Source: Sutcliffiella horikoshii
GTDB taxonomy: Bacteria > Bacillota > Bacilli > Bacillales > Bacillaceae_I
DNA: 64,000 bases
Direction: 5' to 3'
NCBI RefSeq assembly: GCF_019931755.1
Contig: NZ_CP082918.1
Coordinates: forward strand, 910,001-974,000
Made by a program: the position numbers and the translations under genes. Positions 1 through 64,000 of this stretch are shown here, piece after piece. The notes below the pieces were generated by a model, which had not been told where the DNA came from, made no database searches, and was given only the letters and a program-made list of their open reading frames with translations. Within the stretch, counting starts at the first letter, position 1; the number at the start of each line of letters is the position of its first letter.

Positions 1-2
1 AA

Positions 3-500
3 GAGTTTCATGGGGTTACAGGGTTTGCGGAAAAGAATGCGATGATTCTCATGCTGGATCCAAATAATATAACAGAGAAAAGCATTAAGGAGCTTGTTGC
101 CCATGAATATCATCACTTAGTGTACATGGAAATCTCTGATTATAATACACGAACAGCTCATCTTTTAGAAAAAGTTGTTATGGAAGGAAAGGCGGAAACT
201 TTCACTAAAATTCTCTATCCCGATTATGAAGTTCATTGGATAGAGCCATTAAGTAATGATGAAAGAGATAGAGTCTGGAACTTCATGGATGAGAACAAAT
301 ACTCCGTTAATGAGGAGGATTACAGTGTGCTCAACAATGGCAGCATTTCCAAAGAGATTCCTAGTTGGTCCAACTATAGAATGGGCTATGAAATAATGCA
401 GGAGTATTTAGAGAAAAATCCTGATTTACCGATAGAAGAATGGACTGTATTAAAAGCGGTAGAGATTATAGACGGATTAGAATTTGATAGTAGAGAATAA
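3..500 (+). CDS. DUF2268-type putative Zn-dependent protease, C-terminal part (5' truncated by window edge)
   Basis: The frame is open from base 3, so the gene starts before the window; the internal ATG at 42 is not taken as the start. The visible part has an HEYHH zinc-binding signature (HExxH class) near its beginning. About 100 residues later comes a segment of the form GYEIMQEYLEKNPDLPIEEW. Both are typical of the DUF2268 family of predicted Zn-dependent proteases. No membrane segment is visible in this part. A strong terminator follows directly. The substrate is unknown. The family call is fairly safe; catalytic activity is inferred only from the HExxH motif. Confidence 0.75.
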   Translation, partial: EFHGVTGFAEKNAMILMLDPNNITEKSIKELVAHEYHHLVYMEISDYNTRTAHLLEKVVMEGKAETFTKILYPDYEVHWIEPLSNDERDRVWNFMDENKYSVNEEDYSVLNNGSISKEIPSWSNYRMGYEIMQEYLEKNPDLPIEEWTVLKAVEIIDGLEFDSRE

Positions 501-501
501 T

Positions 502-546
502 AAAAAGAGAACTTATCTCACCAACAGATGAGTTCTCTTTTTGTTT
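502..546 (+). terminator. Rho-independent terminator after the DUF2268 gene
   Basis: AAAAGAGAAC(T)TATCT pairs with AGATGAGTTCTCTTTT around a short loop and is followed by a T-rich tract. It ends the truncated first gene. Confidence 0.8.
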
Positions 547-639
547 TAATTCAAAATAAATTTATTGATAATCAATAAATAGTCTGATATTATACTGTTA
601 ATTAATGTAAAGTTAATAGGTGTAAAAGGGGATGAGAAA

Positions 640-1065
640 TTGAAAAAAGTTTTATTGATTACCACAGTTATGTTGTTAATTCTATCTGGATGTAACCAAT
701 ATTCTAGGGTGGATATTCCAGCAGAAGGAACTTTTCATTTGGCTGTTATCAATAACACCGATGTTGATATCTACGGATATGAGGTCAGCTATTCCCAAGA
801 TGGAACACGCAGAGGGGGAAGTGGTGGTGGTCAATATGCTGATAATTCCAAGATAAAGAAGGGGGATACGTTCACGCTGGACTTTAATCATGTAAATTTT
901 CTCCCGGACAAAGAGGTTACCTTTGTAATCACGGTCTTTACAGGAAAGCATCAAACGGAAAAAGTAACGTTGAGTTCCCCGGTTACTACCATGCTTTCTA
1001 ATTTGGAAAGTATTTATTATGTAGAGATAATTGGAGAAAATAAGGAAGAGTTAAGTATAAATTAA
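640..1065 (+). CDS. Small secreted lipoprotein of unknown function
   Basis: The 141-residue protein begins with a basic residue pair, a hydrophobic stretch and the lipobox LSGC (Cys18), so it should be a membrane-anchored lipoprotein outside the cell. The rest is beta-rich in composition, with a Gly-rich segment near residue 60, and has no motif I recognise. The start is TTG at 640, preceded by AAAAGGGGATG-type ribosome-site sequence; no better ATG exists. It stands alone, with a terminator upstream and a gap of about 100 bp downstream. Function unknown. Confidence 0.7.
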   Translation: MKKVLLITTVMLLILSGCNQYSRVDIPAEGTFHLAVINNTDVDIYGYEVSYSQDGTRRGGSGGGQYADNSKIKKGDTFTLDFNHVNFLPDKEVTFVITVFTGKHQTEKVTLSSPVTTMLSNLESIYYVEIIGENKEELSIN

Positions 1066-1170
1066 ATGATGAATCGGATTAAAAAATTGGAAAAAAACTG
1101 TGGAACTAAATTAGTGTTCATTTCGTATAGGTAATGAATGTAATTTTCATAAAAGAAAGTAGAGGAAAAG

Positions 1171-2142
1171 ATGAACACTAAGAAGAGAGTCAGTTTCCGC
1201 AAAGCATTTAAGTATATATCAGTAGGCTTAATAAGTATGGGTGTAATGTGGGTGGCATATCATCAAGTAATGGTTTTATTCGAGAAAAACAAATATGAAG
1301 CCACTGGGCAGTTGGTGGAAGTGGATGGTAGCAACATGCATGTTCATGCTGAAGGTGAGGGACCGAATACTATTATTCTACTTCCTGGATTGGGAACGTT
1401 AGCGCCAGTATTGGACTTTGAACCTTTGGTGGATGAACTAAGCAAGAATAATAGAGTGGTAGTCGTGGAGCCGTTTGGCTATGGATGGAGCGAGAAGACT
1501 GATAAGGATAGAACGGTAGAAAATGTGGTGGAAGAAGTAAGGGCGGCTCTTAAGAAAGCAAATATTGAAGGTCCCTATATTCTGATGCCGCATTCTATTG
1601 GCGGAATCTATAGTACGTACTATGCAAATACATATCCTGAAGAGGTAAAAGCGATTGTTGGTATTGATCCAACACTTCCGGCTGCAGTTGATTATTTTGA
1701 TGTACCTGTACCTACTATGCCAGGTTTCCTTAGGGCTGTAGCTCCGAGTGGTATTGCAAGAATAGTGATAGCTGGAAATGAGGAGGATTTTTTACCACTG
1801 TCAGAAGAAGGGACGTACTCAGCGGAAAATCTTGAGCTAACGAAAACTTTAACTGTCTGGAATGGCTACAATAAAAATATCATCATGGAAGCAAATGAGA
1901 TTAGTAATAATATCGCAAAAACGATTAACATGTCTTTCCCGTCCGATATACCTGTAATGATTTTTACACCAAAGGACGAAAAGGTAAACCCTGCCGGAAG
2001 ATCTACCATGACCTTTTATGAAGAGCAATTAACAAATGTAGTAAAAAGTAAAATTGTACCACTAGATGGCCATCATTATTTGCATTGGACAAATGCAGAA
2101 GAGATGAGCGAGCATGTTGGGGAATTTATTGGCGGAAGTTAA
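1171..2142 (+). CDS. Membrane-anchored alpha/beta hydrolase
   Basis: The 323-residue protein has one N-terminal membrane segment (about residues 14-32), followed by an alpha/beta-hydrolase fold. The oxyanion strand is LLPGLGTLAP. The nucleophile elbow is PHSIGG, where the first Gly of the usual GxSxG is replaced by Pro-His. A late Asp (near IFTPKDEKVNP) and a His in DGHHYLHW complete a plausible triad. The ATG at 1171 follows GTAGAGGAAAAG. The next gene starts 18 bp after the stop and may be co-transcribed. Esterase or lipase activity is inferred; the substrate is unknown. Confidence 0.8.
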   Translation: MNTKKRVSFRKAFKYISVGLISMGVMWVAYHQVMVLFEKNKYEATGQLVEVDGSNMHVHAEGEGPNTIILLPGLGTLAPVLDFEPLVDELSKNNRVVVVEPFGYGWSEKTDKDRTVENVVEEVRAALKKANIEGPYILMPHSIGGIYSTYYANTYPEEVKAIVGIDPTLPAAVDYFDVPVPTMPGFLRAVAPSGIARIVIAGNEEDFLPLSEEGTYSAENLELTKTLTVWNGYNKNIIMEANEISNNIAKTINMSFPSDIPVMIFTPKDEKVNPAGRSTMTFYEEQLTNVVKSKIVPLDGHHYLHWTNAEEMSEHVGEFIGGS

Positions 2143-2160
2143 GATACGGGGGTAATAAAT

Positions 2161-2802
2161 ATGGCCAAACCGATAAAGTGGCTTATAGTAGCGTCGATAG
2201 CAATTGGCTTAGTGTTTTCCCTTTTTACTTTTACTTTGTTTAAAGAGAGCAGAGGATATGCACAGTATCATTCCGAATCATTAATGAATGATACTTCCAG
2301 CCTGATAGGAAGCTTTCAAAGGAAACAAGAAATTTTGCAGCAAATTATTCAAACAAGAACTTTGACACAAGTTCAAGTAGATCTAATTCGTGAAGACAGC
2401 TATACTCTTATAAACTATTATGAAGACTATAATCGCTTGGCTATGAATTTGGATCGATACGAAAATAAAGGTTATTCCATCGTAGAGGCGGCCTTTGTAA
2501 CAGAAGCATTTTTTAACCGTAAAATAGCCGAAATACAAGGGACAGGCCAAGCGAAGTTAAAACTGGATAATGAGTTTCTTGAAAAAGTGGAATTTTTGGA
2601 GGCATTTAATGAACGTTGTCTCTATACCTTAGGCAAATATGTAAGGGGATTCGTGATCACAGATACTTCTATGGAGCTCACGGAAGAAAGGGAAGAATTG
2701 AGCAAAAATGGGATAAATGAGGACTTTTGGGTGGAGATCTTAAAGCGTTTGGATAGAGAGGCTTTTGAAAAGCAAAGGGATTTGGAGATGTTGTTGAATT
2801 AG
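2161..2802 (+). CDS. Hypothetical membrane-anchored helical protein
   Basis: The 213-residue protein has one N-terminal membrane segment (about residues 7-27), then a long, charged, mostly helical region rich in Glu, Lys, Gln and Arg, predicted to face outside the cell. I do not recognise a family. It lies 18 bp downstream of the alpha/beta hydrolase with its own GGGGGT-type ribosome site, and a terminator follows, so the two genes probably form a small operon. Function unknown. Confidence 0.65.
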   Translation: MAKPIKWLIVASIAIGLVFSLFTFTLFKESRGYAQYHSESLMNDTSSLIGSFQRKQEILQQIIQTRTLTQVQVDLIREDSYTLINYYEDYNRLAMNLDRYENKGYSIVEAAFVTEAFFNRKIAEIQGTGQAKLKLDNEFLEKVEFLEAFNERCLYTLGKYVRGFVITDTSMELTEEREELSKNGINEDFWVEILKRLDREAFEKQRDLEMLLN

Positions 2803-2817
2803 ACAATGTTTTTGATT

Positions 2818-2853
2818 AGCAGCTTGGTAAAATTTATTCCAAGCGCTTTTTTT
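2818..2853 (+). terminator. Terminator of the hydrolase/membrane-protein pair
   Basis: GCTTGG and CCAAGC form a stem around an AT-rich loop and are followed by seven T residues. Confidence 0.8.
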
Positions 2854-2917
2854 CGTTATTAATTAACATAACAATAAGAACACAAACCTTCAAAATTATG
2901 AGTAAGGGGTGGTTTAT

Positions 2918-3145
2918 TTGAAAATTATGTCTAGTACCTTCAGGTTCTTAGGGCTAATCGTAACAGCTTTAGGCTTTCTTCCACTTTTAGAATCTTTACC
3001 TAATAATAGAGTGTCAGGACATGAAAACTTTTGGGAAAACATCATCTACTTAGCTCATGAAGGGCAAGGATGGTTCTTGGCTTTTGGTTTTCTGATGTTG
3101 CTAATAGGGTTGTTTTTGTCTGGGCAGTCAAAGGATAATGCATAA
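2918..3145 (+). CDS. Small two-helix membrane protein, unknown
   Basis: The protein is about 75 residues long with two hydrophobic segments (about residues 7-25 and 49-68) separated by a polar loop containing HENFWENI and HEGQGW. I choose TTG at 2918 because AAGGGGTGG ends 5-6 bases before it. A GTG at 2909 would sit inside that ribosome site, and an ATG at 2927 is also possible. It converges on the secreted protein gene starting 4 bp past its stop on the other strand. No family recognised. Confidence 0.55.
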   Translation: MKIMSSTFRFLGLIVTALGFLPLLESLPNNRVSGHENFWENIIYLAHEGQGWFLAFGFLMLLIGLFLSGQSKDNA

Positions 3146-3149
3146 CCCC

Positions 3150-3869
3150 TTAGTTTTCTGACTTGGATTTTATGAAATTTAACTTTCTTGCAACATACTC
3201 TTTTCCATCCCATTCATATCGAACTTTTAACTTACCAATTAATCCGCCTTTTACACTATCGTCTCGTAAAACAAAGACAGGGACAGTGGCATATAGCTTA
3301 CCATCCTCAATAGAATAATCAACAAGTTCCATACTTAAATAGGGTGTTCTCGGATTGACATAACTAAATTTAGAGAGGTCGATGGTATAATTCATTCCGT
3401 CGACTTGGATACCGATTATATTTTTTATTTGTTTTATAGCGACCTTATTTATAATGACCGTACTAATAGGTTCCATCGGAGCCTCTTCATATCGGCGTTC
3501 GGGATCTTGAAACTGATTAAGGACATGTATATCCTTGAGTGGTTGGTCTATCACTGCTTTGTCATTGTTCAACACAATAATGATGTCATCCAGCGTATCG
3601 TCATTTATATCTGCTTTTGCCATGTAAGGATCATATTTTCCATGGTACCAGTTTGGGAAGTTATAAACATATTGTCCCATGTCACCAATTTGTACGGTGA
3701 AGTTCTCATATTCCATCCACTTTTTCTTGTCTGCAATCAAGTAAACAGTTTGATGCCAGATATCGGAAGGAATGCTTGATAGGACTACACGTTCTGATGC
3801 TAAAGAATTATTGGAACTTGTGAAAAGCATCATCAGAATAATACCCATATTGAATATATGTCTCCGCAT
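3150..3869 (-). CDS. Secreted hypothetical protein
   Basis: The 239-residue protein has a typical signal peptide (Met-Arg-Arg, hydrophobic core, likely cleavage after SLA around residue 24). The mature part contains KADINDDTLDDIIIVL, which resembles an Asp-rich calcium-binding or FG-GAP-like loop. The C-terminal region appears beta-rich. ATG at 3869 has a good AGAGGTG site. It is divergent from the M14 carboxypeptidase with about 200 bp between them, so the two could share control. Function unknown. Confidence 0.65.
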   Translation of the reverse strand: MRRHIFNMGIILMMLFTSSNNSLASERVVLSSIPSDIWHQTVYLIADKKKWMEYENFTVQIGDMGQYVYNFPNWYHGKYDPYMAKADINDDTLDDIIIVLNNDKAVIDQPLKDIHVLNQFQDPERRYEEAPMEPISTVIINKVAIKQIKNIIGIQVDGMNYTIDLSKFSYVNPRTPYLSMELVDYSIEDGKLYATVPVFVLRDDSVKGGLIGKLKVRYEWDGKEYVARKLNFIKSKSEN

Positions 3870-4068
3870 TTATTTCACCTCTATAGTAAATTTCCCAACA
3901 AAAAGAAATTCACTAAAAAGTTGCATAAGTATATCTGCCCGGTTCTTTCCATCTATTTATTGTCTGAACGTGTAGAAAGAGAGGAGTTTGTCCTCATTTA
4001 CAGATTATTCAATAAAATCTAGTATGAAATATGTAGGGTCACTAAATATCTGAAATGAGGAGGAAATT

Positions 4069-5139
4069 ATGAAAAAGATCAGTAAAACGGTATTAGCGTT
4101 ATCTTTAACAGGAATTATGACAATCGGTACGTTAACAACAGGAACGCTTCCAACAAGTGCGGTTGGAAATGGTCCCAACTATAACGGCAATGAGTCTATC
4201 CAAACCTCCATCCTTACTACATATGACGAGTTGGTAGATTACTTACAAAAACAAGAAGCAAGACAGCAGGCGATGGAGCTTGAGGTTATTGGCGAGACAG
4301 TCAAAGGCCGTGATATTTACATGGCCAAATATATTAAAAACGAAGACAATCCGACCATTTTGTTTTTGACTCAGCAGCATGGAAATGAGCAGTTGACAAC
4401 AGAGGGTGCGATGGAATTTATTAAGCATCTTGGAACTGGGAAAAATCAATCGGTATTGGCTCATGTCAATATCCTTGTTATACCAATGTTGAATGCAGAC
4501 GGTGCGATGGGTGATGTGAACTTTTCAACAGATAATTACATTGCAGACGGAGACCGTCATTTGACGCGAGCAAATGCAAATAACTTTGACTTAAACCGTG
4601 AGCATGATAAAGCGGTAGAAGCGATGCAACCAGAAGCGCGTGCACTTCATACAAATGTGTTGGAGAAGTATGACATTGACTACTTGATTGATTTACATCA
4701 TCAAGGAACACAGAGTGAACGTGATGGGAAGCTGGTTTCAGGTTCTATTTTACATCCGACAAGTCCTAATGTTGATCCGGCTGTAGTGGAGCAGTCCAAG
4801 CAGTTGGGAGCAGTGGTGTTCCATGAGATTGAGTCAAAAGGCTGGGGACATCTTGGGAAGTACAGAGGTGGAAATACAGACAACATTGGCCGAAATGGAA
4901 TTGCTTCGAGGTATGATATCGCGACATTATTGTTTGAAATGCGCGGCATGTCCGACCACACGAATCCAACAGCAATTCTTGGGCAAAAGAGTAATGGATA
5001 CTTGATCAAGCAGACGGTGAATACGCTTGATTCAACTGTTCAAGCCATTGCTGATGGATCTATTAACACTGTTGATACAAGCTTTTGGGATACATTACCT
5101 TTCCAGAACACACGACAAGGTGAGGAAAGCGACGAATAG
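4069..5139 (+). CDS. Secreted M14-family zinc carboxypeptidase
   Basis: The 356-residue protein starts with a signal peptide of about 30 residues ending near SAVG. M14 features appear in order: zinc ligands in HGNE (His104, Glu107), substrate-binding Asn-Arg in FDLNREH (Arg177), the third zinc ligand in IDLHHQGT (around His210), and a candidate catalytic Glu in LLFEMRG (Glu290). This fits a compact catalytic domain without a pro-domain. It probably trims C-terminal residues from peptides or cell-wall peptides outside the cell. The ATG at 4069 follows GAGGAGGAAATT. A terminator and a hairpin array follow. Substrate specificity cannot be read here. Confidence 0.85.
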   Translation: MKKISKTVLALSLTGIMTIGTLTTGTLPTSAVGNGPNYNGNESIQTSILTTYDELVDYLQKQEARQQAMELEVIGETVKGRDIYMAKYIKNEDNPTILFLTQQHGNEQLTTEGAMEFIKHLGTGKNQSVLAHVNILVIPMLNADGAMGDVNFSTDNYIADGDRHLTRANANNFDLNREHDKAVEAMQPEARALHTNVLEKYDIDYLIDLHHQGTQSERDGKLVSGSILHPTSPNVDPAVVEQSKQLGAVVFHEIESKGWGHLGKYRGGNTDNIGRNGIASRYDIATLLFEMRGMSDHTNPTAILGQKSNGYLIKQTVNTLDSTVQAIADGSINTVDTSFWDTLPFQNTRQGEESDE

Positions 5140-5146
5140 ACAAAGG

Positions 5147-5194
5147 AAAAGCTCGGTGCGCTTAGGTAGATGTGCTCCGAGCTTTAACTTTTAT
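5147..5194 (+). terminator. Terminator of the M14 carboxypeptidase gene
   Basis: AAAGCTCGG pairs with CCGAGCTTT around a loop of about 20 nt, followed by a T-rich run. Confidence 0.8.
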
Positions 5195-5201
5195 TTTGAC
5201 C

Positions 5202-5403
5202 TATGAAGACCTGAGCTCCAAGATTTTTGGGTGACAGAAGTCTTCATAGGGGTTATGAAGACCTGAGTTCCAAGGTTTTTGGGTGACAGAAGTCTTCATA
5301 GGGGTTATGAAGACCTGAGCTCCAAGGTTTTTGGGTGACAGAAGTCTTCATAGAGGTTATGAAGACCTCATAACCCAGAATTTCACCCGCTAGAGGTCTT
5401 CAT
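5202..5403. repeat. Four tandem 52-bp hairpin units
   Basis: Units begin at 5202, 5254, 5306 and 5358, an exact 52-bp period. Units 1-3 are nearly identical and each carries the perfect inverted arms TATGAAGAC and GTCTTCATA, with an inner CCAA/TTGG pair. Unit 4 differs inside but keeps paired arms, GAAGACCTC and GAGGTCTTC. The array fills the gap between the convergent carboxypeptidase and anti-sigma genes. Confidence 0.9.
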
Positions 5404-5406
5404 CAA

Positions 5407-6159
5407 TCACAATCCCGCCGATAAATGAATCTCCCCTTCAGGCAATTCATTCCCACTCTGAGGTTCCAACGTTATCGCGATGGTATCCCAATCTTCCGCT
5501 GTTGTCTGTTCGATGTTATGGAACACATACCCTTTTCCTTGATCATCAATGGTGAAGTCTCCTGCAGGTATTGGTGAGCCGTCTTTCAATAGCCATACCT
5601 GATACACTTCGTTGCCGGTTAGTTCAGGTAAGTCCTGTGTTTGGATCATGACAGATAGTGCCTGTTCCTGTTGGAAAAGTGCTGCAAAGCCACTGCCTGC
5701 AGCAGCTGATGGCTGCAAGGTAACTACGTTATCAGGTTGTTGCAGTTCTTCAGCAGCCAAGTCACTTTCTTCACCGTTTTGCATCATTAAGTAGCCGTTT
5801 CCAATCAATGAGAGCAACAGCGATGCGGCAAGCAATGTTGTTAGCCAAGGTGTCCTAGAAGCTTTATTTTTAATAAAGGGTTCTTCAACGGCTTCTTTTT
5901 TAGTAGAAATCGGTGTTACAGTTGCTTTATCTAATTTCACGTCTTCAGCAAATACATTATCCAAGATTCGTTTCTTCATCTCTGGTGGGGGTGAGGCTTG
6001 CTCTGACACAAGGGCAACATCTCCTAACAGATCTTGAAGTTCCATTAATTCTTCCTGACATTCGGGACAGGTAGCTAAGTGCTGTTCGAATTCTTCTCTC
6101 TCTGTTTGTGTTAGGTGGCCATTGAAATAGTCCAACACTAATTCACATTTCTGACTCAT
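5407..6159 (-). CDS. Anti-sigma factor (zinc-finger plus RskA-type C-terminal domain)
   Basis: The 250-residue protein has an N-terminal ZAS-type domain with HLATCPEC (H-x3-C-x2-C) around residues 27-34. A linker is followed by one membrane segment (about residues 105-125) and an extracytoplasmic RskA-like domain with QVWLLKDGSPIPAG and AITLEP. Such proteins hold an ECF sigma factor at the membrane until a signal releases it. The gene overlaps the upstream sigma gene by 4 bases (ATGA), supporting translational coupling. The signal is unknown. The 52-bp hairpin array lies directly after its stop. Confidence 0.9.
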   Translation of the reverse strand: MSQKCELVLDYFNGHLTQTEREEFEQHLATCPECQEELMELQDLLGDVALVSEQASPPPEMKKRILDNVFAEDVKLDKATVTPISTKKEAVEEPFIKNKASRTPWLTTLLAASLLLSLIGNGYLMMQNGEESDLAAEELQQPDNVVTLQPSAAAGSGFAALFQQEQALSVMIQTQDLPELTGNEVYQVWLLKDGSPIPAGDFTIDDQGKGYVFHNIEQTTAEDWDTIAITLEPQSGNELPEGEIHLSAGL

Positions 6160-6710
6160 ATACTCCCCCTCCTATCTGCAAGCAACGGTTTTAGTTTCTT
6201 TAGCGCCAGCCGTATCCTTCCTTTTACGGTCCCAAGCGGTATGCCGGTCAACTCCGCTATTTTCTGCTGGGTATATCCTTTGAAATACATATAGTGGACC
6301 ATCTTCCTTTGATCATCGGATAAAGTGGAGACCGCTTCCCTGATGACATCCTGTTCTTCTTTCCACTCTGTCTCTTTTTCAGTGGAGTCGTTAGATTGCA
6401 GAAATGGTTCCACATCTTCTATCGGGGCACTTTGTGTTCGTTGTTGCTTACGAATAATATCCAAGGCTTTATTACGGGCGATGGTGAACAGCCATGATCG
6501 AAACTTGCCTTTTGACTCGTCATAGATTCCTGTTCCCTGCCAAATCTTGATAAAGACATCCTGCATTGCTTCTTCTGCAATGTCATGGTCATTCGTTATT
6601 TTCAATAAAAAAGAATACAAGATCTTTTCGTACCTGTCGTACAGTTCTTCCAGAGCGGTTTTATCTTTTTTCCTGATCCGCTCATACAGAAGAGAGTCCT
6701 TATTCTGCAT
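6156..6710 (-). CDS. ECF-type RNA polymerase sigma factor
   Basis: The 184-residue protein has sigma region 2 (LYDRYEKILYSFLLKITND, then DIAEEAMQDVFIKIW and FRSWLFTIARNKALD) and region 4 with the helix-turn-helix QQKIAELTGIPLGTVKGRI. It lacks regions 1 and 3, as in ECF sigmas, and most resembles the SigK/YlaC-like group paired with RskA-type anti-sigmas. ATG at 6710 has AGGAGAAAA upstream. It is the first gene of a two-gene operon with its anti-sigma and is divergent from glcT. The regulon cannot be inferred from the window. Confidence 0.9.
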   Translation of the reverse strand: MQNKDSLLYERIRKKDKTALEELYDRYEKILYSFLLKITNDHDIAEEAMQDVFIKIWQGTGIYDESKGKFRSWLFTIARNKALDIIRKQQRTQSAPIEDVEPFLQSNDSTEKETEWKEEQDVIREAVSTLSDDQRKMVHYMYFKGYTQQKIAELTGIPLGTVKGRIRLALKKLKPLLADRRGSI

Positions 6711-6927
6711 AGGTTTTCTCCTTTTTTATGTGATTATTTTTATTATATCTTTATTTATCTATTTAAAAGAAGAAATAAGGCTTTCCTACTTTCCTAACGT
6801 TGGAAAATGGGATTTAGATCAGTTTTGCCAGGAAAGAACCATTTGGAAAATTTGCTCGCTTGACTCTGCTTCCTTCGTAGCGTACTTTAGTATATATTGC
6901 AGTTTTTGATACACCGGAGGAATGGCC

Positions 6928-7758
6928 ATGCGTGTGAAGAAAGTATTGAATAACAATGTGTTGATTGCTGCCCACCCGGAGTACAATGAAGTGATCCTGA
7001 CAGGGAAAGGAATCGGCTTTGGGAAACGTACCGGAGAAGATATTTCCGTCGAGAGTGCGGAGAAGTTCTTTGTGCTTCGCGATCAGGAAGAGCAGCAACA
7101 ATATAAACAGTTACTTAATTATGTCGATGAGTCGTTCATCGGTTTGATGAATGAATGTATAGAGCGAATTGAAAAACGTTTTGAGGTTCGGTTGAATGAA
7201 CATATCCATGTCGGATTGACGGACCATCTTTATTTTGCAGTGAAAAGAATTCAACAGGGGCTGGATATAAAAAATCCCTTCTTGACGGAGACGGAGCTTG
7301 CCTACCCTAAAGAATATACGGTGGCACTTGAAATTGTAGAGTGGCTGAATGAGAAGCTTGGGATCTCAGTTCCAGTGGGAGAAGTAGGTTTCATTACATT
7401 ACACATTCACAGTGCCTTGACCAACAGGGAATTGTCTGAGGTCAACAAGCATACCCAGCTGATCAGCAGAATGGTGGATGTCATTGAGGAATCTCTGAAA
7501 ATGTCGGTTGACCGCACAGATGTAAACTACTTGAGGCTCATTCGTCATTTCCATGCGTCGATTGAAAGGGTGCAAAAAGACGAGAACCGTCCAGAAAATC
7601 AGGAAGCGCTCGCAAAAGTGTTGCAAGCCGAATACCCTGTGTGCTACAATCTAGCATGGAAATTAATTAAGATTATGCAGCAGAACTTACACAAGCCAGT
7701 CCCAGATGCTGAGGCAGTATACCTGACCCTACATTTGCAAAGGCTTGCAAAACAATAA
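6928..7758 (+). CDS. glcT: GlcT, PRD-containing transcription antiterminator of the glucose PTS
   Basis: The protein has about 276 residues: an N-terminal RNA-binding CAT domain of about 55 residues (KKVLNNNVLIA, GKGIGFGKRTGE), then two PTS-regulation domains with conserved His in HIHVGLTDHL and LHIHSAL (PRD1) and in RHFHAS and LTLHLQR (PRD2). Proteins of this family bind an RNA antiterminator in the ptsG leader when glucose is present and are switched off by phosphorylation from the PTS. I choose ATG 6928 because GGAGG ends 7 bases before it; ATG 6922 is only 1 base away. The target leader and ptsG lie immediately downstream. Confidence 0.92.
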   Translation: MRVKKVLNNNVLIAAHPEYNEVILTGKGIGFGKRTGEDISVESAEKFFVLRDQEEQQQYKQLLNYVDESFIGLMNECIERIEKRFEVRLNEHIHVGLTDHLYFAVKRIQQGLDIKNPFLTETELAYPKEYTVALEIVEWLNEKLGISVPVGEVGFITLHIHSALTNRELSEVNKHTQLISRMVDVIEESLKMSVDRTDVNYLRLIRHFHASIERVQKDENRPENQEALAKVLQAEYPVCYNLAWKLIKIMQQNLHKPVPDAEAVYLTLHLQRLAKQ

Positions 7759-7763
7759 ATAAT
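7735..7763 (+). promoter_or_regulatory. Candidate sigma-A promoter for the ptsG leader
   Basis: TTGCAA at 7735-7740 is followed after 17 bp by AATAAT at 7758-7763, overlapping the glcT stop. This puts a start point just upstream of the antiterminator region, as in B. subtilis glcT-ptsG. No experimental support. Confidence 0.4.
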
Positions 7764-7774
7764 CAAGCACACTT

Positions 7775-7890
7775 TTTTCACGTGTTACTGGTCATGCAGG
7801 CATGAGCGGAAGAAAGCGTAAACGAAGAACTACGGTAGAAATCCATCTACCCTTCCTTCGTGTACCTTTTCTTTTGACTCATGCCTTTTT
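7775..7890 (+). promoter_or_regulatory. GlcT-responsive RNA antiterminator (RAT) and terminator in the ptsG leader
   Basis: The stretch CGTGTTACTGGTCATGCAGG at 7781-7800 resembles the B. subtilis ptsG RAT. AGGCATGAG (7798-7806) pairs with CTCATGCCT (7878-7886) to form a terminator ending in a T run, and overlaps the RAT, so the two folds exclude each other. A nested stem (GGTAGA/TCTACC) closes the long loop. GlcT binding to the RAT would prevent termination and allow ptsG expression in glucose. Confidence 0.8.
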
Positions 7891-7908
7891 GTTGTGTAAG
7901 TGGATTTC

Positions 7909-8040
7909 CCCTGTTGATTGAAGTGCAGGATGTGAGACTCCTGAGGGAGATAGCGGTAGCTTGAGACCCCACAGGCGAAGCCGAGGAGGCTCAAGCACCG
8001 CCCCTAGGAAAGCGAACATCCGGAACGAAAATCAACAGGG
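7909..8040 (+). repeat. GC-rich interspersed repeat, copy 1 (in the ptsG leader)
   Basis: A 132-bp element is bounded by the inverted ends CCCTGTTGATT and AATCAACAGGG. Its core contains GACTCCTGAGGGAGATAGCG, TTGAGACCCC, GAGGAGGCTCAAGCACCGCC and AAAGCG. The same framework recurs at 42158, 42372, 59384 and 62923. It sits between the leader terminator and the ptsG ribosome site, so it must be transcribed into the ptsG mRNA. Confidence 0.9.
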
Positions 8041-8099
8041 AGTTAAAAGAAATCCGTATGTTCTACAAACGCATATAAAAATATCTAGGAGGAACACAT

Positions 8100-10136
8100 A
8101 TGTTTAAGAAATCATTCGGTTTACTGCAACGTATCGGGAAAGCCCTTATGCTTCCTGTCGCATTGCTTCCGGCAGCAGGGATACTGCTTGCATTCGGTAA
8201 TGCCATGCAAAACCCGAACTTAACAAGTCGCCTCGGCTTTTTAGAGGCAGATTCAATCGTGCTACTGGCACAAATCATGGAACAGGCAGGAAACATCGTA
8301 TTCGCAAATCTGCCATTGCTCTTTGCCGTCGGTGTAGCCATAGGACTTGCTGGAGGAGACGGGGTTGCCGGTCTTGCAGCAATGATCGGTTACTTAATTA
8401 TGAACGTTACGATGAGTGTTATCAGTGGAGTTACCGCTGAACAGGTTGGATCTGATCCTGCACTTGCAAATGTGTTAGGAATTCCAACCCTTCAAACCGG
8501 GGTATTTGGCGGTATCATAGCCGGGGTGCTCGGTGCCTATATGTACAACAAGTTTTACAATATTGAAATGCCATCTTACTTAGGATTCTTTGCCGGTAAG
8601 CGTTTCGTTCCGATCGTAACGGCAGCTTCCGCACTTGTACTTGGGGTGGTCATGAACTTCATCTGGCCATTCGCACAAGAAGGACTAAATACTTTTTCTT
8701 ATTATATGACAGAATCCAACCGTACTTTGGCAGCATTTATTTTCGGTGTCATTGAACGTGGACTGATTCCATTTGGTTTGCATCATATTTTCTATTCTCC
8801 ATTCTGGTTTGAGTTTGGTTCTTACACGAACGCTGCAGGAGAATTGGTTCGTGGGGACCAACGTATATTCATGGAGCAGGTAAAAGACGGTGCCGAGCTA
8901 ACGGCAGGAACATTCATGACAGGTAAATTCCCATTCATGATGTTCGGTCTTCCGGCAGCAGCGCTAGCAATCTATCACTGTGCACGTCCTGAAAATAAAA
9001 AATTTGTAGCAGGTATCATGGGTTCTGCTGCATTGACATCTTTCTTAACAGGTATCACAGAACCACTTGAGTTCAGTTTCTTATTCGTAGCACCAGTATT
9101 ATTCGCCATTCACGCAGTGTTTGCAGGACTTTCTTTCATGGTCATGCATATTTTAGATGTCAAAATAGGGATGACATTCTCCGGTGGTGTCATTGACTAT
9201 ATCCTATTTGGTATTCTTCCAAATGCGACGGCATGGTGGTTAGTAATTCCTGTTGGTCTAGTATTCTCGGTTATCTATTACTTTGGATTCCGTTTTGCGA
9301 TCAAGAAGTTTAACTTAATGACTCCAGGTCGTGAGGAAAAAACAGAGGAAGCTGAAGCTGGTTCCGGTTCTGTTGATGAACTGCCGTTCGGAGTACTAGA
9401 AGCACTTGGCGGAAGAGAAAACCTTACCAACCTTGATGCTTGTATCACTCGTCTTCGTGTAAGTGTGAAAGACGTTGAGCAAGTAGATAAAGAGCGCTTG
9501 AAAAAGTTAGGTGCAGCAGGCGTTATGCAAATCGACCGTAATATCCAAGCGATTTTCGGACCTCGTTCTGAAACAATCAAAGGTCAGATTCAAGATATCT
9601 TGAGTGGGAAAACGCCAGTGAAGCAAGAAGTAGCGGCAACTTCTGAAAAGGAATCCGCGGATGCTGGGGCAGTAGCTATTTCAGCAGAGTTTGACGTAGT
9701 CATGCCGATGACTGGTAAACTACTACCTATTTCAGAAGTTCCTGATAAAATTTTCTCTCAAAAAATGATGGGTGACGGTTTTGCCATCGAACCAACTGAC
9801 GGCAAAGTGGTATCACCTGTTGCAGGGAAAATTGTGAACCTGTTCCCGACAAAACACGCGATCGGCATCGAAACAGCTGACGGCCGCGAAGTCCTTGTGC
9901 ATGTGGGAATCGACACAGTTAACCTAAAAGGAAAAGGTTTTGAAAGTTTAATAGAACAAGGCGACACAGTGGAGCAAGGACAAGCGTTACTGAACGTAGA
10001 CCTTCGCATTGTGTCAGAAGAAGCGACATCCATCATCACACCAATCATCTTTACAAACTTGGCTGCTGGAGAAGCGGTTGAGATTAAGGATGGTAGTGTA
10101 AGAGTTGGGGAGAAGGGTCGCGTAGAGATTCGATAG
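8100..10136 (+). CDS. ptsG: PTS glucose-specific transporter EIICBA
   Basis: The 678-residue protein has domain order EIIC, EIIB, EIIA. EIIC (about residues 1-400) has many membrane segments and includes [17 protein letters not shown] and [19 protein letters not shown] (about 425-500) carries the phosphorylated Cys in [13 protein letters not shown] (about 525-650) carries the active His in [17 protein letters not shown]. It imports and phosphorylates glucose. The AGGAGGAACACAT site fixes ATG 8100. It follows glcT and its leader. Unlike B. subtilis, ptsH and ptsI do not follow; a terminator and then a glycoside phosphorylase operon come next. Confidence 0.95.
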
Positions 10137-10148
10137 AATTTTGAGGAG

Positions 10149-10184
10149 AACCGCTTGGCGTGTGAGTGCGCTGAGCGGTTTTTC
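10149..10184 (+). terminator. Terminator of ptsG
   Basis: AACCGCT and AGCGGTT enclose a GC-containing loop and are followed by TTTC. Confidence 0.75.
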
Positions 10185-10210
10185 AATGTTTTGAAATAGT
10201 GTCGGGAGCG

Positions 10211-10330
10211 AAAAAACACAATCATCAATGGAAAAGTTACAATAACACCTGAAAAAGTCACAATCATCAATAAAAAACTCATAATAACCTCTGAAAAAGT
10301 CACAATAACCCTCAAAAAAGTAATAATCCC
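10211..10330 (+). repeat. 21-bp periodic array, family with core GTCACAATAACC
   Basis: Cores of the type CACAAT/TACAAT/CATAAT begin at 10217, 10238, 10259, 10280 and 10301, exactly every 21 bp. A decayed sixth lies near 10322. The unit reads approximately GAAAAAGTCACAATAACC plus three bases. The array lies after the ptsG terminator and before the next promoter. The minus-strand frame across it is open and gives a 7-residue peptide repeat only because 21 is a multiple of 3. Confidence 0.9.
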
Positions 10331-10437
10331 AAATTTGAGCGGATCCCTCTAGTAATTTTAATACTTACCACTTAATTAATTTGTTATAGGTAACATTTAA
10401 TAGCGGAAAAATATATTTATATTTGTCTAATGTAACA

Positions 10438-10466
10438 TTGTAAGCGTTTTTCTTAACGTGTAGCAT
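10438..10466 (+). promoter_or_regulatory. Candidate promoter with cre-like site for the GH13_18 operon
   Basis: TTGTAA (10438-10443), a 17-bp gap and TAGCAT (10461-10466) form a weak sigma-A-like promoter. TTGTAAGCGTTTTT at 10438-10451 matches the CcpA operator (cre) consensus at most positions but differs at the last two, and overlaps the -35. This suggests catabolite repression of the operon. Promoter assignment is tentative. Confidence 0.4.
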
Positions 10467-10479
10467 AAACGTTAAGAAA
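10449..10479 (+). promoter_or_regulatory. Perfect 11-bp inverted repeat, probable operator or leader hairpin
   Basis: TTTCTTAACGT at 10449-10459 and ACGTTAAGAAA at 10469-10479 are perfect complements around a 9-nt spacer. The element covers the candidate -10 and ends 12 bp before the AGGAGGGA ribosome site. It could bind a dimeric repressor or activator, such as the CdaR-like protein encoded downstream, or act as a 5' mRNA stem. Confidence 0.6.
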
Positions 10480-10505
10480 CAACTAGCAACCAGGAGGGAT
10501 TCCTT

Positions 10506-12245
10506 TTGAACAACCAACAACAAGTTACAGAAGAGATGATGAGCAAGATCGAGTTTGTGTACGGAAAAGAGACAGCAGCTTACTTACAAGATAAATTAAC
10601 CAACCTAATGAATGAATATAGCGCAAAACTATCAACACCAAACAAGCCAAAAGAGTTTGTTACAGAAAAAGATGCGGTTCTTATCACTTACGGTGATTCC
10701 ATTAAGGAAGAAGGCAAAGCCCCACTTCAAAGCTTGCACGAATTCTTAAACGAAAACATCGGGGACAAGCTATCTGGTGTTCACATTTTGCCATTCTACC
10801 CTTATAGCTCGGATGATGGTTTTTCCGTCATTGATTATTACGAGGTCAACAAGGATTTAGGAAACTGGGAGGACATTAAGTCACTATCCGGTAGCTATGA
10901 TTTGATGTTTGACGGGGTTATCAATCATATTTCCGCAAAGTCAGAATGGTTCCAGGAGTATTTGAAAGGTAACGAAAAGTACAAAGAATACTTCGTGGAA
11001 GCTGATCCATCCCTAGACTACAGCAAAGTGACCCGTCCAAGAGCACTGCCGTTATTAACGGAATTTGAAACGGCAAGTGGACCAAAGCATGTTTGGACAA
11101 CATTCAGTGAGGACCAAATTGACTTGAATTACCGCAACCCGGATTTATTTTTACAGATTGCAGAACTTCTGCTTTTCTATATCAGCAAGGGTGCAAAAAT
11201 GATTCGTCTTGATGCAATCGGGTTCATGTGGAAGGAGATGGGGACGACTTGTATCCATCTAGAAGAAACACATAAAATTATTCAGACATACAGAGATGTT
11301 GTAGATACGCTTGCGCCAGAAGTAATCCTTATCACCGAAACGAATGTACCGCATAAGGACAATGTGAGTTATTTTGGAAACGGCTACAATGAAGCGCGCA
11401 TGGTGTATCAGTTCCCATTGCCGCCACTGACATTAAATACATTCCTGACAGGAGACGCGACTCATCTTCAAAATTGGGCAAGCAACTTGGAAGACACCAC
11501 CGAAGAGACTACCTTCTTCAACTTCCTTGCTTCACATGATGGTGTTGGCGTGAGACCGGTGGAAGGCATTCTTTCAAAAGAAGAAGTAGACCTTATGATT
11601 GAGAAGGTCCATGCGCATGGAGGAAACGTTTCCTATAAAGATAACGGAGATGGAACAAAGAGCCCTTATGAATTAAACATCAACTACTTTGATGCATTAT
11701 CTCATCCTGATGAGGATCAAACTATTCAGGTAAAGAGATTCCTTGCTGCACAGTCCATACTGTTAGCTATGGCGGGGGTGCCGGGAATTTATGTACACAG
11801 TCTGCTTGGTTCCCGTAATTACCAGGAAGGTGTAAAAGAAACTGGTCGTTTCCGTTCCATCAACCGGGAGAAATTGAACCGCCAGCAACTGGAGGCGGAA
11901 CTGAAGGACGAATCTTCTTTAAGACACGAAGTCTTATCAAATATGAAAAAAATGTTGGATGTTCGTACGAACGAAAAAGCGTTCCATCCAAACAGTCCGC
12001 AGCAGGTAGTGCTCGAAAGCAACCAAGTGTATGCATTGGTGAGAACGGACAAGGATACTGGCGAGAAAGTTGTAACACTTGTGAACGTATCCAATGAAGA
12101 GCAAGCGATCAACTTGTCTGCGGACAAATACGAATTAAATGTACAAACTTATATAAATCTATTTTCCAAGAAAGAAGTGGAGATTACAGACGAAGCGTTG
12201 TCCGTTACGCTACAGCCTTATGAAGTCATGTGGTTGAAAGGATAG
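10506..12245 (+). CDS. GH13_18 glycoside phosphorylase, probably glucosylglycerate phosphorylase
   Basis: The 579-residue protein is a GH13 subfamily 18 enzyme of the sucrose-phosphorylase group. Visible are HILPFYPYSSDDGFSVIDY, the nucleophile Asp in IRLDAIGFMWKEMGTTC, the general acid Glu in LITETNVPH, and the transition-state Asp in FLASHDGVGVRP. The acceptor-side segments RPVEG and SLLGSRNYQEG differ from sucrose phosphorylases as I remember them and look like the YcjM/glucosylglycerate phosphorylase branch. The next gene is glycerate kinase, which fits release of glycerate plus glucose 1-phosphate from glucosylglycerate and phosphate. The start is TTG 10506 with AGGAGGGA 7 bases upstream. 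Alternatives are glucosylglycerol or sucrose phosphorylase. Cytoplasmic. Confidence 0.8.
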   Translation: MNNQQQVTEEMMSKIEFVYGKETAAYLQDKLTNLMNEYSAKLSTPNKPKEFVTEKDAVLITYGDSIKEEGKAPLQSLHEFLNENIGDKLSGVHILPFYPYSSDDGFSVIDYYEVNKDLGNWEDIKSLSGSYDLMFDGVINHISAKSEWFQEYLKGNEKYKEYFVEADPSLDYSKVTRPRALPLLTEFETASGPKHVWTTFSEDQIDLNYRNPDLFLQIAELLLFYISKGAKMIRLDAIGFMWKEMGTTCIHLEETHKIIQTYRDVVDTLAPEVILITETNVPHKDNVSYFGNGYNEARMVYQFPLPPLTLNTFLTGDATHLQNWASNLEDTTEETTFFNFLASHDGVGVRPVEGILSKEEVDLMIEKVHAHGGNVSYKDNGDGTKSPYELNINYFDALSHPDEDQTIQVKRFLAAQSILLAMAGVPGIYVHSLLGSRNYQEGVKETGRFRSINREKLNRQQLEAELKDESSLRHEVLSNMKKMLDVRTNEKAFHPNSPQQVVLESNQVYALVRTDKDTGEKVVTLVNVSNEEQAINLSADKYELNVQTYINLFSKKEVEITDEALSVTLQPYEVMWLKG

Positions 12246-12258
12246 GGGGAGATGAAAA

Positions 12259-13416
12259 GTGAAAATTGTGGTTGCGCCAGATTCCTTTAAAGGTTCAATA
12301 GAGAGTAAGGAAGCGGCACACATCATCTCCCAAGCTATTCAGGATTTCGATGCCTCGATTGAGGTAGTCGAAATCCCGATGGCAGACGGGGGAGAAGGAA
12401 CGGTACAAGCGATGCTGCACATCCTTGGCGGGGAAGAAATCGTTTGTGAAGTAGAAGACCCGTTAGGAAGAAAAATTAGTGCAGGCTATGGTTGGCTGCC
12501 AATAGAAAAGACGGCCATTATTGAAACCGCTTCCGCATCAGGCCTACCTTTGCTGACAAAATTAGAGCTTGACCCTGCAAGGGCTTCAAGTTTCGGAACC
12601 GGACAGCTTGTGAAGGCTGCTCTAGACAGAGGAGCGGAGAAAATCATTATGGGCCTGGGTGGAAGTGCAACAGTGGATGCTGGTGTGGGACTCTTCCAAG
12701 CGCTCGGTTTAAAAGCCTACGATGAAAATGGAAAGACCATCGAACGTGTTGGCGGAAGGTTGGATTTAATTCAAGGCTTAGATATGGAGAGTTTTGATGA
12801 TAGACTCCCACAGGTAAAAATAATCGTCGCGTCAGATGTTACAAGTCCATTACTTGGCCCTGATGGCGCAGTATATGTATTCGGTCCGCAGAAAGGCGTG
12901 AAGACAAGCGAGCTTAAACCATTTGAAGCAGGCATGGCTTCTTTTGCAGAAGTGATGAAGAGAACTGTTGGAAAGGATTGCACCCTTAAGCCAGGAAGCG
13001 GAGCGGCAGGGGGTATCGGATTTACTCTCCAGTCATTTGTAGATGTAGAGTTCCAAAGCGGCCTTGACCTAGTTGTAGAAATGAGCGATTTCCGCAAACA
13101 TTTAAAGGACACGGACCTTGTGATTACAGGGGAAGGAAAGATTGATGGGCAGTCCATTCTTGGTAAGGTGCCAGTGGGGCTTTCACGGATAGCGAAAGAT
13201 AGAGGAATTCCGGTGGTGGCCATTGCTGGTGGTATTGGGGAAGATACGGACAGGTTGAAACAAGAAGGAATTGAAGCGGTCCTTTCGATTGTGGACGGAC
13301 CGATGCCTATAGAAGAGGCCATGCAAAACGGGAAAAAGTTATTATATGAAGCAACGAAAAGAATGTTGCACCTTATTGAAATTGGCACAAAGCTGAAGGG
13401 GGTTAGAGGAGAATGA
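12259..13416 (+). CDS. glxK: Glycerate kinase (GlxK/GarK type)
   Basis: The 385-residue protein matches type-1 glycerate kinases throughout: MKIVVAPDSFKGSIESKEAA at the start, PMADGGEGTVQAM, GLGGSATVDAGVG, GSGAAGGIGF and GEGKIDGQS. It phosphorylates glycerate, usually to 2-phosphoglycerate in this family, feeding lower glycolysis. The start is GTG 12259 with GGGGGAG upstream, 13 bp after the phosphorylase stop. Its last four bases overlap the symporter start (ATGA), so the three genes are an operon. This neighbour is the main reason to call the upstream enzyme a glucosylglycerate phosphorylase. Confidence 0.92.
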   Translation: MKIVVAPDSFKGSIESKEAAHIISQAIQDFDASIEVVEIPMADGGEGTVQAMLHILGGEEIVCEVEDPLGRKISAGYGWLPIEKTAIIETASASGLPLLTKLELDPARASSFGTGQLVKAALDRGAEKIIMGLGGSATVDAGVGLFQALGLKAYDENGKTIERVGGRLDLIQGLDMESFDDRLPQVKIIVASDVTSPLLGPDGAVYVFGPQKGVKTSELKPFEAGMASFAEVMKRTVGKDCTLKPGSGAAGGIGFTLQSFVDVEFQSGLDLVVEMSDFRKHLKDTDLVITGEGKIDGQSILGKVPVGLSRIAKDRGIPVVAIAGGIGEDTDRLKQEGIEAVLSIVDGPMPIEEAMQNGKKLLYEATKRMLHLIEIGTKLKGVRGE

Positions 13417-15038
13417 ATGGATTTACAACGATAGATTTTATTGTTCTCGTAGTATATGTGGTTGGAATTGCGATTTTTGGAGCGTTTTTCGGTAAGAATC
13501 AAAAGACCACCAAGGATTATTTCTTAGGTGGACGTAACATCCCTTGGTGGGCAGTGGGACTTTCTGTCATGGCAACACAGGCAAGTGCCATCACGTTTAT
13601 TGGTGCTCCTGGTTGGGGATATTCCGGTGGATTGGAAAGAATGAATACATTCATTAACATTCCACTTGTTATGGCATTTTTAATGGTTACGATTGTTCCA
13701 TTCTTTTATCGTACAGAAGTGTACACAGCTTATGAGTATTTGGAAAAGCGTTTTGATACGAAAACTAGAACATTAACAGCAGGTTTGTTTTTAATTGCTC
13801 GCGGCTTGGCTACAGGGGTAGTGCTTTATGCGCCGGCATTGGTTTTATCGGTTGTAACAGGTTGGGATGTCAATATTACGATTATTCTGATGGCACTAAT
13901 TGCAGTGGTTTATACTGTTCTTGGCGGAATTTCAGCAGTTATCTGGACAGATGTTGTGCAGATGTTTGTTCTTTGGTTAGGAGCAGGGCTTGCAATCTTC
14001 ACTATTGTTGGGGAGGTTCCAGGCGGATTTGCTGGTGCACTATCCATGGGTTCTGATGCAGGATTATTACAATCGCTTGATTTCTCTTTTGATTTATCCG
14101 TAGAGTACAGCATCTGGGCCGGGGTTATCGGTGGATTCTTTATGCATGCAGCTTACTTTGGGACAGATCAAAGTCAGATCCAGCGTGTGTTAACAAGCAA
14201 ATCGTTAAAAGAAAGTAAGATGTCTTTAATTATCAGCGGTCTTTTCATGTTCCCGCAAATGCTATTATTCTTATTCATTGGTATTCTGTTATTCGCTTTC
14301 TATGCGAATGTAGGAGATCCAAACGTGGAAAACTTGAACGAGTTATTCCCATTGTTTGTGGTAGAGTACCTACCGGTTGGAATTTCCGGATTAATTATCG
14401 CAGGGGTTTTTGCTGCAGCAATGTCTAGTCTTGATTCTGCATTGAACTCACTCTCTGCCGTAACAGTACGGGATTTTTACGCAAAATTCTTTAAGAAAAA
14501 TGCGAGTGAAGCACATTATTTAAACGCTTCACGTTGGGCAACAGTATTCTGGGGAATTTACGCGACGATATTTGCTTTCTTTGCAGGGAACCTTGGACCT
14601 GTCATTGAAACCGTTAACAAGATTGGCTCCTATTTTTACGGAGCATTACTAGGAGTATTCATCTTGGCTATCTTCGTCCGCCGTGCAAACGGAACTGGTG
14701 CCTTTGCCGGTGTCGTTGCGGGGATGGCAGCTGTTTGGGCTGTAACAACTTTTGCAAGCATATCTTGGTTGTATAACAATGTCGTAGGTGCGGTTGTAGC
14801 GGTTGCTGTTGGTTATGCGGTAAGTCTACTAACGAAAGCGCCGGTCAAAGAAAAACTGGATGGATTAGTTTTTGAAACGAACGATGAAAAAGTACAAAAA
14901 ATGTTGGCATCACGCCAGCAGTCCGCTGAAGAAATCGAAGAGGCGGAAGGGGAAAAACAGATGAAGAAATGGCCATATATCATGATTGCTTACTTCTTCG
15001 TAACACTTGTAATCCTATATGTAATTCAATCTATCTAA
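13413..15038 (+). CDS. Sodium/solute symporter (SSS family), probable glucosylglycerate or glycerate importer
   Basis: The 541-residue protein has about 13-14 membrane segments. SSS family marks are TKDYFLGGRNIPWWAVGLS, ATQASAITFIGAPGWGY, the segment YFGTDQSQIQRVLTSKS, and AAAMSSLDSALNSLSAVTVRDFY. The C-terminal hydrophilic tail (about residues 475-520) precedes one last helix. It is translationally coupled to glycerate kinase. In this operon it most plausibly brings in the glycoside that the phosphorylase splits, driven by sodium. The substrate assignment is inferred from context only. Confidence 0.88.
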   Translation: MNGFTTIDFIVLVVYVVGIAIFGAFFGKNQKTTKDYFLGGRNIPWWAVGLSVMATQASAITFIGAPGWGYSGGLERMNTFINIPLVMAFLMVTIVPFFYRTEVYTAYEYLEKRFDTKTRTLTAGLFLIARGLATGVVLYAPALVLSVVTGWDVNITIILMALIAVVYTVLGGISAVIWTDVVQMFVLWLGAGLAIFTIVGEVPGGFAGALSMGSDAGLLQSLDFSFDLSVEYSIWAGVIGGFFMHAAYFGTDQSQIQRVLTSKSLKESKMSLIISGLFMFPQMLLFLFIGILLFAFYANVGDPNVENLNELFPLFVVEYLPVGISGLIIAGVFAAAMSSLDSALNSLSAVTVRDFYAKFFKKNASEAHYLNASRWATVFWGIYATIFAFFAGNLGPVIETVNKIGSYFYGALLGVFILAIFVRRANGTGAFAGVVAGMAAVWAVTTFASISWLYNNVVGAVVAVAVGYAVSLLTKAPVKEKLDGLVFETNDEKVQKMLASRQQSAEEIEEAEGEKQMKKWPYIMIAYFFVTLVILYVIQSI

Positions 15039-15051
15039 GGTGTGAGTGACA

Positions 15052-15627
15052 ATGAATTCTTTCTTTTTACCAACAGTGATTTCTAAGAAACAGGCAGTAC
15101 AGTCCATTCAATCCTATCAAAATAATTGGATCACTAAATGGCAATCTGTATTAGGGGCGAAAAAGAAACTAACTTCCATGGAAATGGTCTATCTGCCATA
15201 TTGGTGCTACGATTATGAATATACTAGTCTGCAGATGAAAGAGCCTATTTGCGGGAAGGTTGCTGTGGAAACAGGGAAACAGTTGACGGCAATCCTACCA
15301 TCTACTGCAGGATTACAGGAATTAGACCTTTCAGATGGGGAGATAACTATGCTCCATGTGTCAGGAAATCCGGAACAGAAAGTGGCGGAAGAGGCTATCT
15401 ATTGGGAGGCTTTCACTAGAGAGAAAAAGAGAAAAGATATTCAAGTCACCATTACAGAAACTAACTTATTATATGTCCCGTACTGGCTAGGTTATGTGAA
15501 AAGTGGTAACCAGATGGAACTTGTAATAGTTGATGCCACCAGTGGGAAGGTTGATTTAGGAATCAAAGATGCCATGATACAAGCATTGATGGCAGGAAAA
15601 GAGAATGAAATACCATTAGCTAGATGA
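15052..15627 (+). CDS. Hypothetical cytoplasmic protein in the glycerate-glycoside operon
   Basis: The protein has about 191 residues, no signal peptide and no membrane segment. It contains a repeated pattern, VYLPYWCYDYEY (near residue 50) and LLYVPYWLGYV (near residue 145), suggesting two related halves. I do not recognise the family. ATG 15052 is chosen because AAGGTG lies 9 bases upstream; GTG 15046 would be only 3 bases away. It follows the symporter by 13 bp and ends in a strong terminator, so it is the last gene of the operon. Role unknown. Confidence 0.65.
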   Translation: MNSFFLPTVISKKQAVQSIQSYQNNWITKWQSVLGAKKKLTSMEMVYLPYWCYDYEYTSLQMKEPICGKVAVETGKQLTAILPSTAGLQELDLSDGEITMLHVSGNPEQKVAEEAIYWEAFTREKKRKDIQVTITETNLLYVPYWLGYVKSGNQMELVIVDATSGKVDLGIKDAMIQALMAGKENEIPLAR

Positions 15628-15636
15628 ATGAAAGTA

Positions 15637-15677
15637 GCCAGCGTTGCTTCTCTATAGGAGGCAGCGCTGGTTTTTTG
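15637..15677 (+). terminator. Terminator of the glycoside operon
   Basis: CCAGCGTTGC pairs with GCAGCGCTGG and is followed by six T residues. Confidence 0.9.
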
Positions 15678-15731
15678 TGTGGTGGTTGGGTATATTGTAG
15701 AGAAGAAATCAACTAAGGGGCAACACTTATC

Positions 15732-16871
15732 ATGGCATTTTTAGACAAACAAGCACAACTAATCGTCCTCGAGATGGAAAAGATCATAGAGAAAAATATA
15801 AATATCATGAACAATGATGGAATCATTATTGCCAGTAAAGACTCTGACAGAATTGGAACTTTTCATGAAGGAGCTCGAAATGTCATTGAACGTGGCGAGA
15901 CCGTGATGATATATCCAGAGGATACGCTTCTCGGATCCAAGCCTGGCGTGAACATGCCCATTTATTTTCATGAAGAACTTATAGGTGTCATCGGGATAAC
16001 GGGACATCCAAATGAGGTTCGGGACTTTGCAAAAATCATTCAGAAAATGACAGAGGTCATGGTAAAAGAGGCGTATGTAAGCAGAGAGCTGGACCTGGAA
16101 AAGCGGGCGAAGGAACTTTACATACAAGAATGGATGCGCAGAAAATGGGATAGCGTGGAGGCATTCGTAGTGCGCGGTCAAACTTTATCCATTCAAACTC
16201 ATGTATCCAGGCAGGCTTTTTTGCTTCGGTTGGAAACGGGTCAGGAAAATGAAACAGAAGTGGCAAGACAGGAGAAGATGAGCGAACTGTTAAAAAAACT
16301 GCAGCAAGTACTTGCAGTCTCCGAAACAGATCTGATTACACTGTGGAAATCCAATCAAATTCTTTTATTGAGGGATACTCATAACATCTCCGCTTCAAGG
16401 TGGCATGTTGAGGTTGAAAATGCGATCAGAAAGTTGAGAGACTCGTTCGGTGTGATCATTTGTGGTGTAGGAAGAGAGTATGAAGGTCTAGAAGGTGCGG
16501 TGAAGTCATTTGATGAAGCACGGCTTGCACTGGATTTTGTCAATCGCAGGGAAAGTAATTTGTTGCTATTCAAGGATCTTGGGATAGAGTCAATCATGCA
16601 TGAAATACCAGAGGATAAGATGGATGATTTTATTCAGCGCTTCTTCCCTTTCTTTCTCGATCCGGATCACAAGCAGCTAGTGGACACATTGAAAGTTTTT
16701 TTTGAACACAATCAGAGCATTGCTGCAGCAAGTGAAGCACTTTTTATCCACAAAAACACGCTGCAATATCGCTTAAAAAAGATGAAAGAGCTTACTGGAT
16801 ATGATCCAAGGATATTTCAGGATGCGGTGTTGTATTGGGTGGGGTTGGTAGGGATTGATAAAGAGAGATAA
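15732..16871 (+). CDS. CdaR-family (sugar diacid/glycerate-type) transcriptional regulator
   Basis: The 379-residue protein has an N-terminal diacid-recognition domain (about residues 5-135; NNDGIIIASKDSDRIGTFHEGA, then PIYFHEELIGVIGITG). A GGDEF-like middle region follows, and a C-terminal PucR/CdaR helix-turn-helix (about 320-375; SIAAASEALFIHKNTLQYRL, KELTGYDPR). In enteric bacteria CdaR activates glucarate, galactarate and glycerate genes. Here it sits directly after the phosphorylase, glycerate kinase and symporter operon and is its likely activator, with glycerate or glucosylglycerate as candidate ligand (inferred). ATG 15732 is preceded by AAGGGGCAAC. Confidence 0.85.
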   Translation: MAFLDKQAQLIVLEMEKIIEKNINIMNNDGIIIASKDSDRIGTFHEGARNVIERGETVMIYPEDTLLGSKPGVNMPIYFHEELIGVIGITGHPNEVRDFAKIIQKMTEVMVKEAYVSRELDLEKRAKELYIQEWMRRKWDSVEAFVVRGQTLSIQTHVSRQAFLLRLETGQENETEVARQEKMSELLKKLQQVLAVSETDLITLWKSNQILLLRDTHNISASRWHVEVENAIRKLRDSFGVIICGVGREYEGLEGAVKSFDEARLALDFVNRRESNLLLFKDLGIESIMHEIPEDKMDDFIQRFFPFFLDPDHKQLVDTLKVFFEHNQSIAAASEALFIHKNTLQYRLKKMKELTGYDPRIFQDAVLYWVGLVGIDKER

Positions 16872-17087
16872 TAACAAAAGAGGACTCTTTCTTTATACCT
16901 ATATGGATTCGTTTACAAGAATTCAATTATTAGGGTCGTCTTACAATATAAGTATTTATACCCGAAAGCTTACAATATTCCTGTTGGAAATTGTCAAATT
17001 CAGTCCTTTTAGAGTATTTCTATACTAGCAATACTCTCTATAATTAGAATAGTATGACTACTAAATCTCAAAAAGGAGCTGTTTGGC

Positions 17088-19052
17088 TTGAAACAAGCTT
17101 TCCAACAACTAGGGAAAAAAGTGTTGGCTGCAACGATGGCTGTATCATTGCTTGCTACACCATCTATGTTCAACTCGGTGGAGGCTGCACCTAAAGGACC
17201 AAAAACCGGTCAACATGATGTGGAACTGAGAGTAATGGGAACAACAGATATCCATACACATCTATATAATTATGATTATTATAAGGACGCAGAAGTACAA
17301 GACTTTGGTCTTGCGAAAACAGCTACTTTAATTAAGCAGGCTCGCGCAGAAGCACCAAACTCTATGCTTTTTGATAACGGTGACCTTATTCAAGGGAACC
17401 CTTTAGGGGACTACAAAGCTAAAGTGGATGTTCTTCAACAAGGCGAGGTTCATCCAGTGTTCCAAGCTATGGGATTACTTGATTATGATGCTGCCACTCT
17501 TGGAAATCATGAATTCAACTATGGGTTGGATTTTCTTGATACGGTATTGGAAGGTGCTCCATTCCCTTATGTGAGCGCAAATGTATTTTATGATGATGGT
17601 GCGGACAACAGCGAGTATTATGTAAAGCCATATGAAATCATCAAGAAAAAATTCACGGATAAAAAAGGAAGAAATAAAGTTCTACGTGTTGGTGTGACGG
17701 GTGTTGTCACTCCGCAAATCACGCAATGGGACAAAGCGCATCTTGAAGGGAAAATTGTAACGAAAGACATCGTCCAGTCAGTAGAAGCAGTTATTCCTAA
17801 AATGGAAAAAGCCGGCGCTGATATCATTATCGTTTTGGCACACTCGGGGATTGGTGATGCTGAGTATGTGGAAATGGAAGAGAACGCTACATATGATTTG
17901 ACGAAGGTTGATGGTATTGATGCCATTATCACAGGTCACAATCATCTTAAATTCCCTGGAGACTTCACAGAACTTCCTGGTGTAGACACGGAAAAAGGAA
18001 CCATTAATGGTGTGCCTGTCGTGATGCCTGGTAACTGGGGGAACAACTTAGGAATCATGGACCTGACGCTTTCTAAAGTAAAAGGCGATTGGAAAGTGAC
18101 AGATTCTGCAACAACATTAAGAAATGTAAAAGAAGTGCAAGCAGATCCAGCCATATTGGATGCGGTAAGAGAAGCACATGAAGGAACGGTAAATTATGTT
18201 CGTACAGCAGTTGGGACAACAACAGCCGATATTCACAGTTACTTTGCATTAGTGCAAGATGACCCTTCCATCCAAATCGTAACGAATGCACAGAAATGGT
18301 ATATGGAGAAACAACTACAAGGTACGGTAGATGAGGGAACACCTATTCTTTCTGCAGGAGCACCATTCAAAGCCGGCGGCAGAAACGGAGCAGGGTACTA
18401 TACGTTCATTCCTCAAGGAGAAATAGCGATCAAGAATGTATCAGATTTATATCTGTACCCAAATACAGTAGCAACCGTTAAAGTTACGGGTGCGGACGTT
18501 AAAGAGTGGTTAGAAATGTCTGCAGGGCAATTCAAGCAAATCGATTCAAACAACAACGGCGAACAAGAATTAATTAACGCAGATTTCCCGACTTACAATT
18601 ATGATGTCATTGATGGCGTCACATATGAAATTGATGTAACAGAGCCTGCGAAATATAACAAGGACGGGGTTGTCGTGAACGAAGGGGCAAACCGGATCAA
18701 AAACTTGGAGTATAACGGGGAACCAATCGATTTAGGTCAGGAATTCATCGTTGTAACGAATAACTACCGTGCGAGCGGTAACTTCCCGGGAGTGCGTAAC
18801 AATACGGGGGTTGAAATGTATCCAGATGAGAACCGTCAGGCAATCATCGACTACATCCTACAACAAGGGGAGATTGATCCATCTGCAGACGGAAACTGGA
18901 CATTCGCTCCAATCAATAATCCCGTCCATGTAACATTCGACTCCTCACCTGACGCAGTCGATGCATTACCCGAAAACGGCACAATCCAATACGAAGGGGC
19001 CTCCCAAAACGGCTTCGCCAAATACAAACTAACACTATTAACAGCAGAATAA
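17088..19052 (+). CDS. Secreted 2',3'-cyclic-nucleotide phosphodiesterase / 3'- or 5'-nucleotidase
   Basis: The 654-residue protein has a signal peptide (cleavage near VEA, residue 33). The metallophosphoesterase domain includes MGTTDIHTHLYNYDYY, DNGDLIQGNPLGDY, TLGNHEFNYGLDF, VLAHSGIGD and ITGHNHLKFPG. The C-terminal 5'-nucleotidase domain includes LSAGAPFKAGGRNGAGYYT and NNYRASGNFPGV. This layout matches CpdB and the first half of B. subtilis YfkN; there is no visible LPXTG anchor. It would release phosphate and nucleosides from extracellular nucleotides. The start is TTG 17088 with AAAGGAGCTG upstream. The 216 bp before it hold an inverted repeat, AGAGTAT/ATACTCT, near 17012-17037 and a TATAAT at 17039. 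Confidence 0.88.
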   Translation: MKQAFQQLGKKVLAATMAVSLLATPSMFNSVEAAPKGPKTGQHDVELRVMGTTDIHTHLYNYDYYKDAEVQDFGLAKTATLIKQARAEAPNSMLFDNGDLIQGNPLGDYKAKVDVLQQGEVHPVFQAMGLLDYDAATLGNHEFNYGLDFLDTVLEGAPFPYVSANVFYDDGADNSEYYVKPYEIIKKKFTDKKGRNKVLRVGVTGVVTPQITQWDKAHLEGKIVTKDIVQSVEAVIPKMEKAGADIIIVLAHSGIGDAEYVEMEENATYDLTKVDGIDAIITGHNHLKFPGDFTELPGVDTEKGTINGVPVVMPGNWGNNLGIMDLTLSKVKGDWKVTDSATTLRNVKEVQADPAILDAVREAHEGTVNYVRTAVGTTTADIHSYFALVQDDPSIQIVTNAQKWYMEKQLQGTVDEGTPILSAGAPFKAGGRNGAGYYTFIPQGEIAIKNVSDLYLYPNTVATVKVTGADVKEWLEMSAGQFKQIDSNNNGEQELINADFPTYNYDVIDGVTYEIDVTEPAKYNKDGVVVNEGANRIKNLEYNGEPIDLGQEFIVVTNNYRASGNFPGVRNNTGVEMYPDENRQAIIDYILQQGEIDPSADGNWTFAPINNPVHVTFDSSPDAVDALPENGTIQYEGASQNGFAKYKLTLLTAE

Positions 19053-19087
19053 TGTAAATAAGAGGGGGTGACTTTATCGCTTTAGAG

Positions 19088-19110
19088 CAGTGAGGGTCAG
19101 ACCCCTTTTC
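19088..19110. repeat. GGGTCAGACCCC palindrome with T tract, copy 1
   Basis: GGGTCAGACCCCTTTTC matches the palindromes at 58117 and 58201. It supplies the last codons and TGA stop of the minus-strand gerB-like gene and could also terminate the plus-strand nucleotidase transcript. Confidence 0.7.
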
Positions 19111-20209
19111 TTTGCTTTTTCCTTCCTTTCATCCATGTGAGTAGAAGTATTAGTAATGGAAGGATAAATTGAAATGGCACATGAAGGTAAAGAGGTACCA
19201 CCTCGAGGCCGATAAATAAGTGTTCTGGTAGGTCTTTTGCTATGATAAAGGAGCCAAAAAAAATCATTGCTCCAAGTAGAAAGATAATAAATTTTTCTTG
19301 GAGGATTGGAAAAACATACGATATTCCCTTCGCACCGGAAATAAAGAATATGGACACTTTTACGAAACCTACGATGATAAAGGCAAAGGCAGTCAACAAT
19401 TCTAAGTGTTGGATGATACCCAAAAGCTCAATCATTTCAATTGCCTTTACTAACGGGTACGTATAAAGTGCTGCCACTTTAGCCCCAAGGATGGCAATGA
19501 TGATTTCAGAGACAGTAATTAGAATTACTCCGCTCAACACTACTGCAATCCATCCATGCTTCATCAATCTCTTATGGTCATTAAGGAATGGAAATAAGAC
19601 CAGAAATACCACCATTTCTCCATAAGGGAATGTTATATATTGAACCCAATTACTTAAATCCAATATCTCCAAGTCAATTATTGGCCTTATATTTTCGCCC
19701 ATCATTATCCCTGACAAGAAAGAAAAAAATATTATCAGTGTTATTAGTAGTACGGTAAAAACAAACAAAATCTCAGATGTCCTGGCTACCGCCTCAAGTC
19801 CCAAAACTGCAGCGTAACAGATTAAGCAGACTGAGACAAAAGCAATAATCCAATGGTCAATATTGTAATAAAAGGTTTGGGTAATAAAGTAAATAAAATC
19901 TTTTAGTACCCTTACAGCAATGTAAAGAAAATAAAGGCTGTACAGTATTAAGACGACTTTCCCAAGTATTTTACCGAATGCTAGTTCCAAGAGTTTATGA
20001 AACTCAGGCCATCCATTTCTTTTTAATAGGTAAGCATAGAAAAAGAACAGGAGAACTCCGGTTATAGCTGCTCCGGTGTTGATGATCCAAGCATTCTCTT
20101 CAGCCTGCAGATTGAGCCCCAGAACAATGGAAGACCCTAGAAGAAACAAGGTCATTAGTGTAATGAGCTGATAGATGGAAATCTTGGTAACATTCATATG
20201 AAACTTCAT
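19097..20209 (-). CDS. Spore germination receptor B-subunit (GerKB/GerAB family)
   Basis: The 370-residue protein is highly hydrophobic with about ten membrane segments. It matches the GerAB/GerKB amino-acid-permease-like family: ISIYQLITLMTLFLLGSSI at the start, NAWIINTGAAITG, and PYGEMVVFLVLFPFL in the middle. B subunits carry nutrient specificity in the spore inner membrane. ATG 20209 and ATG 20197 are both possible; the second has AGGATG at good distance. It is the last gene of a gerA-gerC-gerB order operon, starting 11 bp after the C gene. The last residues come from a repeated palindrome. Confidence 0.88.
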   Translation of the reverse strand: MKFHMNVTKISIYQLITLMTLFLLGSSIVLGLNLQAEENAWIINTGAAITGVLLFFFYAYLLKRNGWPEFHKLLELAFGKILGKVVLILYSLYFLYIAVRVLKDFIYFITQTFYYNIDHWIIAFVSVCLICYAAVLGLEAVARTSEILFVFTVLLITLIIFFSFLSGIMMGENIRPIIDLEILDLSNWVQYITFPYGEMVVFLVLFPFLNDHKRLMKHGWIAVVLSGVILITVSEIIIAILGAKVAALYTYPLVKAIEMIELLGIIQHLELLTAFAFIIVGFVKVSIFFISGAKGISYVFPILQEKFIIFLLGAMIFFGSFIIAKDLPEHLFIGLEVVPLYLHVPFQFILPLLILLLTWMKGRKKQRKGV

Positions 20210-20220
20210 CCTAACTTAGT

Positions 20221-21420
20221 CTAATCTAATGAAGTGGCATCTCCAGACCTAGTTACGGAAACATCCACGTTAATATCAAATGGGGTGTTTGGAAAAATAT
20301 TATCCCAGTCTGCTTCAATTTTTCTCCAATTACTTGGACTTGAAAGATAAATTTCTTTACCAAATCCCACATAATCCAGGCTCTCTTCTTGGCTTTTTTG
20401 TATCAAGGAGGTTATGGACGCTTCTAATTGCTTTTTGATTTGTGCTCTGAAAATTTCCATATTGGGGTGTTCGAAATTCGTACTGCAGTTGGATTCAGTA
20501 ATTCTTCCATTCGTCTTGATGTTGATAGAAACTTCAGGAGTTTTGCCCTTCCAATTCACCTTATATTTTGTTTTAGCTTTCTTTAAGTGGTAGGAAAAGT
20601 AACCAGGACCCTCTGGACAATTTGCCTCCACAGCCCCTTCCCTGACATTATCCATTAAAAATATGAGATTTTGGCTTTCCTCTGTGCTTAAGAAATCCAT
20701 TAGTCTATCTTTTTTGAAGTAGGACATGCCGTTAATCTCCATTTTTGATTTAGGTTGATAGGATTCAATATTCTCTTTCTTAAGCCCTTCCTGCACATCT
20801 CCTGCAACACTGATGTATGGTATTACGTTGTTGACAACCGGATAATTCAACAGAAAATTTTTGACCCGGTTAGGATAGACCGGGATAGCAAAGGATGAGT
20901 AGTCCTTAATATTTTCTATCGTATCCACAATTCTTTTAGAAGATACTTTTTGGAATGGTGTGAACATGGCAAGAATATCATATGCACTTACCTCTTTACT
21001 GACAAAGAGCATGGTATTAGAAGAGATCGTTTGCTCTAAAAACAAATAATTTAATACATCTTCAATTCCACGCTTTTTGGCAAGTTCTTCGCTTATCAGT
21101 ATAACTTCTAAATCATCCATAAATAGATATCGTGAAAACGATTTGTGGATATTTTGCAAGGCTTCTGTAATGGTCCTCCCACTTTCCTGGTACAGGATAA
21201 ATCCCAATTTCTCAGAAGCACTGTCCTTTACTGATGGAGCATTAATGGCTTGAACTGTTACGAGAAAATTTTCATCCTTAATGTCTACAGCAATAGCCGA
21301 GATAATGATTAAATCTCTGATAAGAGAATCTTCCGCATTTTTCCCAATGATTAAACTTGCTCCTAGTAAAAATAAAGAAGTAATGATTGGTAATAGGTTT
21401 CTTTTCAACATGTTATCCAT
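20221..21420 (-). CDS. Spore germination receptor C-subunit (Ger(x)C family), apparently without lipobox Cys
   Basis: The protein has about 399 residues and follows the Ger(x)C pattern: after the N-terminal hydrophobic segment comes DLIIISAIAVDIKDENFLVT, then YQESGRTITEALQNIHKS and RYLFMDDLEVILISEELAKK. The C-terminal domain has the usual alternating strands. GerC proteins are normally lipoproteins with LSGCWD-type lipoboxes. Here the corresponding region reads LLGASLIIGKNAEDS with no Cys, so anchoring may be by an uncleaved helix. TTG 21423 or ATG 21420 could be the start. It sits 6 bp after the A-subunit gene. Confidence 0.85.
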   Translation of the reverse strand: MDNMLKRNLLPIITSLFLLGASLIIGKNAEDSLIRDLIIISAIAVDIKDENFLVTVQAINAPSVKDSASEKLGFILYQESGRTITEALQNIHKSFSRYLFMDDLEVILISEELAKKRGIEDVLNYLFLEQTISSNTMLFVSKEVSAYDILAMFTPFQKVSSKRIVDTIENIKDYSSFAIPVYPNRVKNFLLNYPVVNNVIPYISVAGDVQEGLKKENIESYQPKSKMEINGMSYFKKDRLMDFLSTEESQNLIFLMDNVREGAVEANCPEGPGYFSYHLKKAKTKYKVNWKGKTPEVSINIKTNGRITESNCSTNFEHPNMEIFRAQIKKQLEASITSLIQKSQEESLDYVGFGKEIYLSSPSNWRKIEADWDNIFPNTPFDINVDVSVTRSGDATSLD

Positions 21421-21426
21421 CAACCT

Positions 21427-22905
21427 TTACTTTTTTCTCATGGGATCCTCTTTGAACAATGATTTATCATTATTAATAATGTGTTGAATAGGCAAACGAA
21501 AGATAGCATCCTTTTGGTCCTGTGGTTGGAATGGAGCGACTGGCGATAAGTATGGCACTCCAAAAGAACGAAGCGAACAAAGATGCAACAAGAGAATGAT
21601 GAGCCCTACCAACACTCCGTACAATCCCAGAATGGTCGCCAAAAAAATAAATCGAAATGTGAGCCGTTTGTAAGCGAGTGATAAACTGTAAATCGGTACC
21701 ACGCTTGAAAAGACATAAGAAGCTGCCAATACCACAAGAGTTGCCGGTTGGACAAGCTGGGCCTCTACCGCTTGCTGCCCTAAGGTGATGGAAGCGAAAA
21801 TAGTAACGGTTAGTACCACTCCTGAAGGAAGACGGATGGAGCCTTCTGTAATAATGATGATGAGCCAAAAAAATATAAATACTTCAACAATGGTCGGAAA
21901 AGGAACGATTTCCCTTTGAGCAATGAGCCCAACCAGTAAGCTTGTAGGTATTAGTCCTGGGTGATATAAAGTAAAGGAAATATACAGACCTGGAAAAAGT
22001 ACGGAAAGCATAAAGAAAAAGAGCCTTCCCAATCTTCTTGTGTGAGTACTTCTATTTAATATGTAATAGTCGTCCGGTGATTGAAAAAATTGAATGAAAA
22101 CAGAAGGCAAGGTCAATACGAACTGTGTTCCATCTACGACAATCGCAATTTTACCACTCAGAACTTCAGCACAAACGACATCCGGTCGATCAGATGAAAG
22201 TGTCAAAGGGAAACTGGAGCTAGTATTATCTGTAAGGGATTCTTCTAAATAGTTAACATCAAGGATTACTGGGATGTTTATCTTATCCATCTTTTTTCTA
22301 ACTTCGTCTAAAATTTCTTTGTCCACTTTCCCTTCGATGAAGACCATGGAAATGGAGGTCTGTATATTAGGGTTCTTCACTTTTTCTACACGGAGTAACG
22401 GGTCCTTAATGGTTTTCCTAATAAGAGAAAGGTTATACGTTCCGTTTTCATTGAAGGCAATGTCAGGTCCTGTTGAAGTCCGTTGCACTTTTGGCTCTGG
22501 GGCACTTCTTTCGGGCCATTTTGCTGTATCTGCCAGTAGGCACGTCGCTTCTCCCTCTATAAAAATAGCTGTTTTCCCCTCTAGAATCATACGGACTATC
22601 TTATCTTTAACTGTTTCAGTCACAATATTTATGCTTTGTATTACTTGAAGCCGAAGGTAGTCGATCATGGAATTGAGAGACTGTTCTTCCTTGATAGAAA
22701 TAGCTGCCAAAGGTGATAATATGTAATCCTCTATTTTTGAGGTATCATTAATTCCATCGAGATAAATTAAATGAACCTTTCTATGTAGATACGGTAAAAC
22801 AAGCTCTCTTTCAAACAAGTCGGAACTGTGGCCTAACTGAGCTTTAATCATTTCAGTATTTTTCGAAATAGAATCCGTAAGTAAAACCTTTTGTGCCGTC
22901 TCCAT
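21427..22905 (-). CDS. Spore germination receptor A-subunit (GerA family)
   Basis: The 492-residue protein has a large hydrophilic N-terminal half with GerA marks (VLPYLHRKVHLIYLDGI, ILEGKTAIFIEG, VLDVNYLEESL). The hydrophobic C-terminal half has about five segments, including LPSVFIQFFQSPDDYY, PGLYISFTLYHPGLIPT and EGSIRLPSGVVLTVTIFA. It is the first gene of the germination operon. The A-C-B order matches gerK rather than the A-B-C order of gerA. ATG 22905 has an AGAGG site. Such operons are normally sigma-G dependent, but I could not pick out a convincing sigma-G promoter. Confidence 0.9.
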   Translation of the reverse strand: METAQKVLLTDSISKNTEMIKAQLGHSSDLFERELVLPYLHRKVHLIYLDGINDTSKIEDYILSPLAAISIKEEQSLNSMIDYLRLQVIQSINIVTETVKDKIVRMILEGKTAIFIEGEATCLLADTAKWPERSAPEPKVQRTSTGPDIAFNENGTYNLSLIRKTIKDPLLRVEKVKNPNIQTSISMVFIEGKVDKEILDEVRKKMDKINIPVILDVNYLEESLTDNTSSSFPLTLSSDRPDVVCAEVLSGKIAIVVDGTQFVLTLPSVFIQFFQSPDDYYILNRSTHTRRLGRLFFFMLSVLFPGLYISFTLYHPGLIPTSLLVGLIAQREIVPFPTIVEVFIFFWLIIIITEGSIRLPSGVVLTVTIFASITLGQQAVEAQLVQPATLVVLAASYVFSSVVPIYSLSLAYKRLTFRFIFLATILGLYGVLVGLIILLLHLCSLRSFGVPYLSPVAPFQPQDQKDAIFRLPIQHIINNDKSLFKEDPMRKK

Positions 22906-23035
22906 TCAATAACCTCTTTACCTGATGTATTTCTACCTATACCTTTCCATAAATCATTAGGAAATATTCGGGAAAAGGTAGTGGAGGATGTGAATGGTGA
23001 GGGGAGCAGCTTTATTTTTTTGAAATGAAGGTTTA

Positions 23036-23070
23036 AGCAAAGGCCTGCCTCCATAAAGGAGTCAGGCCTT
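23036..23070 (-). terminator. Terminator of the spo0M-like gene
   Basis: AAGGCCTG-CTCC and GGAG-CAGGCCTT form a strong stem on the minus strand; the stop codon lies in its 5' arm. Confidence 0.75.
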
Positions 23071-23466
23071 AATTGCTTCTCGTCCAAGTACCACTATTTC
23101 ATCATGATCCATGCTCTTCACATCATCCTGAAAGATCAGTCGTGTATTCAAACGATAGCTTATATGTTCTGTAGAAGGTTCTAGAGGAGTAGGAAGCTGA
23201 TAGCAAAATGGATATTCTGCCTTATCATTTGCGTCCATGCTTTTGGACATGAGTATGGTCGTTACCGCATCCACCGTTTCCACCGTATCTCCTTGAAATT
23301 CCTTTACAAGGTCACATTCCAATCTTTTAATGTGTTGTTTTGCCCAGCCGCCTTCCACGTGAAAGGCACCTGTCACTTTTTCACCGGGATTTAGTTTATT
23401 TTTATCAAGAACCAGGTCAACATGGGGAGAACCTATATTCAAGTAGCTCATTACCTTTTTTATCAT
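23062..23466 (-). CDS. Short Spo0M-like sporulation-control protein
   Basis: The 134-residue protein resembles the arrestin-like N-terminal domain of Spo0M: IGSPHVDLVLDKNKLNPGEKVTGAFHVEGG, then AEYPFCYQLPTPLEPSTEHISYRLNTRLIFQDDVKSMD in pieces. B. subtilis Spo0M is about twice as long, so this has one domain only. It may be a natural short paralogue, since the stop lies cleanly inside the terminator stem and there is no downstream continuation. GGAGGTTC lies before ATG 23466. A role in sporulation is inferred from the family only. Confidence 0.75.
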   Translation of the reverse strand: MIKKVMSYLNIGSPHVDLVLDKNKLNPGEKVTGAFHVEGGWAKQHIKRLECDLVKEFQGDTVETVDAVTTILMSKSMDANDKAEYPFCYQLPTPLEPSTEHISYRLNTRLIFQDDVKSMDHDEIVVLGREAIKA

Positions 23467-23605
23467 ACAGCTTGAACCTCCGAAAGTAATAATATCTTAA
23501 ATTATTTTTGAGAATTTTCGTATATTAAAAGATACGAACAAATAGAACAAAAGTTTCACCTATATATTTCTTATGTAAAAAATTCATACCCCTATTTCCA
23601 CAATC

Positions 23606-23640
23606 AAAAGCCCTCATCCATAAATAGATGAAGGCTTTAC
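23606..23640 (-). terminator. Terminator of the integral-membrane transporter gene
   Basis: On the minus strand AAAGCC-CATC pairs with GATG-GGCTTT and is followed by TTG. Confidence 0.7.
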
Positions 23641-23645
23641 ATACA

Positions 23646-25076
23646 TTAAAACAGCCACAACCCTACTAACGTAGCTACAATCAAACCTATTATTACTGGT
23701 ACAAAGCTCCGTCGTACAAGCTCCATTACAGGTACCTTTGCGAAACCGGCAACGGCCACAAGGGAAGACCAGGCGATCAACGTGCCTCCGCCAACCCAGA
23801 CAGATCCCATCTGTCCGATCGCAGCAAGGGTGGCAGTTTCCACACCAACACTCTCACCAAGGGCACCAGAAAGCGCTCCAACAAGAGGAAGTCCTGAGAA
23901 TCCAGAACCATCTAAGCCTGTTATCATTCCAATAAGCAAAATACCAAATCCTGCAACAAAAGAACTTTCCGGAATATAGGCCTGGCCGGCAAGTATGAGG
24001 TCAAACAGGAAGGAAGGGGTCTCTTCAGCAGGTGTGCCCAGGATTCTAGAAGCCAGTTCCCCGCTACCAATAAAGAAGAATCCTGCAATGGGAATAACCG
24101 GTCCCATCGCTTTAAAGGCAAACAAGAAACCTTTGACGATATTGTCACTGACTGTTTGAAGGGAGGTTCGGGCGTTCAGGAAGAAAGACGCTCCTATTAA
24201 CAGAATCAGCGAAGCCCCACCGATAAGAGCGGCGCCGGCTCCGCCTTCTAGAGAAGGAAGGACATCGGAAAACTTCGCCAGTACCATATAAATAATGATG
24301 GCAAGAAACGTGCCTGGAACTAAAATAGCAAACAGCGAGCTGTATTTGCTTTTTGTCACAGGGCCGCTTTCTGACATTCCTTTTGTGTCACCGCTCTGGT
24401 TGTCTGTGGCATTCCATTTTACTAAATGCTCATTTGACGGTCGTGCAATAAGCTTGCGGATTGAAATATAAGCAAGAGTGATGGCCACTACTCCCGTAAC
24501 AAGCGATAAGATGAATCCGCGGTCAGCAACCGTGCTAATATCAACTGCAGCAGCGGTGGCTGTCAGTGAAGGCGCAATTTGAATAATGTAGTCTGAAGAT
24601 AGGGCCATCCCTTGACCGGCGAGTGAAATGGCGATAGCTGCCCCAATTGGAGGAAGCCTTGCTCTTATGGCAACTGGTATTAAAAGTGCACCGACAAGTG
24701 GTACAGCTGGGGTTGGCCAGAAGAATAGGGAAATCGCATAGGTGACAAACACAATCACCCAGAATGAGATATGCCCATTTTTCATCACCCGCTGAAAGGG
24801 GGTAATCATTTGTTCATCAGTACCCAAGGATTTTAGGGAATGTAAAAGTGCCGTCATGATGGCGATAATCAGGAAGATATTGAAAAGCTCCCCTGCTGCA
24901 ATCAAACTGGCGTTAAATATGGTTTGAAGTCCAAAAATGAATGAACCGCTGAAGATCCATCCAACTAAAAACGTTACTAGGATGGCAGGAACCACCACAT
25001 TCTGCCTAAACAACATTGTAAAAATAATAACGAGTGTACCAACCAAATACATCCAATGTGCTGCAGTCAACTCCAT
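23646..25076 (-). CDS. Multi-pass transporter of the ion-transporter (GntP/DctM/CitM-like) type, substrate unknown
   Basis: The 476-residue protein has about 12 membrane segments and a central hydrophilic loop (about residues 213-243). Gly-rich re-entrant-type stretches, SLFFWPTPAVPLVGALLIPV and MITGLDGSGFSGLPLVGALS, suggest the ion-transporter superfamily with inverted repeats. I cannot name the substrate. It is divergent from an amidase, which could mean transport of an amide or a small carboxylate, but this is weak. The leader upstream contains a candidate attenuator stem. ATG 25076 has GGAG nearby. Confidence 0.7.
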   Translation of the reverse strand: MELTAAHWMYLVGTLVIIFTMLFRQNVVVPAILVTFLVGWIFSGSFIFGLQTIFNASLIAAGELFNIFLIIAIMTALLHSLKSLGTDEQMITPFQRVMKNGHISFWVIVFVTYAISLFFWPTPAVPLVGALLIPVAIRARLPPIGAAIAISLAGQGMALSSDYIIQIAPSLTATAAAVDISTVADRGFILSLVTGVVAITLAYISIRKLIARPSNEHLVKWNATDNQSGDTKGMSESGPVTKSKYSSLFAILVPGTFLAIIIYMVLAKFSDVLPSLEGGAGAALIGGASLILLIGASFFLNARTSLQTVSDNIVKGFLFAFKAMGPVIPIAGFFFIGSGELASRILGTPAEETPSFLFDLILAGQAYIPESSFVAGFGILLIGMITGLDGSGFSGLPLVGALSGALGESVGVETATLAAIGQMGSVWVGGGTLIAWSSLVAVAGFAKVPVMELVRRSFVPVIIGLIVATLVGLWLF

Positions 25077-25101
25077 TTATACCAAGCTCCTCTCTAAGGC
25101 G

Positions 25102-25162
25102 AAAAAGCCCAAGATGTAAAAATATATCTGTGTCATATAGCCTATGTTGGAGGGTGGGCTTT
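25102..25162 (-). promoter_or_regulatory. Candidate leader attenuator before the transporter gene
   Basis: On the minus strand AAAGCCCA (25162-25155) can pair with TGGGCTTTTT (25111-25102). The distal arm ends in a T run, which would form a terminator about 25 bp upstream of the coding start. The 43-nt loop is AT-rich and has no riboswitch core I recognise. Could be chance. Confidence 0.35.
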
Positions 25163-25267
25163 GGTGTTGATAGTGAAGACTTCATCAGGCGATTGGAAAA
25201 TGATTGATTTTGAGACAGAGGTTTATTCACCTTTATTGAGGAATAGAGTATAGAGAGGTGATAAACG

Positions 25268-26770
25268 TTGAAGAGGGAAGAATATAAAACATATGACGGA
25301 CTTGGATTGGCCAAATTGGTCAAAAAGAAGGAAGTCAAATCCATAGAACTGTTAGAAATGGCGGTCAGTGAAATCGAGACGCAAAATTCTCAACTGAATG
25401 CGGTTATCCATAGGATGTACGAACAGGCAAGAGTTGCTGCAGAAATGATTCCAACAGGGCAGTTTGCAGGAGTTCCGATTCTATTAAAAGATATAGGTCA
25501 GGAAATAAAAGGGGAACCGAAAACGCTGGGATCTAGAGCTCTAAGCAAATATAGATCAAAGAGGGACTCTGAATATGTTAGTCGGCTAAGGAAAAGTGGC
25601 TTTCAGTTTTTAGGGCAAACAAATGTGCCTGAATTTGGTTTAATGGCAATAACAGAACCTGTTGCATACGGACCTGCAAAAAATCCATGGAAACTTACTC
25701 ACACCCCTGGTGGTTCAAGTGGCGGATCGGCAGCCGCGGTAGCATCGGGTATGGTTCCAATTGCCGGAGCAAATGATGGAGGGGGTTCCATCCGTATTCC
25801 AGCAGCTTACTGCGGTTTGTTTGGATTAAAGCCAACAAGGGGAAGGACGCCTGTAGGGCCGCAACTTGGCCGTTTTTGGCAGGGAGCGGCAGTTGAACAT
25901 GTGCTTACACGCACGGTAAGAGATAGCGCGGCTGTCTTAGATGAATTAAAGGGAGTTGAAAAAGGAGCAGCATTTTCCATCCCTGATTATGATGGATGCT
26001 ACTTGGATATCCTTCAACATCCTGTAGAAAAAAAGCTGCGCATAGCGTACTCTACTAAGTCCCCAATTGGTACAGAAGTACATCCTGACTGTGTAGAGGC
26101 TGTACAGAAAACGTTGAAGTATCTAGAGTCAGAAGGTCATATTATAGAAGAAATAGATGCACCGATAGATGGAAAGAAAGTTGCCACAAGCTATCTCTCC
26201 CTCTACTTTGGAGAAGTCAGTGCCATGATTGCTTCTCTTGAGGAGATACTTGGGAGAAAAGCGACATTGAATGATGTGGAGCCTGCAACCTGGCTGCTTG
26301 GTCTAATTGGAAAGTCCATGTCTGCACAAGAATTCGTCCTCAATATGAGGGAGTGGGATGTTGCAGCATATGCTATGGAAGAATTCCATGAAACCTATGA
26401 TTTTTATATAACGCCTGCGACTGCCTTCCCGCCTGCAAAGATTGGGGATCATAAACTGAAGCCGCTTGAAAGCATTGCACTGCAAGTGACAGGGAAATTG
26501 GGAACTGCCGCACTTCTTAAGAAAATGGGTATCGTGGAACAACTAGTGCAAGAAAGTCTAAAAAGAGTTCCTTTTACGCAGCTTGCAAATTTGACCGGGC
26601 AGCCTGCCATGTCGTTACCAGTGCATGTGACAAAGGAAGGTCTCCCTGTAGGTGTTCAGTTCATGGCAGGGCGCGGGAAAGAAGGTCTGCTATTGCAGAT
26701 GGCAGGGATGATAGAAGAAACAGAACTATGGGTAGGGATGGAAGAGTTGTTATCCACTGCTACTAAATAG
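25268..26770 (+). CDS. Amidase signature-family hydrolase
   Basis: The 500-residue protein has the Ser-cis-Ser-Lys catalytic set of this family: Lys in [11 protein letters not shown], the Gly/Ser-rich signature [17 protein letters not shown], and the nucleophile region [23 protein letters not shown]. The C-terminal segment [24 protein letters not shown] is also typical. Length fits free-standing amidases rather than GatA in an operon (no gatB or gatC nearby). TTG 25268 follows AGAGAGGTGATAAACG. It is divergent from the transporter. Substrate unknown. Confidence 0.88.
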
Positions 26771-26784
26771 TAGAAAGAGAGTAG

Positions 26785-26825
26785 GAGAACCCGTTTTAGA
26801 TGTCCATGGACGGGTTCCCTTTTTC
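26785..26825 (+). terminator. Terminator of the amidase gene
   Basis: GAACCCGT and ACGGGTTC form the stem, followed by CCTTTTTC. Confidence 0.85.
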
Positions 26826-26839
26826 ATGTTCGCACATAC

Positions 26840-27451
26840 TTATAAATTTTCTATTTTTTCATCTTTTATTTGAATCCTTTTCTCTGAAACTATATCACAG
26901 ACGTTTTCATACATCATCTCCACACCTTTGTTGGTAGCTTCAAAGTTAAATGCTTGATCCTCTTGTATGCCCAAGCTTTCTGCTTCCTTTGCTACATCTA
27001 TATTCGCACCCATGAAGATGAACTGCCAACTGTATTTTTCTTCTTGGTGACGGATTAACTCTTTTACTCTCGGATAGGTGAACTCTACGCTTGAATTTTC
27101 CATACCGTCAGTAGTAATGACGAAGATTACATTCCCTGGCCTTGAGGCTTTTTCAGTACGTGATAAACGGCTTCCTACATCCAGTATGGTTCTTCCTATT
27201 GCGTCCAAAAGGGAGGTAGTGCCTCTAACGTAATAGTCTTCTCTTGTTAATGTAACATTCCTCGCATCCACGCCGTTCCAAAGAGTTTCCACTTCGTCGT
27301 CGAAAAGGACGGCGGTAACAAGGGTTTCTCCCTCATGTCTATTTTGTCTTTCTAGAAATGAGTTAAAACCTCCAATTGTGTCCTTTTCTAAGCCTGCCAT
27401 TGACCCGCTTCTGTCCATTAGAAAAATAATCTCTGTTAAGTTTTTATTCAT
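26840..27451 (-). CDS. VWA-domain protein (TerY-like, cytoplasmic)
   Basis: The protein is about 203 residues, almost entirely one von Willebrand A domain. The MIDAS motif is FLMDRSGSM near the N terminus, the conserved Thr is in RGTTSLLDAIGRT, and Asp is in ITTDGMEN. There is no signal peptide, so it should be cytoplasmic, as in TerY-type proteins. ATG 27451 is chosen because AAGGAGG lies 9 bases upstream; ATG 27460 directly abuts it. It is divergent from the HTH protein at 27537 with 85 bp between starts, so the HTH protein may control it. Function unknown. Confidence 0.82.
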   Translation of the reverse strand: MNKNLTEIIFLMDRSGSMAGLEKDTIGGFNSFLERQNRHEGETLVTAVLFDDEVETLWNGVDARNVTLTREDYYVRGTTSLLDAIGRTILDVGSRLSRTEKASRPGNVIFVITTDGMENSSVEFTYPRVKELIRHQEEKYSWQFIFMGANIDVAKEAESLGIQEDQAFNFEATNKGVEMMYENVCDIVSEKRIQIKDEKIENL

Positions 27452-27536
27452 TTTTATCATCCTCCTTCATGCTATAATGATAACTAATAATATCCATAAA
27501 ATGGTCGCCTTCAAAGCGACATTTGGAGGTAGGGGA

Positions 27537-28040
27537 ATGGTAGATAAAAAGTTTTTGGAGGAACTCGAAGAATTTATTTGGCAACATCAAATTCATGATG
27601 TACTTGAGGAAAAAGAGTATATCTGCTACAACGAATCACCAATTTTACATGAAAAAAGTGATGTGTTTGAGATTGAGGAGTTCATTAAAAACAATAAAAA
27701 GCCGACTCTGCAACAGGTCCTGTTTCAGTATATGGACCGTAATGGCGGAACAGATGCGGAGATATATAAAAAGGCCGGTTTGGACCGTAAACACTTTTCC
27801 AAAATTCGAACCAACCCAGATTATCATCCCAAAAAAACAACGATTGTGGCATTGGCTTTTGCCTTGGGACTTGATGAAGTAGAAACAGAAGATCTTCTTG
27901 GTGCTGCAGGATATTCTTTATCGGGAAATGATATTCCAGATCTTGTAGCCAAGTTCTTTCTGATGAAGGGAATATATGACCTTGCAAGAATGAACGAAGC
28001 AGTTGATGATATGAAATCAAAAAGGATAAGAAGTATATAG
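27537..28040 (+). CDS. Helix-turn-helix regulator paired with the VWA protein
   Basis: The 168-residue protein has an N-terminal region of about 55 residues without a recognised fold. A Cro/CI-like helix-turn-helix follows (about residues 62-115; DAEIYKKAGLDRKHFSKIRT and VALAFALGLDEVETEDLL), then a C-terminal helical segment. ATG 27537 follows GGAGGTAGGGG; the longer upstream frame is discarded because it runs into the divergent gene. It is head-to-head with the VWA gene. A DNA-binding role is likely; targets unknown. Confidence 0.75.
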   Translation: MVDKKFLEELEEFIWQHQIHDVLEEKEYICYNESPILHEKSDVFEIEEFIKNNKKPTLQQVLFQYMDRNGGTDAEIYKKAGLDRKHFSKIRTNPDYHPKKTTIVALAFALGLDEVETEDLLGAAGYSLSGNDIPDLVAKFFLMKGIYDLARMNEAVDDMKSKRIRSI

Positions 28041-28142
28041 AAAAGCGGAGACACAGCTTCCCAGACCACGGGGCTGTGCTTCTTATTGTGTGTTACAATC
28101 TACTTTAGAAAGTCGAAATCCACCCTGAAAGGAGAACACCAC

Positions 28143-31100
28143 ATGAACATAAAAGTAGATAAAAAACTCATCCAAGAAAGATGTGGTTCTGTTTCCTTGA
28201 AAAGCGGGGAGGCATTTCGCAGAGCGGATAAAGTAAAAATAGAAGAGTGGACTAGTGATAGGTGTGTTGCTGTCGTTACAGCGTCCGAGGATTTCCGTGT
28301 TGTCGTGACGGGGGATGGCACGGGAGACTTTCATACAAGCTGTACCTGTCCAAAGCTTGCTTCTGTAAAAATAGAATGTCAGCATATTGCAGCTGTGCTT
28401 TTGACGATATATGAAAACCACATGTCACAACATGACCTTTCAGAGGAAGTGTTCCGTCTATTCCAGGCAGATAAGAAACCAACAAGCGGCAGTCAGCTTC
28501 ATTTTGAAAAAAGAGAAGTGGTAGACGCAGCTTTTGGCATGAAACCGGTACTAAAAGATAAAGAGAATTTTCTTGGAATAGAGCTTTTGTTGAACCAGAG
28601 CGTTGTACAAGATCCACGTAAACTATTACATGCTATAAAGAATGGAAAGCAAAGTGACTTGTTTGACCCAGAGGTTCATTGCTTTAAAAAAGAAGCGGAT
28701 GCTGTTATTCAGCATTTGATAGACATTCTTGATGATGAAAAAACATTTTTAGAGGAAATGGAGATTTTGCCACAAGAACTAGTTCTCCCACCTTCCTCTT
28801 TTAGAAAAATTGCACCGCTTTTACAGCAGGTAGATGTGAAAATGCACCTTAATAAACTAGTATACGATGGCTTTAAGTTAAAAAAAGAGCCACTTTCCCT
28901 TCATTTTTCTTTTACAGAAGAAAATGCAAATGGGGTAATGCTGAAGGTTGATGGGCTAAAGAGTTTATTAGTTTTCAGAGCCTATAATACAGTTTTCAAG
29001 GATGGTTCCTTTATTTCCTTGGATACAGATGACTGTCGTCGAATTGCTGAATTGAAAAGAATGTTAGATTCATCAAGGACGAATTCTATCCCTATTGCTC
29101 TAAATCAGGTGCAGATGTTTGTTGAAAAGGTAGTGCCAGGCTTACGGAAGCTTGGAAAAGTGGAACTCGATGAAACGGTTGCTAAACGTTTTGAAAAAAC
29201 TCCGTTAGTAGCGAAGCTCTATCTGGACAGAGTGAAAAACCGGCTTTTAGCAAGTATAGAGTTTCAATATGAACAGGTGATGATTAATCCATTAGATCTA
29301 AGAGAGCATCGCATGAACACCATGATTATTCGCGATTATGATAAGGAGCAAATGATCCTTGATTTTATGGAGGAGAGTGAATTCGGAAGTACGGAAGAAG
29401 GTTACTTTCTGCACAACGAAGAGTTGGAGTACAAATTTCTTTATCATATGCTTCCTAAGTTGCAGCGTTTTGTACAAGTCTATGCGACTACTGCAATTAG
29501 AAATCGGATTTTTAGAGAGAATGCTAAACCACAAATACGGATTAGGGTAAAGAAAGAGCGGACCAATTGGCTTGAATTTAAATTTGAAATGGATGGTATT
29601 CCGGAATCGCAAATCAGGGAGCTTTTAAGTGCACTAGAGGAAAAAAGAAAATATTATCGTTTGAAAAATGGCTCATTGCTTTCCTTGGAAACAAGGGAAT
29701 TTGAAGAGATACAACGCTTCTTGCAAGCCAATCCAGTGCAGGATGAGGATTTAGAACAGGGTTTGAATGTGCCTATTATCAAGGGATTCAAAATGATGGA
29801 TTCTGTAACAGATGATGCCGTGTTTTCTTTAGAAGAAAGCTTCCGGCAATTCCTAGAGGAAATCCGAAACCCGAGTGGTGAAAATATTCCAGTCCCAAAG
29901 CAAGTGGACAAGATTTTAAGGGATTATCAAATACATGGATACAAATGGATGAAAACGTTGGCTCATTATGGTTTTGGTGGAATCTTGGCAGATGATATGG
30001 GGCTCGGGAAAACCTTGCAGAGTATCACATTCATACTCTCGGAGCTACCTGATATTCGCCATAAAAAATGTCCGGCATTAATTGTGTCGCCTTCTTCTTT
30101 AACTTATAACTGGATGAGTGAACTGAAGAAGTTTGCACCAGAGATCAAGGCAATCGTTATGGATGGAACTCGGAAAGATCGTGAACATGCCTTTTCTAGA
30201 TTAAAGAAAGTAGATGTCGTCATCACCTCGTATCCTTTGCTGCGACGTGATATTAACCTATATGCGACTAACCTTTTCCATACAGTATTTTTTGACGAAG
30301 CACAAGCCTTCAAAAATCCAGTAACACAGACGTTTCGAGCAGTGAAAAGAGTGAAATCTGATTATAAATTTGCTTTAACTGGGACACCTGTAGAAAACTC
30401 TTTGGAAGAGCTGTGGTCTATTTTTCATGTTGTCTTCCCGGAGTTGTTTATGGGATTGAAAGAATACAGCAATCTGACTAGGAAAACCATAGCGCGGCGG
30501 ATCCGGCCATTTATGCTTCGACGCGTGAAAGAGGATGTACTGGCGGAGTTGCCGGAGAAACTCGAAAGCTTGGAATCAGTAGAGCTTTTACCTGAGCAAA
30601 AGAAGCTCTATGCGGCCTATCTTGCAAAGCTTCGACACGATACATTGAAGCATTTGAACAAAGATACATTGAGGAAAAATAAAATTCGGATACTAGCGGG
30701 GCTAACAAGGCTTCGTCAGATATGCTGCCACCCCTCGCTTTTCGTTAACGGATATAAGGGAAGATCCGCCAAGTTTGAAATGCTCTTACAGTTGATTGAA
30801 GAGTCCCAGCGTTCAGGCAGAAGGGTGCTTATTTTCTCCCAATTCACAAAGATGCTGGAGCTGATAGGGAGAGAGCTTGCCAATCAAGGACTTCCCTACT
30901 TTTATCTTGACGGCCAAACTCCTTCAGAAGAAAGGGTGGAGCGTTGTGAAAGGTTCAACTCAGGGGGAAGAGACTTTTTCTTAATTTCGCTAAAGGCAGG
31001 GGGGACTGGTCTTAACCTGACTGGTGCCGATACGGTCATCCTATATGACCTTTGGTGGAATCCGGCAGTGGAAGAGCAGGCTGCTGACCGGGCACATCGA

Positions 31101-31277
31101 ATGGGACAAACACAGACGGTCCAAGTGATAAAACTTGTGGCACGGGGGACAATTGAAGAAAAAATGAACGAACTGCAAGATAAAAAGAGACATTTAATTG
31201 AAGAAATCATAGACCCTGATGAGAAAGTGTCAAAAGCATTGACTGAGGAGGATATCCGAGAGATTCTGTCCATTTAG
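28143..31277 (+). CDS. SWIM zinc-finger SNF2-family helicase
   Basis: The 1,044-residue protein has an N-terminal SWIM domain (CTCPKLASVKIECQHIAA, a C-x-C-xn-C-x-H zinc site, about residues 62-80) and a long middle SNF2-associated region. The ATPase core follows: motif I DDMGLGKTLQ near residue 616, motif II DEAQ near 717, motif III ALTGTPVENS, and the C-terminal helicase part with LKAGGTGLNLTGADTVI and DRAHRMGQTQ. It should move along duplex DNA using ATP; the exact role in bacilli is unclear (compare YwqA). ATG 28143 has AAAGGAGAAC. A nuclease-like gene follows by 20 bp. Confidence 0.92.
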   Translation: MNIKVDKKLIQERCGSVSLKSGEAFRRADKVKIEEWTSDRCVAVVTASEDFRVVVTGDGTGDFHTSCTCPKLASVKIECQHIAAVLLTIYENHMSQHDLSEEVFRLFQADKKPTSGSQLHFEKREVVDAAFGMKPVLKDKENFLGIELLLNQSVVQDPRKLLHAIKNGKQSDLFDPEVHCFKKEADAVIQHLIDILDDEKTFLEEMEILPQELVLPPSSFRKIAPLLQQVDVKMHLNKLVYDGFKLKKEPLSLHFSFTEENANGVMLKVDGLKSLLVFRAYNTVFKDGSFISLDTDDCRRIAELKRMLDSSRTNSIPIALNQVQMFVEKVVPGLRKLGKVELDETVAKRFEKTPLVAKLYLDRVKNRLLASIEFQYEQVMINPLDLREHRMNTMIIRDYDKEQMILDFMEESEFGSTEEGYFLHNEELEYKFLYHMLPKLQRFVQVYATTAIRNRIFRENAKPQIRIRVKKERTNWLEFKFEMDGIPESQIRELLSALEEKRKYYRLKNGSLLSLETREFEEIQRFLQANPVQDEDLEQGLNVPIIKGFKMMDSVTDDAVFSLEESFRQFLEEIRNPSGENIPVPKQVDKILRDYQIHGYKWMKTLAHYGFGGILADDMGLGKTLQSITFILSELPDIRHKKCPALIVSPSSLTYNWMSELKKFAPEIKAIVMDGTRKDREHAFSRLKKVDVVITSYPLLRRDINLYATNLFHTVFFDEAQAFKNPVTQTFRAVKRVKSDYKFALTGTPVENSLEELWSIFHVVFPELFMGLKEYSNLTRKTIARRIRPFMLRRVKEDVLAELPEKLESLESVELLPEQKKLYAAYLAKLRHDTLKHLNKDTLRKNKIRILAGLTRLRQICCHPSLFVNGYKGRSAKFEMLLQLIEESQRSGRRVLIFSQFTKMLELIGRELANQGLPYFYLDGQTPSEERVERCERFNSGGRDFFLISLKAGGTGLNLTGADTVILYDLWWNPAVEEQAADRAHRMGQTQTVQVIKLVARGTIEEKMNELQDKKRHLIEEIIDPDEKVSKALTEEDIREILSI

Positions 31278-31297
31278 GGGAGGTTGGTGTGTGAGTT

Positions 31298-32023
31298 ATG
31301 ACAGAGAAGAAAAAATTGTATGAAGTGGATTTGTATAAGCCTATTCAGAAGCATTTTGTGAAAGAAGGCTATGAGGTTTACGGGGAAGTGAACGACTGCG
31401 ATATTGCAATGGTTAAGGGGGACGCAGTAGTTGTTGTGGAGTTGAAACTGACTTTAAATGTACAGCTGCTCATCCAAGCGACAAAAAGGCAAAAGTTGAC
31501 GGATCTTGTGTATATAGCAATCCCGAAGCCGTCATTCAGTAGACGTTCCAAGCGTTGGACGGATCTGTGCCATTTGATTAAACGGCTTGATTTGGGATTG
31601 ATTGTCGTTTCATTCAGCGGGCGAGGTAAACGTGTGGAGGTCATGTTTGATCCGGTTCCGTTTGACCGGGCGAAAAGCATGCGCCAGAATAAACGGAAGC
31701 GTGATGCATTGGTAAAGGAAATGAACGGCCGTTCTTCTGATGTGAATCTTGGCGGAAGCAACCGGGTGAAGATAAGGACTGCCTATAAAGAGAATTGCGT
31801 TAGGATTGCATGCTATTTGGAAAAGTTCGGTCCCTTGTCCCCAAAAGCACTGCGGGATTTAGGTGCGGGTGAAAAAACCTCTTCTATATTGACAAAGAAT
31901 TATTACCGTTGGTTTGACCGAGTGAAACGGGGAACCTATGTGATAAGCGAAAAAGGGAAAACGGACCTTCGCGAGCATGCAGAGCTTGTGGAGCATTTTT
32001 TGGAGGAAAAGGAAATGGAATGA
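31298..32023 (+). CDS. DUF2161-type PD-(D/E)XK phosphodiesterase-like protein
   Basis: The 241-residue protein has an N-terminal PD-(D/E)XK core: EVDLYKPIQKHFVKEGYEV, then CDIAMVKGDAVVVVELKL, giving the Asp and Glu-x-Lys triad. A C-terminal winged-helix-like part follows (LSPKALRDLGAGEKTSSIL). ATG 31298 follows GGGGAGGTTGG with 20 bp from the helicase stop, so the two genes are probably one operon acting in DNA metabolism. Biochemical activity is unproven. Confidence 0.78.
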   Translation: MTEKKKLYEVDLYKPIQKHFVKEGYEVYGEVNDCDIAMVKGDAVVVVELKLTLNVQLLIQATKRQKLTDLVYIAIPKPSFSRRSKRWTDLCHLIKRLDLGLIVVSFSGRGKRVEVMFDPVPFDRAKSMRQNKRKRDALVKEMNGRSSDVNLGGSNRVKIRTAYKENCVRIACYLEKFGPLSPKALRDLGAGEKTSSILTKNYYRWFDRVKRGTYVISEKGKTDLREHAELVEHFLEEKEME

Positions 32024-32130
32024 GTTTGAGACTCTCCTGCCTCTTTAAGGGTGGGAGGGTCTTGTTGATTTTAGAGTTTAGGATGACATGAGGAGATGTG
32101 CAGATACCTATAGGGGGTATAAGGATAGGG

Positions 32131-32245
32131 AATCGGGCGAAAATTCAAGGTAATCGGGCGATAATAGCGAGGAATCGGGCGAAAATTTCAATTTACGGGC
32201 GATTTTTAAGATTATCGGGCGATTTTCAGGTGCAATCGGGCGATT
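32131..32245 (+). repeat. 21-bp periodic array, family with core ATCGGGCGA (locus A)
   Basis: Cores CGGGCG begin at 32134, 32155, 32176, 32196, 32216 and 32237, with spacings 21, 21, 20, 20 and 21 bp. The bases between are AT-rich and variable. The array lies downstream of the DUF2161 gene, in sense orientation, in a gap of about 415 bp. Its minus-strand open frame is an artefact of the period. Confidence 0.92.
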
Positions 32246-32439
32246 CGTAATAAAAAGGATGAATATAAACTTGAATGTGCCGAACATACCCCCACCCTCG
32301 GTCGCCAAATCCTAACATTCAGGACTTTTGCCCCTGAACAGAACAAATGTTTTCATGTAAAATAGCTAAAATGTGGTGCTGCATAACCGAAGATTTCTAA
32401 AATCTCGATTCAGAACGTCAGACAGAGGTGAAACAAAAC

Positions 32440-33066
32440 ATGAATGGTACCGCACATGCAGCCATTGGGGCAGCAACAGGTTTTGCTGTAGCAAACACGT
32501 TACAGACGACACCAACAACAACCTTAATATTAGTTAGTCTGGGAACCATATCAGGTCTTGTGCCAGACCTTGATATTGACGGAAAACTTCGCGGGCGCAT
32601 CACATTATCCCATACGGTGACGAGAACCATCGCACAAATGATAGGGACAATGATGATTCTATATAGTTTATATGAGGGAACACTGGAGGAGAAATTAAGA
32701 GGGATCGGAATCGGAGCTCTTATGATTGTCATTTCCTCATTCATAAAACAAAGACATATGCTGACCATCACTGGTGCCGGTGTTCTACTTGGAGGGGTGA
32801 GCTTGCAGGAAATGTGGATGATACTTTTTGGTGTCTATATCATAATAGCTTCCCTGGTATCCCACAGGAGTTATACCCACTCCATACTTGGTGCAGTATT
32901 CTTCGCCTACATAGCTTTAAAACTTGAACACTCTCTTTCTATCAACGGAGTATTCTTAACATGCACCATCTCCTATATCAGCCACCTAATCGCTGATATG
33001 AAAGTTTTGCCTTTCAACAAGAGAGGGATTAAACTATTTCTGCCAGTTTCATCAAAGGAAATATGA
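32440..33066 (+). CDS. YdjM-like membrane-bound metal-dependent hydrolase (DUF457 family)
   Basis: The protein has about 208 residues with five or six hydrophobic segments. Family marks are HAAIGAATGFAVA at the start, SGLVPDLDIDGKL, and SHRSYTHSILGAVFFAY, with a late SYISHLIADMK. The His and Asp residues could bind metal. ATG 32440 is preferred because AGAGGTG lies 9 bases upstream; a GTG at 32428 overlaps that site. It stands alone and ends in a terminator. Substrate unknown; a second member of the same superfamily is at 54115. Confidence 0.8.
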   Translation: MNGTAHAAIGAATGFAVANTLQTTPTTTLILVSLGTISGLVPDLDIDGKLRGRITLSHTVTRTIAQMIGTMMILYSLYEGTLEEKLRGIGIGALMIVISSFIKQRHMLTITGAGVLLGGVSLQEMWMILFGVYIIIASLVSHRSYTHSILGAVFFAYIALKLEHSLSINGVFLTCTISYISHLIADMKVLPFNKRGIKLFLPVSSKEI

Positions 33067-33072
33067 AGAAGA

Positions 33073-33112
33073 AAGGGCCAAGTCCAAGAATAAATGGACA
33101 GAGGCCTTTTTT
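33073..33112 (+). terminator. Terminator of the YdjM-like gene
   Basis: GGCC-A-GTCC pairs with GGAC-AGA-GGCC and is followed by six T residues. Confidence 0.85.
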
Positions 33113-33145
33113 CTAAAGAAATTCCGTCGGTCCGAGTATCCAAAC

Positions 33146-33175
33146 TCGACCATCGTTTCCTCTTACTGGTATAAT
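33146..33175 (+). promoter_or_regulatory. Candidate sigma-A promoter of the hybrid kinase gene
   Basis: TCGACC at 33146 and TATAAT at 33170-33175 are separated by 18 bp. An imperfect inverted repeat (GGTC-GAGT / ACTCGACC) overlaps the -35, so an operator is possible. Confidence 0.4.
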
Positions 33176-33233
33176 CAATCTAGATACTTATGCACGTTTT
33201 CAGCATCAAAAACCAATGAAAGTGGGAGTTGCG

Positions 33234-36035
33234 GTGAGCTTTAAGAAAAAACAATTTGTCGGCCTGGGAATTACGGTGATTTCGCTTGTTGTGCTATTAT
33301 CTGTAATTTTATTTATGACCAATTCCATGAAGACAAATATGCTGGAAATAGTAGAGGACAGATATTACAAAGTTAACAAAGCAACTGATATCAGGCAGTT
33401 GTTCTATGAAACAGACAGACAGCTGTTGTTTGTTATCAATAGGGACGATGCGGAGGATATTACTGATAATCTAGCAAATATTGCAGAAAACAGGGAAGCT
33501 GCTCGGACCAATATCATAGAGTTGGAAGCTGTTTTAGATCGAAGCGAAACAAAAGCATTAATTAGTAGTATTCAAGAACGTTACAACTCCTATTGGAATA
33601 TGGAGCAACAAATCGTTTCCGAAATTAATAATGGTGCTTCCAATGAAGACCTGCAGGAAATCTATGTCTCTCAACTAGATACAAGATCAGCACTTCTGCA
33701 AGACATATCAGATTTCAAAGACATACAGGAATCGTATATGCAGGATACCTTGGCAAGCGCAAATGAAACCTATCAAACTCTTATGGTTATCATGATAGCT
33801 GCTGTTATTCTATCATTAATGGTAATAATCGTTACCACACTCTGGGTGATTCGAAGCACCAATAGTCGCTTAGATGAAGTGAAGAATGGAATTAAGGACA
33901 TTGATTATGATGACCTATCCACTTTGCCGAGACTAAGCACAGATATTAAAGATGAAATTGGAGAAATATCGGTAGCTTTTAATACGATGGCTTCTTCGAT
34001 TGAAACTTATCATAAGAAAGAAAAACAGTTCACAGAAGAAATTGGCAGACAGAACTGGGTACAAACGAACTCTGCCGATATTATCAACCTTTACCATCGC
34101 AATGTTTCCACCGATTCGCTTGCAGAAAAGTTCATTGCAACCTTGACACCTCTTATGGATGCAAAACTTGGTGCTTTTTATCTGCTGGATGGAGAAGGAA
34201 AAGAAGCATCGTATAGAAAAATTGCGACATATGCCGACGGTGCAGAAGATGTTGGTGGAGAAGCATATAAGCTTCGGGAAGGGTTGGTAGGGCAGTGTGC
34301 TTGGGATAAGAAGATGATTATCCTTGAAGATGTACCTGAAGGATATTCCGTCGTAACGACAGGAATTGGCCATATTAAACCGAAGAGCATTATCATTGCT
34401 CCTGTCATCATAAAAGATGAAGTTATCGCCGTTATCGAAATGGCTACACTGACAGAGTTTACGAAAACTCATCGTCAGCTTTTGACTAAGGTGTTGGAGA
34501 CGCTTGGAATAGCTATCACGAACATTCTAGGAAGAATGGAAGTCGAGCGTCTGCTACTTGAGTCCCAAGCGCAAACAGAAGAGCTGCAATCTCAATCTGA
34601 AGAATTGCAGGCTCAGTCAGAAGAGCTTCAAACACAATCTGAAGAGCTGCGTATGATCAATGAACAGCTTGAAGAACGCTCTCGTGATGCAGAGCAGAAA
34701 TCTGCAGATCTTCAAAAAGCAAAAACGGAGCTTGAAGAAAAAGCGAAACAACTTCAACTAAGTTCCAAATATAAATCAGAGTTCCTGGCAAATATGTCCC
34801 ATGAGCTGAGAACACCGCTTAATAGTATTCTACTTCTATCAGAAATGCTGGCAGAAGATCCAGAAGACCAACTGACAGATGAACAAAGAGAGTTCTCCCG
34901 TGTCATCAATTCTTCTGGTCAAGATCTGTTGAATCTAATCAATGATATTCTGGACCTTTCCAAAGTGGAAGTGAAGAAGCTTGAAGTGATGTTTGGGGAA
35001 GTGAATGTGGAAGAGTTCATCAATCGACTGGAGCTCCAGTTCACCCATATCGCAAAGCATAAAAAACTGGATTACGAGATTGTTCGAGGCAATCAGTTAC
35101 CTGATGTATTTTTCACAGATGAACAGCGTCTTCAGCAGATTGTGAAAAATCTATTATCCAATGCCTTTAAGTTCACAGAACAAGGGAAAGTATCCGTGAA
35201 GATTGAAAAAGCTCCAAAAAGGGATATTCTAAGAGCGGATGTTAATGTAAAGGCAGATACTTGGTTGAAGATTTCCGTGGAAGATACCGGAATCGGTATT
35301 TCCAAGGACAAGCAATCCCTTATCTTTGAAGCATTCCACCAAGGCGATGGAGCGACTATGAGAAAGTACGGCGGAACCGGACTTGGCCTTTCCATCTCCA
35401 AGGAATTCTCCAACCTATTGGGAGGCAGTGTGTTTGTGGAAAGTGAAGAGGGTGAAGGAAGTGTCTTCACTCTATTAATTCCTAGTCTGCCAAAAGGAAT
35501 GCCTCAGTTGAAAGAAGTAGAGGCAGCGTGGCAAGAAGTAGCTTCCACTTCCGAAACAGAATTGTTGGAAGAGGAAAACATGGTTCTAGATATGGCGAGG
35601 AAAGAGGAAGTCATCAAAGAGCCGCAAATAGTGGAAGAGGATGACATTTCCAATATCTTAAAAGGGAAGACGGTTGTGGTGGTAGATGATGACCATCGAA
35701 ATGTCTATGCCCTTAACAATGCCCTGAATAAAGAAGATATGAACATTTTAACAGCTGAGAACGGGTTGCAATGCCTCGATATCTTACATGAAAATGAGCA
35801 TGTAGATATCATTTTAATGGATATCATGATGCCGGTCATGGATGGATATAAAGCTATCAAAACAATCCGTAATCTAGAAAAACATAAAGACGTTCCAATC
35901 ATTGCCTTGACAGCAAAAGCGATGAAAGGTGATCGGGAGAAATGTCTGGAAGTGGGAGCTTCTGATTATATCAGCAAACCACTTAAACTAGATCAGCTAT
36001 TATCTGCGATGCGAGTTTGGGTCGCTAAAAATTAG
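33234..36035 (+). CDS. rsbK: Hybrid sensor histidine kinase, RsbK type
   Basis: The protein has about 933 residues. An N-terminal membrane helix, an extracellular helical sensor (about residues 30-180), a second membrane helix and HAMP come first. A GAF domain (about 280-420) and a Gln/Glu-rich coiled coil (QSQSEELQAQSEELQTQ) follow. HisKA has NMSHELRTPLNS, the ATPase has NAFKFTEQG and GTGLGLSI, and a C-terminal receiver has Asp in IILMDIMMPVMDGY. With the methyltransferase and REC-PP2C genes beside it, this matches RsbK, which feeds sigma-B in Bacillus cereus. GTG 33234 follows GTGGGAG at 5 bases; ATG 33216 is the alternative. Confidence 0.85.
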   Translation: MSFKKKQFVGLGITVISLVVLLSVILFMTNSMKTNMLEIVEDRYYKVNKATDIRQLFYETDRQLLFVINRDDAEDITDNLANIAENREAARTNIIELEAVLDRSETKALISSIQERYNSYWNMEQQIVSEINNGASNEDLQEIYVSQLDTRSALLQDISDFKDIQESYMQDTLASANETYQTLMVIMIAAVILSLMVIIVTTLWVIRSTNSRLDEVKNGIKDIDYDDLSTLPRLSTDIKDEIGEISVAFNTMASSIETYHKKEKQFTEEIGRQNWVQTNSADIINLYHRNVSTDSLAEKFIATLTPLMDAKLGAFYLLDGEGKEASYRKIATYADGAEDVGGEAYKLREGLVGQCAWDKKMIILEDVPEGYSVVTTGIGHIKPKSIIIAPVIIKDEVIAVIEMATLTEFTKTHRQLLTKVLETLGIAITNILGRMEVERLLLESQAQTEELQSQSEELQAQSEELQTQSEELRMINEQLEERSRDAEQKSADLQKAKTELEEKAKQLQLSSKYKSEFLANMSHELRTPLNSILLLSEMLAEDPEDQLTDEQREFSRVINSSGQDLLNLINDILDLSKVEVKKLEVMFGEVNVEEFINRLELQFTHIAKHKKLDYEIVRGNQLPDVFFTDEQRLQQIVKNLLSNAFKFTEQGKVSVKIEKAPKRDILRADVNVKADTWLKISVEDTGIGISKDKQSLIFEAFHQGDGATMRKYGGTGLGLSISKEFSNLLGGSVFVESEEGEGSVFTLLIPSLPKGMPQLKEVEAAWQEVASTSETELLEEENMVLDMARKEEVIKEPQIVEEDDISNILKGKTVVVVDDDHRNVYALNNALNKEDMNILTAENGLQCLDILHENEHVDIILMDIMMPVMDGYKAIKTIRNLEKHKDVPIIALTAKAMKGDREKCLEVGASDYISKPLKLDQLLSAMRVWVAKN

Positions 36036-36043
36036 GTTATAGA

Positions 36044-36093
36044 CAAAGGGGACGGTTACGGTTCGTTGGACGCGAGTAGCCGTTCCTTTTTGT
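36044..36093 (+). terminator. Terminator of rsbK
   Basis: GGGGACGG-TAC pairs with GTA-CCGTTCC and is followed by five T residues. Confidence 0.8.
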
Positions 36094-36124
36094 AAGATTT
36101 GAGATTTTGGAGGCAAGATTACAA

Positions 36125-36943
36125 GTGGAAAAGCAAGACTTGGAGTTAGATTTATTCTTAACCGCAGTTTATCGGCTTTCGGGGTTTGATTTTCGAAAAT
36201 ATATGAAGTCTTCCATTATGAGAAGAGTGGAAAATAGATTAAGGCTGGAAGGTTTGAAAAACATCACTCAGCTGACAGAACAAGTAATACATCACGATGT
36301 GTTTTTGAAAAAAGTATTAGATGACTTTTCTATCAATGTTACAGAGATGTTCCGAGATCCTTCCTTTTTCTTGTCATTCCGAGAAAAGGTAATTCCTCTT
36401 TTAAGAGAATTGCCGGAAATTCGGGTATGGCATGCAGGCTGCTCTTCTGGAGAGGAAGCCTATTCCATGGCTATCCTTTTGGAAGAAGAGGGCGTTGGGC
36501 ATAAGTCAAAAATCTATGCAACCGACATGAACGAGAAGATTCTGGAGAAAGCGCAAAAAGGGATCATCCCCCTTTCCAAAATGAAAACCTACACGAAAAA
36601 TTATATGCAAGCTGGCGGGAAAACGGCCTTTTCGGAATATTATCATTCTGATCATCAGTTTGCGTATATTAATGAAGACTTGTTGAATAGAATTGTCTTT
36701 GCACAGCATAATCTTGTGACAGACCGTTCGTTCAATGAGTTTCATATAATTGTTTGCCGTAATGTATTGATTTATTTTAACTTGGAGCTGCAGCATAATG
36801 TGATTCAATTGTTTCAGGAGAGTCTTGGAGAAGAGGGTTTCCTGGGGCTTGGAAGCAAAGAGGCGTTACGTCTTGATGCACATCCTGGTTTTGAAGAGTT
36901 TGATTTGTATGATAAGATATACCGCAAAAAAACGGAGAGCTAG
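36125..36943 (+). CDS. rsbM: CheR-type methyltransferase, RsbM type
   Basis: The protein has about 272 residues: an N-terminal helical CheR domain (FRKYMKSSIMRRVENRL) and a SAM-dependent methyltransferase domain with VWHAGCSSGEEAYSMAILL, the acidic motif YATDMNEKILEKA, and FHIIVCRNVLIYF. No chemotaxis genes are near; it lies between the RsbK-type kinase and the RsbY-type phosphatase. In B. cereus RsbM methylates RsbK and damps sigma-B activation. GTG 36125 has GGAGG 11 bases upstream; TTG 36107 overlaps that site. It ends at a shared bidirectional terminator. Confidence 0.85.
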   Translation: MEKQDLELDLFLTAVYRLSGFDFRKYMKSSIMRRVENRLRLEGLKNITQLTEQVIHHDVFLKKVLDDFSINVTEMFRDPSFFLSFREKVIPLLRELPEIRVWHAGCSSGEEAYSMAILLEEEGVGHKSKIYATDMNEKILEKAQKGIIPLSKMKTYTKNYMQAGGKTAFSEYYHSDHQFAYINEDLLNRIVFAQHNLVTDRSFNEFHIIVCRNVLIYFNLELQHNVIQLFQESLGEEGFLGLGSKEALRLDAHPGFEEFDLYDKIYRKKTES

Positions 36944-36971
36944 GATTCTAATCCTGCTCTCCGTTTTTTAT
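36931..36971. terminator. Bidirectional terminator between rsbM and rsbY
   Basis: ACGGAGAG and CTCTCCGT form a stem with an inner AGGATT/AATCCT pair; T runs occur on both strands. The rsbM stop lies inside. Confidence 0.85.
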
Positions 36972-36977
36972 ATGTAA

Positions 36978-38120
36978 TTATCTTGCTTGTATCATTACGA
37001 CACACATATCGTCTGAGGCTTCTTTTTGCATGTCATCAGGTAAGACTAGATTAATAGGTTCTGGGATGTTTGAAAGATCCCAGAGTTTTGAGGCTGATTT
37101 AATGAACTGAGGGTATTGATTCATGCCCACCTTTTCCATTGTTTCAACCACACCATCTGTATAAAGCATGATTTGTACGGAATCTTTGTAAGTGATCTTC
37201 GTCTTTTTGACATCCACGTTCTCGAAGAACCCAAGGGCACATGTTCGATTAGATAACTCCACTACTTCATCTTCATCAATGAGTGCAAAACCAGCGGGGT
37301 GACCAGCATTAACATATTCCATTGATTTTTCATTTGTATCTATGACAAGGTAAATAGCTGTAAAATAATATGGAATTTGCTGATTGCGTAAATTCAGCGC
37401 ATGCATCCATCGATTCAATTCGCTGATAACGAATTCGGGGTCAGCGCATCCTCGGATGGAGTCTCGCAGTACCGAAGAGATGAACATGCATACTAAGGAA
37501 GCGGATATTCCGTGCCCCATCATGTCCAGCAGTATGACCGCATATCTTGAATCGTCGATCTTATACCAATAGTACATGTCGCCTGCCAGTTTATAAGCGG
37601 GGATATAGGAGGCTTTTACAACAAATCTGTCTTCAATGATTGGTTCACTCAACAGACTGTTCTGCACTTGTTGGGAAAGATCCAATTGACTTTTTATCTT
37701 TTCTGCCTGTTTTTTATTCTTGTCTTTCTCCTGTTTCAGCCTAAGGACCACTCGGATACGTGCCAATAGTTCTGTCTTATTGATCGGCTTCATTACATAA
37801 TCCAAGCCACCTGCATCCAGTGCTTCTGCTACTTTATTAGAATCTTCTAGCGCCGTTACAAAAATGACAGGGATGTCTTTTAGGTGTGGAATAGTCTGGA
37901 GAGTTCTACACGCTTCAATACCATCAATTTCAGGCATCATGATATCCATCAAGATGATATCGACGGGCATTTTAGTTGAAGCGGAATTATCATTATGTAA
38001 ATATGTAAACATCTCATTAGCGGATGTGAAGGATAAGTAATCTTTGTATCCTGCTCTTTTTAAGATATTTTCTATGACGAACAAATTTACTTGGTTATCA
38101 TCTACAATTAGTATGCCCAT
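36978..38120 (-). CDS. rsbY: Response regulator with PP2C/SpoIIE phosphatase, RsbY type
   Basis: The 380-residue protein has an N-terminal receiver domain (phosphorylated Asp in IILMDIMMPEIDGIEA, Lys in YVMKPINKTEL), a helical linker (about 130-160), and a SpoIIE-type PP2C phosphatase domain with AGDMYYWYKID, LLDMMGHGISASLV, VNAGHPAG and YTDGVVE. Activated RsbY removes phosphate from RsbV, which frees sigma-B. It converges on the rsbK-rsbM genes. A very good sigma-B promoter precedes it, implying positive feedback. sigB, rsbV and rsbW are not in this window. Confidence 0.88.
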   Translation of the reverse strand: MGILIVDDNQVNLFVIENILKRAGYKDYLSFTSANEMFTYLHNDNSASTKMPVDIILMDIMMPEIDGIEACRTLQTIPHLKDIPVIFVTALEDSNKVAEALDAGGLDYVMKPINKTELLARIRVVLRLKQEKDKNKKQAEKIKSQLDLSQQVQNSLLSEPIIEDRFVVKASYIPAYKLAGDMYYWYKIDDSRYAVILLDMMGHGISASLVCMFISSVLRDSIRGCADPEFVISELNRWMHALNLRNQQIPYYFTAIYLVIDTNEKSMEYVNAGHPAGFALIDEDEVVELSNRTCALGFFENVDVKKTKITYKDSVQIMLYTDGVVETMEKVGMNQYPQFIKSASKLWDLSNIPEPINLVLPDDMQKEASDDMCVVMIQAR

Positions 38121-38170
38121 ATCCTTTTGTCTCCTCTATCTTTCTAAAATGGTAAACACCCCACATGTTT

Positions 38171-38196
38171 ATACCCTTTTACTATACAGATAAAAC
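38171..38196 (-). promoter_or_regulatory. Sigma-B promoter of rsbY
   Basis: On the minus strand GTTTTA (38196-38191) and GGGTAT (38176-38171) are 14 bp apart, one mismatch from the consensus GTTTAA-N12-15-GGGTAT. It lies about 50 bp before the rsbY start. Confidence 0.8.
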
Positions 38197-38307
38197 CTTT
38201 TTCCGCAATATATTTAGCTGAAAGTTTGTTCACGTTTTGGCTATCAGGTTTAAGGGTAGTTTGCTTGTTAGGAAGGTTCTTTAACTACTAACTCTAGAGG
38301 TGATGTA

Positions 38308-39054
38308 ATGGAAACCGCAGTTCGTTCCACAAAAGGTAAATTGCTGACAAAGGAAGAAATGACAAATGAGAAGATTGTACCCAAGTGGGTTGTGCAAGAA
38401 TATAAAAATTTCCGGGAAGTTGTAACAAATAAAACATTTCCTTGTTATTTTGGAATGAGTGCAGAAAAGAAAGGGGAACTTCGGTATTCCTATATTAGTC
38501 ATGATAATTGGAGCCATTTACCGGATACTTTAAGAGAATTTAACGCCCTGTTTGATCCAGAGAAACCACTCGTTCGACATGGTCTTTTTCTTTTTGTGGA
38601 GCCAGAGAAAGAAGAAAAAACTATCCCATACTATCGGGAATATTTCTGGGATATATTGCAGTTCTTACATATGAAAGATGATCAACCATGGCCTAAAGAT
38701 TATCCTACAGATCCAGATCATCACCTGTGGGCCTTTTCCTTTGCAGAAGAGCCATATTTCGTCTTCGGTAATGCTCCTGCCTACAAGCAGCGAAAAACCA
38801 GAGATTTAGGGAACAGTCTCATCCTAGGTTTCCAGCCAAGAAGGATATTTGAAGGACTGGAAGGTACGTCAAAGGGTGGTATCATGTCCCGTGAGAAGGT
38901 AAGGGAGCGTGTGGAGAAATGGGATCAGCTTCCAACACATCCTAATATTAGTCATTACGGAGATCCAGACCATCGAGAATGGAAACAATATTTTATTGGA
39001 GACGATGTAAAACCTATGGAAGGTAAATGTCCTTTTTCCATGATGAAAAAATAG
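38308..39054 (+). CDS. YqcI/YcgG family protein
   Basis: The 248-residue protein has family features: FPCYFGMSAEKKGELRYSYI in the N-terminal third, DHHLWAFSFAEEPYFVFGNAP in the middle, NSLILGFQPRRIFEGLEGT, and C-terminal SHYGDPDHREWKQYF. The family has no firm function to my knowledge; members occur in B. subtilis as YqcI and YcgG. No signal peptide or membrane segment. ATG 38308 follows AGAGGTGAT. It is divergent from rsbY. Confidence 0.85.
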   Translation: METAVRSTKGKLLTKEEMTNEKIVPKWVVQEYKNFREVVTNKTFPCYFGMSAEKKGELRYSYISHDNWSHLPDTLREFNALFDPEKPLVRHGLFLFVEPEKEEKTIPYYREYFWDILQFLHMKDDQPWPKDYPTDPDHHLWAFSFAEEPYFVFGNAPAYKQRKTRDLGNSLILGFQPRRIFEGLEGTSKGGIMSREKVRERVEKWDQLPTHPNISHYGDPDHREWKQYFIGDDVKPMEGKCPFSMMKK

Positions 39055-39165
39055 GAAGTGTCCAACTAACGATATGGATGTTCAGAATATTTTATCTTCT
39101 ATTTATATTTTCTGGTATGATAGATATAGATTGTCCGAAAATAACGTAGAAGGTGGCTGGCAAGT

Positions 39166-40293
39166 ATGGACGCTGCTCAGAAACTCATTTTGTTTTTAGA
39201 AGAAAATCACGATCAATTTATCCGGAATTGGAGAAATAAAAGTGTCATTTCGGAAGATGATATATACAAGGAAGAAGTAGTGCGCAACGGCTGGCAAATG
39301 TATCAGCTTATTAAAAAAGCCATTAAAGATCCTTTGACTGAGGACGAAATCATTCAGCTCGCAAACAAGACAGCGCATGAACGAGTACAAGCTAATGTCA
39401 ATATCAGCGAGTTCGTTTTCAATGTGAATACGGGCAGGAGTGAAGTTGTAAGGTGGGTGTGGAATTCTGGAATTCCCTCGGAGGAACTGCAACCTTTCAT
39501 CGACCAAATAAATGCCCTTTTTGACAAGTTTTCTTATCTTGCGGTTAGAAAGTACACGCAAATTAAAGAAAAACAGTTGGAAGAAAAAGAGCTATATATT
39601 AACCAGACCCATAAAGAGCGACTTACTATTCTTGGACAGATGAGCTCAAGTTTTGTCCATGAATTTAGAAACCCATTAACCTCTGTTATCGGGTTCACTA
39701 GGCTCTTGCAGAACGAACTTCCTGATCATCCGTATTTGGAGATAATGCGTCATGAATTGGATCAACTTAACTATCGTATATCTCAATTTTTACATGTTTC
39801 TAGAAAAGAATTGATTGAGAGTAAGCGAGAAGAAGTGAATCTGTCCTTCCTGTTGCAGGAACTGGTAGAATTCTTGTATCCTAGTTTATTAGACGGGGAT
39901 GTAGTCATTCAGTTGGACATTGATCCTTCCATAACCATGATTGCCAATAAAGATGAATTAAGGCAAGTTTTTCTGAATCTGATTATTAATTCAATTGATG
40001 CCCTGCAACAGACGAAGGACGGGTCGCGCACCATTCAAGTGGTATGTGTGGAAAATGGGCCATTTACCGAGCTGTCCATTACCAATAATGGACCGAAAAT
40101 TGAAGAGGAAGCGATCCACGCTATTTTTGAACCGTTCTTCACTACAAAGGACTTAGGAACAGGAATAGGTCTGTACATTTGCAAAAAATTAATTGAAAAG
40201 CACGATGGAGAAATATATTGTCGATCGGATGATGACAAGACCAGCTTTGTTATTCGTTTACCTAATACATTAAAAAATGAAAAATCCTCCTAA
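39166..40293 (+). CDS. Soluble histidine kinase with HisK_N-type sensor, possible sporulation kinase
   Basis: The 375-residue protein has an all-helical N-terminal region (about residues 1-130) resembling the HisK_N domain of some Bacillus sporulation-type kinases, and no membrane segment. HisKA carries the phosphorylated His in SSFVHEFRNPLTSVIGF; the ATPase has NLIINSIDAL, FEPFFTTKDLGTGIGLYICK and a final Arg-Leu-Pro. No response regulator is adjacent, which suits a phosphorelay kinase acting on a distant Spo0F-like partner (inference). AAGGTGG precedes ATG 39166. Confidence 0.82.
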   Translation: MDAAQKLILFLEENHDQFIRNWRNKSVISEDDIYKEEVVRNGWQMYQLIKKAIKDPLTEDEIIQLANKTAHERVQANVNISEFVFNVNTGRSEVVRWVWNSGIPSEELQPFIDQINALFDKFSYLAVRKYTQIKEKQLEEKELYINQTHKERLTILGQMSSSFVHEFRNPLTSVIGFTRLLQNELPDHPYLEIMRHELDQLNYRISQFLHVSRKELIESKREEVNLSFLLQELVEFLYPSLLDGDVVIQLDIDPSITMIANKDELRQVFLNLIINSIDALQQTKDGSRTIQVVCVENGPFTELSITNNGPKIEEEAIHAIFEPFFTTKDLGTGIGLYICKKLIEKHDGEIYCRSDDDKTSFVIRLPNTLKNEKSS

Positions 40294-40318
40294 GATAAGA
40301 GCAGGAGGATTGTTTTTG
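40283..40318 (+). terminator. Terminator of the soluble kinase gene
   Basis: AATCCTCCT and AGGAGGATT flank an 11-nt loop and are followed by GTTTTTG. Confidence 0.85.
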
Positions 40319-40347
40319 TTGACAAGCATCAAAATATGTATTATCTT
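40319..40347 (+). promoter_or_regulatory. Sigma-A promoter of the T-box transcript
   Basis: A perfect -35 TTGACA (40319-40324), a 17-bp spacer and TATCTT (40342-40347). Confidence 0.65.
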
Positions 40348-40439
40348 AATAACAATACTTTAACACCTAAAAGCGTTTAAGCGTTTAAGTGTGTTAGCGG
40401 AATTTAGCCGAGTAGAGCTTAGTAGATAAATAGACTGAT

Positions 40440-40641
40440 GGCCATGTATAAAAGTAGTTTTCCTTATTGCAGCAGAAAGAGACTGGATGGTTGGTGAAAA
40501 TCCAGGCGTAGTGGAAATGAAGTACAGTACATATTTTTTACAGCTATCATTGCAGATGAGTGGGCAATCATTATTTTGCCAATTAGGGTGGTACCGCGGA
40601 GCTTCTTCGTCCCTTAGTTTGGGGATGAAGAAGCTTTTTTG
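40440..40641 (+). promoter_or_regulatory. T-box riboswitch (probable Tyr specifier UAC)
   Basis: The T-box sequence AGGGTGGTACCGCGG lies at 40585-40599. It is followed by a terminator (GCTTCTTC ... GAAGAAGC plus T run, 40601-40641). Upstream is a Stem I-like region with AGAGA and a CTGGAT/ATCCAG apical stem. The codon in the expected specifier position, within GGAAATGAAGTACAGTAC, is most simply TAC at 40523-40525, which would sense uncharged tRNA-Tyr. The T-box itself is certain; the specifier is a manual reading. Confidence 0.9.
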
Positions 40642-40684
40642 GTGCAAATTAACAGGTAGAGAATCTTTTTTTGGAGGGAACATC

Positions 40685-42085
40685 ATGGAGCAGCAAATAC
40701 AAAAAGGAAACACACACATTAGCGGACTTGCAGCTCTTAGCTTGATTTTCAGCATTATCGCTATCATTTCTATATCATTATTTATTTTCAAAGCAGAGCC
40801 TCATATACCCATTTTTGCGAGTATAGTGGTCTTAATTGTATTTTCCTTAGTGAAAGGACATTCATGGGACTATATTGAAAAGGGTTTAAAGAATGGTTTA
40901 AAGGAAGGTCTTACCCCTATTATATTATTTATTCTGATTGGAATTTTAATCGGGGTATGGATGCTGTCTGGTACCATACCGACGTTCATCTACTATGGAG
41001 GACAGCTGATTTCCGCTCCATTCTTTCTTCCCAGCGTGTTTATCATCACCGCTATTATCGGGATCAGCATAGGCAGTTCTTTCACTACTGCCGCTACGGT
41101 TGGGGTTGCCTTTATCGCACTTGGGACCGGCATGGGGTTTAATCCGGCTATTGTGGCAGGAGCAATCATTTCGGGGGCACTTTTAGGAGATAAGATGTCA
41201 CCTTTATCAGATACCACAAATATCGCCTCTGCAGTATGCAAGGTTGATTTGTTTGAGCATATCCGCCACATGTTATGGACAACCATTCCTGCAACAATCA
41301 TTTGTTTGGTGGTATTCGGTATTATCTCTACTGGTAATGGAAGTGGGCAGGTAGGCGATTTTGCAGAGTTGCCTATGGTATTAAAAGAGGAAGGCATGGT
41401 CAGCATTTGGGCATTGTTACCGGCTGTTGTGATGTTTGGAGTAGCACTAAAACGCGTGCCTGCAATTTTTGTCATGATGATCGGCATTATCGTTGGTTCT
41501 GTTATGGCATTCATCCTTCAACCAGAAGTTCAAGTGGCCCAACTTATGGATGTGATGCAAAATGGATATACCGGCTCAACAGGCGATGAAGCGATAGACA
41601 GCATTTTGACAAAGGGTGGCATCCAAAGCATGATGTGGTCAGTATCCCTAGTGTTGCTTACTTTAAGCATGGGTGGATTGATTCAGCAACTGCGGGTGAT
41701 GGAACGCTTACTCGTCATGATCCAAGCATTTGTATCGTCCACTGGCAAGCTGATTTTCGCTACCGTAGCAACGGCAATAGGAGTAAACGTAACAGTAGGA
41801 GAACAATATATGTCCATCATCTTGACTGGACAAGCCTTTGAAAAGGAATATGAGAAGCAAGGAATTGCACCTAAAAACTTGGCACGAGTACTAGAGGATG
41901 CCGGAACAGTCATCAATCCATTAATTCCGTATGGAGTAAGTGGTGTGTTCATGGCAGGGGTGCTTGAAGTACCTGTGTTGGATTACTTGCCGTTTGCTCT
42001 TTTTTGCCTAATCAGTCCATTATTAAGTCTGTTTTATGGATTTACCGGGATTAGTATTAGGAAAAGAGAAGAAGTAAAAGGGTAA
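40685..42085 (+). CDS. NhaC-family transporter under T-box control, possible tyrosine transporter (YheL-like)
   Basis: The 466-residue protein has about 12 membrane segments and NhaC-family marks: GSSFTTAATVGVAFIALG, GALLGDKMSPLSDTTNIAS and DAGTVINPLIPYG. NhaC proteins are annotated as sodium/proton antiporters, but members behind amino-acid T-boxes are thought to move amino acids; B. subtilis YheL is the comparison I remember. ATG 40685 has GGAGGGAACATC. The gene is single, with a strong terminator after it. Confidence 0.88.
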   Translation: MEQQIQKGNTHISGLAALSLIFSIIAIISISLFIFKAEPHIPIFASIVVLIVFSLVKGHSWDYIEKGLKNGLKEGLTPIILFILIGILIGVWMLSGTIPTFIYYGGQLISAPFFLPSVFIITAIIGISIGSSFTTAATVGVAFIALGTGMGFNPAIVAGAIISGALLGDKMSPLSDTTNIASAVCKVDLFEHIRHMLWTTIPATIICLVVFGIISTGNGSGQVGDFAELPMVLKEEGMVSIWALLPAVVMFGVALKRVPAIFVMMIGIIVGSVMAFILQPEVQVAQLMDVMQNGYTGSTGDEAIDSILTKGGIQSMMWSVSLVLLTLSMGGLIQQLRVMERLLVMIQAFVSSTGKLIFATVATAIGVNVTVGEQYMSIILTGQAFEKEYEKQGIAPKNLARVLEDAGTVINPLIPYGVSGVFMAGVLEVPVLDYLPFALFCLISPLLSLFYGFTGISIRKREEVKG

Positions 42086-42095
42086 GGGAGCAAAT

Positions 42096-42137
42096 TAAAA
42101 AGAGCAAGCAGTCAACAGGGATGCTTGCTCTTTTTCT
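42096..42137 (+). terminator. Terminator of the NhaC-family gene
   Basis: AAAAAGAGCAAGCA and TGCTTGCTCTTTTT are perfect complements. Confidence 0.9.
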
Positions 42138-42157
42138 TTAGGGATAAAATAAATACA

Positions 42158-42283
42158 GTTGATTTCCGTTCCAGGCGCTTCGCTTGCCTGCGGGCGGTCC
42201 GTGAGCCTCCTCGGCTTGCGCCTGTGGGGTCTCACCTGTCCCTTCCTCCCGCGGGCGTCTGCGCGCCTTCCACTCCAATCAAC
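42158..42283 (-). repeat. GC-rich interspersed repeat, copy 2
   Basis: GTTGATTTCCG ... CAATCAAC ends enclose GGGCGGTCCGTGAGCCTCCT and GTGGGGTCTCACCTGTCCC. It is the reverse orientation of copies 1, 3 and 4 and nearly identical to copy 5. Confidence 0.9.
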
Positions 42284-42371
42284 AAAGAAGTTCCATTCAA
42301 TGTAGGGTAAATAAAAAGCTCTCTCACTGAGTTAACTGTAAAACATAAACATTAAGTATTTATACTTTCCA

Positions 42372-42498
42372 GCTGTGAATTGGAGCAAATAGCGGAGACT
42401 CCAGCGGGGGAGTAACGGTAGGTTGAGACCCCGCAACGAAGTGAGGAGGCTCGAGCACCGTCCCGCGGAAAGCGAAGCTATTTGCGGAAAGGAACAGC
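42372..42498 (+). repeat. GC-rich interspersed repeat, copy 3
   Basis: GCTGTGAATTGGAGC ... GGAACAGC ends enclose GGAGACTCCAGCGGGGGAG, GGTTGAGACCCCGC and GAGGAGGCTCGAGCACCG. It lies about 90 bp from copy 2 in opposite orientation, between the transporter and the kinase gene. Nothing else is seen in this 450-bp gap. Confidence 0.88.
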
Positions 42499-42539
42499 GG
42501 CGATTAACCAATCATCTAAAATTTTAGATTTAAAAGTGT

Positions 42540-44048
42540 TTAATATTGCAGACGATCGATTTCTGCAAATAATGGTTTATTTTTATTATACAGCTCTCGG
42601 TAGAGGTGGTAATATTCTTCGTACATTGCTACATTTCGGACTGTAGGCAATACCTCATGCTTGATTGGAATGGAGGATTTTATGGCTTCAAGGGACTCCA
42701 CTTCTCCAAGTGCAAACATCCCAAGCCAGGCAGCACCCCACGCAGTAGCATGTGTACTTTCCGGTAAAATGACAGTTTTGCGAAAAATATCTGCTGTCAT
42801 CTGCACCCATAGAGGCGAACGCGCATAGCTACCGCTGACCATCAGCTTTTTAGTAGGATATTCTTTTTCGTGAAGGGTTTCATGAATCTCATACATATTG
42901 AAGATAACACTTTCCATCACGCTGCGAATCATGTCAGCACTTGTATGTGAAAGAGTGAGTCCCATCCACCCGCCCTTTGCTTTAGCGTTCCACTTTGGAG
43001 CACGTTCTCCATTCATGTATGGAAGAAAAAATAGCCCGTTAGCTCCTGCGCTGGAGGTTGCAGCAAGTGCTTCAAGGTCTGCCACTTCCACCGTTTCTTT
43101 TTTGGTTAAGGAAGAGAATTGTCTTGCTAGCCATTGCATTAAAATTGTACCATTGTTGGTTGCACCTCCAACGATACGACTTTCTTTCGTAAACGCATAT
43201 TGAAAGGTACGTTGTTCAGTGTCAGTTGTTTTTTCAGAGGTGAATCTCCGAATAGCTCCACTGCTACCAATCGTTAAGGCAGTTTCTCCTTCCTCTGTGG
43301 CGCCGACACCGATATTGGCAAGCACACCGCCACTAGCCCCGATGATAATGGGGGTAGAAGTATGTAGAAGCAATTCTTTGGCAATGTGAGCGGTAAGGGG
43401 TCCCACTTGTGTTGTACACGGCAAGACTTTTGAGAGCTGAGACTCATTTATACCTGCTATGGCGAGTGCTTCCTCATCCCATTGGAGTGTATGAATGTTG
43501 AAAAGCCCTGTTGCAGAGGCAATAGAATAATCCACTTGCCACGTCCCACACCATTTGTATAAGATATATTCTTTTATAGTAACAAAGCGTGTTGCTTCAT
43601 AATATGGCGTATATTGATTTTCTTTCATCCATACAAGCTTCACAAAAGGTGACATGGGATGAATGGGGGTTCCTGTTTGCTCATATAAGTCCTGTCCGTA
43701 AGACTCCTTCATGATGGCAGCCTGGGGATAGCTTCTTCCGTCAGCCCAAGTGATCATGGGGGAAATCGGTTCGTTTTTATCATTTATACAAATTAAACTG
43801 TGCATAGGGGCAGAAATGCTTAGCCCAATAATATCGTTTGGTGTGATTCTTAATTTGCTGATAGAAGTGGAGATGGCAAGACGTGCAGCACTCTCAATCT
43901 CCAAAGGGTTTTGTTCAGAGTAATTAGGCTTCGGACGGTAAGTAGAATAGGCATGCTCTGATTCAGAGACCACTTCTCCGTTTCTATTAAAAATGACAGA
44001 CCTGGTCGTGGAGGTGCCAATATCCAATCCAATGACATAGTTGCTCAT
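42540..44048 (-). CDS. gntK: FGGY-family carbohydrate kinase, probably gluconokinase
   Basis: The protein has about 502 residues and both FGGY domains. The N-terminal phosphate-binding motif is IGLDIGTSTTRSVIF. Also visible are SISAPMHSLI, TWADGRS, GASGGVLANIGVGA, the C-terminal signature region NGERAPKWNAKAKGGW, and KLMVSGSYARSPLWVQ. It is closest in feel to gluconate kinases of bacilli; no gluconate permease is adjacent, so the substrate is inferred. ATG 44048 with GAGGTG nine bases upstream is preferred over a GTG at 44060 that lies in the ribosome site. Single-gene unit. Confidence 0.85.
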   Translation of the reverse strand: MSNYVIGLDIGTSTTRSVIFNRNGEVVSESEHAYSTYRPKPNYSEQNPLEIESAARLAISTSISKLRITPNDIIGLSISAPMHSLICINDKNEPISPMITWADGRSYPQAAIMKESYGQDLYEQTGTPIHPMSPFVKLVWMKENQYTPYYEATRFVTIKEYILYKWCGTWQVDYSIASATGLFNIHTLQWDEEALAIAGINESQLSKVLPCTTQVGPLTAHIAKELLLHTSTPIIIGASGGVLANIGVGATEEGETALTIGSSGAIRRFTSEKTTDTEQRTFQYAFTKESRIVGGATNNGTILMQWLARQFSSLTKKETVEVADLEALAATSSAGANGLFFLPYMNGERAPKWNAKAKGGWMGLTLSHTSADMIRSVMESVIFNMYEIHETLHEKEYPTKKLMVSGSYARSPLWVQMTADIFRKTVILPESTHATAWGAAWLGMFALGEVESLEAIKSSIPIKHEVLPTVRNVAMYEEYYHLYRELYNKNKPLFAEIDRLQY

Positions 44049-44247
44049 TATGTGCCACACCTCGCTTTATCGTAGTATCTTTATTTTAATCGTTGTGAGT
44101 AGTTAATATCAATCTGTTTGGAAAAGATAAGAATTATTTCAGTATAGGTATTGGGTAATGTGATTCTTGATGTTCTGTGGTTCTAAAGTCACGTTTGTTT
44201 GTAGTTGTGCACAGTCAGTTACCTTGATAGACGGGATATACACACGT

Positions 44248-44287
44248 TTATCCACATTATCAACAACATTCTGAAAATTTATCCACA
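44248..44287 (+). promoter_or_regulatory. Cluster of three DnaA boxes
   Basis: TTATCCACA at 44248-44256 and at 44279-44287 are perfect consensus boxes. TTATCAACA at 44257-44265 has one mismatch and abuts the first. All three face the same way. They lie in the 499-bp gap between gntK and doxX, about 230 bp before the Rex site nearest doxX. Confidence 0.75.
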
Positions 44288-44432
44288 AAATACTATTCAT
44301 AATTGAATGATTTATTTATATTGATATAAAAGGTCTCACTATTTTGTGTAAGTTATTAACAAAATAAATATTGCGAACAATTTGTGAACTCCATTGTAAA
44401 TGATGGTAAATGGTTGTATAGTAAAGATAGAA

Positions 44433-44450
44433 AGTAAGTGAAATACTTCA
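44433..44450 (+). promoter_or_regulatory. Second, weaker Rex-type operator
   Basis: AAGTGAAATACTTCACAA keeps the GTGAAATACTTCAC core but lacks the TT at its left end. Its centre is 72 bp from the stronger site. Confidence 0.6.
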
Positions 44451-44504
44451 CAAACTTTCTGAAGCAAAAGTAAGAGCTAGCCGGCTAAATTTTTTTACAG
44501 GTCA

Positions 44505-44522
44505 TTGTGAAACACTTCACAA
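44505..44522 (+). promoter_or_regulatory. Rex-type redox operator before doxX
   Basis: TTGTGAAACACTTCACAA matches the Rex consensus TTGTGAA-N4-TTCACAA exactly. It ends 13 bp before the AGGAGGAG ribosome site, where a bound repressor should block transcription. Rex senses NADH/NAD+. Confidence 0.8.
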
Positions 44523-44547
44523 ACTGAAATTCTAGGAGGAGTAAATC

Positions 44548-45078
44548 ATGAAATGGTTACGTGGACCGAAAATGGCAATCCTTTGGACAGTTTTAAGAGT
44601 TTGGTTGGGGGTACAATGGCTAAAGGCCGGTTTGCCGAAAATAGGAACATTTGATGCAGAAGGATTTCTACATGGCGCCATTGCAAAAGCGGAAGGAGCA
44701 CACCCGGCGGTACAAGGGTGGTACGCAGGATTTCTTGAGAATGTAGCATTGCCTAACGTTGGTTTGATCAACATATTAATCCCTTGGGGCGAGGTACTGG
44801 TGGGGATTGCACTCATACTTGGCTTAGCAACTTTGCCGGCACTTATAGGGGCAGCATTTATGAACTTGAACTTTCTTTTGGCCGGAACCGTCAGCACGAA
44901 CCCTGTCCTCTATACTGCAGCAATATTACTGATTGCAGCAGGTACGGCAGCTACCTTCTATGGGCTGGATCGCTTTGTAGTGAAATATATAAAAGAAAAA
45001 ATGGATGAACGCAAGATGAAACGTACCGGTGGAAACGGACGTAAGACAATGGATGGTGGCCATGCAGTAGCACATTGA
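44548..45078 (+). CDS. DoxX-family membrane protein, likely Rex-regulated
   Basis: The 176-residue protein has about four membrane segments. DoxX-type features are VWLGVQWLKAGLPKIG near the N terminus, and NILIPWGEVLVGIALILG followed by GAAFMNLNFLLAGTVSTNP. The C terminus is a basic, Gly-rich cytoplasmic tail. DoxX proteins are linked to redox chemistry at the membrane (quinone or thiol), but this one is uncharacterised. AGGAGGAG fixes ATG 44548. Two Rex-like palindromes upstream suggest induction at low oxygen or high NADH. Confidence 0.85.
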   Translation: MKWLRGPKMAILWTVLRVWLGVQWLKAGLPKIGTFDAEGFLHGAIAKAEGAHPAVQGWYAGFLENVALPNVGLINILIPWGEVLVGIALILGLATLPALIGAAFMNLNFLLAGTVSTNPVLYTAAILLIAAGTAATFYGLDRFVVKYIKEKMDERKMKRTGGNGRKTMDGGHAVAH

Positions 45079-45096
45079 ATGTATGGGGTTGAATGG

Positions 45097-45133
45097 AAAA
45101 AGCGACGTGAGATGGTTCACGTTGCTTTTTTTA
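45097..45133 (+). terminator. Terminator of doxX
   Basis: AAAGC-ACGTGA pairs with TCACGT-GCTT and is followed by a T run. Confidence 0.85.
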
Positions 45134-45203
45134 GTTGGGAAAAAATAAAAAGGGAATTATTGGATACGTGTAGAATAGGGTAGTAATAAAGGGGGCGGGG
45201 TTG

Positions 45204-45389
45204 ATGATTTTTTGGATAGTAGTCTCTATTGTTGTTGTATCTTTTTTAGCATTCGGATATTGGTTAGATAGAAAAACAGATCGTTATAAATCCATGTCTG
45301 ATAAGAAAGTTAAAGAAGGCATTGAATCGATTAAGGATGAAGCACAAAGGCAGGGTCCGGCTGATATTACAAAACATTTGGGCCCATGA
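45204..45389 (+). CDS. Small single-pass membrane protein
   Basis: The protein has 61 residues: one membrane helix (about residues 3-20) and a charged cytoplasmic tail (DRKTDRYKSMSDKKVKEGIE). ATG 45204 follows GGGGGCGGGG; TTG 45201 is an equal in-frame alternative. No family recognised. Its terminator is the site behind which the intron inserted. Confidence 0.6.
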   Translation: MIFWIVVSIVVVSFLAFGYWLDRKTDRYKSMSDKKVKEGIESIKDEAQRQGPADITKHLGP

Positions 45390-45400
45390 TTTGGCAGATG

Positions 45401-45428
45401 GCAGTTACCTGAGGGTAAGTGCTTTTTT
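45401..45428 (+). terminator. Terminator hairpin preceding the group II intron
   Basis: GCAGTTACC and GGGTAAGTGC form the stem with one mismatch, followed by six T residues. The intron begins 3 bp after the T run. Confidence 0.8.
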
Positions 45429-45430
45429 GG

Positions 45431-47286
45431 GTGTGCCAGGCATGGCATCTATCTAGGTGGTGAAAGTCCACTGTGGGGGTACACATCGACCAACCACTAA
45501 GGAAGCGCAAGGTACTTACCGTGAGGTAAGGGCGGGAGGAAGCGTGGAATAAAATCTTGGCTCGACGAACAGAAATCTGATACTAAGGCTCTTCAAAGGG
45601 ATGAGGCTCCTCAACAAGTCAAAGTCCAAAAGATGTGCGTAACTTTGTAGGGTAAATCAGGCGAGTAAAAGAGGAAAGATAGTTGTCTTACCCTGGGAGG
45701 TCTTGCGGATGTACCAAGGTACAGTCGAAAAAGGTTTGCCGCAAGAAGTCAGCCGAAGCCATAGTAGTGGAATTATTCCATGAAGGGCTGAACAATTTAT
45801 AGTGTTTCGACACCACGAATGCGTAAGTGAAGTGTTCCGAATGTGTTAATGGTGAACGTATGAGCGTATCTCAGAGGATAACCAAAATGGAATAATCACT
45901 TACTACGTGAACGGATAGGAGAAACGAGTGTGGAACTTTTAGAACAAATACTAAGTAATCAAAACATGAATGAAGCTTACCTTCGTGTCTATAAAAACAA
46001 AGGTGCGAGTGGGGTCGACGGAATAACGGTCGATGAATTAAAGCAATATCTGAAAGAGCACAAAGACGAGCTGCGTCAGCGCATCAGAACAAGAAAATAC
46101 CAACCACAAGCTGCCTTAAGAGTGGAAATCCCAAAAGAAAATGGCAAGATGCGCAAATTGGGAATACCAACAGTAGTGGATAGGGTAGTTCAACAAGCCA
46201 TCCATCAAATACTCAGCCCGATATTTGAAAAGCAGTTCAGCGAATTTAGTTATGGCTTCAGACCCAAAAGAAGCTGTGAGATGGCAATTATTAAAAGCCT
46301 TGAATTTCTAAATGATGGACATAACTGGGTTGTGGACATTGATCTTGAAAGGTTTTTCGATACAGTCCACCATGATAAACTCATGCGAATCATCTCTAAC
46401 ACAATAGATGATGGAGATGTCATCTCTCTAATAAGAAAATATCTCGTCAGTGGAGTGATGGTGAATGGAAGATATGAGACCACACCAGTTGGGACTCCGC
46501 AAGGAGGAAACCTAAGTCCACTTCTGAGTAATATTATGTTGAACGAATTGGATAAGGAACTAGAAAGTAGAGGACTCCAATTTGTAAGATATGCAGATGA
46601 CGCCCTAATTTTTGTGAAGAGTGAGAAAGCGGCTAATAGAGTGATGGATTCAATTGTACGGTTCATAGAAAAGAAATTAGGACTGATAGTCAACATGGAA
46701 AAGAGTAAAATCTCTCGTCCCAATGACTTGAAATTCTTAGGTTTTGGTTACTACTACGATAGTAAAAGTAAGAAATATCAAGTACGACCTCATCCTGACT
46801 CCATTCAAAAATTCCAACGGAAGCTTCGGAAATTAACAAAGCGAAATTGGAGTATACGGTTGGACTATCGAATAATAAAACTAAAACAAGTCATAATCGG
46901 ATGGGTTAATTACTTTAGAACTTCAAATATGAAAACAGCAATGACTGAGATAGACCAGAAGCTTCGCTCCAGAATCAGAGTTATCATTTGGAAGCAATGG
47001 AAGGTACCGAAAAAACAAATCAAATCGCTTGTCCAACTAGGAATTCCGAAGGAAGAAGCGAAAGGGTTAACTTTCTGTCGGAGAGGTTACCGGTTCATCG
47101 GACTATCAAAAGTTATTCATAGAGCTATCTCAAACAAAAGATTAAAGCAGAGGGGATTCCCCTCTGCTTTAGAACATTATCTAAAAGTACACACTGTAAT
47201 ATAAATTGAACCGCCGTATACGGAACCGTATGTACGGTGGTGTGAGAGGGGCGAAAATAATTTAAGTTATTTTCCCTCTACTCGAT
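45431..47286 (+). mobile_element. Group II intron, class C type, with maturase gene
   Basis: The 5' end GTGTGCCAGG begins right after a terminator T run. About 500 bp of structured RNA precedes the reverse-transcriptase gene. The domain V-like stem (GAACCGCCGTATACGG ... CCGTATGTACGGTGGTG) is at about 47210-47250. A domain VI-like stem and the CTACTCGAT 3' end follow. Insertion directly behind a terminator is the hallmark of class C introns. Boundaries are from motif reading; the 3' end could be off by a few bases. Confidence 0.88.
45930..47204 (+). CDS. ltrA: Group II intron reverse transcriptase/maturase
   Basis: The 424-residue protein has RT domains: KNKGASGVDGITVDEL (RT0/1), RKLGIPTVVDRVVQQAIHQI, SYGFRPKRSCEMAI, DIDLERFFDTVHH, GTPQGGNLSPLLSNIMLNEL, the catalytic FVRYADDALIF, and MEKSKISR with FLGF. 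The maturase X region follows (IIGWVNYFRTSNM). No HNH endonuclease domain is present, as expected for class C introns. The GTG start at 45930 is preceded by GGAGAAACGA. The frame is intact, so the intron may still be active. Confidence 0.95.
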   Translation: MELLEQILSNQNMNEAYLRVYKNKGASGVDGITVDELKQYLKEHKDELRQRIRTRKYQPQAALRVEIPKENGKMRKLGIPTVVDRVVQQAIHQILSPIFEKQFSEFSYGFRPKRSCEMAIIKSLEFLNDGHNWVVDIDLERFFDTVHHDKLMRIISNTIDDGDVISLIRKYLVSGVMVNGRYETTPVGTPQGGNLSPLLSNIMLNELDKELESRGLQFVRYADDALIFVKSEKAANRVMDSIVRFIEKKLGLIVNMEKSKISRPNDLKFLGFGYYYDSKSKKYQVRPHPDSIQKFQRKLRKLTKRNWSIRLDYRIIKLKQVIIGWVNYFRTSNMKTAMTEIDQKLRSRIRVIIWKQWKVPKKQIKSLVQLGIPKEEAKGLTFCRRGYRFIGLSKVIHRAISNKRLKQRGFPSALEHYLKVHTVI

Positions 47287-47292
47287 TTGATT

Positions 47293-47329
47293 AAAAAGCC
47301 GGGCATGATATGGTTCAATCAAGCCCGAC
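47293..47329 (-). terminator. Terminator of yfhD
   Basis: On the minus strand GTCGGGCTTGAT pairs with ATCATGCCCGGC and is followed by five T residues. The intron thus lies between two convergent terminators. Confidence 0.8.
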
Positions 47330-47341
47330 CCAAATGTGGAA

Positions 47342-47539
47342 CTATCTAAAGGTATCCTTCTTGCTGTTCCGTTTAATTCCAGCTGCTGATGCGCGAGCTT
47401 GTGCTTCAAGGATTTCATTATCTGCATGTTGCTCGTTCGCGAATTCTGCATCTTGTGCAGCTTTTTTCATGTTCTTAGGTACTTGTGGAAGTGATGATTT
47501 GTTCTTGCCACCAGATTGATGTCCGCGTGAACGTCCCAT
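47342..47539 (-). CDS. yfhD: YfhD family small protein
   Basis: The 65-residue hydrophilic protein matches the YfhD family: MGRSRGHQSGGKNKSSLPQV at the start, PKNMKKAAQDAEF, then an acidic stretch with ADNEILEAQARA. AGGAGGGT lies 5-6 bases before the ATG on the minus strand. In B. subtilis yfhD and yfhE are adjacent; here a repeat array lies between them. Function unknown; sequence style resembles small spore proteins. Confidence 0.8.
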   Translation of the reverse strand: MGRSRGHQSGGKNKSSLPQVPKNMKKAAQDAEFANEQHADNEILEAQARASAAGIKRNSKKDTFR

Positions 47540-47710
47540 TCGAAACCCTCCTAAGAATATGCGATAGACATAAGGTACAAGCGCTTTTAGGTCCTTTATG
47601 TCTTCTTGAATAGGTTAACCTGAGGAGAGGAGGGTGATGTGAGGGAGATGTTGGAGAGAAAGCGTTGGACAGAATATTGGTAGCTGTCCAGAATGTGGGA
47701 TTTTTTGCAA

Positions 47711-47872
47711 ATCGCCCGTTCTCTATTATCGCCCGTAATTTTAAATTTTCGCCCGATTACTTCTAAAAATCGCCCGTAAAATCGAAATTTCGCCCGATAA
47801 TGGTCGGAAATCGCCCGAAACGAAAATCGCCTCAGAATATAATAGAAAATCGCCCGAAACGAGAATCGAGCC
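47711..47872 (-). repeat. 21-bp periodic array, family with core ATCGGGCGA (locus B)
   Basis: CGCCCG cores on the plus strand begin at 47713, 47730, 47750, 47771, 47791, 47812 and 47851, with a decayed copy at 47828. Most spacings are 20-21 bp. The core is the reverse complement of locus A at 32131. It lies between yfhE and yfhD, downstream-sense of yfhE. Confidence 0.9.
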
Positions 47873-47952
47873 AGCCTCTCCAAACGAAAATGAAAACCCT
47901 CCCCATTAATACAAGCTTTTAAAGGGAAGGGTCGACCAAGCCAAAAACTATT

Positions 47953-48075
47953 CTATCTGCGTCTTTCCGTATATCCGCCTACTCGGTCTGCCATTTTAAA
48001 CTCACGAGAGTAGGTAACTTCCTGCGTTTTGCTCAATGTAGTCTTTGTTTTTTCACGACGTTTTTTATCACTCAT
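47953..48075 (-). CDS. yfhE: YfhE family small protein
   Basis: The 40-residue basic protein reads MSDKKRREKTKTTLSKTQEV, followed by TYSREFKMADRVGGYTERRR. This matches the YfhE family of very small Bacillus proteins, including the conserved TQEV-Y-REFK-AD segment. AAGGAGGGATTCTTG before the ATG at 48075 is a strong ribosome site. It keeps the yfhD/yfhE order known in B. subtilis. Function unknown. Confidence 0.85.
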   Translation of the reverse strand: MSDKKRREKTKTTLSKTQEVTYSREFKMADRVGGYTERRR

Positions 48076-48179
48076 CAAGAATCCCTCCTTAATATCTGCA
48101 TACCTACAGTTTTGGCCAAAAGGTGGGAAAATATACTAAAAAGCGCCTGCCCCACAACATAGGGCAGACGCAATATTTT

Positions 48180-48743
48180 TTAAGCTTCTTTTAACTGATG
48201 TTCTTCATGCAGCACTTCGTGTCCTGTGCGAAGTTTGTATAGTGTATATTGGTCGCGTGAGATTTCGTAAAGATTGTAGATATCTTCTCCGCCGTTGATT
48301 TCATCTAATAGGCTTTTGCGTGTTTCATTTGCAAGAACGACATAAGGTATCTTTTCCGCCGCTTTTGTAGAGCGAACATTTACCTTGCGGATGCGCATGA
48401 AAATGGATTGTATATCGAGTTCGTAAAAAAGTTCCTCGAAGAATTGATCCTTGGCAGGCTGATTGTAGCCTTTGCCATGGTATGGTTTGCCTAGCCAAGT
48501 GCCTAGGAAGCCAGCTCCGTCTTGCACGTCGAAAAGATTGATTGTTCCAATTGGAGTGCCCCACTCATCTAGAATGGTACGTGAAATCAATTCTCCGCGT
48601 TCTTCCGCTTCGATGGTTTGTTTTGTTAGGAAAAGAAACTCATCGTAGGAATACGCTTTATGACGCACAAAAGGGAAGACTTCAGGGTGCACCATTAACT
48701 CATAAAGAGTTTGAGATTCTTGGAAATCACGTTTTTTGAGCAT
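48180..48743 (-). CDS. GNAT-family N-acetyltransferase
   Basis: The protein has about 187 residues. GNAT-type features are YELMVHPEVFPFVRHKAYSY near the start, GTINLFDVQDGAGFLGTWLG, and the acetyl-CoA loop PYHGKGYNQPAKDQFFEELF, followed by FMRIRKVNVRSTKAAEKI. It is likely a RimJ/RimL-like enzyme, with substrate unknown. ATG 48743 is chosen because GGAGGG lies 6 bases upstream; a longer frame would run through the leader hairpins. That GGAGGG is paired in a hairpin and the leader contains a tRNA-like fold, so control of expression is probably unusual. Confidence 0.82.
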   Translation of the reverse strand: MLKKRDFQESQTLYELMVHPEVFPFVRHKAYSYDEFLFLTKQTIEAEERGELISRTILDEWGTPIGTINLFDVQDGAGFLGTWLGKPYHGKGYNQPAKDQFFEELFYELDIQSIFMRIRKVNVRSTKAAEKIPYVVLANETRKSLLDEINGGEDIYNLYEISRDQYTLYKLRTGHEVLHEEHQLKEA

Positions 48744-48749
48744 GTCTAA

Positions 48750-48764
48750 CCCTCCAATTGAGGG
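48750..48764 (-). promoter_or_regulatory. Ribosome-site-sequestering hairpin of the GNAT gene
   Basis: On the minus strand CCCTC-AATTG-GAGGG folds with the Shine-Dalgarno GGAGGG in its 3' arm, 6 bases from the start codon. This would reduce translation unless the stem is opened. Confidence 0.6.
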
Positions 48765-48793
48765 CAGAACTGTCACGTTCACGTGAAGACTGG

Positions 48794-48837
48794 CCCACCC
48801 TCGAAATTTTTTAAATTACAAAAAATTTCGGGGTGGG
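48794..48837 (-). promoter_or_regulatory. Long near-perfect hairpin in the GNAT leader
   Basis: On the minus strand CCCACCCCGAAATTTTTT pairs with AAAAAATTTCGAGGGTGGG around a 7-nt loop; about 17-18 pairs with one imperfection. Its 5' arm is also the 3' strand of the tRNA-like T-arm and acceptor, so the two folds compete. Confidence 0.7.
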
Positions 48838-48892
48838 AATCGAACCCACTAGAACCAGTTTAACTGGTGGCGCACCATTTGCCTTCCCTAAC
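48826..48892 (-). ncRNA. tRNA-like element in the GNAT leader
   Basis: Read on the minus strand there is an acceptor-like GTTAGGG/CCCGAAA pair (five of seven pairs) and a D-like arm GGC-AAATGGTGC-GCC containing the GG doublet. An anticodon-like arm ACCA-GTTAAAC-TGGT would present UAA after U33 with a purine at 37. A perfect T-arm GTGGG-TTCGATT-CCCAC follows. At 67 nt, with a poor acceptor and no CCA, it is not a standard tRNA gene. It may be a tRNA-like small RNA or a tRNA mimic in a switch. Confidence 0.5.
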
Positions 48893-48978
48893 ATTTTAAA
48901 CACAAATTGTTAGTTGATTTAATTTTGTTTACCTACGTATCATACTCGATTTTATTTAAAAAGGAAACAACTTTTTTG

Positions 48979-50106
48979 TTAATTTTTTTGGTAAATTATT
49001 TCACCTTCAACCATTGTCATGACAGGCTTTGCGAGGAATTGAAACGGGTGATGTGACCATAGTACCAAGTCGGCATCTTTCCCGGTTTCGATACTCCCGA
49101 CCCGGTCGGAAACATTCAGGTTTTTAGCCGCAGTAATGGTTATTCCCTCTAGTGCTTTTTGTTCATCCAATCCTTCTCTCACTGCCAATGCTGCACACAC
49201 ATTTAAATACTGGACCGGGGTATATGGATGGTCTGTTGTAATGGAAACTTCGACACCTGCTTCTGCCAATGCCTGATAGGTTCTCCAGTTTTTATTTTTC
49301 AGTTCAATTTTGGATCTCCTTGTCATTGTGGGACCAACACAGACTTTCATGTTTCGTCCTCGCAATTCGTTTGCGATCAGATGTCCTTCTGTACAATGCT
49401 CAATTGTAAAACGTAGATTGAATTCATCTGCAAAACGGACGGCAGACATGATATCATCCGCCCTGTGAGCATGGATGCGCACAGGAATCTTCTGTTCAAG
49501 TGCCATCACAATCGGCTTTATCCGGAGGTTTTCCGGATTGTCGTAATATTTTGCCTGATAAAAGGCTTCGCGAAGCATGCCCATTATCCCCATACGGGTA
49601 ATGGAATCCTTATTTCCCTGACTGTGAATTCGCTTTGGATTTTCTCCAAAAGCGACCTTGAGGCCAGCCGTTTCCTGAATGATCATTTTAGAAATGTTAA
49701 CGCCATGGGTTTTGATTACCGAGGTGGTTCCACCAATAACATTCGCACTTCCCGGCATAATGTGAACGGTTGTGATTCCATACTGGATGGCATCTTGAAA
49801 ACCAGGATCAAAAGGGTGAACCCCGTCCAGGGCACGGATATGCGGAGTCAAGGGCTCGACTGTCTCATTGGCATCGTTTCCTGCCCAGCCGGTTCCTTCA
49901 TCATATAAGCCAAGGTGGGTGTGTACATCAATAAATCCCGGGAATAAAAATTTTTCGTTACATTCTATCACTTTCCCGTTTTCAGGGACCGTTAATCCTT
50001 TGCCAATCATCTTTATTTTCCCATTTTCGGTAATCACATCACCGTTATAAAGCGGAGGTGATGTGATGGGATAAACCGTTGCGTTTCGAAACATCACTAT
50101 ACCCAT
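48979..50106 (-). CDS. Amidohydrolase (imidazolonepropionase-like)
   Basis: The 375-residue metal-dependent hydrolase has an N-terminal beta-sandwich part and the first metal site FPGFIDVHTHLGLYDEG. GGTTSVIKTHG follows; later come IPVRIHAHRADDI, FTIEHCTEGH and the catalytic Asp in ISITTDHPYTP-type context (VSITTDHP). The C-terminal GKDADLVLWSHHPFQF is typical. No signal peptide. AGGAG precedes ATG 50106. The family acts on C-N bonds in rings or amides; substrate unknown. Confidence 0.88.
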   Translation of the reverse strand: MGIVMFRNATVYPITSPPLYNGDVITENGKIKMIGKGLTVPENGKVIECNEKFLFPGFIDVHTHLGLYDEGTGWAGNDANETVEPLTPHIRALDGVHPFDPGFQDAIQYGITTVHIMPGSANVIGGTTSVIKTHGVNISKMIIQETAGLKVAFGENPKRIHSQGNKDSITRMGIMGMLREAFYQAKYYDNPENLRIKPIVMALEQKIPVRIHAHRADDIMSAVRFADEFNLRFTIEHCTEGHLIANELRGRNMKVCVGPTMTRRSKIELKNKNWRTYQALAEAGVEVSITTDHPYTPVQYLNVCAALAVREGLDEQKALEGITITAAKNLNVSDRVGSIETGKDADLVLWSHHPFQFLAKPVMTMVEGEIIYQKN

Positions 50107-50129
50107 AGAAGACTCCTAATTTTCTGTCA

Positions 50130-51041
50130 TTACTTTGATTGTAATATGTCGGACAGAGCGTCATCAAGATGGGAAAATAAGAAATTATAGCCTTTTTGCT
50201 CTAATTTTGTTGGCAACACCTTTTGGCCCTCAAGTACGAGCACACTCATTTCTCCAAGAGCCGCCTTCAAAGCAAAACCAGGTGTTGGAAACCAGTGTGG
50301 TCGTCCCATCACCTTTCCTAGTGTTTTACCGAAGTCTTTCATTTGTTTGGGGTGCGGGGCCACTACATTCACAGGCCCTTCTAAATCTTTATTTTCCATG
50401 CTAAAAGCTATAGCTCCTACTACATCCTTGATATGCACCCATGACATCCATTGTTCACCAGAGCCGATTTTCCCGCCAACAAACATTTTGTAAGGAAGCA
50501 TCATCCTTGGAAGTGCGCCTTCGTCTTTATCCAAAACAATGCCAAAACGGGTAAAAACAGTGCGGATACCTTCAGCCTTCGCATGCTCCGCTTCTTTTTC
50601 CCAGGCGTACACAGTCGAAGCAAGAAAATCAGATCCAGGAGTAGTGTCTTCTTCTGTAAAAGTTTGAGTGTCTGAAGTCCCGTAAAAGCCAATTGCACTG
50701 GCATTCACCAGCACTTCCGGTTTATTTTGTAAAACACCGATGATCCTATTGATTTCTTTTGTGGAAGAAATACGACTCTCAATTATTTTCTTCTTCTGTT
50801 CCTCCGTCCAGCGACCACTGTTGATGGATTCGCCGGCTAGGTTTACAAAAGCATACATTCCGTCCAAACTTGTTTCCGGGGAGGAAGATTCTTTTAGCCA
50901 CTCTACATAGGTGACATTTGCTTTTTCCTTTTTATTCGAGGTGTTTCGCGTTAAAATAAAGATAGAGTGTCCTTTATCAATTAAATGGTCTGTCAGTGCT
51001 TGACCAACAAGCCCCGTACCGCCTGCAATGGCAATCTTCAT
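50130..51041 (-). CDS. yfhF: TIGR01777-family epimerase/reductase (YfhF)
   Basis: The 303-residue SDR-like protein starts with the NAD(P)-binding motif IAIAGGTGLVGQALTDHLIDKG (Gly-rich loop at residues 6-12) and has FVNLAGESINSGRWTEEQK, SAIGFYGTSD and the late GGKIGSGEQWMSWVHIKDVV. All fit the TIGR01777/SDR39U1 family, to which B. subtilis YfhF belongs. It is divergent from recX, as expected for the yfhF-yfhG order. Physiological substrate unknown. Confidence 0.9.
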   Translation of the reverse strand: MKIAIAGGTGLVGQALTDHLIDKGHSIFILTRNTSNKKEKANVTYVEWLKESSSPETSLDGMYAFVNLAGESINSGRWTEEQKKKIIESRISSTKEINRIIGVLQNKPEVLVNASAIGFYGTSDTQTFTEEDTTPGSDFLASTVYAWEKEAEHAKAEGIRTVFTRFGIVLDKDEGALPRMMLPYKMFVGGKIGSGEQWMSWVHIKDVVGAIAFSMENKDLEGPVNVVAPHPKQMKDFGKTLGKVMGRPHWFPTPGFALKAALGEMSVLVLEGQKVLPTKLEQKGYNFLFSHLDDALSDILQSK

Positions 51042-51149
51042 CTATATCACCCTCCATAGAGAATATCTTACATACTATATTAGTTCTTTTCCCTAATTAT
51101 CCTTTATTTAATACGGGCCAATGTGCTATGAAACGGAGTGAGAACCGAA

Positions 51150-51956
51150 ATGGGTAAAATAACAAAAATATCGGTACAGCAAAAAAACAAGGAAAGATTC
51201 AATATTTTCTTGGATGAGGAGTATGCGTTTGCTGTGTACGAAGGGACGCTATTGAAATTCCAGCTAGTAAAAGGCAAGGAACTGGACGAGCTGGATGTAG
51301 AAGAAATCCTCTACAGCGATCAAAGCAATAAAGCCTATAATGCCGCTGTTCACTATCTCTCGTTTAGGATGAGAACAGAAAAAGAAATAGAAGACTATTT
51401 AAAAGAAAAAGAATATGAACCGTTCATTACTAAAGAAATTGTCGTAAGACTGAAGGAGCAGGGTTATTTGAATGACAGGGAATTCACAAACGCGTATGTA
51501 AGGACTCAAGTGAACACCACCTTGAAAGGGCGAGGCGTCATTCAGAAGGAATTGCTTGAAAAAGGTGTGAACAAAGATATTATTGGGGAAGTACTTGAAT
51601 CGGAATACCGTCAGGAAACAGAGCTTGAGCATGCGGTAAAACTTGTTTTGAAGTATGCACCCAAATATAAAAAAGACTCCTTTAAAATCATGATTCAAAA
51701 AGTGGAGCAAGCATTAGTGAGGAAAGGGTACGCTTTTTCCGTTATCCAAATTGCAGTGGAAGAGGCGGAACTTGAGGAAGATACATCAGAAGAGTGGGAA
51801 GCAATTGCCAAACAGGCAGAAAAATACCACCGAAAGTACGCAAAGCTTGAGGGGTACGAATATAAGATGAAAATGAAGGGCGCCTTATATAGAAAAGGAT
51901 TCGGGATAGATTTAATTGATCGGTGGTTGGAGGAGAATGAAGGGAACGAAATTTAA
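51150..51956 (+). CDS. recX: Recombination regulator RecX
   Basis: The protein has about 268 residues and the RecX repeat architecture: ITKISVQQKNKERFNIFLDE at the start, YAFAVYEGTLLKFQLVKGKEL, then three-helix repeats (YLSFRMRTEKEIEDYLKEK, VRLKEQGYLNDREFTNAYV, GRGVIQKELLEKGV). RecX binds and modulates RecA filaments. ATG 51150 lies 11 bases after GGAG; GTG 51138 overlaps that site. recA is not nearby, as in B. subtilis yfhG. The coding region is followed at once by a periodic repeat array. Confidence 0.92.
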   Translation: MGKITKISVQQKNKERFNIFLDEEYAFAVYEGTLLKFQLVKGKELDELDVEEILYSDQSNKAYNAAVHYLSFRMRTEKEIEDYLKEKEYEPFITKEIVVRLKEQGYLNDREFTNAYVRTQVNTTLKGRGVIQKELLEKGVNKDIIGEVLESEYRQETELEHAVKLVLKYAPKYKKDSFKIMIQKVEQALVRKGYAFSVIQIAVEEAELEEDTSEEWEAIAKQAEKYHRKYAKLEGYEYKMKMKGALYRKGFGIDLIDRWLEENEGNEI

Positions 51957-51972
51957 TAAGGTAAAAGTAGCA

Positions 51973-52090
51973 AAATGGTAGAACATTCATGATTAAGTGT
52001 ACAAGTTTGCTCGGGAAATGTAGAAGAGAATCCGGGAAATGTAGAAGGTCCGCTCAAAATGGAAGAACAATTAATATTGGATGTAGAAGT
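51973..52090 (+). repeat. 21-bp periodic array, family with core AAATGTAGAAGG (locus C)
   Basis: Cores TGGTAGAA, TGTACAAG, TGTAGAAG, TGTAGAAG, TGGAAGAA and TGTAGAAG begin at 51976, 51998, 52019, 52040, 52060 and 52082, spaced 22, 21, 21, 20 and 22 bp. The array starts 17 bp after the recX stop with no terminator between, so it should be in the recX 3' untranslated RNA. Confidence 0.88.
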
Positions 52091-52093
52091 CTA

Positions 52094-52138
52094 AAACAGC
52101 AGCAGTTGTTGGAACAGACCTCGTTCCAAACTGCTGCT
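52094..52138. terminator. Long hairpin terminator between recX and the SDR gene
   Basis: AGCAGCAGTT-TTGGAAC pairs with GTTCCAA-ACTGCTGCT; a GTTTTAG tract follows on the minus strand, so it chiefly serves the SDR gene. Confidence 0.7.
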
Positions 52139-52149
52139 AAGCTATTAAA

Positions 52150-52809
52150 TCATATCTGTATCTCCAACTTGTCTTCCTGAGCAACAATCATCTCCGCCAC
52201 TTCTCTGGGGGATTTCAACCTAGACTTGTCCTTAATATGATTTGTCTCATCCCAAAATGGCGTGTCCATTCCGCCCATATAGATTGCGATGACATGCACC
52301 TTTCCTTCTAGTTCCTTTTGAAGGCTTTCCGTAAAACCGCGGACTGCAAATTTGCTTGCGACATAGACACTTTCATTCACTTTTCCTTTTTGGCCGGCAG
52401 TGGAGATGATGTTCATAATTTTTGCATCTTCTCTCTTCAATAAATGAGGAAGTAGTTCCTTCGTTAAAAAAATCGTCCCAAGTACGTTCGTCTGAATTGC
52501 TGTTTCAATCTCATCAAAACCTAACTCTGTTAGTGGACCAAAGCAGCCTGCACCTGCATTGTTCAATAAATAATGAACAGTATGCTCTGAAGTGATTTTG
52601 CTTACAGCTTTCTTAACATCTTCAACATCGCTTATATCCATTTGGTAGGCGAAAGCCTTTGCTCCCATAGATTGAATTTGTTCTTTAACAGCTTCTAAAG
52701 GTTCTAATCTTCTGCCTGTCAAAATAATGGTGTGACCTTTTTTCGCGTATGATAGTGCCAATTCTTTGCCGAGGCCTGTACCTGCACCAGTAATCAGTAT
52801 TGTTTGCAT
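52150..52809 (-). CDS. SDR-family oxidoreductase
   Basis: The 219-residue short-chain dehydrogenase has the cofactor motif ITGAGTGLGKELAL, the NNAGAG motif, Ser in IMNIISTAGQKGKV, and the active-site YVASKFAV (Tyr-x3-Lys). The basic TGRR after strand 2 suggests NADP preference. ATG 52809 has AGGTG six bases upstream. It is divergent from yfhH. Substrate unknown. Confidence 0.88.
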   Translation of the reverse strand: MQTILITGAGTGLGKELALSYAKKGHTIILTGRRLEPLEAVKEQIQSMGAKAFAYQMDISDVEDVKKAVSKITSEHTVHYLLNNAGAGCFGPLTELGFDEIETAIQTNVLGTIFLTKELLPHLLKREDAKIMNIISTAGQKGKVNESVYVASKFAVRGFTESLQKELEGKVHVIAIYMGGMDTPFWDETNHIKDKSRLKSPREVAEMIVAQEDKLEIQI

Positions 52810-52893
52810 GTAAATCACCTTTTCATAATAGCTTTTTGTAATGCAAGAATCGTGCTATTCTTATTTTATATAGATTTTTTAGGGGGAAAGCAA

Positions 52894-53238
52894 GTGGAAC
52901 AGGAAAAGCGCTACAGCCAAATGACACCACATGAATTGCATCAGGAAATCGCGACACTAAAAGAAAAGGGGCGAAAGGCGGAACAACTTGGAATTGTAAA
53001 TGAATTTGCCGTGTTGGAACGAAAGATTACGATGGCTAAAGCTTATATGCTAGATCCAGATGACTTTAAATCAGGAGATGTATATGAAATAGAAGGCGAC
53101 CCTGGTGTTCATTTTAAAATTACATATATGAACGGGGTTTTTGCATGGGGACATAGAATGCACGGCGGTACCACCAGCAAGGAAGAAGAAGGGCTGCCAA
53201 TCTCCATGCTTATGAACGAAAAAAGCAAAGAAGCGTAA
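52894..53238 (+). CDS. yfhH: YfhH family protein (DUF1811)
   Basis: The 114-residue protein matches YfhH: RYSQMTPHELHQEIATLKEK, a helical segment KAEQLGIVNEFAVLERKITM, MLDPDDFKSGDVYEIEGD and a small beta domain with FAWGHRMHG. GTG 52894 follows AGGGGGAAAG; upstream ORF sequence has no ribosome site and is rejected. Position next to recX and sspK matches B. subtilis. Function unknown. Confidence 0.85.
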   Translation: MEQEKRYSQMTPHELHQEIATLKEKGRKAEQLGIVNEFAVLERKITMAKAYMLDPDDFKSGDVYEIEGDPGVHFKITYMNGVFAWGHRMHGGTTSKEEEGLPISMLMNEKSKEA

Positions 53239-53261
53239 GGCCTCTTTGCTTTTTTGCTCTG

Positions 53262-53432
53262 TTAAGATCTTTTTCTTGTCTGTACTTCTAAGATCTGGAT
53301 ATTCTGAGCTTGTTGCGTTTCACCGTTTACTTGACGGAACGAGTGCTTGGAATGTGCATTAGGCTGCGGAAACGGATGGTCATTTAACGTAAAAGGATTA
53401 CTGCGTGATGGCTTGTGATTTTGTTTTGCCAT
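53262..53432 (-). CDS. YpzG family small protein
   Basis: The 56-residue protein, too short for many gene callers, begins MAKQNHKPSRSNPF and contains HSKHSFRQVNGETQQAQN. The latter matches the NPKHA-QVNGETQ signature I associate with the YpzG family. TAGGAGGTTGTTATC before the ATG at 53432 is a strong ribosome site. It lies between yfhH and sspK on the spore-protein strand. Function unknown; spore-related expression is a guess. Confidence 0.7.
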   Translation of the reverse strand: MAKQNHKPSRSNPFTLNDHPFPQPNAHSKHSFRQVNGETQQAQNIQILEVQTRKRS

Positions 53433-53513
53433 GATAACAACCTCCTATTAGTTAGGGTAGCTTCGAAATTCATAGCTAAAGCTATAAACACGAAAAAGCC
53501 TAATCCACAAAGT

Positions 53514-53678
53514 TTAGAATGTATCTTCTTCTCTGGCACCAGAAGCACGCATGCGCTCCTGTGGATGCGTATTAATCGTTCCATTAGCACGCTTTGAAGC
53601 ATATTCAGACTTTGCACGACCTTCCCCTTCAAACTTATTGTCGTTAGGGTTTGGAAAGTTTCTCGCTTTGTTCCTCAT
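53514..53678 (-). CDS. sspK: Small acid-soluble spore protein K
   Basis: The 54-residue protein matches Ssp[39 protein letters not shown] and [24 protein letters not shown] precedes the ATG at 53678. Minor SASPs are made in the forespore under sigma-G. Position between yfhH and yfhJ agrees with the B. subtilis order. Confidence 0.9.
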
Positions 53679-53811
53679 GCGACTCGCCTCCTCGGTAAGT
53701 GGATGCTGGCGGTGTGGCCCAACACCTATCTTTAATATTGGATTTTAGATGTGATTATATGTAATGATAAGCATAGTGAAATTAAACCAAAACTAAAACG
53801 GAGTGACTTTT

Positions 53812-54081
53812 ATGGAGCAATATTTTGAACGATTGGCAGAACGTCTGATGGAAAAGAATTCTGCATTAACATATGATAAAGCGAGAACCTGGGTGGAGCT
53901 TTTATGGGAAGATTTTGAGAGCTCCTATGCAAAGGCAGGATATGAGTATAAGGGAAAGGACATGACAGAGAGAATGGTCATGCAAATCATTGACCGTCAT
54001 GGAGATAGCCTTCATGAATTCTTTTCAAATAATCCAAAATACAAGCATCTCTTGAATGCGGATGATCATTTGACACATTAA
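53812..54081 (+). CDS. yfhJ: YfhJ (WVELL) family protein
   Basis: The 89-residue acidic helical protein contains the family-defining WVELLWEDFESSYAKAGYEY and a C-terminal NNPKYKHLLNADD. ATG 53812 is preceded by CGGAGTGAC. It ends at a bidirectional terminator facing yfhP. Function unknown. Confidence 0.85.
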   Translation: MEQYFERLAERLMEKNSALTYDKARTWVELLWEDFESSYAKAGYEYKGKDMTERMVMQIIDRHGDSLHEFFSNNPKYKHLLNADDHLTH

Positions 54082-54083
54082 AA

Positions 54084-54117
54084 AACCGCTCGGCCCATCC
54101 TTTGGGCGAGCGGTTTA
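54084..54117. terminator. Bidirectional terminator between yfhJ and yfhP
   Basis: AACCGCTCG and CGAGCGGTT form the main stem; T runs exist on both strands, and the yfhP stop overlaps the end. Confidence 0.85.
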
Positions 54118-55101
54118 GTCTATATTAGGGATGATTTCTAATTTCGTTCGCAACTTTTCCTCGCTAAAAATCCATCCTGTGTAGGAGCTAATGATATTCA
54201 AATCATGATCAAGCTGTACAATGGCCACAAAAGGATAATAATCTTTGCTACGGTACCTGAGATCGATGAACCTAACCTCATAATGATCATCGTATTCTTC
54301 CATTTCCCATCTATATACAGGTGAGAAGGAAAGAAATGCGGAAACATTGTCGTCGAATTTTGCAGCTTCGATAATGGCGTTTTCCGGAAGCGGTACTTTT
54401 TCAAATGTATCATGAATGAAAATCTGATACTTAACCGCTCTTGCTACATAAAAATTGTCTGTAGTTGTAATCGCGAGATGCCATTGATTCCAATAAAGTG
54501 TCGGTGAAATCAAGGTTTGCTTCACACTTGGAATGATTTCCCTCACTTGTTGCAACACTTTTTGCTGCATTCGATATCGCAACACATAATAGGCAATCAA
54601 TATGCCGTAGATCGCCAAGAATGTGTAGCCAGGGTGAAATCCAGCTCCCCAAAGGACAAGTCCGGCGATATGAAATCCAAATATGACGGGATCAAAGGTA
54701 TTAATAATCCCGAGGGCGACCCATCTTTTTGTAAAAGGACGGAGCGCCTGTGTCCCATAAGCGTTGAAAATGTCGACAAAAACATGAAGGATTACCGCTA
54801 TAAATGTCCAAATCCATAAGTAAAGAAAATTAGCTTCTGGAATGAACAAATAAATGGCCGGTGCAATAAGAAGCGGCCAGAGGCACACTGCTGGAATGGA
54901 ATGCGTGATTCCACGGTGATTTCTTATATATGTCGCATTATTTCTGAATTTTAAAATGGTATCCGTGTCAGGAGCCTGTGAACCAATTATTGCTCCAATC
55001 ATGATAGCTGTTGCTGTTTCAGGGCTGCTTGCCACAAACGGATCTATGGTAGCCATGGATCCGATTGCAATACCCATTACAACATGTGTTCCAGTATCCA
55101 A
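54115..55101 (-). CDS. yfhP: Membrane-bound metal-dependent hydrolase YfhP (DUF457)
   Basis: The 328-residue protein has an N-terminal membrane part with five or six helices. DUF457/YdjM signature residues are MDTGTHVVMGIAIGS, IGSQAPDTDTILKF, RNHRGITHSIPAV, and VFVDIFNAYGTQAL. The C-terminal part of about 150 residues is soluble. B. subtilis YfhP is located at the same place. The conserved His and Asp could bind metal; the substrate is unknown. A smaller relative is at 32440. Confidence 0.88.
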   Translation of the reverse strand: MDTGTHVVMGIAIGSMATIDPFVASSPETATAIMIGAIIGSQAPDTDTILKFRNNATYIRNHRGITHSIPAVCLWPLLIAPAIYLFIPEANFLYLWIWTFIAVILHVFVDIFNAYGTQALRPFTKRWVALGIINTFDPVIFGFHIAGLVLWGAGFHPGYTFLAIYGILIAYYVLRYRMQQKVLQQVREIIPSVKQTLISPTLYWNQWHLAITTTDNFYVARAVKYQIFIHDTFEKVPLPENAIIEAAKFDDNVSAFLSFSPVYRWEMEEYDDHYEVRFIDLRYRSKDYYPFVAIVQLDHDLNIISSYTGWIFSEEKLRTKLEIIPNID

Positions 55102-55186
55102 TGGTCGGCCTCCTTCCGGTTTTTTCTTCGAAACGGATGCTTATCTCTTTTCTATTTAGTCTGATGCAAAAGGAGTGTTTTCAAAC

Positions 55187-55504
55187 ATGATAACAAAACA
55201 GTTGCATATTTTCATTCAATATCCTATAAAGGAAACAGTGACTCTTCAATATGAAGAAACGATGCAGCGGGTTCTGCATGCAATGAACCAAATGGGAGCA
55301 AATGATTACCGCTGGACAAAAGCAGGTTCTGAAGAAGGAGCCGCTTATTATCGTGAATCTTTTTTACTTCCAACCGAATCACATTATTTTGCCATGAAAG
55401 CATTGCGAGGTTCACAACAGAGCAACGTTTTTCATGAATTGTCCCAATACATTGATACAGAAGCCGGCGCGGTTGAATATATAGGCTTGAAAATTTCTAG
55501 CTAA
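55187..55504 (+). CDS. Hypothetical protein upstream of mutY
   Basis: The 105-residue protein is predicted alpha/beta with no signal peptide: [20 protein letters not shown] at the start and [19 protein letters not shown] in the middle. AGGAG lies 11 bases before ATG 55187. It ends 17 bp before mutY and is probably co-transcribed with it. No family recognised. Confidence 0.65.
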
Positions 55505-55521
55505 AGACATGGAGGTTTATT

Positions 55522-56625
55522 TTGAAAAAAGAAAGTACCCATCACGAACGACTAGATGACTTTGATATATATGGTTTTCAAGATGATTTAATTACTTGGT
55601 TTGAACGGGAGCAACGAGATCTTCCATGGCGTAAGGATCAGGACCCTTATAAAGTATGGGTGTCAGAAATCATGCTCCAGCAGACGAAAGTGGACACAGT
55701 TATCCCTTATTTTAATTCCTTTATAAAACAATTCCCAAACATCCAAAGCTTGGCTGAAGCAGAAGAAGACAGGGTATTAAAGGCTTGGGAAGGACTTGGC
55801 TACTATTCTCGTGCCCGAAATTTGCAAAGTGCCGTAAGAGAGGTTCATGAAAGCTATGGAGGCATTGTCCCGAATACACCTAAGGAGATCTCCACTTTAA
55901 AAGGAGTGGGACCATACACAACAGGAGCTATTCTTAGTATCGCTTATGGTGTCCCAGAACCTGCCGTCGATGGAAATGTCATGCGCGTATTATCTCGGAT
56001 ACTTTTGATTCAAGATGATATTGCCAAGCCAAAGACTCGGAAGGTTTTTGAAGAGGTCATTCGGGATCTTATTTCAAAAGAGAACCCGTCCTTTTTTAAT
56101 CAAGGTTTGATGGAACTCGGTGCAATGGTCTGCACACCAACCTCACCATCCTGTTTGTTGTGTCCGGTCCGCGAACATTGCCGTGCATTTGCAGAAGGAG
56201 TTGAACGAGAACTTCCTGTTAAAACAAAAAAGAAGTCAACGAAGCAGGTAGCGCTAGTTGCAGGAATCTTTAAAGATAAAGATGGCCGGTTTTTGATTCA
56301 TAAGAGACCAAGTGAAGGTTTATTGGCAAACCTTTGGGAGTTCCCTAATTTTGTGAAGGTAGATGAGCTTGGAACGGCGAAGCAGCAGTTACAGCAATTG
56401 ATGAAAACGGAATATGGTTTGAACGTGGCACCAAGCGAATATGTATGCGATATTAAGCATGTTTTTTCTCACTTAGTATGGGATGTGAATGTGTATGTTG
56501 GAAGCTGGGACGGAGAACTTCTAGAGGGAAGTGATCTTGTTGCGGTTACGGCAGAGGAAATGAAGGAGCTTGCCTTTCCTGTATCGCATCAAAACATGTG
56601 GAAAGAATACCTTAAAACAGAGTGA
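55522..56625 (+). CDS. mutY: A/G-specific adenine DNA glycosylase MutY
   Basis: The 367-residue protein has the MutY order: helix-hairpin-helix [12 protein letters not shown] (about residue 126), catalytic Asp in [16 protein letters not shown], the iron-sulfur cluster motif C-x6-C-x2-C-x5-C in [17 protein letters not shown] (about 203-219), and a C-terminal NUDIX-like 8-oxoG-recognition domain. It removes A paired with 8-oxoguanine. The start is TTG 55522 with GGAGG nine bases upstream. Matches B. subtilis yfhQ. Confidence 0.95.
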
Positions 56626-56668
56626 AATTAAGAAGGATCAACCATTAGCGGTTGATCCTTTTGCATGT

Positions 56669-56893
56669 TCAGTCATAACTTATACGGGTTCCATGTGTCC
56701 AATCTGCTTCATGACGCTGAAATCCGCCACGCGCTTCGATTTCTTTCACAATCTCCCTGTGAATGCTTTGTCCCTCTGCATTTAAATAAGGAACCATTTG
56801 TTGCAAGGAATGGTGAAAGTAAGCCAGTTCGCTGTCTTTCCATTCTTTTTTGGAATGCATGGATAATTCGGTCATGTCACGTCCAACGTACAT
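56669..56893 (-). CDS. yfhS: YfhS-like small protein
   Basis: The 74-residue protein reads MYVGRDMTELSMHSKKEWKD, followed by SELAYFHHSLQQMVPYLNAE and a C-terminal HGTRISYD. Its place between mutY and fabL on the minus strand and its length agree with B. subtilis YfhS. AGGAGGCAG precedes the ATG. Function unknown. Confidence 0.75.
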   Translation of the reverse strand: MYVGRDMTELSMHSKKEWKDSELAYFHHSLQQMVPYLNAEGQSIHREIVKEIEARGGFQRHEADWTHGTRISYD

Positions 56894-56962
56894 AGCTTTC
56901 TGCCTCCTTTATGGCAATGTATATGCTGTTATTGTTTGATGAATCAATAAGCCTTATACTGA

Positions 56963-57754
<792 letters not shown>

Positions 57755-57836
57755 AATATACAGAAAATATTTTTTTATTTTTTGTCATAGTTTCCTTTCG
57801 AAATGGTTATCTTAAATTTCGTGGAGGTGATAAACA

Positions 57837-58040
57837 ATGGCAAACAACAACCAACAAAACCAAGCAGGTAAAACAGCTTCTGGTACAAGCGTACAACACG
57901 TGAAACAACAAAATGCTCAACAAAACCAACAACAACAATACGGTGCTGAGTATGCGAGCGAAACTAGCGCGCAACACGTGAAACAACAAAACGCTCAATC
58001 TGCAGCGAAAAAGAACCAACAAAACCAACAACAACAATAA
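57837..58040 (+). CDS. sspE: Gamma-type small acid-soluble spore protein
   Basis: The 67-residue protein is built of Gln- and Asn-rich segments with two repeats around TSVQHVKQQNAQ and TSAQHVKQQNAQSAAKK and the protease-sensitive YGAEYASETSA site between them. This is the gamma-SASP pattern; it is shorter than the 84-residue B. subtilis SspE because the repeats are compact. GGAGGTGATAAAC precedes ATG 57837. It is a storage protein degraded at germination and normally sigma-G dependent. Confidence 0.92.
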   Translation: MANNNQQNQAGKTASGTSVQHVKQQNAQQNQQQQYGAEYASETSAQHVKQQNAQSAAKKNQQNQQQQ

Positions 58041-58054
58041 TTAAGCAATAACAC

Positions 58055-58094
58055 GAAGCACTCCTTATCAAACCGATAGGGAGTGCTTCTTCGT
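58055..58094 (+). terminator. Terminator of sspE
   Basis: GAAGCACTCC-TATC pairs with GATA-GGGAGTGCTTC, followed by TTCGTT. Confidence 0.85.
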
Positions 58095-58116
58095 TGTGGA
58101 GGGCGAAAATCCTTGT

Positions 58117-58133
58117 GGGGTCTGACCCCTTTT
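58117..58133. repeat. GGGGTCTGACCCC palindrome, copy 2
   Basis: GGGGTCTGACCCCTTTT lies 84 bp before copy 3 and matches the element at 19088. Confidence 0.8.
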
Positions 58134-58200
58134 CGTTCGCCAAATTTAGACAAACTCTTCTGAGGTTGCTGCCTTCGACGTTAGGGTTGATTTTCCTGTA

Positions 58201-58217
58201 GGGGTCTGACCCCTTTT
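58201..58217. repeat. GGGGTCTGACCCC palindrome, copy 3
   Basis: GGGGTCTGACCCCTTTT is identical to copy 2. Between sspE and ygaB nothing else coding is seen. Confidence 0.8.
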
Positions 58218-58336
58218 GCAAATTTTTTTGCTCGACAAAACTTCCCTTAGCTCAACATATGTAGTCAAAGGGTTTGGAAGGGTGGGGGAGAATGTTATGG
58301 GTAGAGGGTATGGTATTTGGTAAGGAGGAGGATTTT

Positions 58337-58591
58337 GTGGTGGATAGGTTTGATGTGGCGGTGGCAGAGCAGTTGAAGACGATGGATAGGCTTTTGTTAC
58401 TTCAAGGGGAGATTGAACGGAACGAAAAGGCGATAGAGCAGTTGGAACAGTTGAAGGAAGAAGCAGAAAAGCTGAGAAAGTTGAAAGAGGATATAGAAAA
58501 AATGAAAGAGGAATTGGCGGAAATTCAATTAATTTTTGAAACACAAACAGAAGAGGCAATTAAATCTTTTCATTTGCAAGAGTCTATCTAA
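58337..58591 (+). CDS. ygaB: YgaB-like coiled-coil protein
   Basis: The protein has about 84 residues, highly charged and almost entirely coiled coil: AVAEQLKTMDRLLLLQGEIE, then EQLEQLKEEAEKLRKLKED and AEIQLIFETQTEEAI. The start is GTG at 58337 or 58340 after AAGGAGGAGG. Location between sspE and ygaC and the predicted helices agree with B. subtilis YgaB. Function unknown. Confidence 0.75.
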   Translation: MVDRFDVAVAEQLKTMDRLLLLQGEIERNEKAIEQLEQLKEEAEKLRKLKEDIEKMKEELAEIQLIFETQTEEAIKSFHLQESI

Positions 58592-58760
58592 ACGAATATT
58601 TTCTTATTAAATCAGAGCTTAATTAGAACGGTGGAGCTATCTTCTTTTCATAAAGATGGCTCTTTTGTTTTAAAATCTCACGGGAACCGTTATAATAGTA
58701 GAAAATGGTTTGCTTTTAGCTGAGAAGTGCGGGCATAAAATAGAAAGAAGGGGAAGAGGA

Positions 58761-59291
58761 ATGGGTTGTCCCAAAGAAGGTGAAACAATACAAATACATA
58801 GCTATAAGCACAATGGTCACATTCATAGAGTATGGGATGAAACGACTGTGCTTAAGGGGACGCAAAACCTTGTTATTGGTGGAAACGACAAAACCATTGT
58901 GACAGAGTCGGACGGTAGAACCTGGGTCACAAGAGAACCAGCGATTTGTTATTTTCATGGAAAGCATTGGTTCAATATCATCGGCATGATCAGAGAAGAT
59001 GGAGTGTACTATTATTGCAACATCAGTTCACCCTTTATAGCGGATGATGAAGCGTTGAAATACATAGATTATGACTTGGATATAAAAGTATTCCCGGACA
59101 TGACGTTTATTTTATTGGATGAAGATGAGTACGAGAAACACCGTAAAGAGATGAACTACCCAGAAGTAATTGATAAAATCTTGAAGAGTAATGTTCAAAC
59201 GTTGATCTCATGGATCAGGCAGCGAAAAGGTCCGTTTGCTCCCGACTTTATTGATTTGTGGTACGAGCGATACCTCACTTACCGAGGATAG
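58761..59291 (+). CDS. ygaC: DUF402 family nucleoside tri-/diphosphate phosphatase (YgaC)
   Basis: The 176-residue protein matches the Ntdp/DUF402 family: [65 protein letters not shown] and [13 protein letters not shown] with the metal-binding Asp residues. Staphylococcal relatives hydrolyse NTPs and NDPs. ATG 58761 follows GGGGAAGAGGA. Length equals the B. subtilis protein as I recall. Confidence 0.9.
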
Positions 59292-59299
59292 GTTCATCC

Positions 59300-59338
59300 A
59301 AAAGGCAACTGGTAACTTGATATGCCAGGCCTTTTTTG
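59300..59338 (+). terminator. Terminator of ygaC
   Basis: AAAGGC-CTGG pairs imperfectly with CCAGGCCTTT and is followed by T residues. Confidence 0.65.
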
Positions 59339-59383
59339 TTTTATGGCGAGTTAAAGCACCCTTTAAGTAATGAGTGTTCTCTA

Positions 59384-59510
59384 GCTGTTGATTGGAGCAC
59401 AGGGCGAAGACTCCTGAGGGAGATAGCGGTAGCTTGAGACCCCTGAAGCGTTGTGAGGAGGCTCAAGCACCGCCCCTAGGAAAGCGAAGCCCAGTGCGGA
59501 AATCAACAGC
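59384..59510 (+). repeat. GC-rich interspersed repeat, copy 4
   Basis: GCTGTTGATT and AATCAACAGC ends enclose GAAGACTCCTGAGGGAGATA, GCTTGAGACCCC, GAGGAGGCTCAAGCACCG and AAAGCGAAGCCC. It is about 90 bp before the ABC transporter start. Confidence 0.9.
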
Positions 59511-59597
59511 GGCGTATTTAAGAAATACATACATGTTTCAAATTGAAAAGCGGAAGCTAAATAGAAAGTTAGCAGTCATCATTTGGGAGGAAGTCAA

Positions 59598-61343
59598 TTG
59601 GATAGTATAAAACGGTACATGCAATTTGTGAAACCATACCGGTGGCAAATTGTCGGTACCATCCTTATAGGTATGCTGAAATTCGGGTTGCCATTATTAA
59701 TTCCTTTATTATTGAAATACGTCGTAGATGATATTTTACTTGCCGACGGTCGGTCAGCAGAGGAGAAAACGAACGAGCTGCTCATGATCATGGGGGCAAT
59801 CTTTGTGACCTTTTTGGTGTTAAGACCGCCAATCGAGTACTACAGACAATATTTTGCACAATGGACAGGCAGCAAGGTGCTATATGATTTAAGGGACAAG
59901 TTGTTCGATCATATTCAAAGGCTAAGCTTGCGTTTTTATGCCAACAACCGGGCAGGGGAAGTAATTTCAAGGGTCATCCATGATGTGGAACAGACCAAGA
60001 ATTTTGTCATCACCGGTTTGATGAACTTTTGGCTCGACCTTGCGACCATATTAATTGTCATCATCATTATGTTCCAAGTGGATATCACGTTGACACTTGT
60101 GTCTATCATGTTGTTCCCGTTCTATGGATTCTCGATTAAATACTTTTACAGTCGTCTGCGTCACCTCACAAGGGTGCGTTCACAGGCCCTTGCAGAGGTA
60201 CAAGGGCATTTGCATGAAAGAGTCCAGGGAATGCCTGTCATCCAAAGTATGGCGATTGAGGACTACGAGCAAGAGCAGTTTAAAAAACAGAACACAAACT
60301 TTCTGCAAAAAGCATTGGATCACACTAGCTGGAATGCAAAGACTTTTGCAGTAGTGAATACCATAACGGATATTGCGCCGCTTCTAGTAATCGGCTACGC
60401 GGGCTATCAGGTTATAAATCAGGGACTGACGGTAGGGGAAATGGTCATGTTTGTAGCTTATATTGACCGCCTTTACAATCCTTTGCGCCGATTGATTAAC
60501 TCTTCGACAACATTGACGCAATCCATTGCATCCATGGACAGAGTGTTTGAATTTGTGGATGAAAAATATGATATTACTGATAAGCCGAATGCGGTGGAAT
60601 GTAAGACAGCACGCGGTGAAGTGAGCTTTGAAAATGTTTCTTTTAAATATGAAAAAAATGAAGAGTATGTTTTGAAGAACCTGTCGTTGCAAGTAAGGGA
60701 AGGAGAAACCATTGCCCTAGTCGGGATGAGCGGTGGTGGAAAGTCGACCTTGGTAAGCTTGTTGCCGCGGTTCTATGATGTAACAGAAGGTAAAATCAAG
60801 CTCGATGGAGTGGACATTCGCGATGTTACCGTTCAGTCGTTACGGAAACAAATCGGGATTGTACTTCAGGACAGCATTTTGTTCAGTGATACCGTTCGTG
60901 ATAATATTGCCCTTGGAAAACCGGAGGCAACAATGGATGAGATTATTGAAGCGGCCAAAGCGGCCAATGCTCATGAATTTATCTCGAACTTGCCGGAGGG
61001 CTACGAAACGAAGGTGGGAGAGCGCGGTGTGAAGCTTTCCGGTGGACAGAAACAGCGTGTGGCCATCGCGCGTGTATTCTTAAAAAATCCGCCAATCCTT
61101 GTCATGGATGAAGCAACATCTGCACTTGATCTTGAGAGTGAACATTTGATTCAGGAGTCGCTAGAGCGTTTGGCTGCCAACCGGACAACTTTTGTTGTTG
61201 CCCACCGCCTGTCCACCATCACCCATGCGAGCCGCATTGTGCTGCTTGAGCACGGTGAGATTGTGGAAGTCGGTTCGCATGAAGAATTAATGAGGAAAAA
61301 AGGACACTATTATAATTTGTTTACGATACAAGAGATAAGTTAA
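59598..61343 (+). CDS. ygaD: ABC transporter, fused membrane and ATPase domains (YgaD)
   Basis: The 581-residue half-transporter has six membrane segments in the N-terminal 310 residues and an ATPase domain with Walker A GMSGGGKSTLV, Q-loop IVLQDSILFS, signature LSGGQKQRVAIARV, Walker B ILVMDEATSALD and H-loop VVAHRLSTI. It resembles multidrug/lipid exporters and should act as a dimer. The start is TTG 59598 with GGGAGG seven bases upstream; TTG 59583 would sit before that site. Matches B. subtilis ygaD by position. Confidence 0.92.
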   Translation: MDSIKRYMQFVKPYRWQIVGTILIGMLKFGLPLLIPLLLKYVVDDILLADGRSAEEKTNELLMIMGAIFVTFLVLRPPIEYYRQYFAQWTGSKVLYDLRDKLFDHIQRLSLRFYANNRAGEVISRVIHDVEQTKNFVITGLMNFWLDLATILIVIIIMFQVDITLTLVSIMLFPFYGFSIKYFYSRLRHLTRVRSQALAEVQGHLHERVQGMPVIQSMAIEDYEQEQFKKQNTNFLQKALDHTSWNAKTFAVVNTITDIAPLLVIGYAGYQVINQGLTVGEMVMFVAYIDRLYNPLRRLINSSTTLTQSIASMDRVFEFVDEKYDITDKPNAVECKTARGEVSFENVSFKYEKNEEYVLKNLSLQVREGETIALVGMSGGGKSTLVSLLPRFYDVTEGKIKLDGVDIRDVTVQSLRKQIGIVLQDSILFSDTVRDNIALGKPEATMDEIIEAAKAANAHEFISNLPEGYETKVGERGVKLSGGQKQRVAIARVFLKNPPILVMDEATSALDLESEHLIQESLERLAANRTTFVVAHRLSTITHASRIVLLEHGEIVEVGSHEELMRKKGHYYNLFTIQEIS

Positions 61344-61352
61344 TTTTTGAGA

Positions 61353-61391
61353 GCCAACCTTTAGCAGATCTGCTGGAGGTTGGTTTTTTAT
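61353..61391 (+). terminator. Terminator of ygaD
   Basis: CCAACCTT-AGCAGA pairs with TGCT-AGGTTGG and is followed by six T residues. Confidence 0.88.
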
Positions 61392-61419
61392 TTTTGGGAG
61401 AGGTTTTGTTGTGCGAGAT

Positions 61420-61560
61420 TTCCACCACGTTTTTGAGGGTTCTACCATTTAGAGGCGACCTTCTACCACTTTAGTGGTAATGTTCTACCGTTCACAGCCG
61501 ACCTTCTACATTTCCCTGATTACCTTCTACATTTCCCAAGCCACCTTCGACAATTAAGCA
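61420..61560 (-). repeat. 21-bp periodic array, family with core AAATGTAGAAGG (locus D)
   Basis: On the plus strand TTCCACC, TTCTACC, TTCTACC, TTCTACC, TTCTACA, TTCTACA and TTCGACA begin at 61420, 61440, 61461, 61483, 61504, 61525 and 61546, spaced 20, 21, 22, 21, 21 and 21 bp. This is the reverse complement of the recX-side core. It lies between convergent ygaD and ygaE, past the ygaE terminator. Confidence 0.92.
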
Positions 61561-61569
61561 ATTTTCCCC

Positions 61570-61612
61570 ATAAAAAAACACCTCCCTGCCTTCTAAAAAG
61601 CAGGAAAGTGTC
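61570..61612 (-). terminator. Terminator of ygaE
   Basis: On the minus strand ACAC-TTCCTGC pairs with GGCAGGGA-GTGT and is followed by seven T residues. Confidence 0.82.
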
Positions 61613-62710
61613 CTATTCTTCTTCATTCGCTCCAATTTCAAACTCATTATCATCCACATGGTATTTTTGGAAGCTGTCAATCAACTTGTCTAAATGCTCC
61701 AATTGGTCGCTATAATCAATAATCTTGGATACGAGCGGGAAAAGGTGGTACCAGACTTCTACGTCGCCTTCGTATTCACACCAGTTGTCTTTATGGACCA
61801 TAAACTCATCAATAAATTGCTGTTTGTTAAAGCGTTCTTCTTCATACATTTCTGAAGTGTTGTGCTGCTTTATTTTCCCTACGAATTTTAACAAGATCTG
61901 TTCGTGCAGGTTAACCAAGTGGTCCAACTCAGCTTTAATGTAATGTTGATACTCAACCGGCATGTGGTGCAGTTCGTTTTCTAACCGGTGTAGCATTTTC
62001 AAAGTATACAATGCGCGGTTACTGGTAACAATCAGCTGTCTGAAAATAACCAGTTTGCGTGCTTTTGAACTTGATTTTTTCAGAGTAGGGAAGTATGTCC
62101 GTTCTTCCTTATATAGCATGAAAAGTTGTTCAAGCTTCAGCACTCGCTGGTGCAGCATCTCAATATCTGTTTTTAAGAGATGATGTTCCGTACCATGACG
62201 CATGTTGATTCGGATCCACTTTAAAATGTCTTCTGTCGTTAATTTCACCTTGTAATAAAGTCTTGTTTCGTACTTCGGAGGTAAAAAGATCAGGTTGACT
62301 AGAAATGCACATAGGATACCGATCATGACGGTGGAAAAACGTATCAGGGCAAATTCAAAAAAGTTTTCCCCGGGACTTTCCATAATCGCGATGACGGTCA
62401 CAAGTGCTAATGGGATTGTATTTTCAATTTTAAGTTTTAAGTTGATTCCAATGACAAAGATGGCGGTCAAACCAATGATAAAAGGGTCATGTCCGAATAG
62501 TAAGGAAAAGATGATGGCTAAGATTGCCCCAATCAGGTTTGCCTGAACGTGCTCGATAATGGATTGATACGATTTATAGATGGATGGTTGGATAGCAAAG
62601 ATCGCTGCGATTCCTGCAAAGAAGGGCGTGGGGACGTTGAGCCACTGTGCCACAAACAAAGCAAGGGTGATCGCGATACCGGTCTTGACTATACGGGCAC
62701 CAAGTTTCAT
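61613..62710 (-). CDS. ygaE: YgaE-like aromatic-acid-exporter/FUSC-type membrane protein
   Basis: The 365-residue protein has an N-terminal half with four or five membrane segments (LGARIVKTGIAITLALFVAQ, FFAGIAAIFAIQPSIYKS, and further hydrophobic stretches up to about residue 150). The hydrophilic helical C-terminal half ends in a Glu-rich tail. This layout fits the UPF0421/ArAE-like family that includes B. subtilis YgaE. The transported compound is unknown. It is the last member of the conserved yfh-yga block. Confidence 0.85.
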   Translation of the reverse strand: MKLGARIVKTGIAITLALFVAQWLNVPTPFFAGIAAIFAIQPSIYKSYQSIIEHVQANLIGAILAIIFSLLFGHDPFIIGLTAIFVIGINLKLKIENTIPLALVTVIAIMESPGENFFEFALIRFSTVMIGILCAFLVNLIFLPPKYETRLYYKVKLTTEDILKWIRINMRHGTEHHLLKTDIEMLHQRVLKLEQLFMLYKEERTYFPTLKKSSSKARKLVIFRQLIVTSNRALYTLKMLHRLENELHHMPVEYQHYIKAELDHLVNLHEQILLKFVGKIKQHNTSEMYEEERFNKQQFIDEFMVHKDNWCEYEGDVEVWYHLFPLVSKIIDYSDQLEHLDKLIDSFQKYHVDDNEFEIGANEEE

Positions 62711-62867
62711 TTTAAAATAAGTCCTTTCTTGTCTTTCCGAATTTTATAGCCTGTTCTTACAAAAGTTAAACACTTAATAGTATATGTCGGAAGCGTGGTA
62801 ATCATGTTATTCGATATTGTACTATACACGGTTTCCTTAAGTAGCGCAAGCGGAAATATGACAGAAA

Positions 62868-62902
62868 AAAGCCCGCAAATCGAACTTTGCAGGACTTTCT
62901 AA
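62868..62902 (-). terminator. Second terminator-like hairpin downstream of gltB (outer copy)
   Basis: AAAAAAGCCCGCAAA pairs with TTTGCAGGACTTT with mismatches. It is a decayed copy of the inner terminator on the other side of the interspersed repeat. Confidence 0.6.
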
Positions 62903-62922
62903 TTTTAGAATTCGCTCTTACT

Positions 62923-63052
62923 TTGTTGATTTCCGTTCCAGGCGCTTCGCTTGCCTGCGGGCGGTCCGTGAGCCTCCTCGGCTTTCGCCTGTGGGGTCTC
63001 ACCTGTCCCTTCCTCCCGCGGGCGTCTGCGCGCCTTTCACTGCAATCAACAA
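62923..63052 (-). repeat. GC-rich interspersed repeat, copy 5
   Basis: TTGTTGATT and AATCAACAA ends enclose a core almost identical to copy 2 (GGCGGTCCGTGAGCCTCCTC, GTGGGGTCTCACCTGTCCC). It separates two related terminator hairpins. Confidence 0.9.
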
Positions 63053-63083
63053 GGTTACTACAACTCACTAAGCTTTTTTCTAG

Positions 63084-63118
63084 AAAAAAAGCCCGCAAAT
63101 TGAAGTTTGCGGGCTGTA
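63084..63118 (-). terminator. Terminator of the glutamate synthase gene
   Basis: On the minus strand AGCCCGCAAA pairs with TTTGCGGGCT and is followed by seven T residues. Confidence 0.88.
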
Positions 63119-63131
63119 GTAAAGAGATTAA

Positions 63132-64000
63132 TCATTCTGTGGATACTGCTGGGTCTGCCTGTTCTTTGACAGGATTGACTTGCAGGAAGAAGTCTGCCGG
63201 GTTGTCGAGCATTTGCTTGATTTCTGCGGCTTCTTCTAGTTGGTGTTGATCTAGCAGTGATTGATGATAGATGGAAAGCAATTCCTCAACATCTTTCAAA
63301 CCAGCTGCATTCAATGGTTCGATATTCACTTTTGCACCTTTTGCGATACGGCGTTGAAGTGCTTCTTTCGTCAAGCCCATTTCTGGCTGGTGGCGAAGGT
63401 AGACGGCTCCACCTGTCATACCTGCGCAGATCCATGGGCCAGGGTCACCAAGGACAAGGCCGCGGCCATTTGTCATATATTCAAACGCAAAGCCTTTAAT
63501 ATTGGCGTTGACTCCAAGGTTACCATGTTCAACAGCTGGGATAGGAGTGGTAACTTTCCCGCCGATGATCATGTCAGCTCCGGATAGACGGATCCCTGCG
63601 CGGGCATCGGCGTTTCCTTGAACAACAAGTGCACCTTTTTGTGCGCCGTAGCCAAAGCCTTTTCCGACAGAACCGTTATAGAACTTTCCGTCTTTTCCTT
63701 TATATTTGAAGACGAAGATGCTACCGCCGAATGCCGTTTTTCCGATACCATCCTGTGCGCCACCCTCAACTTTAATGTTGATACCGGTGGAGTTGTAGGC
63801 GCCAAGTCCGTTACCAGGAATAGAGCCTTTGTTGTAGCGAAGTTCCACTTCAGGAAGCTCCAGGTATGAGCCATCCAAACGTCCTCGTACACGGTGGCAG
63901 GAAACTCGGCTACCAAGGACACGTTGTTCTGCTGTTACCGCATCAAATTGACGGGATTCATGCAGGTCGCTTTCTTGGTAATCCAGATACTCTGCACCAG
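63132..64000 (-). CDS. gltB: Glutamate synthase large subunit, C-terminal part (truncated by window edge)
   Basis: The frame is open to the window end, so only about 289 C-terminal residues are seen. They form the GXGXG (beta-helix) domain: GSRVSCHRVRGRL, NSTGINIKVEGGAQDGIGKT, GKGFGYGAQKGALVVQGNA, IGGKVTTPIPAVEHG and GPWICAGMTGGAVYLR. This is the closing domain of the ferredoxin- or NADPH-dependent large subunit (called gltA in B. subtilis) that makes glutamate from glutamine and 2-oxoglutarate. The apparent ATG at 63878 is internal. The small subunit is not in view. Confidence 0.9.
   Translation of the reverse strand, partial: GAEYLDYQESDLHESRQFDAVTAEQRVLGSRVSCHRVRGRLDGSYLELPEVELRYNKGSIPGNGLGAYNSTGINIKVEGGAQDGIGKTAFGGSIFVFKYKGKDGKFYNGSVGKGFGYGAQKGALVVQGNADARAGIRLSGADMIIGGKVTTPIPAVEHGNLGVNANIKGFAFEYMTNGRGLVLGDPGPWICAGMTGGAVYLRHQPEMGLTKEALQRRIAKGAKVNIEPLNAAGLKDVEELLSIYHQSLLDQHQLEEAAEIKQMLDNPADFFLQVNPVKEQADPAVSTE

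Follow-up and report, generated by a model that had tools for sequence, protein, structure and literature searches.

Two-turn direct-repeat arrays with exchangeable cores beyond gene ends in the Sutcliffiella horikoshii group

Results

Arrays in the window

The window (the whole stretch of 64,000 nucleotides of Sutcliffiella horikoshii DNA that was analysed) holds five arrays of direct repeats, of 6, 6, 7–8, 6, and 6 units spaced at about 21 bp, as established by direct reading together with repeat detectors (Table 1). According to a family scan, the ten proteins flanking these arrays are PTS, amylase, DUF2161, YdjM, intron RT, GNAT, RecX, SDR, ABC, and ArAE proteins, and neither parM/parR nor a rep or initiator gene was found among them. 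The six cores of array 1 are GTCACAAT-like, some having two or three mismatches by eye, and the same core family occurs at L029:14060-14180 and in genome G016 (L197:5079); the decayed core of array 3 sits, as the eighth, between the last two clear ones.

Table 1. Position and composition of the repeat arrays in the window.
Array	Coordinates	Strand	Units	Core	Core positions	Location
1	10211..10327	+	six, 21 bp	GTCACAAT(AACC)	starts 10215, 10236, 10257, 10278, 10299, 10320; every step 21 bp	~80 bp past 3' end of PTS gene (8100-10136)
2	32129..32245	+	six, 20-21 bp	WWTCGGGCGAWWWT	six (T/A)CGGGCGA, 32133-32243; steps 21, 21, 20, 20, 21	~108 bp past DUF2161 gene (31298-32023)
3	47712..47860	-	seven clear, one decayed	TCGGGCGA	(T/A)CGGGCGA starts 47712, 47729, 47749, 47770, 47790, 47811, 47850; opening step 17	~93 bp past 3' end of small minus-strand ORF (47953-48075)
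4	51974..52089	+	six, 21 bp	AAATG(G/T)AGAAG-like	six GTAGAAG-like, 51978-52089; step 21 bp; three of six degenerate	directly past recX (51138-51956), convergent with SDR gene
5	61440..61555	-	six, 21-22 bp	GTAGAA(G/C)	six GTAGAAG-like, 61440-61555; step 21-22	between convergent ABC-transporter (59583-61343) and ArAE-type (61613-62710) genes

Exact TCGGGCGA occurred nine times in the window against 0.86 expected, a count reached in 0 of 100 shuffles, with all nine copies inside arrays 2 and 3; TGTAGAAG occurred eight times against 1.74 expected (likewise 0 of 100 shuffles), five of the eight being in arrays 4 and 5. When two mismatches were allowed, the word GTCACAATAACC was not significant in the window (7 against 4.71 expected; 19 of 100 shuffles), so that the array of this word is supported by its spacing. 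As a single word TCGGGCGA was hardly enriched genome-wide, having 51 matches against 38 for the reversed control.

Periodicity and catalogue of arrays

Within 704 kb, including the window, the lag counts of intergenic 7-mers peaked at 21 (123) and 42 (80) against about 11 elsewhere, so that the excess of lag-21 autocorrelation on which the original prediction was to stand or fall is present. Intergenic identities of at least 67% over 63 bp were confined to lags of 20–21, 40–43, and 51–53 plus one at 60, and block shuffling abolished all of them. In 1.104 Mb of the genome of the Sutcliffiella horikoshii group, the high-identity intergenic repeats had periods of almost exclusively 20–21 bp, apart from a 52-bp family that is unrelated. 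With a low score threshold, Tandem Repeats Finder gave a less sharp intergenic picture, the periods of 12, 13, and 18 bp (7, 10, and 8 arrays) being about as frequent as those of 20 and 21 (9 and 9).

The catalogue for the 1.104 Mb comprises 24 arrays with about ten cores, 17 found by a chain detector and seven by Tandem Repeats Finder plus inspection by eye alone; all five arrays noted for the window are present, and the further 19 make the phenomenon larger than had been claimed. Removed before counting were the chain rows L071:19795-19993 (within a coding ORF) and L079:12264 (low-complexity AT), along with the rows L040:18934 and L026:11935, which had been picked by eye from Tandem Repeats Finder and are different repeat types; L047, a 52-bp repeat, was excluded, and L041–L046 and L048, chosen for holding TCGGGCGA, were tallied separately as targeted arrays. 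Extrapolation gives some 80 chromosomal array loci in the genome, adjoining ordinary genes.

Unit architecture

The predicted unit of 21 bp holds approximately for the window arrays, but the unit is 20 bp long in some families and 21 in others, with mixed 20/21-bp spacing for TCGGGCGA; similarly, the spacers, supposed to be AT-rich, are so in part but not throughout. The variable portion of the unit amounts to about 6–13 bp, and the arrays are about 90–150 bp long. Units have their cores in common and not their spacers: exact cores of 8–10 bp are common to distant loci, the identical core recurs at many loci where the spacers are unrelated, and spacers are kept between orthologs and not between paralogs. 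By eye, a left flank is common to three GTGGATAAA arrays and a right flank to two TTAGTCAA arrays. The cores had been said to have no sequence in common, and we claim no cross-family motif because the best 9-mer across 13 family consensuses, which differed from the motif expected by eye and was dropped, was matched in 4 of 120 shuffles; nonetheless, the cores of different families are not wholly unrelated in frame. A core-agnostic search found the architecture, with different cores, in further genera of the same order and, beyond that order, in a single genome.

At 10.25 bp the power of AT-dinucleotide (WW) phasing was 12.1 for 31 arrays and 2.05 for 358 control segments, a peak that is not independent of the repeat period, since 10.25 is half the mean unit length; the power of the arrays was 9.3 at 10.5 bp and 5.6 at 10.75 bp.

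Position relative to genes

Only one of the 31 arrays (L071:8026) lies in a divergent gap, as against 85 of 344 controls (p 0.003; one of 24, p 0.02, without the targeted arrays), while convergent gaps are modestly enriched (10 of 31 versus 53 of 344, p 0.02). Of 40 flanking 3' ends, 22 have a terminator separating the gene from the array, versus 2 of 40 on the wrong strand, in a comparison confined to gaps with arrays. In the window, the detector placed a terminator on both sides of array 5, none at either side of array 4, and none on the gene side of arrays 1 and 2; inside the 31 arrays it found none. The TCGGGCGA arrays in tandem gaps face both ways relative to the genes, two sense and five antisense. 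Folding gave no consistent RNA structure in seven tests (z from −2.08 to 1.40), the lowest value being that of array 2, which folds somewhat better than its shuffles, and Rfam at the gathering threshold gave no match on the window arrays. Stop codons in all six frames were present in only 9 of the 31 arrays, and therefore the frames alone do not exclude coding.

Orthologous loci and substitution rates

Orthologs of array 2 are present in L002–L005, L007, L009, and L062, and the orthologous DUF2161 gaps of L006 and L008 contain no array. Array 4 has orthologs in eight of the 16 genus genomes, that of L100 being decayed, and is absent from the other eight; in the gap of array 5 a GTAGAA-type array was found in 11 of 16 and none in four, while G017 carries there a GGCATGAACT-type array instead. 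By eye, short GGGGGTAT/ATACCCCC inverted flanks edge the DUF2161 array. An exact 21-bp unit duplication in L007 shows that units are indeed gained through slippage or unequal exchange, and L003 and L066 (the latter being the ortholog of L048 by eye) have fewer.

For the species whose arrays align well, the differences in core, spacer, and third codon position were, respectively, 0.063, 0.114, and 0.296 at the DUF2161 locus (four species); 0.057, 0.205, and 0.248 at recX (five species); and 0.071, 0.107, and 0.297 at ArAE (five species). At these three loci the cores thus evolved four to five times more slowly than the third codon positions, the spacers being intermediate; those at recX change at roughly the rate of the flanks (0.181 and 0.245).

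Core swaps

Of 15 genus genomes, 14 have an array in the gap behind a YtoI-like gene, G004 being the one that has none, and six different cores occur among the 14; the ArAE gap of G017 is a second gap with such a swap. In five of the six cores at YtoI, TATC is constant and the following 5 bp change in nearly all units together; the sister strains G014 and G015, for example, carry TATC-CATTG and TATC-AATAA, respectively. In a panel of 13 genomes (G017, having the other core, and G004 being omitted, and G003 having no ortholog), the units match the 5-bp consensus of their own array at 347 of 375 positions; with the differing consensus of other arrays they agree at 1173 of 3775, which latter figure is raised by the scoring of AAGAA/AATAA and CATTG/CATTC as different. 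The constancy of TATC is firm at this single orthologous site alone. That one mechanism might lie behind different cores, as originally suggested, is supported by an architecture recurring with many cores and by an orthologous gap holding different cores according to strain.

Phage and plasmid comparison

In two phage contigs, L207 and L209, a viral scan found TCGGGCGA repeats at lag 21 within ORFs that we read as putative replication initiators, and a viral contig of unrelated composition (L304/L305) carries a 21-bp GTCACAAT array with adjoining GTCACGTT units. Other viral matches look unrelated, consisting of GC-rich repeats (L208, L210, and L211) or of repeats in or over ORFs (L212 and L213); GTAGAAG gave 82 matches in the 80 stretches examined out of 90, 75 being simple coding repeats in an open frame and seven not. 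The TCGGGCGA phage matches could be due to chance, the collection being very large. Blastn located no matching array either in plasmids, for which four arrays served as queries, or in phages, for which two did; the plasmid search yielded five weak matches of 28–33 bp in Acinetobacter and Enterococcus plasmids. Finally, L306, the strongest HTH_36 match in the genus, which we read as a phage-type initiator, has no array of 20–21 bp. The link with phages and plasmids is suggestive at most.

Discussion

We propose, with about an even chance of being correct, that the arrays act as double-stranded DNA, each forming a platform of direct-repeat sites for protein binding. One unit corresponds to two helical turns (20–21 bp), so that some five to eight sites lie on the same face of the helix, and AT-rich patches every 10 bp or so make bending or wrapping easy. 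Each array has one recognition core common to its units, which in one clan consists of an invariant TATC (WATC) and some 5 bp that vary, and a set of cognate direct-repeat-binding proteins of differing core specificity may coat and wrap the intervals beyond gene ends without these being transcribed, in the manner of ParR on parC or of Rep proteins on iterons. The DNA-binding proteins with different core preferences invoked by the original prediction are supported in outline and give the best fit, the protein itself being putative. By analogy with the proposals for REP/BIME, the arrays would most likely serve to structure the chromosome locally or as insulation where genes end. The 3' insulators that were first suggested as an alternative would be compatible with the position of the arrays.

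Among other readings, that of decoys against mobile elements strikes us as unlikely: by resembling parC sites or origin iterons, the arrays would titrate away the ParR, Rep, or initiator of incoming plasmids or phages in a natural incompatibility, core turnover then reflecting an arms race. The several cores per genome, their restriction to the genus, the allelic swaps, and the repeats of L207/L209 and L304/L305 would suit such decoys, as would the plasmid incompatibility that is set in C. perfringens by parC repeats and the specificity of the cognate ParR (PMC9426499); against them stand the plasmid and phage searches without a matching array, the unrelated look of the other viral matches, and L306. 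Less probable still would be gyrase- or HU-type wrapping sites like BIME-2 of E. coli, for which the phasing of about 10 bp alone would be relevant. The AT phasing at 10.25 bp and the array length recall the gyrase motif of about 130 bp with periodic GC and the cutting of BIME-2 by gyrase, as described in PMC6379681, but the motif period given there is 10.75 bp versus 10.0–10.5 here, and phasing alone leaves unexplained the exact cores at distant loci with unrelated spacers.

We regard as remote the reading as neutral minisatellites, enlarged by a slippage process that mechanically favors two helical turns. The duplicated unit in L007 and the reduced unit numbers in L003 and L066 favor that process; the slow cores, and the fact that cores and not spacers are common to units and loci, are at odds with it, neither whole-unit homogenisation nor a neutral rate having been found, and replication slippage alone, one of the mechanisms first suggested, is not supported on those grounds. 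Non-autonomous MITE- or REP-like elements with subterminal transposase sites appear just as remote, in that the common flanks of the GTGGATAAA and TTAGTCAA arrays and the inverted flanks at DUF2161 speak for mobility, but in most families seen the core alone is common to loci, and spacer conservation is found among orthologs, not paralogs. Only the slightest probability goes to a role in the RNA of the upstream gene, as an element or a terminator, or to decayed coding repeats: the arrays do lie behind gene 3' ends, but they face both ways relative to genes, fold unremarkably, and contain neither a terminator nor, in the window, an Rfam match, and the units of 20 bp or mixed 20/21-bp spacing in several families speak against an origin from 7-codon repeats of lost genes.

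Returning to the binding platforms, a wider and rather doubtful extension would be a system of allelic "addresses" across the whole chromosome: dozens of arrays, phased at two turns, would share one frame, and their exchangeable cores, which switch in nearly all units together, would track co-evolving DNA-wrapping proteins, possibly with decoy immunity against plasmids and phages whose ParR or Rep read such repeats. No description of such arrays was recognised in the open-licence literature searched. If the proposal is right, what has been overlooked is a recurring kind of bacterial non-coding DNA that selection conserves even though its recognition words are interchangeable; it would point to a multi-specific family of DNA-binding proteins not yet known and be a bacterial counterpart of the fast-evolving pairs of satellites and binding proteins; close relatives with different cores in one gap would then be natural experiments for finding the cognate proteins.

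Comparison with known systems

In the iterons of plasmid Rep proteins and phage initiators, direct repeats in phase with the helix likewise carry a recognition core; the arrays differ in lying at many loci and in having several cores within one genome. Direct repeats of about 11–22 bp with a conserved core, as in parC and iterons, are what the arrays consist of. CRISPR was rejected in view of the period of 20–21 bp, of a variable part too short for spacers of about 30 bp, and of a scan of the ten flanking proteins, in which no cas family turned up. The GTGGATAAA cores resemble what we take to be the DnaA box, from which the other cores differ; the exact box TTATCCACA occurs in none of the five window arrays (three matches lie elsewhere) and in none of L021, L023, L034, L069, and L071. 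Clusters of DnaA boxes outside oriC in Bacillus subtilis are likewise clusters of binding sites and may titrate their protein (PMC5295017); a reading of the arrays as such clusters is not supported by the searches with the exact box. The E. coli gyrase motif has a similar AT/GC phasing over a similar length, and differs in its longer period and, as described in PMC6379681, in sites without a common core of 8–10 bp.

Closer are the type II plasmid centromeres, in which parC DNA wraps around a solenoid of RHH proteins and whose direct repeats (20 bp in pSK41 and 17 bp in pCW3) are of similar length and family-specific sequence, as in the arrays (PMC9426499); the difference lies in the extrapolated chromosomal loci beside ordinary genes. 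REPs are palindromes with GTAG/CGTC tags, whereas the arrays are direct repeats with no palindrome according to their layout and folding z; with REP/BIME (PMC3733652) they share the occurrence of several families per genome and an extragenic position downstream of genes, where the neighboring ORFs are unidirectional or convergent.

Period of the arrays in the source genome

The original prediction had claimed five intergenic arrays with units of about 21 bp in the window, and all five were confirmed. The window spans positions 910001-974000 of G000:C1, in a source genome (G000) that its close relatives assign to the Sutcliffiella horikoshii group. Against 100 shuffles of the window, TCGGGCGA (9 versus 0.86 expected) and TGTAGAAG (8 versus 1.74) had counts that no shuffle reached; for the core family of array 1, the word count alone was not significant. 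In the entire 4.5-Mb genome TCGGGCGA as a single word is hardly enriched (51 versus 38 for the reversed control), the enrichment sitting in the spacing and hardly in the word. The window also contains a group II intron with a reverse transcriptase/maturase ORF (45515-47286).

Arrays of the window, as established by direct reading and detectors
Array	Position	Strand	Units	Locus
1	10215-10327		six	
2	32133-32243		six	DUF2161
3	47712-47857	minus	seven clear, one decayed	
4	51978-52089		six	recX
5	61440-61555	minus	six	ArAE/ABC

Genome-wide intergenic autocorrelation, the check proposed along with that claim, gave a lag-21 excess. In 33 pieces (704 kb, window included), exact intergenic 7-mer repeats peaked at lags 21 (123), 42 (80), and 63 (29), with about 11 elsewhere, and the same count in coding DNA gave the usual 3-bp pattern. 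In 1.104 Mb (165,681 intergenic bases), identities of at least 67% over 63 bp were restricted to lags 20-21, 40-43, and 51-53, plus one at 60; no lag reached that identity in block-shuffled intergenic DNA. A chain detector returned 15 arrays at period 20 and 18 at period 21, and at most two at each remaining period from 12 to 35 except 19 (4), 22 (8), and 26 (23), of which the first two represent detector slack and the last is the half-period of a separate 52-bp family. With Tandem Repeats Finder (TRF) at low threshold, the 20-21 bp preference was less sharp. The 52-bp tandem family (window 5202-5403, many other pieces of the genome, and also G001, G004, and G016) has inverted, GAAGACC...GGTCTTC-like ends, and lag 52 dominates intergenic repeats, with 1152 counts in the source genome and 388, 255, and 254, respectively, in those three.

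We list 24 arrays in the source genome, 19 of them outside the window (17 through the chain detector, 7 through TRF and inspection by eye), from which some 80 per genome are extrapolated. Among the listed arrays in sampled pieces outside the window, density appeared higher in the first 1.08 Mb of G000:C1 (10 per 280 kb) than in the rest (9 per 760 kb).

Cores and their replacement

The source-genome cores include TCGGGCGA, GGCACGAACT, GTAGAAG, GTCACAAT, TTCGGTCAAC, TATATCAATAA, AATGGATATA, GTGGATAAA, TTAGTCAATAAA, and GGACAGTAAAT. Array cores are lineage-restricted: of 18 family genomes, 8 had TCGGGCGA pairs, and of 299 genomes in the order, 10 had GGCACGAACT pairs, all of them within Sutcliffiella; exact GTGGATAAA pairs were confined to one of the 16 genomes of the genus; and three of 397 genomes, two of which share a genus, had TTTGACCGAT pairs. 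Reversed-pattern controls of these pair searches returned nothing save one match in the TTTGACCGAT search and one in another. Though lags of 18-22 were permitted, all 81 of the GGCACGAACT matches listed lay at exactly 21. Three GTGGATAAA arrays (L021 18390, L023 8190, L071 10240) have by eye a common GTGTCGAATGACGGTTAT-like left flank, which suggests a defined element boundary. Two phage ORFs (L207 3248-4108, L209 5611-6225) look like replication initiators; both encode 7-residue repeats in frame, and at the DNA level these repeats form a 21-bp TCGGGCGA array.

Most stretches surveyed outside the genus held no array. A core-agnostic survey covering seventeen 20-kb stretches, drawn from 15 other genomes within the order, found arrays in three genomes: G001 (TAATCGGCGA, 7 units), G025 (TTTGACCGAT, 31 units), and G043 (GGGCRCAAT-type, 4 chained units). 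Fourteen further stretches added arrays in L180 (12 units) and L179 (5 units), besides a weak AT-rich one. Outside the order, 16 stretches held a single clear array of the same class (L163, 6 units) and a doubtful GC-rich one. With five stretches per genome, arrays were found in G004, G016, and G001; G013 had none in its five, yet has one at its YtoI site. The 31-unit TTTGACCGATAGAA array of G025 (L141 4995-5615) far exceeds the usual 5-8 units, and in G004 (L192 14591-15235) nearly the same GGTTCTCAC array recurs in three copies, at intervals of about 260 and 310 bp, within a larger repeated stretch.

In orthologous gaps the core may be another. The ArAE-ABC gap of 16 genomes held GTAGAA-type arrays in 11 (two, L119 and L124, with variant cores), a GGCATGAACT-type array in their place in G017, and none in four. 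The gap behind a 442-aa gene, which we take to be YtoI-like, held arrays in 14 of 15 genomes, G004 having none.

Cores at the YtoI site
Core	Genomes
TATC-AAGAA/AATAA	G000, G015, G007
TATC-CATTG	G008, G009, G012, G014, G006, G005
TATC-ATGAA	G010, G016
TATC-AGCCA	G013
TATC-GACGA/GACGG	G011
TTTTGTGCATAAAC	G017

In 13 genomes, 347 of 375 bases matched the 5-bp consensus of their own array, and 1173 of 3775 that of arrays with a different one. On the gene side, the source genome matches both G008 and G009, at about 87-91%, up to the array edge; beyond the array, G015, which has the same core, was the only genome to align with it. G014 and G015, sister strains in a recX+ArAE tree, carry different cores, and parsimony required 9 changes, absence and missing ortholog being counted as states. 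Allele exchange by recombination may be involved.

Unit turnover and evolutionary rates

Units are gained and lost over time: L007 has an exact 21-bp duplication, and L003 and L066 have three and two units. Among orthologous arrays, species with decayed ones (e.g., L003, L100, L120) being left out, pairwise differences at the DUF2161 locus (5 species) were 34/420 in the core, 101/730 in the spacer, and 0.346 and 0.274 in the flanks; with 4 species, core, spacer, and third codon positions gave 0.063, 0.114, and 0.296. The corresponding values in 5 species for core, spacer, flanks, and third positions were 24/420, 154/752, 0.181 and 0.245, and 0.248 at recX, and 28/392, 73/680, 0.213 and 0.304, and 0.297 at ArAE.

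Position, helical phase, and folding

With simple ORF calls taken as genes, 31 arrays lay in 10 convergent, 20 tandem, and 1 divergent gaps; the background gaps, all 150 bp or longer, numbered 53, 206, and 85, respectively (convergent excess p 0.02, divergent deficit p 0.003; 0.01 and 0.02 without the seven arrays targeted through one core). Of the 40 gene 3' ends that flank arrays, 22 have a detected terminator separating them from the array (wrong strand, 2 of 40), and none was detected inside any of the 31 arrays; in the window, terminators flank array 5 on both sides and array 3 on one, with none detected at arrays 1, 2, and 4. AT dinucleotides in the arrays recur every 10.25 bp (power 12.1 versus 2.05 in controls), the power at 20.5 bp being lower, at 4.4. 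Seven folding tests gave z values of 1.40, -2.08, -0.45, 0.12, 1.12, 0.16, and 0.89.

Interpretation

The first guess at a role is a REP/BIME-like structure or insulation. The most interesting rival is decoy immunity, which is compatible with an array in one viral contig (L304 12859-12960 and L305 1-103, at the ends of both pieces): a 21-bp AAAGTCACAATGGAGAGGCC array preceded by GTCACGTT units, which, as a GTCACAAT array, has the core word of window array 1 and lies in more GC-rich DNA. That array is also compatible with a shared architecture alone, and it does not change how probable the decoy reading is held to be.

The strict two-turn spacing, the single core per array, the slow core evolution, the constant-plus-variable core of the TATC clan, and the probably untranscribed positions suggest that the arrays are DNA platforms, at which putative cognate proteins would wrap the DNA, as happens at plasmid parC (PMC9426499). 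Searches of an open-licence library brought up no description of such arrays, and their novelty is judged within that scope.
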